Assembly (NCBI RefSeq): GCF_947623445.1
Contig: NC_135244.1
Coordinates: 9,858,001-9,922,000, forward strand
DNA from: Clavelina lepadiformis
Lineage: Eukaryota; Chordata; Ascidiacea; Aplousobranchia; Clavelinidae
DNA: 64,000 bases
Direction: 5' to 3'
How positions within the stretch are numbered: position 1 is the stretch's first letter; each line of letters opens with the position of its first letter. The notes below the pieces were generated by a model. That model did not search any database. It saw only the letters and a program-made list of their open reading frames with translations, and had not been told where the DNA came from. Shown here piece after piece: positions 1 through 64,000 of this stretch. The position numbers and the translations under genes are program-made.

Positions 1-2853
1 CACCATCTTCTTTGTTCCATAATCTTTGGCTTCCTTACGTCGTATAAGCATTGGTATGCTGTGACTTACGGAAATGCATGTTGCCATGGGTAGAGCTGTG
101 TATGGAACACCGCACACCGTTGAGTACTCTGCTTTCGATGATGCAGCCCATAGCAGTTCAGATACCTCAGCCAGAAGTTTAGGATAAGATATAATTACCT
201 GCAAAACGTGAATCAATAATATCATGCTTATAATACTGAAATAAAAGGTAAACTATTATGGAAAACTATTATCAAGTTAGGTCCAATTCATAAACACAAA
301 TTGGGATGAAAAAGAACCGTATCCCTAGTTATAAAAAACAAACAAAAATTCCGTCGTTTTCCATCTGAACATGTTTTGTCAGGTCATTGATGATATAGAC
401 CAGGGGTGGGCAAACTACGGCCCATTTTATGCGGCCCGCCGGCACTTGCAGAAACTCCTACTCATCACTTATTGTTTTAATTAAACAGGTTACATGACAA
501 AATATTATTCCCTTTACGAGTGTGTTTTTCTCTTCACTTTCAGTGCGTAAACACACACACGTCAGTCGCGCATGTATTGCAACATGCTCTCAGCAACTAG
601 CCGTACACTTCTCACGCATTGTTTGATTCAATTATTTGATCATAAAATACAAATACGGTAGCGGCTACCGTAGGCCTACCAGTACTTCTACTTTCCTCCA
701 AATAGCTTTTCATTGTTATTTGAGACGCACAGTTTAATGTTTTCTACTTCGACAGGATTTTTGTTAAAAAATAATAGATTTATATTTTTACTCTGTTAAA
801 ATAATGAGTGCTGTTAAGAAGCGAAAGATTGAAGACGAAAGTCATGTTTTCAATAAGGAATGGACTGTTAAATACTATTTTATCGAAATTGGGAATAAAG
901 CAGTTTGCTTGTTGTGCCGTGAGTCCGTGGCTATTTTCAAGGAGTACAATTTAAAAAGACACAACCAAACTAAACGTAACTGAGTGTGAAATACAAAAAT
1001 TGTGTTTAATATGAATATGCGTTTATTTACACACCGGGTAAATTTTCCTACTTTGTAATGAGAGTGTGCGGCCCCCCGGCTGCAACATTTTTTCAAATGT
1101 GGCCCTCAGTACAAAAAGTTTGCCCACCCCTGATATAGACCAATAACATGTTTTGCGCTGGCGGTATAAACTTTTTGTGGTTCATTCCAGATTCCACTCT
1201 GGTAAATTCAGACAAGTTATTATGTCAGCTACTAAGGGAAAGGCTTGTAAAAGTGTTTAAAAATTCTGCGTAGTAAGAAGCTGCTATAACACTCAAAATG
1301 TTTAAGGCCATGATCTGTGGTTAGAGGCATGAAATTAACTTGTGGTAGTCCCTCAAAACCCGAACTTGAAATGCTTGGTTTCCGGTTCTGAACATAACTA
1401 AAGTTCAAGTTGCTTTCTTTTTTTTTTTAACATATAAACTTTCTTTTTATATATCTGTAGAATATGTTCAATCCAATTTAGTTCCACCCAATGTCTTTTT
1501 GAACAAGTTAAAAGATCTATAACAGTGGACACGCTAAGCAACAGATTAGACTACCATATTTACTTGATTAAAAGGTGCCATAGTACTTGTAGATGACCAA
1601 CTACTCACACTTGTTCGATTACTGCAGTATCATGCATAGATTTGCTACATTTAGCATATCGGTATCTACAGCTAAATTATACTCCCGGCCGTATGAATGA
1701 AAAATTAGCTGCCGAGTCATAAGACCTACCTAACTAATGCACTCTTTAAATGAGTGGTTAGTTCTTGTTATTATTAGTTATTGCACTTGTTAGTTTAGGT
1801 TTTTCAGAGTGAGTATTGTATTTACAGGTTGTTCTATAAATTCAACGCAATAAGAAATAAATAGATAACAAGAGCAACAACCCAGCTACAGACAACAACA
1901 AAAATATGTATCATATATATATAATAGTAGAATCTGCTTATTATGACCACCTTGGTACCAGACCATTTTGGTTATAATATCCGAATGGTTACAATAACCA
2001 AAACTGCTACAGTACCATTTAACCACACCAGGATTGATACAGTTAAGCTCAAAATGACAAAAAACAGCAAATTCATCATTTATTTCATTAACATCAAACA
2101 GTAACATTAAAGTGAAAGTAAGCAGATGAAATGAAAATACGCATGGCACAATTGCAACTGTCAAGTTGCATGTTTGACACAAAAAAATGCTAAAAAACCT
2201 GGAAAGATTGAAAAAGTGGTCATAGTACATTTCCGAACAAACAGAAACACAAGTAATTTTTCAACAAAAAGTTGGAAACATTCTGATTGCAGTTTTTAAT
2301 TTTGCACAGTTCTTGTATTTTTAGCAGTAAAGAAAAAATTTACGGTAGTTTAGCTCTTCTTGTTTTGAGTTATCTTTCCTTAATTCATAAGATTTTTGTG
2401 GATTATGTTTCAAGAAATGACATGAAAAATGCTATTTAGGCATGCATAAATTACTTTTTTGACCTCACAAAAGTGTGTTTTTTATTACTTAACAAATAGT
2501 TAACAACCAGACATAAACATTTTTTTTGAGTGACAAATTATAACTTATTAACTGAAGTTAATAGAATTTTAAAAAGTTCAAGTTCCAAAGCAACCTTTCT
2601 AGTGAGGATTAACTTAAAGTGTATGAATCTATTCCCTGGTTATCTAATTATCTATTTCAAAAGTTACCTAATAGTGCAAGTGAATAAAAAACACAAACAG
2701 TATCGATGGTACCGGTATATAAAACTTTATAAATATTACACTTACCCTAAGGTCAACATAAACAGGAGATATCATGCCACTCTTCAGTTTAAATTGACCA
2801 AACTTTAATGCACCAATTTCAAATAGCTTCAAAATTAATTCCTTCATTTTCAA
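1..2853 (-). CDS. UMPS: UMP synthase (OPRT domain N-terminus), first two coding exons, gene continues beyond the window
   Basis: Uridine monophosphate synthase converts orotate to OMP (orotate phosphoribosyltransferase half) and then to UMP (decarboxylase half) in cytosolic de novo pyrimidine synthesis. Exon 1 is 2746-2853 (36 codons, start ATG at 2851-2853, donor GTAAG) and exon 2 is 198 down to the window edge (66 codons, acceptor AG at 199-200); both junctions are phase 0. The protein reads [20 protein letters not shown], then across the junction [23 protein letters not shown] and [16 protein letters not shown], which are the conserved N-terminal OPRT motifs of animal UMPS. A second ATG two codons downstream could also be the start. 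Only 102 residues are present; the phosphoribosyl-binding loop and the decarboxylase domain lie outside. A hAT element sits in the intron and does not disturb the exons. Confidence 0.95.
401..1132 (+). mobile_element. Non-autonomous hAT element with perfect 8-bp target duplication, in the UMPS intron
   Basis: The element begins CAGGGGTGGGCAAACT at 401 and ends in the near-exact inverted AGTTTGCCCACCCCTG at 1132. It is flanked on both sides by the 8-bp duplication ATATAGAC (393-400 and 1133-1140). Eight-base duplications and CAG...CTG ends are diagnostic of hAT transposons, and these ends resemble those of animal elements with BED-finger transposases. The clean duplication suggests a fairly young insertion. 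Its body keeps only the first part of a transposase gene (804-983), so it is an internal-deletion derivative. Confidence 0.93.
804..983 (+). pseudogene. hAT transposase N-terminus, BED zinc-finger remnant (59 codons)
   Basis: An ATG at 804 opens a 59-codon frame starting [12 protein letters not shown] and containing [15 protein letters not shown] and [10 protein letters not shown], closing with TGA at 981-983. This is the beginning of the BED zinc finger of hAT transposases of the GTF2IRD2/ZBED/SCAND3 type. Its C-x2-C pair and first His are present, but the frame stops before the last metal ligand. The rest of the transposase is absent, so this is a deletion relic inside the hAT element rather than a host gene. 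Confidence 0.85.
1141..2745. other. Remainder of UMPS intron 1, no gene seen
   Basis: AT-rich intronic sequence between the hAT element and exon 1. Short open frames on the minus strand (for example 1886-2230) have no recognisable motif, coding bias or splice context. No RNA gene or further repeat could be supported. Confidence 0.6.
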
Positions 2854-5800
2854 TGTTTATTCAACTTCAATACTGTTTTACAAGAGTTATTAAATCTGTA
2901 CATGTAAAGACTTGTCCTGAACACAGCATTGAATATAGAATAAAGATAGTTAAACAATAGTCTTAAATATCAGCTATTGCACTGTTTAGTCACAACGTTT
3001 AAGAAAATTACATGAATTTATTTCTAGAGATTTTAGCCAACAAAACCCAAACAACAAACTTACGGATATCTGCTTGTAATTCAAAAACAAAGTTTTTGTC
3101 AAATTGCAGACAAACAATATAAGAAAAACCCACAAAATATTAATGTGTTATTCTGTTCAATATTAAAGTGTTAAAAAATAAAAGTGTTATTCAGAATATT
3201 AAAAAAGGGTTTGAGATATTTGCAAATTAGGTTATGTGTGAAAATGAATAGCAACTTTGTGACTTCAGATGGTTAGGAAACAGAACAATATTCAACTTTT
3301 TGTCTATCCACTTGCTTTTCTTATAACCATAGTGGTAATTGACGAAAAAAGACATTCGTTCTGACTCCTACCTTGCTCGATCCCTCAAAACTAGAGTAAT
3401 TACATCAAGCAAACATTGTCATAATCTCTGAACATTCTGACTTAGTAATAAACTAACAAAGCTTGATCGGGTTGTTCCATATTAATTCAAACAATTCTTG
3501 ACTATCATGACACCATGGGTTCTCGGGTTGAATAGTAGGAAAAAATAATTTTTTTAATTCATTTGGCCATTGTCGAGATATCACGTCTGAAAATGCTAAT
3601 TGCATGACATTTTTCTATATAATACTATTTTCATTACCTTATGCAAAAATAATAAACAAAACATGGTTGTTATATTTTGAGGATGAGGATCATTGAAATC
3701 GATAAATTCACTGCAAACTTCCCAGTTTGAGAAATAAATTTTTTGTAGTCATTGAAATTAAAATGTCTTTAAAAAATATCTGGCTTAATTTTTATTGTAT
3801 AGCTTTTCTAGCTAAGACATAAATGTTATCCTTTCATCATGTGAAGAAATTGTAGGAGTGTTTTGCTTGGATAGGAAGTAATTTGAGTGAATGTAATCAA
3901 TTTGTACAATGACTCTAAAATTTTGATTGGTTGTGAAAATTTTTATTTTATCTGAAAAAAAATGGGGAAATGATACCCAGTTTTTCGCAGAACCATTCAA
4001 AATTGTAAAATCGTTGTACAAAATTGGTTACAACCAAAACAAATATTTTTTCCTATCCAAGCAAATCGTCCCTACAATTGTTTCACATGGTGAAAAGAGA
4101 ACAATCACGTCTTAGTTAAAAAAACAACAATTCTATGAATATTTTATTTTTGATGGCTGCAACAAATTTAATTCTAAAATTTGAGGGTTTTGCAGTGAAT
4201 TTTATAGAAATTCAATGGATTCCTCATCCTCACAATAGGTAAAAACCATGTTTTTCATCATTTAGCATCACATTTAATGTAAAACGGTCATGTGTTCAGC
4301 ACAAAAATCACCACCTAGTGGTAAATATTTAAGATGCGATAGCTTGAAAACAGCTTAATATTATTTAACGATTTTTTTCATTATAGTCAGTTGGGGCAAA
4401 AAAATCATGAGGTGTTGCAGCGAAAAAGCATACTCCACACCCTAACTTGTTACCCTGCATAAAAGATGTTTCGTGTTTTTAAAATGGTCGTATCTAAGAA
4501 GTCTTTTTGCTAACTTGAATTTTTATTGCTGTATTTATCTTTCTGGCAGGTTGTCTTTTGCATAGTGAACCCAAAAATCATGCTAAAATACTTTTTTCAT
4601 GGTGTCGTAAACTTTTGTGTAGCACGGTTGCAGATATTATACTCTTAACCACCAACAGTATTTTAATAAAGTAATTAGGGTGAACATTTTTTGTTTAGCG
4701 ATGATGATTTTTTCCCTCGCATTTTCCATTTGAACACATCCTAAAACCAGTTGATGGCCGTAATGCACTAGGCTAAATAGAAGTTAAAATGCAAGGATAT
4801 AAAGGAAAGTAATCTACGAAGGAATGTAGGTAGGCTATCTATGGAGAAAACAAAAGCTTAACGAAAAGAAGATGTACAGCACTACATTATATAGTTATAA
4901 ATCCGGGTGAAGACAAAAAATTGGAGATTAGGCTAGCCTTAGGTAGCCTAGAAACAATTTTGGACATAGAACGACTAGGACTAAAAATTTTCAATTCCAT
5001 TTAAAAATTATAGTCACCAGGCACCAAGTACCATATTTTGCGTGTCGATTTTAACCAAATTTCTATGCTAGATGTTTTGCACCAGAATAGCTTCGATGTC
5101 AGGGTCTGCATGTGACATACTGCATTCAGGAATTATAGCAATCTGGCTCTTGCGTATTATAGGCTATGCACTGCACAGGTCTTTCCAATGAGGAAAAACA
5201 CCTAAAGAAGATGAAAAATCGTGCAAAAGGAGGAGGTATCATGGTAACCTTAATCATATAGGCCTAGGCTTTCTATCACGTTCCAAGTTAAGCTAGCCTA
5301 TGTTCTTCTACATAGGGAATCTAAAAAATTGGGTCATTCCAACATGCTGGATCATGATAATAATAATAGATTGGCAGCAAAGCATCTTTTCCAAACCAAA
5401 AAGTTTATAGGTTTACACCTAACATATCTAGCTAAAGTTGCGAAAAAACAACAAACTAATTACTAGATGAATCAAAACGACTGCACGTGCTCATCCAATG
5501 CAACGTAAACCGAAGACCAGCTGGTGACGGGTGTGAAAAGGGCAAGGCATGCTTTCTCAACACTGCAGCACAGCACTGTATTTTGTTTTCAGTGTTTATC
5601 TTGCTCGTGTGCGCCATCAGGCAGCTAGCTGTTTGTAATTCAAAATGTCTCTTGCTCTTTCATCTTTCTCATGCTCTCTTCAAATTCTGTGATCATGCTG
5701 TTCTGTTGTTATTATTAATCACTTATTGACAGTCACAGTAATAAACTTGTACGCTTAATGTATCCAATTCTGGGAGCCAAACAGGCTTCGAAAGAATTGC

Positions 5801-8321
5801 ACGTGAAATTATAGCTGTCATTATTAATAGTATAATATAGGCTATATGGCTATATATTATATTGTATCATTATTATTATTGTTCGTTATCGCCTTTTACT
5901 CACCATTTACAATATGAAAGATAAAATAGTTATGTTCGAATGATTTTTAGCTTATAGCTCGTTCAGGTTAAAATTGTCTTGGGACCGAGGGCATTCACCA
6001 AAAAAATTGTTTGAAAGCATTCCGCTGAGTCACTTTATGCGTTGGTTTTAAGTCACACTGAGGGGACCAAATTTTACGGGGGAACCAATTTTTTTGCGAC
6101 ACCGCAAAGCTTTGTGGAGCTTTTTTGCCACAAGTTGAAAGACGAGATGTGGCTGTTAGCGTCGTACCACTTTAAACTCAAGACGACCCACGAATAATTA
6201 TGACGTCACACAAATCAAAATTTGTTTTTATAGTGAAGTTTTCTCGTGTCCAATAGCCTGTGATGATTTTATAAAATTGTTTGCAAATTGAATGCCGCAT
6301 AGAAAACGGAAATCGGCAAAGCAAAGCATTGCGTTACGTGTCGCCTATGCATGACTTCCGGTGTATCGTTATAAGTCGTGACGTGAGTTATTCTTTCATT
6401 TATAGCTATTCGTTGCGTCACAGTCTACGAAGTTAACCATAGAAAGTGGTCGACTTTATTATGTAGCTGTCACAATGTCTTATTTAATGTAATCGTTTAA
6501 ACAAGAAACAATATAACCAGTTTATACAGTTGTCATGGTATACAATTGATTCTAAGATTAAGAGAAGCGAAACAACGACCTGAGACTCATTTCACTTCGA
6601 GGACATTAAGCAATTCCACAGACAAACATTGTAATTGAAGTGATCGTCCTTACAGGCTAAGGAACGATAAACCACCATTTCATTACAAGCCTGACCTTGT
6701 GTTCAATATGCAGAAAACAGACTCTATTGTGGGGATGGCGATGTTGATTGTTTTAAGGTTGGCCTAAATCGAAAGGCTTTTAGTCTTTCTTTTAGAATTC
6801 CTAGAGACCTAGACAATTGTGTCTTTGACTCCGTTGCGCCTGCTTTCTCTAATTGCTTCTTTAAATCAGCACCACATTCATAAAGTCTAAATTGTTATAT
6901 TGTCCGAAATATAGTCGTAGTCACATCAGAAACAATTTCATCACCATTTCACATTCAAGTAGAGCTATCACTTGAATTCAATAATGAATAATCCAGAAGG
7001 TAAACTAATACGATGAGAAGAGAGAGATTTTAACCAAACCTAAGTTTTTATACCGCTGTATCCAACCAATCGACGACCGCCATGCTACTTTACCATGCCA
7101 CGTGTAACACGTGTCCTTATTCTACATCATCTAAGCGTTTTCACCACAGTACTATCAATTTTGTGCCGTGAAACCTAATAGCTACTTGACACACTTAAAC
7201 TATGGTCAGTACGTCGGTTTGGAATTGATTGTTTGAATAACGGGATTAACCCAGAATAACACATCTGTTTAAATAATAAATTGCATCTGACTGGAGAACA
7301 CACACTAATACAAATGACAATTATATAAATTATTATTGCAATTACTATCACGACCGCCACACTATAAACCAGAAAGCCCCACAAAATCCTCTCTTTCATA
7401 TTCTGAATGATGAGTAAAAGGCTCTGCCAGCTCTGAAGTTTCCCATTCTATTACCATGCCTCAATGCTCAATTTCTTTGCTCAATGCAACTATACAAGAC
7501 CACCGGTGAACGAAATACTTACTTTTCTAATATCAGTGATTTTCGCTGGTATAACAAGCGGGAACTAACCGACGTGAAATAGTGTTATCGCCCAACGTTG
7601 TTGAAACGGTTTTCGCCTTTCGGAGAACGAACGAAGTGGGTGGTTCTTGTACTCTATAGTCTAATGGCGTATTTATGATTGCCTCGAGGGAGGCCAAAAT
7701 CATGAACAGTTTGATCTAAAGTTTTTGCCTCTGCCCACCAAATCCAAACGCCAAAATGCACACAGTGCAAAATGAACCGATAAAAGCTATTTTATTTCGC
7801 AATATAGTAGAATATCATAGTTATCACAGAAAGACAGTGATGGATGTCCTGACCTATATTGTCTGTAGCCAATAGGTGGGCGAAGACCTTCGCTGTTGCA
7901 ATCAATTTCCTTCTTATCAGCATGTGGCTGGTAACGCTGGTTTTATGTTTTTTTTTCAATTTGATGAATGATATGCTACATCTAGTGTATAACAGCTTAT
8001 ATTCACATAGAGTGAGATAGAATGGACAATACATAGCTATTCTTTCTGGAAACAGAATGCTGTAGGAACTAACAAGCAATCACAAAAGACTGTCATGCAC
8101 ATCACACGACTTTACGTGGCCTGGATCAGTGCTGTTCAACCTTTTTGATGACGGTTCGCACTGTTCAGTGTCACGAAAACCTCATCAAGTGTCCATAGAT
8201 ACAATCCGAGCTGCAAAACTTTAGTGTCAACATTTGTAACCTCAATTCGACCACACAGACAAAAATCACAATATACTTAACAGCCTTGAAAGGTTACGTG
8301 AGAGTTTAAGTTTGCCTATAC
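2854..8321. other. Intergenic region 5' of UMPS
   Basis: No exon with a recognisable protein motif was found on either strand. The UMPS 5' UTR and promoter must lie just above 2853, but no clear TATA box or other core element could be assigned. The main structure is the large inverted repeat at 3661-4253. The rest is AT-rich with scattered short open frames that I could not support as genes. Confidence 0.6.
3661..4253. repeat. Large imperfect inverted repeat (foldback), arms about 290 bp
   Basis: Left arm about 3661-3955, right arm about 3960-4253, meeting with almost no spacer. The left arm read forward and the right arm read on the minus strand share ordered blocks: ACATGGTT, TGTGAGGATGAGGA-like, AATTCACTGCAAA, CTAAGAC, CATGTGAA, CAATTGTAGG, TTTGCTTGGATAGGAA and ATTTTGTACAA. 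Overlapping open frames on the two strands (3812-4021 minus, 3927-4115 plus) encode similar peptides only because the DNA is palindromic. It could be a foldback transposon or two copies of one element inserted head to head. No target duplication was identified. Confidence 0.8.
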
Positions 8322-9557
8322 CAGTGTTTCCCAAACTTTTTTCCGATAGCGCCCCCCTGGACAAATTACTGACTATCAAACGCCCATTCAACAAAAAAGT
8401 AACAACGAATTTACTGTTTATTTGAGAAGCGAGGAAAAAAGCACATGCACACTTGTAAAACCAGCACTAAAATTAGCCTGAAATTTTTACAATTACTCAA
8501 TGTACGATAGGTCAATTTTGACAACTAAAACATTTCTGACACGGCAGGACATTCCTCTTTCGAACCGTGTACTCGCTTTTCTTTAACTACATCGATAAGC
8601 AAATAACTTGAACGTTTGCAAGCTTAGTTCCAGCCATCAAAACTAGATAGCAGGCATTATTAAACCATCCACCATTTAAGTCAAAGAAAGCTTTCGTTAC
8701 ATCATAAACATTTTTTGACATTTGAATTCACACACAGGGTGGACTCACCACCTTTATTTGAAGACGAAACGTGTACAAATGTGTAACATACAAATTAACA
8801 TGAATTACAACTGCTAATTAATGTTTGTTTAATTCTAATCTCTAATGTGAAGGATGAGCTTAGTGCAATTTCATAAGCTTCTTGATATCCGGTTCCATTT
8901 CAGTTAAAAACAGTCGTAAATCTCCCCGTCTCACTATGTCCAGGCGGTTTCTTTTGTTGTCCAGAAGCATTGTGACCGCACTGAACGCACGCTTTATTAA
9001 GTATAAGCTGGGAAATGCAATGAAAAATTTTTTACCCGATCCCACACGTGAGGATATGTCACTTTAATTTCGCGTTGCAGCCAAAATGATTGATACGAGA
9101 TACGGAAATTTGGTTTGAGTTCAAAATCATTTTGCAAGGTTATAAGTTCCTCTGCAAGAATCCCTTGCTCGGAAATATCAATTAATGGGTCGATTATCCA
9201 GTCAGGAATCTCCAATTGTATTACATCCTGAAACCGAACTTCCATGTCTTCATGCAATTCCTGAATATGCTTGCTGTATGTTTCAACATCAACATTAGAA
9301 ATACCTTTGTCGCTGATAGCAAGTTGTTGCAAGCTGGAAAACTGGAAGAATTCGCGTCTAGCTAAATTTCGCCCATACAACGCAAGCTTATTTTTGAATC
9401 CACACAGTGCTGATTTTACCTTGATTAGATTTACGTCGTTGCCCAGAAGGGATAGGTTCAATTCGTTAAATTTGGAAAATATATCTGACAAGTTTGCGAT
9501 ATCATTTTTATAGCAATAATTTCTTTGGCAAGTCCATAATTCCTCAACCAGTAAATA
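8322..9557 (-). mobile_element. Decayed hAT transposon, 3' half, truncated by a LINE fragment
   Basis: A hAT-type terminus CAGTGTTTCCCAAACTTTTT lies at 8322, followed by GCGCCCCCCTGG, in the orientation expected for the 3' end of a minus-strand transposase. The transposase C-terminus is read on the minus strand from about 9557 to 8860. The other terminus is missing, because homology stops where a plus-strand LINE 3' end begins near 9558. Confidence 0.7.
8860..9557 (-). pseudogene. hAT transposase C-terminal half (ZBED5/SCAND3-like), frameshifted
   Basis: Frame one (about 9557-8997) contains NLSDIFSKFNELNLSL, FKNKLALYGRNL, ISEQGILAEELITLQNDF and SYQSFWLQ. A second frame (9045-8860) continues with FIAFPSLYLIKRAFSAVTML, KKRNRLDIV-like (here NKRNRLDIVRRGDLRL) and TEMEPDI. 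These are the conserved C-terminal and dimerisation blocks of hAT transposases that were also domesticated as ZBED5 and SCAND3. The two frames overlap around 8997-9045, so at least one frameshift separates them. No start, BED finger or first catalytic Asp is present. Confidence 0.85.
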
Positions 9558-9770
9558 TAACCAACGGGTCGACCAATAACCAGGTGGTAGACTTACAATT
9601 TCACCCCTGGCATGGTTACGACTATAGGTTACTATAGCTATCCGTTTATTAACCGAACTGGCAGACGTGCCATGGCGAAAGACCGCAAACCATAAGGACC
9701 TTGTAGCTAGAGCAACTACCCTCTTGAGAAAATGAAATGGGTTCGGAAAAGAGAGTGAGTTTGAGCTGGC
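9558..9770 (+). mobile_element. LINE 3'-end fragment, same family as the copy at 25340-27545
   Basis: On the plus strand the sequence is a diverged copy of 27365-27540. PTGRPITRW, TTIG-like, LTELADV and RKTA-like blocks correspond to PTGKSQSRL, TTIGIPLAEL, LTDVAKDRE and PELPKLL there, followed by a related GA-rich tail. It is the extreme C-terminus and start of the 3' UTR of a LINE second ORF, 5'-truncated as is typical of target-primed insertion. It abuts and appears to interrupt the hAT pseudogene. Confidence 0.72.
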
Positions 9771-10389
9771 TTCTTTTTGATTTGTGGAAACTTAAAAACA
9801 CAAAAATCCAATAACATTCTCACATTTCTGAGTAATATGTAGGCTGTTAGTATATACTGAGCGTTCAATGACCTTATATCTGCTTTATTGCAATGGTCAC
9901 GAATTACGCTAATAAATTCAACAGTGATATATACGTACATGCAGCACATGTTTGTGTTATACCGCTCTAATAGCATCCACCACTAAATCGATTTCTCAAA
10001 TCATAGAAATGTAGCGTTACAAACAATGACTATCGTAAACTGTTTTACATCTGCACGTCATAACTGGATGTTTCAGATCGCACTAAAGTGGGAGAATGTT
10101 TCCAATACATGTAATTAAAGATTACAGCGTTTAGATTATTACGGTCACGATAACAATGAAATAAGGATTATGCTTTGGCGTAGTCTATCTCACAAGTTTG
10201 TTCTAAATATTGTGTACAATTTGACGTGATGTCGTTCGAAGAGGAGGCTATGAGAAAACATACAGTATTGAAAATTGCATAAAATTTCAAAATGGCAACT
10301 GGCAACAAAAATAAGTTGTTTTATATAAATGGGTAAATAACTGGCACTGTCATAATAACGTGTGTAAACTGAAGCATTTCTCAGTCTAT
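9771..10389. other. 3' flank of the minus-strand receptor gene
   Basis: No gene seen. An AATAAA on the minus strand at 9884-9889 could serve as the polyadenylation signal of the receptor gene ending at 10390, giving a 3' UTR of about 0.5 kb; this is only a motif match. Confidence 0.35.
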
Positions 10390-11934
10390 TCACAAACGAT
10401 CCATGTTATATCCGTCAGAGTGAGATGTTCGTGGAGAGAAAACCTCATATGAAGAGGCTGATCTCATCTTCCTGAATCTAGTAAGCAAACCTTATGTGTT
10501 TAATACACTCAAACATTTGGTAACAGCGAAATATAATCACAAAAAAAGGTTTAGGTTACTATGTTATAAAGATGTGCCGAACCAGAGCCCAAGCCCAAAC
10601 GTTACCTTTTTTTAATGCTCTCACAAACCCCAACTTTACTTTTAGTTTTACCCGAACGTTTGCTTTTTGTCCAAAAAAAAACAAACAGCAATAATTTTTC
10701 GAACATTTGCTATACCGGGAATAGTTTTTGTAATCTTGCTGTCCCCGCCATTAACTTCATAAAATTAGTGCATAACACGTCACGCATATAGGCGGTGTCA
10801 CTGAAATTTTTTGTTCTTTTTCATTAAAAACGTAAACACAAATAAGTTATATATACAAAAAAGTTTATGTTCATAAAAAATCTCTTTGTGAAATAGTTTC
10901 TGTCGTTACAGTAATATTAACGTTAGGTTAACATTCAGAAACTGTGAAAAATAGCTTCGAACATACGATTGTCTCCGGTGAATTAGTGGCAGTCATTAAT
11001 CAAGATTTCAAAGTTTTAATAAGGGATGATTTTTTACTTTTCTGTAGAATTTTCGCAGTATGATGAAATAATTTCCTTGCAGTTAAAACTTAGTTTTATG
11101 CATATTGCTCGTCATATTTAACATTTTTGAATAACATGTAGCAAGCATGTAGCTCTGACGTTTCTATTTGTTATAAGCTTGCAGACTACACATATCCTAC
11201 ATTTTATGCTCCCAAACCATAAAGCATTTCGTCGTTTTTAACATTACATGAGCCCAAAAAGTTTAGAACCACTGGTCGTTAAGTTGTTGTAATTTAACAA
11301 AAATATTTTTAGATATGAAATATTTTGATGGTCCACCAAAGTTTAAAAGTTGGTGTTGCGGTGCATTATTTAAAAAAAACTGGGAACCACTGGTCTTAAA
11401 CTTTATTGCTACACTCACGTTATAATAACGGCTGCGGAAGCTACCGCAACAACCACAGCAGCAGACACAGCAATACCGACAATGGCGCCCGTGCTGAGTC
11501 CAACAGTGGATTTGGGACGAACGTCGATTCGCGCTTGAGCTAAAAAGTTTAATTTACGTTAAATTTTTAGAGCTTACGTTTTATTGAAAGTTTGATTTTG
11601 AAAATAAGTTATAAGACTATATAAATTAGTGTGTCTTGTTTACCGGTTGCAGCTGTGCTTGTCATGCCCGTTGCAGCTGCTGTGCTGTGCTGTGACGACG
11701 TTACTACGTATCGTGTTGCCACAGGACTTGTATCATAGGCAGTTGTAAAGTCAGGTTTGGATGTCTCCATTGACGCAACAGACGATGGAAACGATGAAGA
11801 AGAAATAGTAGACCCGACAAAAGGTTGTATAGTGGGAGCCGATGATGATACAGCGGTACTGAAGAAAACATTGTGGTCAGTAGAGACCCTCCGGGTTCTT
11901 TGAGGTGTGGTTAAAGTGGCAGTCGTTATGCGGT
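10390..11934 (-). CDS. Receptor exons 32-34: Ser/Thr stalk, membrane span, tyrosine tail
   Basis: Exon 32 (11644-11934) encodes 97 residues rich in Ser, Thr and Ala, a likely O-glycosylated stalk. Exon 33 (11419-11539) has ARIDVRPKST followed by a small-residue membrane span (GAIVGIAVSAAVVVAV...). Its donor leaves phase 2, and the exon at 10390-10477 enters with the matching phase after a CTTACTAG acceptor. The tail starts TFRKM and contains SSYEVF and GYNMDRL before TGA. The start T-[FLI]-R-[KN] matches both tail exons of the plus-strand paralog, which supports choosing this distant exon. Intron 33 (10478-11418) holds hAT-like ends. Another tail exon may exist and be unrecognised. Confidence 0.78.
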
Positions 11935-14900
11935 CTAAAAAATAAATTACAATGACTATAAACAATATACAATGTAAGCTAGGAGAAAAAATAGCTATAA
12001 CTAAAATATCTTTATGAACGCGATGAAAATGAACGTTCCGGTGACTAGCACTTGTATACAAGGCCTTATGTTGTGTGGCAGTTGGATAGCAGTAGCTTCA
12101 TAAAGTTGTATGGAAATGGAGCATGATACTGTGGAATTACTATAGACAGCGAAAAGTTCATTTCGACATACATATACTGTATATATATGTTTGCGCATCG
12201 GTGCGTTGAAAGTTGAGGCTAAAGGAATTAAACCAGATAAAATCATAAAAATGAAAGAATAGTAATCTACCTGAAACGCAAGTTATTCCAAAAAGATTTG
12301 TGTGTTTCCATATGCCGCTGCTTCCGCAATAGTTCACAAATGTTCTATTTGTAATACTTCCGAACTGCACAAACTGATTCGACAAGCATGATATAGAATA
12401 TACAATATTTCCAGTTGAGCACGAAAGAGCAGTTTGTGTCAATCCTGCGCCTCCTGGCAGAAGCGGTCTTGATCCGCACACACTTACTTTAAAAACGGAT
12501 ATGCTATGATTATTTTGGCAGATCGTACATATAGTAAATATAGTATATATATATAAAGAGAATTCAATTGCTATCTTCGATCAAATTCACATTAGATTGC
12601 TAAAAACACAGAAAATAATTAAAAACGATACAAAATCTTTATACCAACTGCACTCACAGACGATGTTAATTGTAAAGGAACACTGAGTTGTACGGCCGTC
12701 TTCATCAGTAGCTGAGTAAGTGATAACGTGTTTACCTAGAGCAAGCGTAGCCGGAGAAGTGATATTAGGTGTTGTGATGTTCAGGGTCTCTGCATCTGAA
12801 AAAAAAGGATCGTCATCGTCAGGACCTTCTCGATCGACGCAGTGAGCGCACTTCATTGAAAAAAAGTATTAAACGCACAAAGTCTTTTATGAGGTAACAC
12901 GTGATATTCTATTATTTTTATAATTATTATTGCTCTATATAATTATTAGTTAATATATAGTTACTCAGAGTAACGGTTTTGGACTAGGAAATCTTTTGAA
13001 ACTGACTTACCGGTCCTGTCATCCGTCCAAATAGGAGGCTTCCAGCTTGCGTTAGCCATAAGTGGGCAAGAAGTAATCTTTAATTTTATGTCGGCTGGAC
13101 AAGTGTGTCCGTATGAAGGTGGTCGGTTTGCTGTGTTTTATGAAGAAGCAAAAATTTTATCTCCATAATCATTTCAAAAGATACAAAAACGGAAGTTGAT
13201 AAAAATCACCGCGTTTTTCGCATTCATTTTGTCTGCGTGTAAAGCCATTTTGACAATCGCAATCCCAGAAAAAACTTGATGTTGCCAGACATAATTGTGC
13301 ACACGAGTTGGCTTGACAAGGGTTCCGTAGCCCACCTTTTAAAAACGGCTTTATAAATATATAGACTATACGCAATGATAAAAAGGCAATATGTCCTGCT
13401 TTGAGAAATTAATTAGAATTGAAAATATGAAAACCTTTAATTAACTCCATATAGCATAAACTTAAAATGGTTTTTTTTCCTTACCTAAAGTTTCTCTATA
13501 ATAAGAAGTACTAAAAACCGACATCGACGTAATGTGACCTAGTATCTGGCTATTCGGACCAAAATTTGAAAGAACTAGGTTTGAAACTCGTTTGAGTGAA
13601 CCATCGTATAAAAAGAATGCACGGTCCCTATCGGCCGTAAACCTGTTATTTATTGGAACAAGCGGATTAGTCTGAATAAATTTGGCATGGGTTCAATGGT
13701 GATACGGACTATACCGGCATCACATCTTTATCAGAAACAGTTGAATGACATTATTTAACTTAAAAGAAACTGTACATATTCATACAAGAATGTTTTTTAG
13801 TTAAACTTTTTTTAATTTTCTTGCGTTTTAATCATAAGTTGCATGTATTGTTACAATGTTTTACTATATAAGCGTAACACCGGAATACTTGCTGCCTTTG
13901 CCGGACTGCATAAAGCTTAGGGTGCTTACTGAGATATAGTTCCAACATTTAGCTGTCCTTCATAATTTAAGGTAAAATCAGCCGGAGCAGATAGATTTGT
14001 AAGAGTATATCCAAAAATAGAACCATTTCCAACAATCGAATATAGAGAAGAAACTGTGTAAGGTACAACAACGAGAAATTTTTGTAAAGTTCGTATTCAC
14101 TGCAGGGCTTATTATTATGTTTGAAAGCAACACCTCATGAATATGTTAGAAATGTTTTGTATTGATTTCACCAAATTTCTTTACTGACCGGTCGAAATTG
14201 TGAATAATCCAAAAGACTTCCTCGTTTTTTTTTCACCAGACCCGTCAAAAGCAATATAAACGAGTGTTTTTCTACCACTTTGATCTTGTTCAAGAAAAAC
14301 CACTAACCTGCAAATAAAATTGAAACAAACGTATAGTAAAGAAAACAACGAGCACATTTTAATCATTAAATTAAAGATACTTACAATCTTTATAATAGTT
14401 TCTTAGTTATTCTATACATTGTACAATGTACATGATGCAAAAGCTTTAAGCTAAAACTCAGCTTACTTTTGTCTAATATCTAAGTCTATTTTTAGAATTG
14501 AAGATTGATTTCGTGTTTTGTAAATGGTCTTTAAAAAAAGACCTTCGCTATTCACAACGTAAATAACATCTTTTGCAGCATGGTTTGTTGCAAGCAAGTA
14601 AAGGTAACCAGTTTGCGGATCCACCTGTATATCCTTCACTGTAAACAACAAATTCATATTTTGGCTATTTTAATCCGAACGGTAGTGCAGTATATTGTAG
14701 CAATAAGATTTTGGTTACATTGCGTAAAAGTTGTGGTTTGAATTTACCTTTAATTCCGTCAAGAATTTTGCTCGAATTTAAACCATCAACGTTTGCCTTA
14801 AATACTTGAGAATTTGCAAAGTCAGACCAGTAAATGAAGCCATTGGCCGTGTTGGGTGCAGCTGCGCGGACACTAGCGTTTGAAGCTAAATATACAAATA

Positions 14901-17900
14901 GTACGTTGCAGTTTGAAGAAAAGCGATTCACAGAAGACAAGAAAGGTTGCTTACCAAAAACCTTTATTAACTTTTGTTTATAAGATAGGTTTTATATATC
15001 CCTTACGTGTAGGTAGAATAGAGAAGTGAGAGGCATTGCTGGCTAGCAAAGGAATCTTGAAGATTTTTTCGCCACCAACCACCAACAAGAAGTCATCAAA
15101 CACTTCATACTGAGTATCTTTATAAAGGCGTCATTATATGGTGACGTCATAATTGTATGCGCAAAGGCTTCTTACAGTCTTTGCATTAAAATGCAATAGG
15201 CTCATTAATGTAATTGTTTCCTACTGTAAGACAAACAAATGATACATGCAGCTATGTTTTCGGTAATATTCACTTGAAAATTTACCGTTCATTATGGCAA
15301 TGCTTTCCGCGGTACACTCAATACCAAATAGGTTAGAATATGTCCATCCGCTTTCCGTACATCTGTTAATAAGACTTTGTCCGGAAACGTTACCAAAGGT
15401 AACTAAGCGATTTTTCGGACAAGTTATTGCGTACCGCAGCTCATTTTGGAAACAGTTTGACTGTGCCTGTATAATGTTACTTGCAAAAGGGGTTTGAGGT
15501 TGAGCTCCGCAGCCTTTTGCTGAATAGATTTTAAAACAAATTAATTTGGAAAAGAATGAACTTTACCTAAAAGTCAACTTTTAAAAACGTGAATTTTGAT
15601 AAAAAGCTTTACTTGAAACGGTGACTAAAATATTGCATCGTCCTGTATTTCCCGCGCTGTCTGTTGCTGTGTACATTAACTTGTGAACTCCGACTTTGAA
15701 GATCGCTGGTGAGGTGATGTTTGGCGACACAACTACAAGGTCAGCCGGATCTACATTAACGTATCGTGATTTAATTTTCCGTTATAGTCTGAACAAGATC
15801 ACGATTAACACTCAATATTTGATATTATTTTTACACCATTAACTGCCTGTCGGCTGTAATAAAGTATGTTTGAATATCGTAACAATATAGATCTACACTA
15901 TAGTAACTTATTGCGCTAACAGCCTCTTAAGTGCAAAGCCTTATCATTCAAATGTAAACCATATGATTTATAGCTATATTTTGGGCATTTCAGCAGCACT
16001 AATTAAACGCACTTGTATGATCATCGTTCCAAACAGGAGATGTCCAAGTAACGCTGGTAGTATTTTGACAAGTGGGTATTTCAACAGAAAAATCTGGTTG
16101 ACATGTCCTGCCAGCAGTGGGAGCAATATCATCTATATATAATCAAAACGTTTGAGCGAGAGTAAAACTCATATGAGCATGCACAACTTATAGTAGTGTA
16201 GTTACTAAGTAATCCAAAGTAACACTGTTTGACATGCTCGTTATACTATTGTAGTTGCTGTTGCAATACAGATCAAAACGAAGCAATAGGGAAGACATTG
16301 GTCGACAGCAAAACCAGTTGTTCGAACAATAGATTGCCATTTGTGTTGTCTTATAGTTAGCGGAAATAATATCCAAATTCTTTTTGTATATTTTGTCAAA
16401 CACTATCACCTGTCACAACACAAAATATTAGCCTATACCTGGGCGTCTTTTGGTACAATTACCGTCCTTTTCGTGATACCCATCACCACAATCACAATCA
16501 CGGGTTGTACTTGATGTTGCAAGACATAAGTGAGAACAAGACGGACGTGTGTTTTTACAAGGATTTGTAAGGTTTACTTCAACAAGTGAAAATAAAAAGA
16601 TATTAAAATTTTTAAAGTATATGCAATTTGCTATAATTTTCTCAGGAAAATGAATTAAAATTTATGTTTTAAAAACCGATAAAATCTAGCAATTGTGTTA
16701 CCAAGGAATTGTCTGTTGTGGTAGTAACTGTAGGGTTTGATGGACGTGACATTTCCTAGTAAAGGAATATTGTCAAATGTTCGGATAGTGCTGCCATTCG
16801 TGGAAGAAACCTTAAGGAATCCATCGTAAAAGTACAACGCGTTGTTAAAAGCCTGCATCCTGCAAAAAGTCGTCGCAAAAAATGTTTACAAAGACAACAG
16901 TGGTTATTTTAGGTGGAAATGGTAATTTTGTGTCTTCCTTGTGAAATGATCGAACATTCTCATGAAGTAATGGCACGACTCAACCCAACTGCAACTTCAT
17001 TTTACGATTTGACTTTAATGAATTGTGCATTAGAACGAACTAACCTGGTTGAGGATGTAATAATAACTGGAAACGACGACTGTGATATTAGCGACCCAGT
17101 TTCATTAAATGTGCTAAGTCGCCACACTTGAAGCTCCGTATCGGATGGAAACACCAGTAACTTATCACCTTTCAGTAAAACAATGATAACTTTCTTAAGG
17201 TGTAGCCTATTTGATTTGTGATTACGCAATAAAGTTGATTAACTTCTCACCACTTTGATCTATTGTGAATGTGATTGCTGTGCCAAACAACTGTGACTGT
17301 GATCCATCAAAACGCATTCTACCCAATTTTGATCCATTGTTGTTAACGGTTACATAATATAAAAATCTGCAACAAAATTTTATGTCTTAGGTAGCTTTAC
17401 GTATACAGTAGAATTCGCCTATATCGACACCTCAAGGGAGTGAAGAAAAAATGTTGATATAGGCGAAGTGTCGATGTAGAGTTGTAGACGAATCGATATA
17501 AATTGTTCCTAAATTCCGGTTTTCGTTCCATGTAAGGGCCTGGTGAGGGTAAAATGTGTACTCTAATCAGCACTGCCGCTTAATTTTATGCTTTCGCGTA
17601 CACTACGGCAAAGAGCAACACAAACAAGATCGTGAAAAATAATTAATGGTAGTTGTATTTACACGTAATACGCACGCAGACGGTACTGATGCGGAGCAGT
17701 ATGGCGTTACTTCAGTAAGGTACAGTGCAGTATTTACTTCCTTGCAAAAAATCGCTAATTTTTTCTGTTTTGTTTTTTGCGACAGCTTTGTTCAACACAT
17801 GTTGCTGAATTTTTGTTAGCGAATGAAAGACTTCTTGGTTGTCGTCGCTGCTTCTAAGGTAGCGATCAAATTTCCTGATTGTTGCCAACATGCTATTGCG

Positions 17901-20900
17901 TCTAAAATGACGATTTGTGGACACTGTTTAAGTCGTAATAAGTCATAGTGACATCATAATTACGTCAAATACGACTAGGCAACCTAAACCGTCATACGAT
18001 AACGTCATAAAGTCGTAAGTGGGACTACGTCCCGGAGTGAAAAGAAGAGCTATACAACTGTCAGTATAAACGAACAAAATGTTCTGGGGGATCAAAAAGG
18101 TGTGGATAAAGCCGAAGTCGATATAGGCGAATTCTATTGTACTATGAAAAACCACAAGTATGACGTAGTCGATGAAGAAAAAGTTATTATTATAGTTTAC
18201 TATAGTTTATAAGTCTAAGCAGAGTGTATTTAAACTAGTTTACAGCAAACTGTCAAACCGGAACTAAACCTAAACCTTTTAACCGGATTGTGCTGAATGA
18301 TTTTGAGAAATTAAATGGGAATTATAGAATTCAATATATGGGTCCATTAAGTTTTTCTGAACTAAAACCGAATTTGCATCAGCAATAAAACCAAAGAAGA
18401 AAAAACTCGAATCGAAGTCGAACTTTTCTTGGCAGCGACAACTTCATAACAGCTATTGAAAACGTGTTTCTGATTGTTGTATTACTAAGCTAACGTAGTG
18501 CCATAATAAGAAATTAAAAACAGCAACGGTTACCTTTAATTGCAAAAATAAAATTAACAAATATTTAAACAAACAATTTATTAATCAAAAATATTTTTTG
18601 GGAAAAGAAATGTCTGGAGATGGAAGAAACAAGCAGGAATGTACCACATATCATAACTTTACATCCAAGTTTGAAAAAACAAGGTCAACTTTCAAGGTCA
18701 AAAATGCAATAGTGAATGAAGAAAATTGGAAAAGATCGGAAGGCTATGATAATAAAGCAATACTGAGTCGGCGAGAGAAACATACTGAAAAATTATAGAG
18801 GTAGACAACCAACTGACCGACCGCAGGAGGGAGTTGAGTATGCAAAGCCACAACTTGATACTCTGTAAAAATTGACATGAGCCATCAAACAATTATTTAT
18901 CTGTCAAAAAAACATCAGGACTTGATGAAATACCAACAGGATTATTCTAAGACCTGTCCCGGTTCCTGCATTAGCAGCTTTATGTCATAGCATATATGGA
19001 AATTACAAAAGTGGCCAAAAGACTGAAAGAGATTGATTTATATATCAATTCACGAAAAGGTGAAACTTTACTATGCTCAAATTATCGAGCCAAACTCCTT
19101 TGTACGACAAATAATCAAAATTATTTTAAAAATCATTCAAAAACGCCCTGGTACAGTCATCGACAAGAAAATGCCAAATGATCAGACTGGAGGTTTCGGA
19201 AAAGGAGGAGGTGTCATCGTGACCACATTGCAAACGTGATATGATATGCAAACCGGTTTTTGATGTTATCCAACACAAGAGACTCAGGAAATCTTAGGAT
19301 TACATGGGAACACCAATGCGGTCGTGAGATCTCAAGAGATCATTATTTCACGACCAGAAAGCCACAGCCCAGAAACGTAAGGATATATACAACATACAAG
19401 GTTCAAAATGAGAAAAGAAATACTTCAAGGATGCATCCTATCACCCTCAGCATTTAAAGAGTATTTGCAAAGCAGTCATGCGAAATCCGGTTTAAACGAT
19501 ACTGGCATTGTGGTAAAACTAGATGGCAAAAACATCAATAAACGAAGATACGCGGACGATTCAACTTTATTGGCCGAAATTGCACATAATCTTATAGGTG
19601 TTTAATCATGAGCATGAAAGAGGAAAGCGACTGAACTGGGCTACACCTCAACAAACGGAAAGCAAAATTTTTAATACTTAAAAAGCGGAGAACATCAAAA
19701 TAAAGATTAAAAATGAAGAAATTAACATGGTGAAAGAATCCATATTCCTACAGAGTTCAAAATACGTTATGACACCATCAGCAGCTTACCATAGAGACTA
19801 AAAGAACAGCACTGGGCAAGAATGACCTTGACTTGACTTCTTCTTGTTTGTATATAAGCCGGTCAGGATTAATGCCCGCGAAGATAGGAGGATTGTCTGA
19901 TTGAGGAGGAATGGTGAGGGACGCATACATCCAGTCACAGTATAGACTAACGCGGTTTACGATGGTGTCAATTTGATGAGCGTGTGTACTGCGACACTAG
20001 ATAGATGTGCAGTACTCAGCGGAAAAGCGGACTGTAGGGTTGGAGCAGCTGTATGAAGAGTTCACGTTTTGCTTCCTTGTTGTTAAGATGAAAATATGCC
20101 AACACAGTTTTGATTTTGCTGAGCTTTAATTTCCATTTCTGGAGGTAAGGCTATATATAAGATAGTCATAACTTGGCAAAGAGTCCCCTCCACTGTTTCC
20201 CATTTCCTTGCCGAAAGTTCAGTCGCCAGTTCGTCCGCGTAGGCGTACTTGTTAACGACATCGTGTTCGGTAGGTCATATATGTGTAAATGTCATGTTAA
20301 AGAGGAGGTAGGCCCGGACCGATCTTTGATGGGACGCCGTTCTTAAGCCGTCACAGCCTGTTTCGTTGTCCGCGACCCTTAGTGAGAGTAAAGCTCCGGT
20401 TACAGGCAAGATCCATGATTACCCGGACCATATGCCTGTTTAGGACCAGATGGAGCAGCTTGCAAGCATGGCCGCAGTGTATCGTATCGGGCCTAGGCTG
20501 CTGTAGGGTCTAAAAGAACAACGCCGACCTTTTCTTTAGATATATGTATGATACACTTCCACTGACAATTTTCTCCTACAAGCAATTGGCTATTATAAAT
20601 GCCATACCAACAGTAAACTAAAGTTAAGACATTCTGTAAGCAACGCGGGAAGATGAAGAAATATTTTGTCATTTTCAAATGGTCACACCCAAGTTAGGAC
20701 TGAGCAGAATATGTATAACCTTGCCTATAGGAGATATCACGATGGTTCTAAAGAACAACCTGTAAGGCTGTTACCGGAATGAAACTTCCGCTCTTGAAGC
20801 ACTTAACAAATTAGTAAGAAAAAGAAATTAAAGATCTGTTGGCCTTAACTTCATATATAGCAAATTTGAAAGAAATATTGTGTCGTATATGAGACATACA

Positions 20901-23900
20901 GTACCTTACTAGAGTTAAACCATTTTTAAACGCGGTTCGACAGCTTGGTTTATGGGACTAAAATTGATTGAGAGATAATGTAAATGGTAACTAAAGTTTC
21001 GTTGTGCTTATATGTATGATAGTCAATCATAACAACATAGAAACATACTTTTGCCGAAGGTCCAACTCTATCTTCAATATAATCTCTCCTTGGTTTACCT
21101 TGAAAAGCGTTTTCCAATACAAGCCATCTTTGTTTACTGCGTAAATTCTGTCCCTTTCACGCAGATTTGCAGTCACATACACGTTTCCAGTTAAGTCATC
21201 CACCTCTATTTGTCGAACTGAGATTAATGAGAAAGTTGTTAAATACAATTTAACAAATTGGGTGCACTCAAGGTATGTGAAAAACGAACTTCTTAATCGC
21301 GGGTCTGAAATCTGGACAATCCAATTTAAGATAAATTTTGCTTACTGCTTAATCCATAGATAAGAGGAGTATTTTTTGTTTCGCCAAGAAACGTTTTCCA
21401 GAAAGTGGAGTTTGCGAGATCGGACCAGTAAAGTGCAGAAGTTGCCATGTTGACAGCAGCAGAAAAAGCCGAAGAATTGCTGGCTAAAAATATTGAAAGT
21501 AAATCAAGATGATCATTAACAACAGTTAACCAATAAATCAACAGAACGATATCAGACATACGATGATAAATAGTTCTAAATTACTAACGTAAATGCTGGA
21601 TGGTGGTTGAAGCTGAGGAACCACCTACAGACAATGGAATCTTTAGTATTCTTGCATTGCTCACAACTATGAGGAGGTTATCGGTCAAGTTTTGAGGATC
21701 TAGTAAATGTACAGTATGTTGCATAACTATAGGTGATATATACTGCTCATAAATGTGGTGAGCCATTGGTTATAGTGCAAAATACACAAGCAAATGCTAA
21801 GCTTACGTAAAAGTAACTATATATTGTATAGCATAAAAAAAAAACACTATCGAACACTACCAAATTACATCTTTGGATAAATTATTGTAACCGGAAGTCT
21901 ATGTTATGTAACTTTTCTTACTGTCGTCTGGTATACATTCCAAGCCATAAAGGTTTACGTATTTCCATAATCCCTGTTTTGTGCAAGTATTTGTGAAAGT
22001 TTTATTGGTCAGATTACCAAATTTCACTTCAAATAACGGTGGGCAATTGATCGTGTACCATCGATGCGTGTTTGAGCATTGTGTGGAAGATTGCGTGAAG
22101 TCGAAATTTGTTGGAAGTAAAGGTCTCGAGCCGCAGCCAATGTTTTCTTTGTAGACAAAAACGGATAAGTTTTAATTATCTCCAAACGGATTTTTGGAAA
22201 ACTAAATAACTTATGAATAATAACCTGTTTGACATTTGTACCTCTCTGCATTCACAGATATTGTTGAGAACGGCATTAAGTACTGAGTTTTACTTACCTT
22301 CAACACTTATGGTAAAGGTGCATATTCCGGTTTTTCCTTCGCTGTCGGTTGCGGTGTAGTTCAATGTATAGCTACTGATATTAAGAAAAACTGGGGACGT
22401 AAAATTTGGTGAAGTCAGAATGAGATTGCTGGCATCTATTGATAGTCAAAAAGTATTAATTCTAAGAGATTGCAAGGTATATTTTGGATTAAGTTTTGGG
22501 GTAACTTATGTTGCAGGGGTCAAAATATTATGGAAACAGATATATGTAATCATGACGTACATCGTTTTATAATCTATATGGAAACTAACTTGTTCGATCA
22601 TCAATCCATTGTGGAACGGTCCAATTCACACTTGCACCTTCACAAGTTTGAGCAGGAATTCGCATATTTCTAGGACATGTGGGTCCCGCTGACGGTGGAG
22701 AATCTAAAAAATATACTTTGCAATTCTTTTGATTTATTTTTTCAAATTATATTTACATTTCAGTTTATGTAGAATTTTTTATTTCTTTTCGGTATAGTAG
22801 CTGTCTAGAAGGTACCTACGTGAAGTTGGATAACGGTAGGCCTACCCTGTTGGTTGCTTATTCAGGTACTTAATCAAAAAATGAATTTGATTACCAGTTT
22901 TATGTGGTTTCTTGTTTTGTTAGTTGTAAGCAAATGAAGTCGGTTACATGTTATTTTGTTGCTTATTCATTTATACTAATTCGAAGATTAAGTTATTTAC
23001 CGATAGTAAATAAGTAATCAAATAAATAATCCGGAAATTACATGCATGGCAACCAACTTCACGCCAGTCTAGTAAAGTCATGATTTGTTTTGGACAATAA
23101 TTTTTCCTGATCCGGTATTTCAGATTAACCTACACTTCGGTTATTTTGAAAAGAAACTTATTCTCAGTAAAGTCTTACTTGTAATTAGGTGGCTTGTTGT
23201 TTCACATCTTCTTCCATGAAAACCATTCTGACAATCACAATCATAAGTTATTTCCGATGTAGGAATACACAACTGAGCACAGTTTGTTAATCTACATGGA
23301 TTTCGAGCTGAACCTCCTGCAAATATTTCGATAAACATAAAAATTTAAAAAACATTTTGAGATAACACTGTTTGAAAATCTGTTTGTACAACGTTTTCGA
23401 TCCATAACAATCTTCTTTACACTTAAACTCAAAGAAAACAGAGCAGAAATACGCACGTATATGGAAATTTTCTGTAACACAGAAAGACATGCAGTCAAAA
23501 GTAAACAAACTTACCAACAAACCGTTGATAATGCGAAATGCTGAAAAACGATAAGGATGTTACCACTCCGCTGAGAACAGCAAGAGAATGATGAAATGGG
23601 CGAAAAGTGTTGTCAGACTCAAATGTCGCCACTTGAAAGTCATTTAGCCAATATACAGAACCGTTGAATGCCTTAAACCTTGTTTATAAATTGAAACATA
23701 GTAAAATATAGCAATGTGTGAAGCAGGAATTGAGTTCTATTGCATTAACGAGCAACGTAAGCAGCAGTTATAAGCTCTCATGATGATAGCAGCAAACCTG
23801 AAATCTCCTGTAGCATTGGAAGGGGTACATATGAATTTTCCGGAATTGTTTGTAGAAATATTTTTCTTACTCAAAGGTTGTTGCAAAATATAATTAGCTC

Positions 23901-26900
23901 CAGCGCACTTGGTTAAAGATTGTCCCTTTTTTTCCAAAAACAACCGGTTGGCTAAGTAAGTAAACCGTAAAATAACTCGTTTAAAATATCTCCTTTGTCA
24001 CAAAAAAAGGTGTCAATATAACCAGGAAAAAATAATATTATTGTCAATGCTAAAACAGTGGCATTTCTAACAGGGTTTTATAGATTACTGCGCACTTAAC
24101 TACAATTACTTTCTCATTAAAACAGTTATAATCAAATCTATTCACTTGCTGCGAAATCGACTGCACTAGAAAGTATGTTCGACGAAAGATTTCTCTCTTC
24201 CGATCCATCAAATCGCATCCTCCATAGCTCGAACGTGGTGTTGTCCGTTTTATCGATAACGTAGATATACCTTAAAACAATTGTATGTAAATCAAGTTTT
24301 GTCAAAAAAGTTGTTTTATTGACACGTCTGCAATATACGACATAATATGTTCAAATGGTTTTTACAAAGCTTACTTTTGAATGAGATCCAACTGCAAACT
24401 GCTCAAAACACTTGTTTTTCGTTTTGTTACAGTTTTCAAATATAATCCATTCTGATTCATCACCCAAATATGGCTTCTACTTTTGGACGTTTTACCAAGT
24501 ATAAAAATGTTCCCGGTTGTTGGGTCAATTTCTATTTCAGTTACTGTCAAAACATACTTGTACAATTAGTTGTTTCAGTTACTTTTTTATAACTATAATT
24601 TAACCAACAACATTTTAATTTGTTTAATTTTAATGTAACACACCGGCGTAAAGCTAGTTAGGCTATCGGTTTCCAGGTTACTTATTTACTGTTCGAGTGG
24701 TTTATGTATACGTTTTGCTTCCTCTTGTAAAGGCCATGTTTAAAAACAAAATCATAAAAGTAAGGTAAATTCAAATATGTTTATTCCAATTTAATTGGGT
24801 TTATGTAAATCAATATTAGGCTAATTGAAAAAGTTACAATAAAAGTAAGCATTTAAAATAAATTAAAATTAATTTATGTCAAAGCAAATAAAAAACTGAA
24901 ATGTGTTGCAAAGTCAACTATATAAACATAAATTCAAAACAATAGCACTAGCTCATTTATATTTGATATATATAATTTAGGTTACATTTATTTGATATAT
25001 GCAATTTAAGTTTAACTAACTTTCTGCTAAATAATTGGTAATTGACCTTAGGTTGATTTGCTGAATAATTAATTGGTGTCGTTTTTAAAATGTGTGGATT
25101 TAAAAAACAACCCATTGCTAATATCATCATTAAGAATAAACTCTTATAACACCGATTATTTGATGCAAGTTTAGTTTATATAATTTGTACCAAATATATA
25201 TAAAACTGGTGCCAATTTGTTTGAGGTTATATTGATGTATTTGAGTTTTTAAAAATATTTTGATTTTTATGAAATTAAGAGGTCAGACTAAACAAAAAAA
25301 AAAACTTGAATACGCACAAGAATGTTAAACATATCGAATCGTTCCTCGCGCGTAGGTTAACAAGGAACGCGTTCGAGTTTTAGGCAAAAGGGATCGTTCG
25401 AAAAGAAAGCGACATCCTCCTCCACAAGCCGCCCGGAAACCGAAACCCACCAATGCGTTCGCTACGTATTTGGGAAGGCGGTTGGGGACAGCGCAAAGTA
25501 CTTGTACTCTTGGAGATCCTACGTGTATTCGCTCACGAATCTGTTAAAAGCTAACGGTTGGAAATTGGAAGGACCTTTCTCAAACAGGAATGGAGCAAGA
25601 ATCAGTTGAAGAAGCCAAACGGTATCGCTTATATATTAAATGGATTTCTTAAACGAATTATTGTGGCTCCGGAGCTATTCAACTGGCTGATGGGTGGAAA
25701 CTCTTCTACTCCGGCGTCAGTCCAACAGTTTCTACCGAAGCATGTGTGGGAATGTTCAAAAGTTCACCGCTGGTAGATTGTGTAGATGAATGGAACCCTT
25801 TAGGAGGTAGAGTGTGCATATTGAAACTAAATTTAGTGGGCAGAGCCTGTTTTGTATACAGGTAGCCTATATGCCTCAAATTCAACGTCACAAAATCTCG
25901 AGTTTGTTGATGAAGTGGAGGCTGCCCTGCAGAGGGTGGAACCCATGAATCCACACTTCTCCTGGGAGCGTTCAGTGCACATGTTAGAACTGATAACCGT
26001 ATAGGTGTACATGGAAGAGTTTGATTGGTAAACATGGTGATACAGACCTTAACGAGAATGGAAGGTGTCTCTTACAGCTATGCTGTAAGAACGGTCTTAG
26101 CTTTATGAACATATTTTTTGCAAGACAGAAATGTGAACAAGTATACCTGGTACAGAGATAGTGCACAACAGCGGTCGTTGATAGATTTTTTATCGTTTCA
26201 GTCGACCTTTTTTCTTCTGTGGTAGACATTCGAGTTTAACGGGAAGCTTAGCTATCTATCACCACTTGAGTGTCTGCAACCTGCATTTCTTGAAAACTCT
26301 GGCACCCCAAGTTTTTATAAAACCAACTGGTCTTATAGAATCAAGTGGAAAGCCTTGGCAGACAAGGACGTACAAAAACATTTTGCTAGCAACATGTCAA
26401 TCAAGTTCAAGGAACTTTTAAAATGCACATAGGACATCAAGGTGGAATGGATGCTGTTAAAATCCGCGGTCCTAGCATCTGCTACCTGTACTTGCTGCGG
26501 ACGGAAACGGTTCGGTGTGGTAATAGTGAGAAAAGAAACCCATGGTGCAACCAAGGGGTTAAATAAATTATTCAAGCAAAGAAGGCGGCCTCGCAAAGCC
26601 TGACTCCATGATAGGTCTTCGTCTGCTTTGCGAGGTCTGCACTAAGGTGCGAAAAGCTGCAGCACAGGTAGTGAAACTGTCCAAACAGCAAGCCTGGAAG
26701 GAATTTGGACAAAACATGGAGTTCGACTACAGAACGGCTAATAAAGTAGGCTATTCTGGCTAACCATCCGCAAACTGTGTGGCAAAATATCGTCGGCTGT
26801 AAGTCGGTTCAAAACCAACAGGGTGGCCTCTTAAACAAAGAGGATAATATCCCTTGGTAGAGGAAAAGTTTTCTTTGAAGGTCTATTCAACCTTGTCGGA

Positions 26901-29282
26901 GAGACAACAGCTGACACATAAACGGTATGTTTCGGAGAACAACGTAATCTCAATGAGGCCGAAGTTGCCCAAGCTATAAGATCTCTGAAAGCTGCTGGTA
27001 AGGCGGTTGGGTTTGATAAAATCCGACCTAAAATGTTGAAGACCATGAACCGAGGAGGAAGCGAGAGCTTCCTAAGACCGCAAAGCTCTCAATTCGTAAC
27101 TCATTTTTTCCAATTCTCTCATATGGTCATGAATTTTGGACCATGACGGAAAGGGTGCGCTTACGAGTGCAGGCTTCAGGCTTTTTAAGAAAGGTTTATG
27201 GTGTAACTCTACTACAGTAGATCAAATGCGTAACACAGAAATCTTTAAATCTGTTAATATGGAACATCTACTTCTTTGAATTGAGAGATCCCAACTACGA
27301 TAGTTTGGTCACGTCACCAGAATGTCCCGGGAAAGACTTTTAAATCAAGTCATGCTTGCCACACCAACTGGTAAAAGCCAATCTCGACTAAGAACATGTG
27401 CAAACAGAACCATTACATTACTGGACACGACTATAGGTATCCCTTTAGCCGAACTGACAGATGTGGCGAAAGATCGCGAACTGTTCCCGGAGCTCCCAAA
27501 GCTGCTGACTCCACGATCCTCCTGAGAAGATGAAGTGAGTTTCGAAGAGAGAGAGAGAATAAGTAACTAAATAATAAGTAACCAGGATACTGCTTTAATC
27601 AGCTTAAAATTTTGAATGAAAAAACATATAAGGAGCCATTATTAAGCTTTAATTGTGAATAAGTAGCCAGGAAACCAGTTAGCCTAACCAGCTAAACGTT
27701 TTGAATAAATAATCTTAATCAGGTTTTAACCAGAGAACAGGTAAACCAGCTTTAGGCCGGTTTATAACACGGCTGCACTCGACTATATCCAGCACGTAAC
27801 TTGCATGATATGTGTAAGAGAATAAATCTGTTAACTTGCCTTGTTTACCGGTCAGTAATTTGCGTGGATTTTCTCCGTCAATATCAGCTTTCCATACTTC
27901 CAAGTTGACATAATCCGACCAATAAAGCGAGGTACTTACAATATCAACAGCTACAGCGTAAGCGTTGGTATTGGAAGCTGCAGAAAATTAGGAAAATACC
28001 TGTTTTACGTGTTCTTTATGTATACTGGTCTAATAAAACCTAATTGACCGGTCGAAAAACTTATAAGCAATTCTCATTTTATATTTTATCACAAACATCT
28101 CCGGATACTGTAACCAGCATCCTGTAATTATAAGCGTTTCTAGAAATTTTTTACCTAATGCTTAAAATAATCGTTTATTCAGCATAGATTTTTGGTACAA
28201 AATACAGAAAGTTTTGATCACCTACGTAATGAAATGTAGCTGATGGGGCTTGATTCCTTGTAAAGTGGAAGTTTTAATATTCTGCCTTGTGCTGCTACAA
28301 GGATGAAGTTATCATTTAAGACATCTAAAAGTATATGAATGTTGTAATAGTTAAAAAAATAAAACAACAAAGTAAAAATTTTTGAAAGGCTACCGAGGGT
28401 TCAATCATAATGTGTGTAGCCATTATATCAGTATAGGCAATATTTCAGGAGATATAGAAGAATATCAGAATTATGACTGTTCCAGAGTATTATTCAAATA
28501 AAAGTTTAAATCATGCAAATTGTTTTCCAGGTAATGTTTAAAAACCCTGTTACAAAATTTTCTGCAGAATTGTAGATATTTTCTTGAAATTCTAAAGCTT
28601 GTATGCCTGTTTAGTTTGAAAGCGCAACAAAATAATATCGTGAAATGGCAATTTTTCCATTACTTTTAAGCGTCACTAAACATCACTCGTTATGAAATCT
28701 GTCGAGCTGTCAGAGAAAACTTATGGTTTTACGTAATTTTACGAGACTGACTTTTCCGTTGCATTAACTCTAAACCGGCACAACATATTATTTTGTCACC
28801 TCTTCCTGTCAGAGAAATGAAACACCATCGTGGCCTACCTTTACCTATGTTCCTGCCTCCACCGACCTTAAAAGTAACGTGACTAAAAAATCTGAAAACA
28901 CCACCATTACGTCATATTTTACCACTGCTACCACTAAACATATGCTTGCGTGGCAAGGTTTTTATTGTAACATGTTTTGGAACTTAAAGATACGAAGTTC
29001 CTCGACTTTTAATTGTGGACTCCGCCTTTTCAGCTTTTAATTTTTTATGCTTTCTTTTATTCATATAAGCTACTAATAAATTGACATACATAATATTTAC
29101 TAACATAGCTTATAAACGTATAAGCAATTAATTGTTAAAAGCTCGAATAGATAGGATTTTAGAATATATTTCAATTATTAACCTGCTCCGGTTTCTTGCG
29201 ATATCGTTGTGAAGCAATTAAAAGCAGTAATCATCAGAACCCTTAACATAACATCTAACACATTAATCCTGTTCAGTCTCAT
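10390..29282 (-). CDS. Three-module propeller-EGF-HYR-sushi-like transmembrane receptor (34 exons, 1640 aa)
   Basis: Exons: 29183-29282, 28226-28324, 27849-27977, 24375-24543, 24146-24270, 23798-23951, 23515-23678, 23179-23316, 22590-22703, 22298-22435, 21922-22146, 21589-21699, 21346-21483, 21049-21217, 17251-17366, 17045-17168, 16702-16859, 16439-16576, 16013-16132, 15613-15750, 15286-15519, 15007-15117, 14748-14885, 14467-14638, 14189-14307, 13930-14053, 13485-13642, 13210-13335, 13011-13130, 12658-12795, 12271-12486, 11644-11934, 11419-11539, 10390-10477. They sum to 4923 nt, divide by three, keep phase at every junction and have no internal stop. Order: signal peptide (1-33), three modules (34-518, 519-1000, 1001-1474), Ser/Thr stalk (1475-1571), membrane span (about 1585-1610), 29-residue tail. 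A type I cell-surface receptor is inferred. Ligand unknown; LRP-like in its propellers only. A divergent paralog begins at 42906. Confidence 0.9.
11230..11392. repeat. Two hAT-like termini in the same orientation
   Basis: GTTTAGAACCACTG ends at 11274 and AACTGGGAACCACTG ends at 11392; both match the CAGTGGTTC... type of hAT terminus read on the minus strand. The matching opposite ends and target duplications were not found, so these are probably truncated or nested remnants within the last intron of the receptor gene. Confidence 0.45.
12271..15117 (-). CDS. Receptor module C (exons 22-31): propeller, EGF, HYR, sushi-like
   Basis: Residues about 1001-1474 in ten compact exons, 474 aa. Propeller: FIYWSDFANS, QVDPQTGYLYLL, IAFDGSG, AFFLYDGS. 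EGF: NPCQANSC, AQLCLATSS, WDCDC, NEC. HYR: HTCPAD, extra ITSCPL, WKPPIWTDD, TYSATDEDGRTTQC. Sushi-like: VCGSRP, LSCS, ISC, NYCG, ITC. Several exons have exactly the same length as in module B (138, 124, 158, 120 and 138 nt), so B and C may be the most recent duplicates. Introns here are short and free of large insertions. Confidence 0.88.
15286..21699 (-). CDS. Receptor module B (exons 12-21): propeller, EGF, HYR, sushi-like
   Basis: Residues about 519-1000 in ten exons, 482 aa, joined in phase to module A through an exon starting within PQNLTDNLLIVV. Propeller marks include ALYWSDLANS, EVDDLTGNVYV, GRMRFDGS and LYFYDG. EGF: NPCKNTRPSC, SHLCLATSS, RDCDC, GNC. HYR: RTCQPD, extra IPTCQN, WTSPVWNDD, MYTATDSAGNTGRC. 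Sushi-like: GCGAQP, SNC, ITC, NRC, IEC. Intron 14 (17367-21048) holds two LINE remnants and a pogo/Tigger element. Exon order and phases equal those of modules A and C. Confidence 0.88.
17404..18141 (-). mobile_element. pogo/Tigger-type DNA element in receptor intron 14
   Basis: Inverted termini CAGTAGAATTCGCCTATATC (from 17406) and GATATAGGCGAATTCTATTG (to 18139) are flanked by TA on both sides, the target duplication of Tc1/mariner/pogo transposons. The CAGT start with a CG-TAT-CG block fits Tigger ends. A minus-strand frame at 17712-17924 contains ATIRKFDRYLRS, SLTKIQQHVL and KTEKISDFLQ, resembling the extreme C-terminus of pogo/Tigger transposases. The element is about 735 bp and lacks the catalytic domain. 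Confidence 0.8.
18600..19840 (+). mobile_element. Degraded LINE reverse-transcriptase region (plus strand), receptor intron 14
   Basis: Broken frames on the plus strand carry ordered non-LTR reverse-transcriptase blocks: PVPALAALCHSIYG, LCSNYR, IILKIIQKR, EILQGCILSPSAF and NINKRRYADDSTLLAE with the YADD catalytic motif, then GLHLNKRKAKFL. There are many stops and frameshifts and no endonuclease domain. It resembles LINE families widespread in animal genomes; the exact clade cannot be named by eye. It lies antisense to the host gene. Confidence 0.82.
19850..20515 (-). mobile_element. Second LINE reverse-transcriptase remnant (minus strand), receptor intron 14
   Basis: This stretch has higher GC than its surroundings. 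On the minus strand it carries KYAYADE (a mutated YADD), LSARKWETVEGTL, KLKLSKIKT and FHLNNKEAKREL, blocks typical of another non-LTR reverse-transcriptase family, followed by a degenerate C-terminus ending near VTGCMRP. It is in the opposite orientation to its neighbour at 18600-19840 and belongs to a different family, so the intron accumulated at least two independent LINE insertions. Confidence 0.75.
21922..28324 (-). CDS. Receptor module A (exons 2-11): propeller, EGF, HYR, sushi-like
   Basis: Residues about 34-518 in ten exons, 485 aa. Exons 2-7 form one propeller of about 280 residues, with LYWSDY, EIDPTTGNIFIL, MRFDGS and VYWLND. Exon 8 is a six-Cys EGF domain (NPC, NC, QLC, YDCDC, RRC). 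Exons 9-10 are HYR, containing TCPRN, an extra AQTCEG, WTVPQWIDD and YTATDSEGKTGIC. Exon 11 is sushi-like with five Cys (GCGSRP, TQCS, TINC, NTC, LEC). Exon phases are 1-1-2-1-2-1-1-1-1-1. Intron 3 (24544-27848) carries a LINE copy in the plus orientation. Confidence 0.88.
25340..27545 (+). mobile_element. LINE copy with endonuclease and 3' end but internally deleted RT, receptor intron 3
   Basis: From about 25560 the plus strand shows APE-type endonuclease blocks: EEAKRYRLY, GWKLFYSGVSPT, DCVDEWNPLGGRVCILKL, LLGAFSAHVRTDN, YTWYRDSAQQRSLIDF. The linker SYRIKWKALADKDVQ and VFFEGLFN follow, then AIRSLKAAGKAVGFDKIRP at the start of the RT domain. Near 27100 it jumps to post-RT sequence (SHMVMNFGP, LFKKG), then VTRMSRERL, LATPTGKSQSRLRT and LPKLLTPRSS. 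The RT catalytic core is missing and there are many stops. The GC-rich start at 25340 may be its 5' part. Confidence 0.82.
29183..29282 (-). CDS. Receptor gene exon 1: signal peptide
   Basis: ATG at 29280-29282 starts MRLNRINVLDVMLRVLMITA, a short basic start and hydrophobic core followed by FNCFTTISQETGA, a plausible secretory signal with cleavage near residue 25-28. The donor GTTAAT leaves phase 1, which joins exactly to the first propeller exon at 28324. No kringle or other domain lies between, unlike in the plus-strand paralog. Confidence 0.85.
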
Positions 29283-30271
29283 TGTATGGTTTAATCTCAA
29301 CAGTCTTCACCAAAGAAAATAAAAAACTGTTAAAACAGCCATGGATTAAATATAAAAAACAAAATATGACATTGAATCATTTCGTACCATTCCAAATTCT
29401 AGTCACTATGTATTGAATTATACAGTCTAGCATTTAACATAGCCGGCTATAATTACATAAAGATTGCTACTTGATTTGCTCGGTTATTCAAGTCTTAGCC
29501 GTTATACTTCATAATCTATTTCAATCATTAGTAAAAGCATTCATTGATTTTTCTAAACTGTTGCTGCCATCGTGGTAATAATTGATATCTTTATCTGACA
29601 GTCCTCTTACAATAATACTATATACGTGTACATTTTTACAACGGAAATGAAATAGCTTATTTTAAGGCATAGTTCTGCACGATTTAAAATCACATTGTAT
29701 TCGTTATTTGCACGTCAGATTTAAATGTCTTGAGCAGTAACTACTAAACTACTTTCGTTATGTGCAAAACTTTACCAAGTATCTGACAAAATTAAACTGA
29801 TGGCTGAGAAAATTTGATTCAAGATTATCATTTTTAAAGTAGGCTATAATCTGTTTCGTTATAGTCAGAGCTGATCAATGCCAGATCACTTCTGATATTA
29901 AGACTTCATGAAAATCAACACTAAAGCAGAAAATAATTTCTTAAAATTACGATATTTTTTCTTTTATCGGGAAATAGTAGCCAACTCAACTTATACATAA
30001 TCAATATGATTTTAATGGAATATCGAATGAATCCAAAACAATTTAAAAAAATCGGTGCTGACGTGCATGCCTTGTATCACTTGCATGCACGATTACACGT
30101 TCACGAATAGATCGTATTATAGTGTAAACTTTCATTCATATAATTTAATATTGTATTATACTTTATGACTAAGTTTGTACGTAGGCCTATACCCATATAT
30201 TCTAAGTATATGACATATTCATGGCTTTACGTTATGCGCACTTTGCAGTGTCTCGACCATCGCATGGTGCT

Positions 30272-30293
30272 GAGAGAGAGAGAGAGAGAGAGA
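30272..30293 (+). repeat. (GA)n microsatellite
   Basis: About eleven uninterrupted GA units. Confidence 0.95.
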
Positions 30294-30890
30294 TGAGTTT
30301 TCACAAAATGAGGTCGCGCCGAGTTTGGGAAGTATTTTAAAGCTGCGATAAACTCAAAACAAAAACGACAAAAATATTGGATTTTTTTGGATATTTTCTT
30401 AGACAACGCTGTTATGCTGAAGTAGCACAGTTTTGACTTTTTATTGTTTAGTGATGGATTTAACGTTTTGCTGCACCATAAGAACAACCAACATCGTGAT
30501 ACCTTCTTGCTTCCAATTCTTGAATGGGTTGGAATTCGAACCTCCGTGAACTGGAACAGGAAAGTTAAAGATGAACCTAAAAAAATTGAGCCAAATCGTT
30601 CAGTATTCATGGAAGCTGCTATACTACTTTATAGGTTTAGTGGCCGCGCTAGTTGTTGAGAACAGTTTAACACCATCACTATATTTTCATTCACGTTTTA
30701 AGCCTTCTAGGCATTGTCGGTTTTGCCCGTGCATTAGCGCATGCTATTAACAATTCTATAGTACTGACTTTTTGTCCTTACCGCTCCAATGACGAAAAAT
30801 AAAAGGATTGATGATTTAATGATTGCTTACATGTGTCCTTAGCCAGGTAGTAATTTAGACTTATTACCATATAGGCTACTGTAGCATGTA

Positions 30891-30917
30891 CGAGGTCTGT
30901 TCAAAAAGTATCCGACC
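30891..30917 (+). mobile_element. Solo mariner-like terminal repeat
   Basis: CGAGGTCTGTTCAAAAAGTA directly after a TA dinucleotide matches the style of mariner inverted terminal repeats (CGAGG-TGTTCAAAAAGT). No transposase and no opposite terminus were found downstream, so this is at most a truncated remnant. Confidence 0.5.
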
Positions 30918-33900
30918 TTTTCTCTTCCCGGCGAAAGTAATGTCACCTGATATAGTGCAATAGCCAAGTAGTAATTAATAAACACAATATGGTTGTTTAT
31001 TAACAAAAGCTTTACAAAAACAGTTATAGATCTTTTCCATATAAATCTTTAATTTGTCTGCACCAGATAGACATTTCTTATCAATTCGCCTCAGGTTCGT
31101 TGGTCGAGTGACTTTCAGAATATAAGGCTGGGCAAATGTGTGATCAATTATTGGAATATTGTACAAAATTTATAACAGCTGCTTACCACCTAGAGTTTTA
31201 ATATAGCTACTAAAAATCTTGTTATCTATTACCAGAAAATAGCACATATACCAAAACGGTAAGGGCAAAAAAACATTAATTCATCAACCACTTACTGGTT
31301 TGTTTCGCATATGACGATTATATCTTTAATAAATACATTGTCACGTTCAGGATTCTCAGAAATCATGAAGGAAGGCTTCTGGTGGTGCTGAGGAAATTCC
31401 TAACGAAAACCTTCGATTAAGTCTGCAACGGGAATCTTTTAGCTGAACGTGCGTGACTTTGAGCTGAGGTCATCAAATTTGATTGTTCACTGAAGTGGTT
31501 TGTTTATGAACATTTCACTTTAATTACTGTATTTCTTCACAATAATAGGCAGCTTAAAGTGCCTTTGCGAGAAAACGAATCAAATGACTTTGATCTACAC
31601 ATAACTTGCCGATCTCTTTCTTTTAATGGCCGTTAAATTTGCCCAGGTTGATTTGAGCTTTTTAATCAGTTAAACGTGCTTTTCCAACTTTGCTTGATAT
31701 TTGATAAACTTCGCTTAAGCACAGCGATACATTTTCCTATATGTGTTGATGATGGTAGTAATTTCACTATTAAGCTTTGTAGAATAAACATCTAAACCAT
31801 GAAATACATCAGAGAAGTTGTTTCACAAAGTTTTGAAGGGAATTGCTTTCTCCGCAGCAACTTAAAAAACTGTTAGCTCGAACATGTATAGACTATTATT
31901 ATAGACTATAGCGTTTGGGCAATATAGCCAGTCACATCTGAACTGACAGTGATTTTGAGCACCTGTTCCGGACTTCCTTGAGGTAAGTTTTTACTTAAAG
32001 TTTAAAATCATCTCCGATTACAGAGAGGAACAAAGATGATTTGACCCTTTCGGACTTGTTGTCGGAAAAGCAGCCGATTGCAGAGTGATTAAACGAATAG
32101 GTTACACTGGTTAATATTCGAATTGGTGGAAATAGGTAAAACACAAATTTCTCCAATTTTCGTTTGGTTACACTATGTATAAATATATTTCTCACATCAT
32201 GTATTATGTATTACAATAGTTTATTTGAGCAAAAAAGACATGACATCACCACAAACAAATTGTGACGCCATAAAAATTTGGTGGGTCTCGTTTGTGAAAA
32301 GTAACTTAATTGCCAAATAGGGCCCTTTGTTTGTTGCATATTGTAGGATGCCACGTTGCACGTGCAATACGTGCCTAGCCCTCGATTTAACCTTATAGCG
32401 ATACAACAAGTATAAATTGAAGAAGTGTGTCCATAAACTCACAATGTCACTATAATGCAAATCCGGATAAAATAAATGCAAGGTAATAATAATCGCAAAG
32501 GACAACTGGATTTTTCCATTTAGTGGCACTGTAGAGAAAAGTCAGTATTTCAGAATTAGCCAACGAACAGATCCGTTTTCAAAACTAAGGTTTAAGGTTT
32601 AAAAAGTCAATTTTAACTTACAGAAGATATGCGCAATAATACATTTATGTTTATGCTGAAATATGTCTCCTTTACTAAGAAGTCAAAAGATTATAAAGTA
32701 CAAAGGATTATAAAACACTTTTTTTTAAAGAAAATCCAGAAATGAACAGCATCACTATTGCTGTAATTTCGTATTTTAATGTTGTTTACTTGACCAAGCC
32801 ATCATGCAAAATATTTGAATTGATGTCGTTTCCTGCCATTTCCTTAATTTTGTAGTAATACAAGAAAGTAGTTTTTTAGGCTTTATAGTCTCATAATTAC
32901 TAAATTTACCAATTCTCTGGTAAAAATAACAGATGTTTATGTTTGCAAACTTGTTTCATTACACTAATTAGCAAAACTCCTTTATGAAACTTTTCGTAAT
33001 ATGAAGTTACAGTAGGCTAATGAGTCTTAGTAATAAACCATATCGTGCTATTGACTATAGCAAAGATATAGATCTTGAAAAATAGTTTGTCATGAACGCT
33101 TTATGCATCAATCGGTTTGTCTTTTAGGCTGAAGGACAACTATACTGTTGCAATCAATGTAGCAAAATACATTGCAAGGGCTAGGAACTGAATTACAAGG
33201 TTAGCGCAATACAAGCTTATTATCTTGTAGTTTGTGACAGTTAAAGTTTAATTACCAGGTGCAAAATTGCCAGTAAAACGTTCACTTCGGATAGTTGACA
33301 CGTACGATTTAATCGCTCCAAATTAATCACCCGTTCTGTTCAGAACTCATCATTAAGCTTCTCAAGGGAGGTTGAATTTTGTCATCGCCTCAGGGCAGTT
33401 TGTTCTGTTGAACATTTAGAAGTCCCTTTGTTTTCCTGCAGGGTTACAATAATGTATCAAACAAAATTGTCGGCTGCAGGCATTTTTTCTCTAAGCGTTG
33501 AAGGTCTGCACAAAAATATTTGAGTTTTAATAAATATAGTCACCTTGCGGGCATATCATGGGTACATTTCAACATACGATATGCGTCATGTGGAGGTGTT
33601 TAACCCTTGCTACTCTGAAGAGGATCTCTCTCCTTAATCATCTCCACGAGAAAAATACGAATGCATAAACAAGACTCATCCTTTTTACCAAAGTTACAAC
33701 ATTTCTTTTAACTACTGAGTAAGCTCAGTCAAAACAGGATTTAGTCATACTTTTGACATATTAAGCTAAACAAAACATCTACAAGCCACAAGCGTACAAG
33801 ATCACCAAGAATTATTGAGCACAACACAGGCACTTACTCTCTAAATGAATTAACCAATACATTTTTTTGTAAAATCACAAGGTTTAAGTCCATTTGCCTA

Positions 33901-35105
33901 CATGCACATTCATCATGTACGTGAAAATACGACAAACATGGTAAAGAGCTAAGAAATATCTTTTGCGCGACCCCGCGGTTTGTGGTTAAATTTTCGACGA
34001 ATACATTTTATAGTATAGCAGTGAAACAAGAGCCAGCTTAAGACCTGCCTGGCTTTCTTTGACCGGTTTTTATATGCTCAGTAAAGATATGCTTACCAGC
34101 AACCAAGATTATATTCGGGAAAATTCAAAATTCAAGATAACTGAATTAAATTACTAATAACGATACCAAATTAAATTAAAATCGCAAAAGATAATTTCGG
34201 AATGCAATATGGATGTGAGTGCAACAACTGGAACCATTTGTGATAAGCATATTTCAAATTAAAAGAAATGGCTTCAAATTAAAAAGCGATAAAGATGGAA
34301 CAAAATTTTCAAACCGTTGGTATAGCTTACCTTAACTGTAATATAGATGCATTAGGTGATGTAAAAATTTTGTCAAACCAATGACAAAACGTAGCGAAAT
34401 CAAAAGATCATAAGTTATAGATAAAATGTATAACTTAAACATCCCGTAAGGCAAAACACTACCAGTTAACATGGTACAACATGATACAGATATTGTGCCT
34501 GAAGCAGTACGTTTAAAATTCGCCGAGATTCGTTGACAAACGGTGAATCTTATCATTTGAAAAGGTATGTTGTGAAACTGGCGGAGGTAGGAGGATTTTC
34601 TTTTTTAAATTTCTTTGTCCATGTGTTTGGTAGGTAATTAATTCATAGTTGGAATCATTTTATTTAATTATTCTTTAAGGTAAACGTCGAATTTAATGTT
34701 TTGGTATGTGGCTTTTACTCTTGTTCTGAAATAAGTTGCCGTTTAGTGTGTATGATAACGATCAAGTTGTAGGTTACAGACAATACAATCAACTTTTACA
34801 GTTATTCCAATTAAACCTTTAATCATCGTGCAAGTTATTTTGCTGCTTATAAAGAATGACATTTCTATCTTTCGATTTAATCTTCATTAAAAGTGGCACG
34901 GCAAGCCGAAAGTGGAAGCAGTCTATCTTACGGTGATTGGTTGGAAGCGCATACAATACAGCTTTTTTCACCCGTTTGTAAAAAGCCGCGCGCGGGTGTA
35001 CAAATTATAACTTACTTCAAACTTAGTTTGTGTTAAGAAGTATTAAAGGCATTGTTTATTTACTCACACCTTAATTTGGTCTTGCTAAACCCTTACTCTC
35101 TAAAA

Positions 35106-35438
35106 CAGTGGTTCCCAAACTTTTTCAGCTTGTGACACACTAGAAAAATTATAAAACGTTCGCGACACGCTAACAAGAGAAGAGAGAAGAAAAGTTGCTT
35201 TAAAAACTTTATTTTCACGTGTTAATGCGATGGATGTGCTTATTGGATGGACACATTGGATGGATTGTTATCAGCTATTGAAGCAGTTAGAATGCTTTTA
35301 AGTCGCATATGTTTGTCTGCATGCCTTATTTTAAATATTTATACAGTTCTTTTCCAAAATTCCAAAAATATAAGCGACACACCTGAGACTCTGTGGTGAC
35401 ACACTAGTGTGTCGCGGCACACAGTTTGGGAATCACTG
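35106..35438. mobile_element. hAT MITE (333 bp) with perfect 8-bp target duplication
   Basis: The element starts CAGTGGTTCCCAAACTTTTT and ends with the inverted CAGTTTGGGAATCACTG. It is flanked by CTCTAAAA at 35098-35105 and 35439-35446. Inner termini contain GTGACACAC/GTGTCGCGGCACAC repeats. It has no coding capacity. Its terminus is related to, but distinct from, the element at 401-1132. Confidence 0.93.
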
Positions 35439-38400
35439 CTCTAAAAGCATTAGAAATGGCAAAGAGTCTGTGTTTATATACCTTCTTGCGATCATACAAC
35501 CTATATACACTGCACAAGCATTCTGTCCGTGGTTAACAGTAATTTACGTTGTTATATAAGTAGATCTTTCGACATGTTTTGTGTTTGTAGGTGGACAAAA
35601 CATTTCAGTCTCAGCATATTTTGTAATTGTACTGATCTTTATTAGTATGTCTATAGCTGAATGCATGCGTTATTTAGCAAGTTTTCTATGCATCTATGCA
35701 TTTGCGATACATAAGTAAAATGTATCTTTGTCATAATGAAGTTTTTGTTCAGATGTTTTTCAGTTCGAGGTTATCTTGGAAATAGTCACAAATTGTGTGC
35801 TAAAATGACAATCACGATGATTCCACAACAGGGTTATTGTCTTCGAACGCCTAACGGTTAAACTCTAACCCAAATAAACCTATATTTTTCAAAAGCTGTA
35901 TTGGCGATTTATGAGTCGTTAAATTACGAGACAAGCCTCACTCAACGCTTATATCTGCACCAGATAACGTTTAATCGCAACAGTTTGGAAAACTCTCCGC
36001 TGCTTCGTATTTTCCAAGGCAAGTTCTTTTTTTAGTGCAAGGTACTTTACGTTTCGCTTGAACGTTCCTAAGCTGCAATACGTTCCAAGTAATTTTGAAG
36101 TGTAGCTGTCATTACAACTGATTAAATTTCACATTTTAACAAGGTTTTTGTTTACAGAAATTCTCATACGATGTTATAAGTTTAAGCCACTTAACTTTGA
36201 ATGGATGTTTGGAAAGATTATGTATTTCAAATATTGTTGTGCTGAGTGACACACTTTTTACAGATTTTAGTCATAATGATGAAATGTGACGCCTGGTTAT
36301 AAGCTGTAATCCTTTTTCTGCTTTGGACTTTGATTCCTTTTCTTTTTTGGCTGTTTTTCTAAATGTATTACTGAGGTGAGTCAATTGTGGAATGTAAGTC
36401 GGAACTACAAATTGCTTGAAACTAAGTGTGAACATTTCGAAGCAGACAATTAACTTGTGGAACACTTGACGCGCACAACCAATAGATCCGATTGAAGGAT
36501 AAACACTGGTTTCAATGAACGCTTGATAGCTTGGGCTCACCTTAACACATATCTGAGCCACTATATAATGCTGTTAATGTTTTGAAAAATCTAATTGATT
36601 TAAAGTTCAAATTTCAGGTTTGAAAATTTCTTTCTTGGTTTCTTTTACAATTTTTTGCGTGCTAATCCGCTTTGGAGGTTAGTAGTTAACAGAAACAAAA
36701 GGCTCAGCAAGTATCTTTATATTACCAAAAACAAAGAATAATGAATAATTTACCGTTGACGTCACTCGCTCTTATATGCACCAAAATTGTGCACCAAAAT
36801 ATTCGCATATTATGCTGTTGGTGTGCACAATTGTTTTCGCCAATATTTTTTCGCAGCAATTAAAGTGTTATAGATAACACAGAGTTAGATATGGAATTTG
36901 ATAAGCATATTATGCGGCTTTTGTATTAGATGTTGAAATTTATGAGGTAAACAGCAGAAACAGGCAAATATGCACATGCAAAACTGCATTCCGGAGGTTT
37001 TCTTTCGAAAGCTATTTTGGGTATATAACAAGGAGCTCTTGTAAGCGATAAATTGTAGATGCTGTTTGATATTTTTGTAGGCCAAGTTTCTATCGCTTAT
37101 ATAAAATTTTGCCAGCATTTTGTACTTCTCGTGTTTCAAGCAAGTTATTGCGGAAGTAAGAGAAGTGCATACATAGCATTTCCTGTCACATATTAATCAG
37201 ATAATAGTTGTTGTAATCGCTTACGTATACTAATCGTATCCTTAAGAAAAAAAGTCTGATGTTTCTGCAATCCCCAATGTCACGTGTGCTATTTCCTTTG
37301 GTATTGTACAGTTAGCAAACACAATATAAAAGAAAGTTATGAAAAACAACTATTATATAAATAAATACCAAATTCAGAATAGCGTGGATCTTTCTAATCT
37401 AAACTGGGATTACCTACAAACGTCGGTTCAATGAGCTGTGATGCAGTTATGCGGTGTCTGAGACTGTATGTTTGCATGACGTCATTATCGTATCACACAA
37501 AAGTTCTTTGTATTCGGACTTAAGCTACAACATAAACTGATTTAACCTTATATTGCTTCCAAAATATCAATCAAATATCAATTTTTTTCTAAACGGCGTA
37601 TTGTAGAAAAACACGCAGTCCAAGGCATGAGTGTATAGTAGTGTTCGCTCAATCTGTCCAAGCTTGTTTTTGGTTGTTTTCGACATGCATTTGTTATTGG
37701 TTGCTATATGTTTTCTTTCCTTTTGCAAGTGCTTACGCAATGTGACATCATAAACTGCATAACTAAAGTAACGAACAAGATGACTTATCTCGCCACAATG
37801 CGATAGCGTATGACGCAGATGACCTATAAAAAGACTTAATAACCAGGTAAAGTTTAGAAATTTTTCACGCCGGAATTTTTGCAGATATCATTTTAGCAGG
37901 TATAGCCTACTCATCAAAACCTAAAACCTAATCTCTCAGGCATTAATAATTTCTGTAATTGTTGCTTCAGCGTTAGCACGTGACTAATTGGTTATAGTCC
38001 AAATTATATTTTGAAATTTACGTGTGTTATATTTAGTGTCATAGTTTTGACGATTTTACAAACTAAAAGTTTTTTAAACATCGAAGTTGCAAACAAAAAC
38101 GTAAACAACCTTTAAGGCATTAAATTGGTGATAATAAATGAATCTTTTTTGCTTCAAGCTTAACAGAAAAATAAAGCAACTCAGTGTGGCAAAAAGCTAT
38201 ATAAAAATAGGGCGCAATAAGCTAAATCATAATACTGATTATGCTCTAGTCTTAGCTACGTACACACACACCTACTTTTACAAGAAGTATATGCGTTTTC
38301 AATACAGTAGATCAGCAAGTAACCTACTTCTATAACTAGAGTGGATAATGTTAAGTTGTTTTTATGTTTTATGACTGAAACTGATTTTTTCCAAGAATAA

Positions 38401-41400
38401 TTTATACATAAACAGCGATTATGAACCTCAATAACTTTGTGCCTATAATGTTTATCTTTTACTGATGCTGTTTATACTACATGTGAAATTTTAAAATGTA
38501 AATCGGTAAAAGGAACAATATGGCCCGCAAAATACGTTTTGTTGATGTTTTTTTGCAAATTTCGGTTACATAACTGTTTTGTAATGTCACTAGTTTTAGA
38601 TGCTAATTCTACTATAGTCTGTAGGCTAAAATAAAAATTTCCACTGCTTATTATACCCTGATTTTGAAATATGATTTGTCATGCTTGCCGGCAGCATGAT
38701 TAAGCATTGGTTTATGTGACTCATTTACAAAAAGTTTCATTGAGGTCAATTATTTTATTAAAGATAATAAGAAATTTTCCTTGTGTAGTAACTTACACAG
38801 CGTGTGTGATATCATCAAAATTACCACAACTAAAGGGATTAAGATTAAAAAAAATTTTGCGTCACACCAGTTATTGTTTGCAAAATAAAGGAATTTGCGT
38901 CAAGGGCACTCGCTGACGCTCGCCAAAAACAAGAAACTGCGGTTTACTCTTCTGATGTTTTTTGTTCCCACAGTTTCGTCCCATACAGCTGTCAAGGCGT
39001 GCGTTTGTCTCTCTCTGCATGTTCATTTTCAACAAATTAAAGAAAGGGCTTTACAGGTCATTGTTTCTTAAACGATGACATCGAGCAAAACCAAGGTTGC
39101 AATAAAGTCGATGCAGGAATAAGACCAGAAACCGTAAGAATAAGCCCAAATCCAATCACGATAAAAACAAATATTGATATATTGATTTGAACCTAATCAA
39201 AGCAATAATAAGCTTTAATCTTACTTTAGCTATTTTCCAACTTTGATGTCAAGGGATGGCGTTTGATTAAAGCAAAGGATCCTTCTGTTGCATTCAATGC
39301 TTATGATAATAGACAGACAAGAAACGGACTCTGGTTAATACAAAACGCAATTAAACTAAAAAGAATTATTCTTGGCAGCGAACTCCCAAACAAGTAGGAG
39401 TAAGTACAGCACGCATTGTTATTCCACAGAACAGTAAACTAGCACTGAACACAAGCCAGTGCAGGCAGAGGTATAGTTAGTGAAAGGAAAACAGAATTGC
39501 ATTCAATACGGTATTACATTTTTTGATGTTTTACGACGTTGTGGTGTAGTTGTCTCCTCTACTGTTTATGGCAATGGACTCCACTCTTGTATGCTTGATT
39601 ATACCGAATAAAGAAATACTATGCTTAAGCGGCTTATCAAAGGCTAACGATCGCAGTATAACAATGAATACAATATGTACTGGTATTAGTACTGGAATAT
39701 GTATTTGAATCGGTAGCCTACATTCGAAATGGGAACCACTTCGCATTGTTTGCAGTGCGAAAGTTTGCGTCTATATATAATATGCTTGGCCATGTTTTAG
39801 TTTCAGTTGCTTACACTGCACGACCATGTGTGCATATTATTCTATGTCAAATTAATTAACTCACTGATTGGGACAAAAACTGCATGATAATTTACATACC
39901 ATTTGCTTGCTAAACATAATATGCCATAATTCTGGACAATAATAAATAACAGGTTTGGCACTGTTTGATAGAGCGCGCATTCTAATTTAGTGCAATCGGC
40001 GTGAATGGTCTGGGCGTTTTTTTGTAATTATACAGCAGCATGATCTGAAGTTACAAGAATTTCAACAAGTGTTTGAAAAGAGGAAATGGTTTAATAAATA
40101 CGTTGCTCATTATCAAACTACATCGAAGATTGTTATAGCACTTTTAAATTAATACAAAATAATAATATTAAGCGTCATGGAGTTTCTTTCATAGTTTTTT
40201 TTGCACAAGGTACAAAACATCATTTATTTTACTTGATACAAATAGATTAAAAGTCGGGTCTGAACTATCTCCTGGTTGTTAGACAGGTTTTTCTTATCCA
40301 TCAAAAATTAGAAAAGTAGTTTGCATGACAGCGACATTTGTTGCGAATCATAAACCTCCTATAGTGAATGATTTTCACGTGTACATATAGCATTTGTCAG
40401 TGAATTGTTCATATAATGCTTTTACCGAGTATTTTGGCGTTATTGCTTTATATTAAGGTTGTAACAGGAAAGGAAAAATGTATATTAAGGAAGGTAATTA
40501 TTTGAAAGTTATTATCAGTTATGAAAAGTAGACTTTAAATGATTCTATTATGATATGCAGCCATGTTGAAATATAAATTTATTAGTTGTTTTTTGACTTA
40601 AAAGTTTTTGTTGATGACGTCTAACTTACATTAACTGTATACTAAAAGGTCATTAAATGACGTAGAACTGTTGCCGATAGCAGCTTATTTTTTGACTTAC
40701 AAGCAATAAATGAACCTTGCAAACAAAGCGAGTAAATACTAATATAATAATGCTAAAATATTTTGATGCAGAACACCTTGGTTTGACGTCAATATTGACG
40801 AAGATTTCTGTCAAAAACGTGAGCAGTAAAATTATTATTTCACATAATGTGCCATTAAGGTGATATTGTTACCTAAGGCAAGAGCAACCCGGATCAGGTC
40901 ATGATAACACTATATTTAAAGCTTAACCAAACTTTTGCGTCACGTTTATTGCTGGAGGGCTAATGCTAAAATTTAGAGCATGTTTTTCATCAACACTGAA
41001 AATTTTTAAACACAGTGGTACTTTCCTCAGAAATTTCGCAATTAATCGTTACAATCAAAACATAGGATAGATATAGACTTAGATATATATAAATTCATAA
41101 AATCATTGGTACCTTCACAGTTTGGTTTTCGTTATACTAAAATTTGCACATGTGAAATCGAAACAATTTTTAATCAAAGCAAGTCGAACTTGGTTTCGAT
41201 TTGTCTTTGGCATCAAAATTTTGAATACCGTCTCAAATTCTTTGTCACGGTATAGTTCTATGATTTTTGTGTGTTTGTAGTAAGACTTTTAAGACCTGTA
41301 TATATTGTCTGTGGTAATGACTACTGTATTCTAAAAATGTCATTGCGTAATATTGGACTACAGTAAGTTAAAGGACTGGCTAATGCAGATCAAGAGATTC

Positions 41401-42905
41401 TCTTGTGCTGGTCAAATCCTTTTCTGCAAACCAAGTCAGCTCTTTGAGTTAACAGGGTAATTAATTTTAACTCGGTTAAGCACACACCAAGAAACAAATT
41501 GTGCGATGTCATGTAAGAAAATCGTGTTTCTGTTGCCAAGAAATTTGGATGGAAACTTATTTCAGCGAACACTTCTGTTTGATCTATCTTTTTCTGTCTA
41601 TCAAAATGTGTTTAGCATAAAATTAGCGCAAGCCTTGTTAAAATGTTTTTCGGAATCGAAGTTTTAAATATTATTCAGTAGATCACGCAACTACAACCGA
41701 AACTTGTATTATTGGAATCAAAAAATAATATGCATATAATCGTAAAACGTTTTTGCAATCGAATCAGTAAAATGCAGTATCTTGCTGAGTAAAAAAAGAA
41801 ACTTAATACAAGAGATAAAATGCTTATCCGTCTTTGTGATTTGTTTTCTATATGCGACAGCAACTCACTTCAGAGAAAATATCTTGCCGATGGCGATATT
41901 ACATTTTTTCCTCGCGTATTTCAACCGAAGTAGTACATAGAGAAGGTCATAATGTTCAGTGATAGCAGTCTAGGCATCGACACCTGCAGGTTTCAATTGT
42001 CTGTGGCGTTTCAAATAACAAAAGATAAAAATCAATGGAAAGGAGATGATGGTATGAAGTATTACATATAGCATTAATAAAACTTTGTTGCAATGGAAAG
42101 CTGAAGGGAATAAACTCTAGCTTAGACAAATTTAAAAAGCTGAGAAAAGGTTGTAAAAACAATTAAAAATATTTAAATAATGATTAGACAAATGTAACTT
42201 AAAATTAGTACTTATAAAAGTTATTAGTAATTAGTATTAGTAAAGTTAGTACTAAAAAGTTAGTAACTTAAAATCTTTGTGAAAATAATATAAAGAAAAT
42301 GAGTGAACTAACATCGTCTAAATATAACTAGAAATGCCTTTAAGACATATTGTTAATTATTTATTTGCAAGACTGATTAATTATAAGCCTACATAATTGA
42401 CTATAGCTTATAGACTCTATTTAATACAATTAGCAAATTGAAGCAAAACATCTTTTTCACCTTGCAATTTTTTGACGACTGCACATATTCTAACATTGTG
42501 CAAGAACAACGGTCGTTTGTTCATTGGCAACTTTACGCAACTTATAGGTTAATAGCGCAAGCGTAAAGCGCAAAGCGCCATCAAAAGAGTCTGTAATGGC
42601 GAAAGTAAATAATTTTGAAAGAATTAATCGATTCTCTTTCATATCCAAGATGTCACATGGCCACTTTTTCACGTTTCGATTTTGTAAAATGTTTTGCAAA
42701 TCTTCAGCATTTCTAAATGCAAGGATGAAAATGTATTGTGGAATAGAATCAATAGCCTACGCTGCTGAGGTCAACATCTGAATTGGTTAATAACTAACAA
42801 AGACCTAACGGAATTAATGCATTTTCTACTTTTACGTACAGAAATTTGCATATAGAATTTTCTTTGAATAGTATTGTTGCAACTGTGGAAAGTAATTCTC
42901 TAAAA

Positions 42906-45900
42906 ATGAAAAAGCAACGCTTTCAAAAGAAGTTGCTTTTGCTGCAAATCTTCCTATTTGTTTCTAAGCAGGTCATATTTGGACAAAGCGTTACTTCAAC
43001 AATACCCGTGCCAGGTAACTAAATCTTAAGAATGTGCGGCGCTTTGTTTCTTACTCTGAATACCCTTAGGCCTGTAAAATTTCTCAAAAAAGTTTTCTCG
43101 AAGCATTAGAACACATGTTAATTATAAGCTATATTGCTTATATATTTATGTATATATATATATTGTATATACTAGTATATATATACCGTACAGTTTATAC
43201 ACTTAGCCCGACGTTTTATAATTTGATGATAATAAAATAGGTATCAAAACTTTGTATCTTGTTTGTATTAAATTAAAATAGCTATCATTAAAGCGTATAT
43301 TGCCTTTAAGATAACGCAGTAAGTTGATCGATCAAAGATAACTCACAAAATGAAATTTAGTCCAATTTAAAAACTGTTCTGATGTAGAGTGTATCGATGG
43401 TGCAAGCACATGGTATAACGGCACACACAGCTATACTGAAAGTGGTATTCTTTGTCAAAGATGGGATGTGACAAAGCCACACAAACCCAATCACATTCCG
43501 GCTGACGGTGGAAAACACAATTACTGCCGGTAAAAATTGAATGAAACTGTTTAAGGCATCTGTTTATAATACTGCAAAAAGACTTGGTCTTATATACTTG
43601 TGGGTATAATGCATATATGGAATATTCTGGGGTGGATCCCTATTGAAAAAAAAACATGGTAGCTGTTGTATAGATATACCAAACTTTATGCATTTCATTT
43701 TAGTTATTGGATGTTAATAATATTCAATATTTAAAGCAATGATTATGTAGTTTATATTTATAATTTCGAAACAGAAATCCCGACGGTGATTTGAGTGGAA
43801 CATGGTGCTATACAACAAATCAGACCAAGCGATGGGAATATTGCTACATTCCTAAATGCAGTCAGTATGAGATATGTATAAGTAATGGTTAAAGTAGGTC
43901 TTGATAAAGTTTATGTATAAAATAGTTGTTTTTTGATCTTGGATATTTTTTGTGGCGTTTAGGTGATGATTCCTTGGTAGTTTGGACAAACTATGACGCA
44001 ACAAGCGAAAGCTCCCATATATTATCAGTTCATGCCGATCCTGAAATTGTTAAAAACCAGACTGGTCAGACAGGCCATTTCAATGTGTCCATCTTGGTAA
44101 AGTCTAATGACTCTGTCGCAGAATTTTGGTCAGTCACTGGAAATTACCACAGAAACGTCCTTTTTTACACCGACTACAGGTATCACTAGCATTTCAAAAG
44201 TATCTTACCACAATGGACCCTTTCCGAGTTACCGCGTTACATTTTATCATGTGAAGGATTTCATATGCAAATCACCTGAACGAAATTTTTAAAATCCAAT
44301 GGGTAGAACGTTTGTAATTTAAAAAAGAATCAAAGTGGGTCAACATTTTCAAGTTGTTAAGTGTTAAGTATAAGCGATCGAAAAAACCTTGCCACACAGG
44401 CAGTATTTCGGAAAGGGTCTATTGTAAGCTATAACGTTAACTATAGAGAAAATTTTCAGTAGGAAGTCACAGTTACTTGCTGCATGAAATCGAAGAGTGC
44501 TTTCTGCTAAAATCTATAATTTGCACATGGGGCGTTGTTTATTGTTAATGACTGCGTTTTTACCATCTAGATCGGAGTATATTGGAGTGCGCCATCTCAA
44601 GCATGATCTGACATTAAAAATGTACGAGGGTATGGCACATGGAATCGAAAGTATGGCATATGATTGGATGACCAGAAACCTTTACTGGACAGACTCAGAA
44701 TTCAAATGGGTCATGGCTTCGGAAAATTCATTTCGTTATTACACTCCAGTATATCGTACCGATGATCCACCATATGCCTTGGCCATTCATGCAAAACATA
44801 GGTAATTTATGTATAGTTTTGTTTTAAAGATAAAAAAAATAAAGCGAAATCAAAAATAGGCTGCACTTTGGGTTGAAATAAAACATAAATGGTGGTTTTA
44901 TTATTTGTAACCTGCGTTTCAGGCAACTATACTTCTCTACCTACAAAGCTCTAAAATCGAAAATCATTGTAACGGACATGGCTGGTAAAAATGAAACGGT
45001 TTTGTTCCAGTTTCCAGATGTCTTTGATGTCACTGGACTCACTATCGATTACACAGACGAAAGGTTTGTCTAAATCTTTGGTTCTTAACTTTTTGCTGTC
45101 CCCAAAGCTAATGTGGACTTATTCGCCTTTTTACTTATGGCTAAGGTTAAAAAATTAAGCTACAAACAATTTTTCACAACTTACTACATTACGACAGTAC
45201 AAAAAAAGACAACACTGAAACTTTATTTGTCCAATGAAGCCTAGTTAACGTTGTACGGCGAAGCACTGATGATAATAAAAGATGTGAAGTTTATTATTAA
45301 AATGTCTCTGGGGTCCTATAAAAAAAGTACACAAATTTTTGGTTGAAAAAGGTTGATCTAGAGTTCTAGACTTTAGGTTCTAAAACAATTTAAGGGCTCT
45401 TACTTTGTGACGCACCAAAACGATTTGTTCTACATACTATCGAGTGCCAAATGTAATCCAAGCATGATTGTTTGCAAAATATTTTCAATAAAAGACTGCA
45501 GTCACAGTTAGTGATTGCGCGTTTATACTGTAATTGCTAGGCTGCTCCAGCAATATAGCTAATTGAAGGGAAACTGAAAATGTTGGAAATAGGATGCACA
45601 CCGGAATTATGTTACATTCCAAGAAGTGTCGTAGAAAGATAGACAAAACAACGGCATATATAGTGACTCCCCCCACTAATTTCCTAAATATGATCTAAAA
45701 GCTCTAAAGCATATGTGTACTCAAATTACTCCTGAAATGTTGGGTTGGGATGAAAGCAAAATTATTTTAAGAAGATGTTTTTAACGTATTATAAGGTTTC
45801 ATTGGCAATGTCTGTGTCGTATACCAACAAACAAGATTTCATTAATGTTTTGTAGATTATACTGGACTGATTTTACTGGTTACGGAGGAATGGTAGTCAG

Positions 45901-48900
45901 CAGCAAACTGGACGGAACAAACAAAACGCAACATCACTATAGGGGTGGCTCTATTTTTTGGGGCGTCGCAGCGTATTTGGTAAACATTTGTTAATTTATT
46001 CATCCTCATGCTTTATCACAACAGCTCACATAACTTTGCCGTGTAACAATTAAAAATACCGTTAAAGAAAAACTATACATACCGTATCTGTATTTATAAC
46101 AGGACTACTTATATGTGACTGACGTTCATGCACGATACAGTCCGAATTCACAAAAGTACTATTCGGTTTGGATTATTACCAAGAAAACTAAGAAAACCTT
46201 TAGGTATACCCTTAATGGTAAACCAAGAGGAATTGCAGTTCTTAGTAAAAACGAAGAAAGAGATCCATTAGTTAATGGTGAGGTTTATCTGCACAGACAC
46301 ATTTGCAAAGTATAGCTTCGATTGGATAGCTTTAAATTAAGAAATTTAATTCGTTTAGATCCAAAGCACGGACGTTGCAATGATCCCGGAGTACCGAAAT
46401 GTGCTCATATTTGTCTTCCTCGTATTAATGCAACAAGAGAATGTGCTTGTTCACTAGGTTATCATAAGGTTGATGAAACTAAATGTCAATCAAGTAAGTA
46501 AAAATTTTTTTAAAGTTTGCGATCTTTTCATAGAAACCATACGTACTACGAATTGTCAATTATTTTTGCAGGTATCATTAATGATGAATTCATCCTTATT
46601 GCTGATTCGGGTCAAGGAAAAATTTTCCAATTACCAATTGGCAATGCGATAAACACCACCTCCAATTATTCCATCTATCCAGCTCCAAGTGAGTCATACA
46701 TTTAACCACGTGACCAACACGATAGCCTTTACCATGTTTTAACGGTTACGTAGTTTTTATCAAAAAAGCACAAACACAGCTTTAGTCTAAAAAACCTTTT
46801 TGCTTTTTTATGTAGAAATAAATGTACAAGTTTAAATTTCATTTACAGCTGGCACGTCTCGGGTTGCCACCGTTGCCGCCGACACGAATAGCAACTTCGT
46901 TTTCTGGTCAGATAAACAGTACGGTTCTATTAAAAAAGCTTTACTGGATGGTACCCGTAAGAAGACGTTGAGTTCAGCGAGTCACTGTACGTTGATGCAT
47001 TATATGCTATGGCGGCTAGTTGCAATTTTTTGATAATGACACACTATATGATAACGTTGTCATTTGAAAATTACAGCGGAAAGTCTTGTCGTTGATCCCA
47101 TATCTGGCAATGTGTTTTTCATGAATAGTGAATCAGAGTCGATTTCAGTTATGTCCTATGATGGACAAGCTTACAAGACTCTAATGACGAGCGAATCAAT
47201 AAACGCAAGCATAAAGATGGTTACACAAGACAGTGTTAACAGGTATAGTTGTCATTTAGCTGTGAAAGAACATTGGAGAAAATTATTGGAATTCTGAAGC
47301 GATTACTTAAATTACAGTACCTTATGTATACACCCAATCTGGACTTTTTCCACATTAAAAATGCATATTACTATATTTTAGGAAAATATATTGGACTGAC
47401 ACAAACAATACGGAAGGTCAGGGACAAGTCTGGAGAATGAATTTAGACGGAACCAAGAAAGAAGTTGTTTTGTCTGGTCTTAACTGGCCTCACGCTATAA
47501 CTATTAACCATGAGAGTAAGCTCATATACCATGGCATTAATAAAATAATAACTTAATGCTTGACCAACTTTTTTCATCTTTTTTCGACTTCATTAGGAAA
47601 GAAACTTTATGTGGCTGAAGCAAAAACTGCAATGATCTATGAGGTCGATCTTGATTCAATTAAAACTATAATATCAACGTCACCACAAGACATCAAAAAA
47701 CAATTTGATTTAGCCGGTCACATTACCAGGCTTGAAGTCTACATTAAAGAGTAAGTTCAACAGTTGTAAATCAACGATTCTCGAAATGGTATCTCAACTA
47801 ACCAAGAGATTAAACAATCAAGTAATTCTATACTAAGTAAACTAGAAGTGATTTTCTGTCGCAACAAGTTTAATTCATTTACTTGGTTATGCACAAATAG
47901 AATTGTGGTATTTGTGTCACAAAAGAAGTGAAATAGAAGCAAGCTTGTACTTACCGAGATCTGTCATTATTAACTGTAATGCACCATACTGTTTGCAGCA
48001 TAAAAGTCCATAGAAACAACCTCTATTTGATTGACGACAAGACATTTAGGGTAGAAAAATTTAGTCTGGAGACTGGTCCCAGTTCATTGACTTCATTCGG
48101 CCCATCCGAATTCTTCGCCTTGTCATCAATGACCCTTGTCAGCAAAGAGTATTATAAATCATATATAGGTTAGTCACTTTTTTGTACATTGAAGTGCCTT
48201 TTTAATAATATGGCGTTTCATCAACACTTTTTGTTGCTTACAGCCACCATTCCTTCTCCTTGCAAGCGACGTTCGACCAAGTGCCATGAACTATGCGTAG
48301 ACATCAGCGATACCGAGTCTAAGTGTATATGTGGCGATGGAAAACGCCTCTTAAGCACTGCTTGTGTAAATGATGGACTTGGAGCTAGTAAGAAGTTTTG
48401 CAGCCAAGATTTGTAATCTTTAATATAGTTTAAAACTATTGATTTCATGTCAAAGAAATGCCCTACAAAATAATGAGAAATACTCAAATTAAGATAACTC
48501 TTATTAAACCAAAATTCAACTGCAACTTTCTTGCGCAATTTTCAGACAAACCTCCCAGTACAAATTACACTTGTCCGGACAACGTCAATTTAGATTTGCC
48601 TCAATGTGAAAGTTTTACTTTCACAAATGGAACTTGGTCCGAGCCTACATGGATAGATGATAGTACTCCGGGTAAGCTTATCAGTAAAACATCAAGCGAG
48701 CTATTTGCTTATATAACGAGTTAACGACTAAGATAGACGGTTTATTTGCAAAAAGGTTCTGATTGCTAAAGTAATCATTTTATTGTTAAAGTTGACAGTT
48801 TGTTCTTGAGACGTCCATCGATACCAGTTTCCCTTGGGGCCGGAAGACATTCGTATATATTCAGTGCAACAGATGCCCAGGGGTTAACTGGTTACTGCAG

Positions 48901-51509
48901 TTTCACAATAACTGTCAAATGTATGTAAAAATGTTGTAGATACTATAAAATTGCATTTAGTAGCTAACTTGCTTCTACGTTTTTGTGTATTATTTAATTT
49001 AATTATTGTAATGTGCAGTTAAAAGCATATTTATAGCAAGATACGATACTGCAGGCTGTATGGTTTACCAAAAGTTTACTTTTTAGCAAATGAATGTAAC
49101 GAACCACCTCAGCTTCCTGCAAGCATGGTTGCCGGAAAACGAGTTTGCGATAATCGATTTGGATCATCGTACAGCATAAGCTGCAAGGATGGCAGATCCA
49201 TTAAGTTTGTCGGTGCAAATCCACCAGTACAAACTATTTATAACCAGACGACAGTTGTTAACTATTGTGGACGGATTGGATGGCTAATCACTGATGCAAG
49301 TGTTCTGGTTTGCGAGGCTCGTAAGTAGTCTATATAGACTAGAGTACCCATGCAAAAGAAAACTTAAGACTAAGGTTTCGTAAAAAACTTATCAGGGTAT
49401 TTTTACTACCGTATTTACGTGATTGTAAGGAGCCCTCGATTGTAAGACGCATGTAATGCTGCTAAAATTTGTATAATTAAGCCGCGCATAAACATACGGT
49501 ACAGTAAGCGAAAAAACGAGAAAGAAAGTTTTATTGATAAAATGTAGCCAACAAAAAATGCCTTATAAAACTCATAAAAAATGTATATTTTCTGCATAAA
49601 AAATGTATAAACTGCCCTCGAATGTAAGCCGCAAAAATCATGATAAAAATCTGCTACGGCTTACAATCGAATAAGTAAACGGAAGTTGATAAATTTTTTG
49701 ATTGAATCAATATTAAAGCTATAACAATACTTTTTTCTTTTATGGGTTAATCGCTTCCCTAAAAGGCAAATTGCTTGAAATATCGTTGGTAATGTAGACG
49801 ATTACATAGCCATACTTAACTCAATTTAAGTCGTGGGAGTCTTTGAAAACAAGAAGAGATATAAAGCTTTACAGTTCCAAAATATCTTTTTGTTAGATTT
49901 TCACCATTTTATAGCTGCGTTTTTACACATTCTGTGCACTAACCCTATGAAATGTTTGTACACAAACTATTTTATTTTTGTGTAGTGCCTACGCCCCTAA
50001 GTACAATATCAACCACATCGAAATCAACGTCACAAAGTACGACTTCGTCTACCACTTCTAAAGCCACACCTTCACCTGCGACACCTAAAACAACTTTTAC
50101 AACATCAAAAGCAAAAACTTCTAAAACAACTACAACGCCATCAACAGAACAGAAAATAACTTCAAAAACATCAAAGCCCGAAACACCAAAAAAACCTAGT
50201 AAGTTCAACCAAATCTTTCCCCAATTTTGTTCAGAACAATGGAAACATCGAACGTTTCAGTTTGGTATAGCATATGCAAAAAGTTTTTTTGGTAAACTTT
50301 TAGGCAATAACTGCAAAGCACATGTTGAGTAAAAACAAATGGTCTGCTTATGCGTTACAAAATGCAAAAATGTGCACTCTGATATAAACTAATATTCCCG
50401 CAAAAATGGTCGCAGCACCGCCACATTGCGTTTACATTTCATCTTAACTTTATAAATGTATAAAATGATAAGAACAAAAGTATTTCAAGTCAATCTAGCA
50501 CTTATGATGTCTTGTTTTTTTACAGCGCTCGGGACTCCACCCAAAACTGCTATGGCCCCTACAGCCACTACTACTGCCGCTAGCGCTACGGTTAATGGCT
50601 CGGGGAATGTACAATTGACTGGTAAACAATCATCCAGTGGAGGTATGGGCTCCGGTGCCTTGGCAGCAATTATAGTCCTCGTGGTTCTGTTGGTCATCAT
50701 CGTCGCTGTAGTCGTGGTAGTCACGTAAGTAGTTTTAGTGTTATTTAGCTCGTTGTTGGACTTAATTTTACAAGATACTTCAATGCAATCTACTATCTTA
50801 AACTTGGTTTCTTAATGAGACCGGTGATGATAAGCATACTTTTAAACACAGGCTACGAAAGCGCGGCACACCTTGGTTAACAAGCATCAATTTTCCTTAT
50901 GTATGGAGAGCGAGTGATGATACCGATAATATTTACGAAAATGATTCCAACAGAGTCAATAATCATTATAGCGTCATGTGATGCTATTGCTTAAACAAGC
51001 AATAGGATACAGTACTTTTAGTAAGCCGCATCGCACATTGTTTAGAAGACAGGCCCACGAAATCTTATTTGAGTTAAAACTTCGCTGTTTGCTGTATACG
51101 CTTGCTTTTTCGGATTTTGAAAACAATTTTAATACTTTTTCGGTTCAGCATTTGCTTCAAGGCTGAAAAAAGTATGTTAGCCCAAGTTGCTGTTTACTAA
51201 TTTAGTATTGGTCCAAACTTGAATTGATTTTGGAGTGAATGAAAAGATTTGTGAATTAAAATCCACTTTTCTCAGCTAAAACTCTTTATTTACTTTACCT
51301 AGCCTTCTAACACCAAACCACCCTGAGCTTCTCGCTTTTATTTTCTCAGTAACTTTATCGTATAAAATAACTCTTCTTTTATTCACTCCAGAATCCGAAA
51401 TCGACCTGTTTGGAAAGTGGCAAGGTTTCCAGTTTTCTGGAAAAGAAAGGCAGAAGACGCAGTTGACATGAATGCAACGTCAGACTCCCCTTACTCTATG
51501 ATCACGTAA
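42906..51509 (+). CDS. Kringle - LRP propeller - EGF - propeller - EGF - HYR - sushi-like transmembrane receptor (22 exons)
   Basis: Exons: 42906-43014, 43388-43529, 43775-43860, 43963-44179, 44571-44801, 44923-45063, 45856-45979, 46103-46277, 46359-46493, 46572-46688, 46849-46980, 47077-47242, 47382-47515, 47597-47750, 47999-48168, 48244-48387, 48546-48671, 48792-48920, 49087-49320, 49986-50198, 50526-50724, then 50852-50981 or 51392-51509. The total is 3408 or 3396 nt (1135 or 1131 aa), all phases consistent. Order: signal peptide ([14 protein letters not shown], 1-36), kringle (37-112), LRP-type propeller (113-408, YWTD in LYWTDSEF and LYWTDFTG), EGF (409-453), the ten-exon module shared with the minus-strand gene (454-955), Ser/Thr/Lys stalk (956-1026), membrane span (about 1066-1091) and a tail. 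A single-pass surface receptor is inferred; ligand unknown. Confidence 0.92.
43138..43188. repeat. (TA)-rich microsatellite, receptor intron 1
   Basis: Mostly TATATA units with interruptions. Confidence 0.85.
43388..43860 (+). CDS. Kringle domain, exons 2-3 of the plus-strand receptor
   Basis: Two exons with phases 1-2-1, the usual kringle gene layout. Motifs in order: [47 protein letters not shown] and [10 protein letters not shown]. Six Cys, the CQ-W pair, NYCRNPDGD and WCYTT are the diagnostic kringle features. Kringles usually bind proteins or lysine residues; the ligand here is unknown. Confidence 0.95.
43963..46493 (+). CDS. LRP-type YWTD propeller and EGF (exons 4-9)
   Basis: Five exons with phases 2-2-2-0-1, unlike the module pattern, carry [45 protein letters not shown] and KPRGIAVLS. 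These are canonical LDLR/LRP propeller signatures, more so than in the downstream module. Exon 9 is an EGF domain: [29 protein letters not shown]. The different phase pattern implies this propeller has a separate origin from the module propeller. Confidence 0.9.
45075..45360. repeat. Probable decayed hAT-like copy, receptor intron 6
   Basis: The left part starts near TTTGGTTCTTAACTTTTTGC followed by TGTCCCC. The right part, read inverted, has CAACCTTTTTCAACC followed by GGACCCCAGAGAC. The pattern of a C/T-rich end and an inner CCCC block is typical of hAT ends, but the inverted match is imperfect and no target duplication was seen. Confidence 0.4.
46572..49320 (+). CDS. Fourth copy of the ten-exon receptor module (exons 10-19)
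   Basis: Phases 1-1-2-1-2-1-1-1-1-1 equal those of the three modules in the minus-strand gene; length 502 aa. Marks: [59 protein letters not shown]. The EGF-like exon starts [10 protein letters not shown] and contains HELCVD, KCICGDG. HYR: YTCPDN, extra [28 protein letters not shown]. Sushi-like: [32 protein letters not shown]. Confidence 0.9.
49408..49684. mobile_element. MITE in receptor intron 19
   Basis: The left end ACCGTATTTACGTGATTGTAAG and, read inverted, the right end CCGTTTACTTATTCGATTG plus TAAGCC are imperfect inverted repeats. Inner blocks CCCTCGATTGTAAG and CCCTCGAATGTAAGCCGC repeat the same motif. No coding content. The family was not identified. Confidence 0.7.
49986..50724 (+). 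CDS. Stalk and membrane-span exons (20-21)
   Basis: Exon 20 is a Thr/Ser/Lys/Pro-rich stalk of low complexity, likely O-glycosylated. Exon 21 continues with [13 protein letters not shown] and an Ala/Ile/Val membrane span beginning [20 protein letters not shown]. Its donor leaves phase 2 after the codons for VVVT, the same phase and residue as the minus-strand paralog. Confidence 0.9.
50852..50981 (+). CDS. Alternative last exon a: tail ending YSVM
   Basis: Acceptor AACACAG, entry phase 2, 43 codons including TGA. The tail begins TLRKRGTPW, has [10 protein letters not shown] and IYEND, and ends NHYSVM, a C-terminal YxxM. It lies 127 bp after the membrane-span exon. Confidence 0.85.
51392..51509 (+). 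CDS. Alternative last exon b: tail ending YSMIT
   Basis: Strong polypyrimidine tract and acceptor CACTCCAG, entry phase 2, 39 codons including TAA. The tail begins TIRNRPVW, has [12 protein letters not shown] and ends SPYSMIT. Alignable with exon a (T-[LI]-R-[KN]-R, W, FP-x2-W, then an acidic stretch and YS), so the two are probably a tandem exon duplication used as mutually exclusive last exons. An AATAAA at 52295-52300 may be its polyadenylation signal. Confidence 0.82.
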
Positions 51510-52829
51510 CATGTGTAAACGTCATGTTAGTTTCTTTTTAAGCAAAAATTGGGGCACAATACTTAGCAAGAAACTAACAAATATAACCTTCTGGATCTTT
51601 TTCTGAAGTAAATGGATTACTCGGAGTCGTAAGCAAATGCTCAACCGAATTTTATTCTTGCGTAGTACTTAGTTACTTAAACTTTAACGTTTTTGATTTG
51701 AAATATTTCCATTTTTTCTTAAGTGATATAGTTTTCTTAAATTACCATCTGTATATCAAGTACGTATTCAACGATAATATGCAACAAAAGGTTTTGCCAA
51801 CTTCATATTGTTACGTCAGTATATCTGTTATGTACAATTTCATTCAGTTTATTTCCTTATGTTACGACTTATAGTATCGGGTTGTACTATATACTGTACA
51901 GTGCCTTTTATTGTTTTCTTATGGTATATGTTGAGAAGTTTGAATTGTTTTAAAAATGTGATCTGCTTTGTTGTAGGCCTACAACGTTATAGCGTGCCTT
52001 TATAAATATTATTACAACAGCTCTTTCACGGTTGTTCTTGCTGTTACCTGCTACACTTTTGAACCTCACAGAACTAACATTGGTGTATTAATGTCACTGT
52101 CATGTCTGTTACACTACTCATATACATTCCGGGACAGAGGTGTTGAGCAGCCATCCAATAGTCCCTAAATTTAGCTGTCCACCAGCCTCACTAAATAGGA
52201 ATTGTAAACTGGGCAGTCCAATCGTTGATTATGTGATCTTTTGCCGTCACAAGCCGACAGGGAAGTTGGTCTCAATATTACTTGTGGATGCCAGAATAAA
52301 AGTACCCGAGGCCGATGCGCAGAAAGTTTCATCTCTATCGAAATCGCGTGTCAGTATAGAACACTCGAGCAGGATATAGCGAAATCTTTGGAATACACTA
52401 TTTTTCGAAACTAGATCGTTTGCAAATTTTAGGTGACACGTGAACAGAATCTATATTACTATTCTATCTCTAGAATCGTTTCCCAGGTAGTATCAGCCAG
52501 CACTGTCACTGTATTATTAGTACGTTTTGCATTACATACTGCAAATGTTTTACAAGTTAACATATCTGATATGAAAATGCAGAAAAACCATATCAAAATG
52601 TAAAAACAACAGGAAATATTACATATAGCAAGTACTCAAACAGCAATCGCACTCGCTTACGGAACTTTTCGGACCAGGTAGACCTATTATATTGGTATCA
52701 ATTAGAGTTAGACTAAAGTTAGTATACTATGTTTCATTTCAAAGTAACTATTGAGAAGGTTTGAAAGTAAACAAAATGAATATCGAAGATAAAAAAAGTG
52801 GATATAGATGCGCGAACGACATAACTATC

Positions 52830-53520
52830 GGATTACTGGTAGGCCTACTAGAAAATAGCCCATACCAGTAAAGAAAAAACCAAAACACGAAATATCAAAA
52901 TGAAAAAAAAACAAAAAAAACGGAAATACAGAAATATAGAAAAACCAAAACGAAAAATACCAACATAGCGATAACCAAAATGAAAAGTGCCAAACTGGAC
53001 AATACAAAAATTGATGTACTGAAACGGGAAAATACTGAAACGGAAAATACTAAAATAAACATAGACCTAACCTAAACGAAAAATTTCAAACTGAAATCTT
53101 TAAAGTCTTTGGCAGGGATGTATGAAGCTTTAGAATATTTTCCAGTTTAGTATTTTTCTGGTTGGTATTTTCCGGTTTGGAATTTTTCAATTAAGTATTT
53201 TTCAGTTAAGAATTTTTTGATTTACTTGTTACCATTTCGGTATTTTCCGATTTACTATTTTCCGTTTTGGTTATTTTTGTTTTGGTAATTACCGTTTTGT
53301 GGTTTTCTACTTAGTTTTTTTCTGTTTTATTTTTTATTTTGGTATTTTCGCGGTTAGTATTTTCCGTTTTGGTTATTTTTGTTTTGGTAATTACCGTTTT
53401 GTGGTTTTCTACTTTGTTTTTTTCTGTTTTATTTTTTATTTTGGTATTTTCGCGGTTAGTATTTTTCGTTTTGGTTATTTTTCGTTTTGGTATTTTCCTT
53501 ACTACAGTTTTCAGCATCCT
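52830..53520. repeat. Low-complexity foldback built from ATTTTCCGTTTTGGT-type units
   Basis: The left part (about 52860-53090) is strongly purine-biased with units like ACCAAAACGAAAAATAC. The right part (about 53130-53510) contains the complementary units GTATTTTCCGTTTTGGT on the same strand, so the whole region is an inverted array. Inside the right part a 102-bp unit is duplicated in tandem, starting at 53256 and 53358, with a third partial start at 53460. The hydrophobic open frame across 53299-53550 is a by-product of this T-rich array. Confidence 0.85.
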
Positions 53521-54180
53521 CTAATCACCACCACCAGATTATATATATAAAGATCATCAAAGAGCTACCCGGTACAGACAAATAACATCCCGCAGGTAAA
53601 AATGTAATATTAATTTTAATTTAATTTAATTTAAAATATTAATCTTATCAAATACAATAACAAAATTCCTTACCTCTATATAATATCAAAGGTACATACG
53701 TATGATGAAATCCACTGAGAACCAGGTGGTTATTCATTGTAAAAATGCCAACTTATAGCTATAACATCTTGTCTCAAATGAAGATTCAACAAAAAACTTT
53801 CTCCAAAGAACAGCGCTGACCGCAGCAAAACATTAACTACGAGCTCGACTAAGGGGTAAAACACAAGCCTATTTTATTGAAATCAAATGAAGATTTAGCG
53901 TGTAACACTGGCTCTTCTTTAGTGTGTAGACTGTGTAACGTTAAGTTACTTTCAGAATCTGTATTGCTAACTATTGAAATTTGACGAATTAACTTCAAAC
54001 CCTTGTCTCGCATTAAACGTCATGCAAAGAGATAGAGATCTTCCACAGAGATCATCCTAAGGATGAGCTGTACAAAGCAGATCAAGAGCTTGCTTCGTTT
54101 CATGGTTTTTGGGGAAATCAGATGCACAACTATGGCAAGCCATACTGGACAAAAGTGAAAATCGTTACGTGTAAGATATT

Positions 54181-54543
54181 GGGTTGGTTAAGTGGGACAA
54201 AAACGCCTAATCGCAGGCGATTAGGCCTTAACAAGAGTGAAGTGATTGGTTGGGATGTTATTGTTGGCTAAATTGGACGGAAACATCACGTATAGAGGCA
54301 AAAAAGTTCGGCGAGCAAGTTAATGAATCTCGTCCGTGCTTGTGCTGCACTTCCCACTATGGATTACATTAAATCGTTACAACCTATAACCAACATACCA
54401 CCGAGTCTTCAATTATTGTAGACGCCAGCCATCGCAGACTAAAGCGTTTAATTCGTCCACTTTGGCCAACAATGGTTCCAATTCAACACTCCACTCCATG
54501 TTAACGCATTATCGCGTGTTTTTTGTCTCACTTGGTCAACCCC
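54181..54543. mobile_element. MITE with long imperfect inverted repeats (about 110 bp arms)
   Basis: The left end GGGTTGGTTAAGTGGGACAA and, read inverted, the right end GGGGTTGACCAAGTGAGACA match, and matching continues inward (TTGTTGGCTAAATTGGACG versus TTGTTGGCCAAAGTGGACG). No coding content and no clear target duplication. Confidence 0.75.
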
Positions 54544-56700
54544 CTTCCACGTTCAGGTTCTCACTTTTGTCCAGAATGGCTTGTCATCAAAAATAAGGTG
54601 CTCCAAACGAGTGCATGCAAATAAACGTGAAACAGGCGAAGAGAATATACAGTACATACAGAAAAGAAAATCATTTAAAAAGGACAAAAAATTGCACAAC
54701 GCCACTCGGTTTATTTTGCCAAAATCTGCCAAACAACTTGCAGATCTGAAAACCGCTCTTGCTTGCATTTAAAAACAGCAACAGGCCCACAAATGTGATG
54801 GTGAGTGGTGACATCAGGAGTCCACAGAGACAAAAAGGTTGAGAATGACTGGTTGACACAATATCAAATATCAAAAGTGAAAACACTTCTGTAAAACGTG
54901 ACAGAAGTGATAAAGTAGCGCATATAAAAGCACTGTACATGGTAGATTTACAGTCTTCATCTGTTCCATCTTTTCCTTCAATTTGACTAAGCGCTGTACT
55001 TTATGATAGAAAAAGCAGAAGTATATAATTATAAGACACATATTGGCGTACGTTTTATGGTAGATCTATATAAAACAGACATTGTTTCATAAAGTTTGGC
55101 CTCAACATTTAGACTACAATCCACTTTATGGAATTTTCTCACAATCTGACCGTTTCTGTCTCATTATGATCGAGCAACCTTCCGGCAAAGATTGCTTGAT
55201 TTTAATTGCATAGGAAAGTTATGTCCATAATTCAACCAAAATTAACTAAAGCTTTGGCACTTTGTTCAAGTGTGATATACCGACATTGCGCTAACAATGT
55301 GGGCGATTCTCCACTACGTTCAGTCAGACTTTCGCAACACGCCCAATAATTATGATGTCATGTTGGAATGTGCACGTGCCGAAGCCAATGACTGCCTGCC
55401 ATTGCAATGATAATGGCACAATGCGACTACCGAATGGTTGTCAGTACAGTAATCCGAATCTTCAACAGGTTTGTCCAGTTGTGTTCGATGGCAATCATCG
55501 CGACATCGCAGTCTATGGTATAGGTCTATAGGAAACCGACAAACGTAGCAGATTTGATAGAAGGCACAGCCAAATTCGTATCCAGGCCAGTGTAGAAGGG
55601 GGTCAGAGGGGCCAGTTGTTCCGAGCCTATATGACTTGTAATGTGGCCTAATATTATTTGAAAGTTTATTTTGCAATTTAAACATTCAATGTCACGCCTT
55701 CATGTAGCCTCCAAGGAAGCATGTAGCAATAAAAGAAAAGTTAAAATGTATTGTACAATAAATACTGACTAACGTGTATGATTTTACATTTATGTGAAGT
55801 CAATAGAAATGAAACTAAAAACTAACACTCTTATTTAATCCAAATATTTATTTGTACCACGTTATTAATGTAGAATGTTACCAAAACCTTTTTAAAACAA
55901 AATTTTGACCTTTTGATTTTAAACTGCACCGCAATAAATGCGTTGTGGTTAAAATCGTTAGACTGTAATGACTAATGAGTAAATTTGCAGTGGTTACTAG
56001 TGGCAACTAGCCCTTTTTCTAATATCTATTTAGGAATTACGAGCTTAACTATATGACGAATGGTTGAGTTGAAGTTATAACTTGTAGTAATGTAGTTGAA
56101 CAAGTCGAACACACCACCAAGTCATAAAGTTGCAGCACGTAGTTGATTGTGATTTCTGGTCTGTCGATTATGAGTCTCCAAGGTCATGAACATTTTTCAA
56201 TACCAGAAAGTTCAATTGTTTGCGCTGAATTATTCTTGTCTGATTGCAGACATTTTCTCAGCAGTCACTTCAGTTTGTATTGTTTGTAATACTACTGCCT
56301 CTGTAAGCTCGACCGCTTACACGATCAATAATTATGTGCTGAACCCTATACAACCGTCGCTAGTTGCTGTCTAATTGCGGTGGTATCAATAAGCACAATT
56401 GGTCACTTCGAATTGATTATATTGATTTTTCAATAGGGATATACAACAATTTTTTTCTTGGTTAGCAGGAAAACACGTCACAACGAACCACACATACAAG
56501 CAGGCAAAACCGTAGCTGTTGAAAACCATCAACTGGAAATTGTTTGCAGGTCGCTGAAGGATTACGACATATATTCTGAGAATATTATGTCTTGCAAATA
56601 ATACAAACATAGTTACTGAAGTCACATAATTTTACTTGTTATTTATTTCACAGCTGATTTGCAATTCTTCATACGTCTATACGTTATAATCAATTTTTGC

Positions 56701-56982
56701 AGGGACCGAAATTTATTTTTTGGTTCAGGCCCACATTGCGCTCAACAAGATTCTGCTAGTACCAAAGGGAAATATCTGACTAGCAGGAAGCTTTGTCCTA
56801 TGGAAAGCTTTCCCCATGATAAAGATACACCTTACACTGGGACTACACCACACTACAGAGGTGCACGGCGGCAATGCATCGATGATGTCATTTCACAGCT
56901 GCGACTGAAAAGGCAAAAATCAGTTTTCTTGACGTCACAGAGGCGTTCAATCGGTTATTATAACGTCATCGCTGCCTCCTAA
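56701..56982 (+). other. Weak candidate terminal exon
   Basis: After a good acceptor (CAATTTTTGCAG, ending at 56701) an open frame runs to TAA at 56980-56982 and includes HYRGARRQCIDDVISQLRLK. No domain is recognised and no upstream exon could be joined with confidence. It may be chance. Confidence 0.2.
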
Positions 56983-57787
56983 TTTTTCTGGTTTGTAGTT
57001 TTTTTCAGAGAAGTGTATTTTTAGAAAAATATTTCATTTTGTTTCCTAAAGCTTCATTTTTGCACTCACGGTTGTTATAAGGTGACTCGAGTCAAGTCAA
57101 GTAAAAACATGAGAATTTGTAACTTGAGTCGACTCGAGTCATAGCAACACTGCCGCTAAGGATTGCGTGATGCACAGGGTGACGATTGTGTACTTGTGTG
57201 ACACACGAGAACAGTCAAAAGCAGTGGTTCAAAGTTATTGAAGCAAAGAATGCAGCAAGTAGGTTACGCGTTTTGATGAAAGCATGTGCCGCAGTCTCGG
57301 CAACAATGGTTTAAATATGATGAAATGAGACCAAAACGCGAAGAAACTTGGCGTTGCCCCCCAAAAGGTCTACGAGCTTTCCATCAGGTCTTCTGTGCTG
57401 CTCCCAATCTTCTTTTCAAGCGTGTAGCTACAACAAATTTATCCATTGTTTCTTAACGTTGAATAAAGAATGTTACTAGATTGTCCTCAACAAGCCCCAC
57501 CGCCAAAGAGCTAAAGCACAAACCTATAATATTCATAAACCGAACAACAAAGATGCTGCTAACATTTTTGGTGAAATCATAGGTACTGTGGTTAATTGGA
57601 ACTCTTTTTGTTCTGACCTAAGTCTGACCTGCTGAAATATGCACTAACAATGTGACCTTATCTTGCCTAAAGTATTTAAATCCATCTAATCTTTGAGTAG
57701 GTGTACTGTATACTGTAACTTATACTAAAGCAAAAAAGTACAGCAATTATACTTCGTAATCACTAAGGAAACCAACACACAACGTTA

Positions 57788-57793
57788 TTTATT
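57788..57793 (-). terminator. Probable polyadenylation signal of the GPCR gene
   Basis: AATAAA on the minus strand 39 nt after the GPCR stop codon. Confidence 0.5.
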
Positions 57794-57831
57794 TAATGTC
57801 CGTCGTTTTTCAACGCTTGAAACTAAAATGG

Positions 57832-60320
57832 TTAAAAACAGTTTAGCTGACTGAAGCAACCTGTTATTAGCTTTCTGTAACCTTTTCGAATTTTCGTATT
57901 CAATATACCGTAAATAATTGGATTAATAACAGGATTAAGCCACGTGACATTGACCGAAGCCATGACAACTCTGGGATCAATGCAGGGATGTAAATGCCTC
58001 AAAAGATGAACAACTGCACTTGGTAGAAATAATACCTGGAAAAATAATCCCGTGTTAACGATGTAATACCCAATCAATGTAAGCCTATAGATTTCTTACA
58101 AAAATAAAAAACAAATCGTAACCTACACTTTATAAAATAAAACAAAAATAAAATGATTTTGTTGCTAAACCTCATTGCGCATGGAAAGCTATAACTGCAA
58201 AACTATCATGGATTATAATTATAAATAACATTTCTGATAACCACAAAACCTAATTAATTACTTAGAAACAGCATGCATCGTAGTCATATATAAAAGCCAA
58301 CTTACAGCAAATGACAAGCAAATACAAGCGCACATTATTAACAAGCGTCGTTGATGACATTTTTCTCGCAAAGCTTTCAAAGCATTGTGTTTCACAGTTG
58401 AATCTAAATTTCTGCAATAGTAAAAATATAAACTAGCTTATGTAGAGTTTCTAAGACGTCTTTTTCAATTACAGTACTTTGTGCAGCTTCTCATTTGCTA
58501 GAGCATGGTTACCTTAATTGAGAAGAAATATTTTCAGAAGCCATCAACTGGACAGAACTCGCTTTTGTGGATGAACATAACTCAGCTTCATCTTTCTTTT
58601 TTCTTAACTAAAAGTTATTACAATTGTTCTCTTACATAGCAAATACCAAATGATTTCTAATTGGTTAAAAAGCTACAGTACAAGGCTAGCAGGCTTAAAA
58701 CTAACTAGTCATATACATTACCGGATATTTCATGCATTCATATTGTTGAAGTCTGACGGAAGTTAGATGCACTTTGTGAAACATCGTTATGTACAATGGT
58801 GGCATCACCACCAAGGGTACAACCTGAATATACGCGATTATGTGCAAATGTGGGTTTATTTATAACTTATAAAAGGTAAACAGTAAGTTAGCTGGCATTA
58901 CTTATTTCAGGCAAGTAGAAATAGAATACATGAAAAGCTATTCGGATTGCAAATGATTTTGTAAATGTAAAAGAATGCACACCTGAAATAAAACTCTCAT
59001 TGCCACGGAATATTCTAAGAGGTGTGTTGCAGGACTTAGCGAAAACGTGCACATAAAAATTGAAGGATTCCACACGAAATAGTTTCCAATCAATAGGGGT
59101 AATAGCAGCAAAGGTGCTAGGGTCCAGCACAACACAACAACAAATAATACATTCTTTGGTGATCGAAAAAAAAATTGTAACCTCTTGATTCGGCATATCT
59201 GTATCAAAACGGTGGTACGTTATTGCTATTTAACTGTAAATATTATATTCTGTCCTTGCAAAGGTTAACTGGTATAACAATTAACCCAAAATATCACTTG
59301 CAAGTTGAAGGAAACTGTAAAACATATACACAAAAAAAAGACGTTTCTAAGTTAGCACACAAAAATTAGCGTTTTAAGTTGGTTATTATCGAGTAAAACA
59401 TAAGAGTTAAATGAAACTCTACGTGCAGAAATGTTGCCTTGCACCTTGCTGAGCCCTAAGGATCAAAACAGTATTCGTTTTTATTGATCGTAAAATCCGA
59501 TTTTTAACGATAAACAAGGCACATTAGGCTGAAATAAAACGCCATTTCTATAGCGATCGGTTTTATTGCTTCAATAAAAGATAGTCATCACAACACATTT
59601 ACGATCTTTATGTTTGCGGAGTCCACGACAATAATGTTAAGTTTTCAGAGAAAACGATGTTGTTTGCGCTGCATTTATTTTATGAAATGTAAACATAGAA
59701 GAATTAAAAACGTCTTAGTCTGATATGTGCAAACACCATCTTATTAGCTATATCAAGAAAGTAAAGTACTTTTCTTTTCAAAATTTTGCTTAAACCAATT
59801 ACTTTGGCATCTATCTTACTTCCCGTTATAACCATTATCACAAACAACGCCCTCATAACGTAAAATAAGCTATACTCGTCCCTAGAAGAAAATTTTAAGG
59901 AAAAAGAATGTAAGTATAGCCCTATATTATCTTTACCTCTATAAATCTGTGAATGCTTATCACAACTAAATGGACGACGGAACTGTACCCACTGCAGAAG
60001 TAAAAGTAACCAACTAAATCCACAGTAAAGTTCTTCGCTCCACCAATAGGCCATTCCATTAGAACAAATCCCGTCAAAACAAATGGGGCAGTGAATAAAG
60101 CCGCTACCAAATCGATGCCACACATACTAAGCAAGAAAGTATAAAATGCAGTCTTCATATATGGTTCTCTTTTTACGGCAGCTATTGTGATGACATTTCC
60201 CATTGTCCCAAACAGAATGCAAATTCCGCCCACGACTACCCCAAACCACCTAAAAGCTTCAACATCTTCTTTAATCCACAAGTGAGAACAGTTTAACTGA
60301 ACTGAATCAAACTCTACCAT
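57832..60320 (-). CDS. Class A (rhodopsin-type) G-protein-coupled receptor, six exons, 368 aa
   Basis: Exons: 59937-60320, 58983-59198, 58722-58823, about 58514-58608, 58306-58411, 57832-58035. They sum to 1107 nt when the fourth exon is 95 nt, as phase requires (its outer edge may be off by one). Starts MVEFDSVQLNCSHLW with an N-glycosylation site and no signal peptide. TM1 has GTMGN; TM2 has CGIDLVAA; TM3 ends ISIHRFIE, with HRF in place of DRY; TM4 has CWTLAPLLLLPLL; TM5 has VVPLVVMPPLY; TM6 has LLIMCACICLSFAVLFLPS; TM7 has WLNPVINPIIYG with NPxxY, then helix 8 (KIRKGYRKL). The usual Cys before TM3 (3.25) is Val, while the ECL2 Cys is kept. Similar in style to moody/Tre1/GPR84-type orphan receptors, but the ligand cannot be assigned. 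Confidence 0.88.
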
Positions 60321-61993
60321 TGTTGTTGGGTTTGCGCTATATAAAGAATCAAAAATTACAATATAATCCTTTTTGATCTACAGGGTGCTTCCTTATAAGG
60401 CTTCGGCAGTCGGTAAATCGCTTTCTATTCGAAGATAATCACAGAAAAGCAAGTATATTTTTTGTGTAAATAAAATTACCACAAGAAACGATAGACTAAT
60501 GCAAACAATCTATATGTGTTTGGTTGCTCGGTAAAGCTTTCTTCTAAATTATACTTCCGAACGTGAGCCCAGCTCGATGTAAGGCTGTATGGGTAAATCC
60601 TGGAGAGTGTAATCTCTTTATTGACATTTCGAAACCAAGCACAGTTGACTGAACATATCGTGGCAGTGTTCTCCCTCGCCCACCACTGGCTGGTTATCGT
60701 GCTGGCGGCAGCTGATAATATGCCCGAGTCATCTCGCCCATCCAGCAGGCAACTGCGTGTTTAAGCTGTCATAATGATATTGATAAGTGAGAATACAGGA
60801 TACTTCGTATTTGTGTACCAGCAATGTTGTTGTAGCGACAAGCCGGGCACAGCGTAAGTTTGGATTTACGTAGAAAAAGCGTCACGTAATGACCTATACA
60901 GTGTTAACTCTGCGGATTTCTATTCAGTTGCATCAACATCATGAGAGTTTCTTGAAGGATAGCGAGCAGAAAAATACGCTGAACGGACCTTTATAATAAT
61001 AAATGAAAATACGCTGAATGGACGATAGAAAACATATTTCTTCTCCTGACGTTACGGTCAATATACTCTATGCAGTACAACCACGTTCGATCTGTTAATG
61101 TACGGTTCAGCGAAATCTACAGTATTGTGTAATTGGCTAATTGCGATGCTCGTGGAGATATCTGGCAAGTTAGCTATTAATGGATCCTTTGGAATCCAAA
61201 TATAGAGAGGGAAAAACTGGCGTCCGCTATTTAGGACATGATTTTGGTGCGATATATATGATGTCGATCGATTACTGGAAGTTAATGAGTTTGTTATTCC
61301 CTTTAATTTCTAGTCTATGTATATTACAGAACTTCGTTTGTTAAAACTTAAATGATAATAAAATCATAATAGCCTATATCAAGTTTGAGTTTTTTTTATT
61401 ACGAAAAACAAGGTAAAACAATCAACAACATTAAAAAAGCAAAATGACTGATGGTTTAACAGGACGGAATACCATTCAGTTCACAATAATACGCTCATTA
61501 ACTCTAGAGCTAACAATTCAATTACATTTTTCGTCAAAAGGTTTTTTCTATAGCTGCGGTTCTTAACCTTTTTCATCTGTTTTCCCATTTACGCCAACTA
61601 CTAAACCCAAATTTCCTCTTTGGTTTTTAAACGTTTTCTGGCTAGAGCTTAAGTACACTGTAAACATCACTTTTAAACATAATTAAATGAATGTCTACAA
61701 CCAAACACTTTAATTTAACGATTTTGTAGTAATTAAATCATTACATTTCTGATACGTACCATGCACAAATGTAAAGTTTACCCAGCTTAATAATATATCA
61801 TACTCGATTTTCTTCATATCAATTGAAATGTAAGTTGGTTACACCTCTTTGGGTGTATGAGGCGGTTGGACAGTGGCTGCACTGCAAAATGCGTATTAAA
61901 CAGTAACCTATATAGTGTATAATATATAGTATGTTCATTTACAACAAAACTTCTTTCGTGAGTATAATTTTTGTGTACAAAAGATGGTACTAT
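60321..61993. other. Intergenic region between GPCR and MULE transposon
   Basis: No gene seen. A GC-rich stretch at about 60660-60760 stands out from the AT-rich background and may be an old repeat. At about 61553 GCGGTTCTTAACCTTTTTCA resembles a hAT terminus but no partner was found. Confidence 0.5.
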
Positions 61994-62148
61994 GACACTT
62001 TATCGAAAGACACTTTATCGAACGACACTTTATCGAACGACAGCTGATCGAAACGACAGATGATCGAACGACTCTTTATCGAACGACAGTTAATCGAACC
62101 GACAGCTTGATCGAACGACACTTTATCGAACCGACAGTTGATCAAACC
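61994..62148 (+). repeat. Tandem terminal repeats of the MULE element
   Basis: About ten direct units of 15-17 bp, of the form GACACTTTATCGAAC, varying as GACAGTTAATCGAACC or GACAGCTGATCGAAAC. They form the left border of the transposon about 345 bp before the transposase start. Related inverted units lie near 63890-63930. Confidence 0.9.
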
Positions 62149-62493
62149 ATTGTGATGTGCGGTCTTTATAATGGTGATTGTGATTGGTACGATTGAGATT
62201 GCAGCAATGTGGTGTAATATACTGAAGTGAGTGTGAATTATAGTATTAATGAGGCATCAGGTAAGTAAATAAAGTGACTAACCGCTAGAAGGGAAAAAGT
62301 GTTACCGTAGTCTGTGCTATAAATTCATAATCAACAAGAAATATTTCATTTATTTATGGGAAGTTATATAACTATTATAATTACATTATTTGAGCATATT
62401 GTGTATACTTACATTTCCACACTATTTGATTTTAGACATCTTAAGAATTCTTGTAATTTTTTCCACCTTAATAACGATTGTATACATTTCGAA

Positions 62494-63849
62494 ATGGAAT
62501 TCATTTTAAGTGATAAAGGCAAACGAAAGTTGGCCTTGAACGGTTTCATGTACGTTCGTGACAAAACAACAAATGGCGTAACTTACTGGAGATGTGAGGA
62601 CTACCTCAAATGTAAAAGCCGTCTATCCACAGCCGAGGACGACAGCCTCATGAGAGCACCATGTGAGCACAGTCATCCACCAAACCCTGCACGTGTTATA
62701 GTTGCGAGAGCACAAGCCAGCATGCGAGATCGAGCAGTCAATTCAGATGAACGTACCTCAAACATTATTCAGAGCGAAACGCAGGATATATCCTTAGCGA
62801 TCGCTGGTGCTCTCCCTAAAGCAACATCATTAAAGCGGATGATACAGCGTAAGCGCGTATGTCCAGAAGGAAACGGCTTGATGGATGAACTCCGCGTGAC
62901 ACCGAGGGGAGAAGCCTTCGTTGTCAAGGAAGACGATGAGAACGAATTCTATATGTTTGCGTCTCAAAAGAATCTGGATATACTGAACAACTGCGCTAAT
63001 TGGTTTTGTGACGGTACATTTGATGTTGCCCCACTTGGATACCAGCTGTACACGATACACGCGCTGGTCGATGAAAATCGCACGGTGCCACTCGTATACA
63101 CCGTTACCGAGAACAAATCTGAAGCTGTGTACAATCGCATCTTTTGTTTATTGGAACAACAGCGACCAGGAATAGCCCCAGAAACCGTAACAATAGATTT
63201 TGAAATGGCAGCATATAATGCTCTTTCTTCCAGCTTCCCTCGGGCAGAAATTCTCGGCTGCCTTTTCCATTTTGGCCAATGTAGCTTCCGGAAAATTCAG
63301 GCTCTCTCTCTGCAGCGGTGGTTCAATGACGATGCAGAGCACGCCCTTCGCATAAAATGCTTCCAGGCACTGGCATTCGTTCCGCCTGAAGACGTTGTAC
63401 AACGGTTCGAGGACTTCCTGGCCACGTTCAGTGACGACGATGAGCAGCACTTGTCTGAATACATTGACTATTTCGAAACTACTTGGATTGGACGATTGTG
63501 TCGCAGGAATCGTCGTCAACCTCTATTTCCTATCCGGTGTTGGCATGTCTTCCACCGGGTTCAAGATGACCTTCCACGAACGAATAATAGCATTGAAGGA
63601 TGGCACAATGCGTTCAGCAAGCGTGTCTCAATATCCCATCCGACGCTTCGCAGACTCGTCAAAAAAATTAAGCGGGAACAAGGTTCCAACGAAATGTTAA
63701 TTGAGCAATTGAGTGCTGGAATTGATGGCCCACCTCGGAAGAAGCGCTACGACGCTGTCAACCAACGGCTGAAGAGCATAGTCGAAAATTATGACTCAAC
63801 GAATATTGACATAAAAAGTTATCTTCGAGCAATTGCACACAACTTGTAA
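62494..63849 (+). CDS. FLYWCH-MULE transposase, Phantom-like, intact (451 aa)
   Basis: The frame is open from 62356, but the start is more likely ATG at 62494 (MEFILSDKGKRKL), since the preceding 46 codons are AT-rich and look untranslated. Residues about 6-60 form a FLYWCH zinc finger: F-x-Y in GFMYVRD, TYWRCEDYLKCKSRL, then HSHPP supplying the His pair. The MULE/DDE core follows: WFCDGTFDVAP (first Asp), VTIDFEMAAYNA (second Asp), GCLFHFGQC and RTNNSIEGWHNAF (catalytic Glu). The C-terminus ends KSYLRAIAHNL and TAA. The frame is uninterrupted, unlike every other transposase here, so this copy may be recent. FLYWCH plus MULE marks Phantom-type Mutator transposons known from animals. Confidence 0.92.
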   Translation: MEFILSDKGKRKLALNGFMYVRDKTTNGVTYWRCEDYLKCKSRLSTAEDDSLMRAPCEHSHPPNPARVIVARAQASMRDRAVNSDERTSNIIQSETQDISLAIAGALPKATSLKRMIQRKRVCPEGNGLMDELRVTPRGEAFVVKEDDENEFYMFASQKNLDILNNCANWFCDGTFDVAPLGYQLYTIHALVDENRTVPLVYTVTENKSEAVYNRIFCLLEQQRPGIAPETVTIDFEMAAYNALSSSFPRAEILGCLFHFGQCSFRKIQALSLQRWFNDDAEHALRIKCFQALAFVPPEDVVQRFEDFLATFSDDDEQHLSEYIDYFETTWIGRLCRRNRRQPLFPIRCWHVFHRVQDDLPRTNNSIEGWHNAFSKRVSISHPTLRRLVKKIKREQGSNEMLIEQLSAGIDGPPRKKRYDAVNQRLKSIVENYDSTNIDIKSYLRAIAHNL

Positions 63850-63884
63850 TTAAATGAATGCGATTGAAATGTGCACTTCGTCAG

Positions 63885-63935
63885 TTGTCGTGCTTTTAAC
63901 AGTGCATATCGTCAGTTGTTTCGATAAATTGTGGA
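63885..63935 (+). repeat. Right subterminal repeats of the MULE element
   Basis: CGTCAGTTGTCG and CGTCAGTTGTTTCGATAAA read inverted as TTTATCGAAACAACTGACG, a diverged form of the left-end units. The outer limit and target duplication could not be fixed; the true end may lie here or beyond the window. Confidence 0.6.
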
Positions 63936-64000
63936 TCTTTTAACCCTATCCTAACCAGGCTCGCGAGTTTACTAAAAAACTAGGTGTGGCCGACCCCGCA

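What the first reader, a model, noticed from the sequence alone, without database searches (positions are those of the whole stretch)
10390..51509. Divergent pair of undescribed-looking multidomain surface receptors
Two large transmembrane genes point away from each other across 13.6 kb. Both end in the same block: propeller, EGF, HYR, five-Cys sushi-like, Ser/Thr stalk, membrane span and tyrosine tail. I know of no named family with this order: LRPs have propellers and EGFs but not HYR plus sushi, and HYR/sushi proteins lack these propellers. All exon sums are in frame, so both genes look intact. A pair with variable module number and tails suggests a lineage-specific recognition or adhesion family.
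Basis: partly seen in the sequence, partly recalled or inferred. Interest (0 to 1): 0.88.

Follow-up and report, generated by a model that had tools for sequence, protein, structure and literature searches.

The report
Tunicate kringle–propeller receptor gene pair
Two neighbouring sea-squirt genes encode large, intact cell-surface receptors of a family that I found by name only in tunicates; one joins a plasminogen-like kringle to the ligand-binding propellers of cholesterol-receptor relatives, and I found no description of what they do.

Summary
My exon models match, letter for letter, predicted NCBI proteins of Clavelina lepadiformis: minus gene 1643 aa ('uncharacterized'), plus gene 1137 aa ('LRP2-like'). 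The minus gene lacks it; it has three tandem 10-exon propeller–EGF–HYR–sushi modules. All four modules share exon phases.

It is a family. Kringle–propeller relatives occur in Ciona, Styela, Phallusia and Oikopleura; no named non-tunicate protein listed had both domains. The Clavelina genome holds at least seven more loci, six in one cluster. The minus gene is single-copy; no orthologue was found.

Propellers are LRP-type, but LDLa repeats and NPxY tails are absent. Two other Clavelina loci (unconfirmed models) carry propeller–EGF–HYR–sushi–TM without kringle, so the terminal block is wider than this pair.

Likeliest function, inferred: an endocytic/scavenger-type receptor, from kept kringle lysine-site residues and a C-terminal YxxΦ motif. 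New variant of a known kind; function untested.

The parts
10390..29282 (-). Minus gene M (LOC143460769), 34 exons, 1643 aa: signal peptide + 3 tandem propeller-EGF-HYR-sushi modules + stalk + TM + tail
   Evidence: exon model identical to P0121; single copy: 34 of 39 matches in the window, 5 weak ones in the C5 cluster
29183..29282 (-). M exon 1, hydrophobic N-terminus (signal peptide by eye)
21922..28324 (-). M module 1: propeller exons 28226-28324, 27840-27977 (GC donor), 24375-24543, 24146-24270, 23798-23951, 23515-23678; EGF 23179-23316; HYR 22590-22703 + 22298-22435; sushi-like 21922-22146
15286..21699 (-). M module 2: propeller 21589-21699 to 16702-16859; EGF 16439-16576; HYR 16013-16132 + 15613-15750; sushi-like 15286-15519
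   Evidence: LRP6 propeller-EGF match E 9e-10
12271..15117 (-). M module 3: propeller 15007-15117 to 13485-13642; EGF 13210-13335; HYR 13011-13130 + 12658-12795; sushi-like 12271-12486
11644..11934 (-). M Ser/Thr-rich stalk exon
11419..11539 (-). M transmembrane exon
10390..10477 (-). M cytoplasmic tail exon, FRKMRSASSYEVFSPRTSHSDGYNMDRL, with one internal YxxPhi (YEVF)
42906..51509 (+). Plus gene P ('LRP2-like'), kringle-propeller-EGF-propeller-EGF-HYR-sushi-stalk-TM-tail
   Evidence: exon model to 50983 identical to P0001
42906..43014 (+). P signal-peptide exon (by eye)
43388..43860 (+). P kringle, two exons 43388-43529 and 43775-43860, six Cys, lysine-site residues kept
   Evidence: Pfam Kringle E 1e-18; best PDB match plasminogen
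43963..46277 (+). P YWTD beta-propeller A (5 exons)
   Evidence: PDB LRP6/LRP4 matches; AlphaFold block pLDDT mostly 80-94
46359..46493 (+). P EGF A
46572..48168 (+). P YWTD beta-propeller B, first six exons of the module
48244..48387 (+). P EGF B
48546..48920 (+). P HYR domain (two exons), 3 Cys
   Evidence: by alignment with M HYRs; Pfam HYR in 5 of 10 family members, not in P itself
49087..49320 (+). P five-Cys sushi/CCP-like domain
49986..50198 (+). P Thr/Ser-rich stalk
50526..50724 (+). P stalk end + transmembrane helix
50852..50983 (+). P tail exon 1, ends ...NNHYSVM* at its own stop
51392..51509 (+). P alternative tail exon 2 (predicted), ends ...SPYSMIT*
   Evidence: no transcript seen

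Best explanation
The two genes belong to a tunicate family of type I receptors built on the LRP/LDLR-type YWTD propeller-EGF unit, with a HYR-CCP pair next to the membrane and, in the typical member (plus gene), a kringle at the tip. SHOWN by sequence: domain order, intact frames, shared exon phases, family relationships, conserved kringle lysine-site residues, a recurring tail ending. INFERRED: the kringle and propellers bind soluble or matrix ligands, the kringle probably through lysine; the HYR-CCP unit (8 Cys instead of the usual 6, so perhaps one inter-domain disulfide) acts as a rigid spacer above a mucin-like stalk; the C-terminal Y-x-x-hydrophobic motif recruits clathrin adaptor AP-2, so that bound ligand is endocytosed. 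Two alternative tail exons in the plus gene would tune trafficking or signalling. The minus gene is a derivative that lost the kringle and propeller A and triplicated the remaining module.
Against: No expression, binding or trafficking data. YxxPhi is short and occurs by chance; 4 of the 13 C-termini lack it (P0006, P0124, P0125, and P0127, a partial record), and in M it is internal. The tail split is not clean: the Ciona tail also scores 71 with Styela and 54 with tail 2. DxD is broken in Clavelina paralogues P0002 and P0006. The Cys pattern is not universal: the two appendicularian-type rows have 13 and 9, and the predicted CCP of cluster gene C lacks two of the five Cys (not in the 17-row alignment). 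LDLR-type NPxY and LDLa repeats, hallmarks of endocytic LRPs, are absent. M has no kringle, so lysine binding through a kringle cannot be its function.
Confidence: 0.5

Rival explanations
1. Recognition family: the receptors discriminate self/non-self or microbes, with gene number and module number as the source of diversity.
For: Eight family loci of the plus-gene type in Clavelina counting the window (one, F, without a kringle found), six of them clustered at C5:7.21-7.52 Mb, plus the triplicated M; cluster genes match P0001 at only about 23-71% identity exon by exon; CCP/HYR modules suit recognition.
Against: The plus gene has relatives at 51-53% identity in Ciona, Styela and Phallusia, which is slow for a recognition locus; no polymorphism data; no link to the known tunicate recognition genes was seen in the papers searched.
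Confidence: 0.2
2. Signalling co-receptor: a tunicate counterpart of LRP5/6 or LRP4 for Wnt- or agrin-type ligands.
For: Best sequence and fold matches include LRP6 E1E2 and LRP4 double propeller-EGF units.
Against: Two propeller-EGF units instead of four, no LDLa, no PPPSPxS motif in the tails read; the tree separates the family from LRP4/6-like proteins at 100/100 (3 outgroup rows).
Confidence: 0.15
3. Adhesion or extracellular-matrix/tunic anchoring receptor without endocytosis; the mucin-like stalk holds the head away from the cell and the kringle grips matrix lysines.
For: Ser/Thr stalks in both genes; HYR-CCP pairs occur in matrix proteins (recalled: SRPX, SVEP1).
Against: The recurring tail motif suggests intracellular partners.
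Confidence: 0.15

Closest known systems
LRP5/LRP6 and LRP4 (LDL-receptor-related proteins)
   Same: consecutive YWTD propeller-EGF units, type I membrane protein; among the best fold and sequence matches
   Different: no LDLa repeats, no NPxY or PPPSPxS; adds kringle, HYR, CCP and a mucin-like stalk
Plasminogen/HGF/ROR kringle proteins
   Same: kringle with all six Cys, aligned with plasminogen K1 including its lysine-site residues (site recalled)
   Different: no protease, no kinase, a single kringle at the tip of an LRP-like ectodomain
SRPX/SRPX2 and SVEP1 (HYR next to sushi; recalled)
   Same: HYR and CCP domains side by side
   Different: those are secreted or matrix proteins without YWTD propellers; here an extra Cys in each of HYR and CCP
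Kremen (kringle-WSC-CUB, LRP6 partner; recalled)
   Same: single kringle at the tip of a type I receptor
   Different: no WSC or CUB; propellers in the same chain
Unnamed Clavelina loci C3:5.976-5.983 Mb and C4:23.647-23.656 Mb
   Same: LRP propellers-EGF-HYR-sushi-TM
   Different: no kringle; C4 adds an Ephrin_rec_like domain and has more propellers

Membership tests
LDLR/LRP family | YWTD propeller followed by EGF | tested here: met
LDLR/LRP family | LDLa (complement-type) ligand-binding repeats | tested here: not met
   no PF00057 at E<=0.1 in either protein, nor in 10 family members at E<=0.01
LDLR/LRP family | NPxY in the cytoplasmic tail | tested here: not met
   read by eye in the tails of P0001, tail 2, P0121 and the family proteins with a TM
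LRP5/6 | four propeller-EGF units, three LDLa, PPPSPxS motifs | tested here: not met
   two units (plus gene) or three (minus gene), none of the others
Kringle proteins | kringle signature with six Cys | tested here: met
   Pfam E 1e-18; plus gene only
Lysine-binding kringles | binding of lysine or its analogues | not testable with these tools
   lysine-site residues kept in sequence, binding not measured
Sushi/CCP | CCP sequence profile | tested here: inconclusive
   profile hits C1r CCP at 2.9e-6; Pfam Sushi not reached by members; extra fifth Cys
HYR | Pfam HYR above cut-off | tested here: met
   minus gene 73 bits vs cut-off 21.7; plus gene itself not listed, 5 of 10 family members at E<=0.01
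Kremen | WSC and CUB domains after the kringle | tested here: not met
   neither listed by Pfam at E<=0.1

The most novel reading that the evidence does not exclude
A pan-tunicate receptor class arose in the tunicate stem by shuffling a lysine-binding kringle and a HYR-CCP unit onto an LRP ectodomain; in colonial Clavelina it has become a clustered, diverging multigene family with module amplification that serves colony-level self/non-self or microbe recognition.
Probability: 0.15. Interest if true: 0.85.

Novelty: new variant of a known kind. Interest (0 to 1): 0.55.

Why it matters
It gives a defined, testable receptor family whose named members are all from tunicates, the sister group of vertebrates, with one relatively conserved member (51-53% identity between Clavelina and Ciona, Styela, Phallusia) and a diverging cluster in a colonial species. 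It also shows a kringle that keeps the plasminogen lysine-site residues fused to LRP-type propellers, a combination that no named non-tunicate record in these searches had. The automatic names 'LRP2-like', 'LRP6-like' and 'vitellogenin receptor-like' hide this and could mislead studies of Wnt or yolk uptake in ascidians.

Tried and rejected
Chance or fused-gene artefact: rejected because the models equal independent NCBI predictions and the 10-exon phase pattern repeats four times. Splitting the minus gene into three genes: rejected because module-to-module junctions are in frame and NCBI has one protein; its RNA support was not seen. LRP5/6 orthology: rejected on domain content and tree. Extra family remnants elsewhere in the window: none; 173 of 173 tblastn pieces from nine family proteins fall on modelled exons.

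Published description: ten full-text searches (open-licence library only; one search asked for the Clavelina genome) listed none. PMC9643190 (passages and section 13 read) names a tunicate protein, E4WTL6, as best kringle match for prothrombin and defines Ldl_recept_b in its Fig. 4 legend; that may be a family member, but I could not check it. PMC6337849, PMC9265791 and PMC4523013 were seen only as passages; PMC10884593 (Clavelina genome) only in the search listing.

Limits. Orthologues of the minus gene: none found (1 protein at E<=0.001, itself, of 7990 scored candidates), but the search needs shared 5-residue words, so fast-evolving orthologues could be missed. Absence outside tunicates has the same limit; one search showed 120 of 653 hits and scored only the 7992 candidates sharing most words, and seven kringle-bearing proteins have no species name. 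Rows near the combination: P0034 (Antedon, LRP2-like) lists propeller, sushi, Ig and trypsin domains, and P0113 (unnamed) lists HYR with propellers, both without kringle. The fold search covers mainly residues 45-876 of the model; HYR-CCP was not searched alone. Cluster genes C, D, E and loci C3 and C4 rest on my own exon predictions, which contain evident spurious, misframed or missing exons; F, G, A and the C9 copy correspond to P0122, P0006, P0126 and P0002. The database proteins of A and C9 end before HYR, so they may be truncated, mispredicted or pseudogenes; I did not decide.

Full report
WHAT IS THERE. The window is C5:9858001-9922000 of a 209 Mb genome. Both genes match Clavelina lepadiformis proteins at 100%, on a contig of the same length as C5, and the published genome of that species is 210.1 Mb (PMC10884593, seen in the listing). 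I built exon chains with a small splice/codon model and curated them. After moving one donor of the minus gene and reading tail exon 1 of the plus gene to its own stop, both in the light of the records, the minus-strand chain equals P0121 (1643 of 1643 residues) and the plus-strand chain equals P0001 (1137 of 1137). These are database predictions; I did not see their RNA evidence.

ANATOMY. The minus gene has 34 exons: a signal-peptide exon, three modules of ten exons each, a stalk exon, a TM exon and a tail exon. Entry phases of the ten exons are 1,1,1,2,1,2,1,1,1,1 in each module, and the plus gene's second half has the same pattern. Within the module six exons make a propeller, one an EGF, two a HYR, one the sushi-like domain. 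The plus gene has in front of its single module a signal peptide, a kringle on two exons, a second propeller on five exons, and an EGF.

DOMAIN IDENTITY. Pfam gives Kringle (1e-18) and Ldl_recept_b (4.3e-10) in the plus gene and HYR (2.6e-20) in the minus gene; Ldl_recept_b is below its cut-off in the minus gene and HYR is not listed in the plus gene. Propellers match LRP2, LRP4 and LRP6 (plus gene) and LRP6 (minus gene). The AlphaFold model of P0001 (10 sequences, mean pLDDT 72.5, pTM 0.62) has propellers mostly above 80 and a stalk and tail under 50; its best matches are LRP4, LRP6 double propeller-EGF units and megalin. The five-Cys domain is a divergent CCP: profile match to C1r CCP modules at 2.9e-6, although Pfam Sushi is not reached. 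In all 12 non-appendicularian module rows and the three M modules counted, the last 215 residues hold 14 Cys; the two appendicularian-type rows hold 13 and 9. By eye 6 belong to EGF, 3 to HYR and 5 to CCP. Canonical HYR plus CCP would have 2 + 4 (recalled), so the extra pair may join the two domains; this is inference. The predicted CCP of cluster gene C lacks two of the five.

THE FAMILY. A profile search returned 69 proteins at E<=1e-10. Sixteen of these carry Kringle in their precomputed domains; nine are named and all nine are tunicates (Clavelina 4, Phallusia 2, Ciona intestinalis, Styela clava and Oikopleura dioica 1 each); seven come from unnamed assemblies. P0008, P0122 and P0129 belong by sequence but have no precomputed kringle. 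The other 50 are LRP4, LRP6, vitellogenin-receptor, nidogen and other propeller proteins, some unnamed. In a tree of 17 family rows and 3 LRP-like rows the family is separated at 100/100; Oikopleura with two unnamed rows forms one group (100/100) and the other 14 rows another (99/98) (the root is for drawing only). This is consistent with an origin in the tunicate stem; unnamed rows cannot be assigned to species.

THE GENOME. Besides the window, family loci lie at C9:11.462-11.468 Mb and in a cluster at C5:7.21-7.52 Mb: A 7.207-7.216, C 7.444-7.452, D 7.453-7.461, E 7.465-7.473, F 7.477-7.486 (no kringle found) and G 7.507-7.517 Mb, plus two isolated kringles at 7.223-7.224 Mb. That is seven further loci. 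C, D, E, F and G show HYR and CCP exons and many of the same exon lengths and phases. For A and C9 my models and the database proteins show nothing of HYR or CCP after the second EGF. The minus gene is single-copy: 34 of 39 matches of P0121 lie in the window, and the other 5 are weak hits to the cluster at C5:7.454-7.468 Mb. Its three modules form a clade (100/99) that groups with cluster gene E (92/93, not starred).

A WIDER BLOCK. HYR and Ldl_recept_b hits coincide at two further places. My models there read propellers-EGF-HYR-sushi-stalk-TM at C3:5.976-5.983 Mb (Pfam: Ldl_recept_b 6.4e-42, HYR 1.3e-10, Sushi 0.003, the last just under its cut-off) and propellers-EGFs-HYR-sushi-Ephrin_rec_like-TM at C4:23.647-23.656 Mb (Sushi 0.008, also under cut-off). 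So the terminal block is older or wider than this pair; the kringle marks the family of the plus gene. Whether such kringle-less receptors exist outside tunicates was not searched.

HOW IT MAY WORK. The kringle aligns with plasminogen K1; the residues recalled as the lysine site (DxD, Trp, aromatic, Arg-Trp) are kept: DxD in 14 of 16 kringles covering it, the exceptions being Clavelina paralogues P0002 and P0006. Tails end in Y-x-x-hydrophobic in 9 of 13 C-termini with a TM. The plus gene has two tail exons in the same phase; one resembles the Ciona tail best, the other the Styela and Phallusia tails, with some cross-similarity. The second is predicted from splice sites and this conservation, not from a transcript that I saw. 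The simplest reading is an endocytic receptor for ligands with exposed lysines, with tail variants. Binding and uptake are untested. Recognition, co-receptor and adhesion readings remain open.

LITERATURE. Ten full-text searches listed no description. One coagulation paper names a tunicate protein, E4WTL6, as best kringle match for prothrombin and defines Ldl_recept_b in a figure legend (PMC9643190); whether it belongs to this family is unchecked.

VERDICT. Real, intact, and under-described. The parts are known; the combination and its apparent restriction to tunicates are new as far as these searches reach.

Noticed in passing
window 62323-63846 (+): Single long ORF with FLYWCH zinc finger and MULE transposase domains: a DNA transposon.
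   Followed up: no
window 59925-60377 (-): Open frame with the N-terminal part of a rhodopsin-type GPCR, 7tm_1 E 6e-14.
   Followed up: no
window 9000-9791 (-): 264-aa open frame just downstream of the minus gene; no Pfam hit; by recall it resembles hAT/ZBED transposase-derived proteins.
   Followed up: no
window 61994-62147 and 53234-53492: Tandem repeats of period 15/46 and 102.
   Followed up: no
L029-L030 (C3:5.976-5.983 Mb): Kringle-less receptor with LRP propellers, EGF, HYR, sushi and TM, predicted here.
   Followed up: partly
L031-L033 (C4:23.631-23.656 Mb): LRP propellers-HYR-sushi-Ephrin_rec_like-TM receptor with a second, partial copy of its 3' half about 16 kb away.
   Followed up: partly
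L035 6130-7348 (C5:7.223-7.224 Mb, -): Two adjacent kringles of the family type without propeller hits in the 10 kb read.
   Followed up: no
L045 (C5:7.792 Mb, +): Two HYR hits; fetched, but no tblastn match to either window protein at E<=1e-3.
   Followed up: no
L040 (C5:7.4824-7.4834 Mb): Sequence that looks like a mariner-type transposase by recall, lying between exons of cluster gene F.
   Followed up: no
C8:19166005-19168791: Five kringles in a row in one 1802-aa open frame, unlike the split kringle of this family.
   Followed up: no
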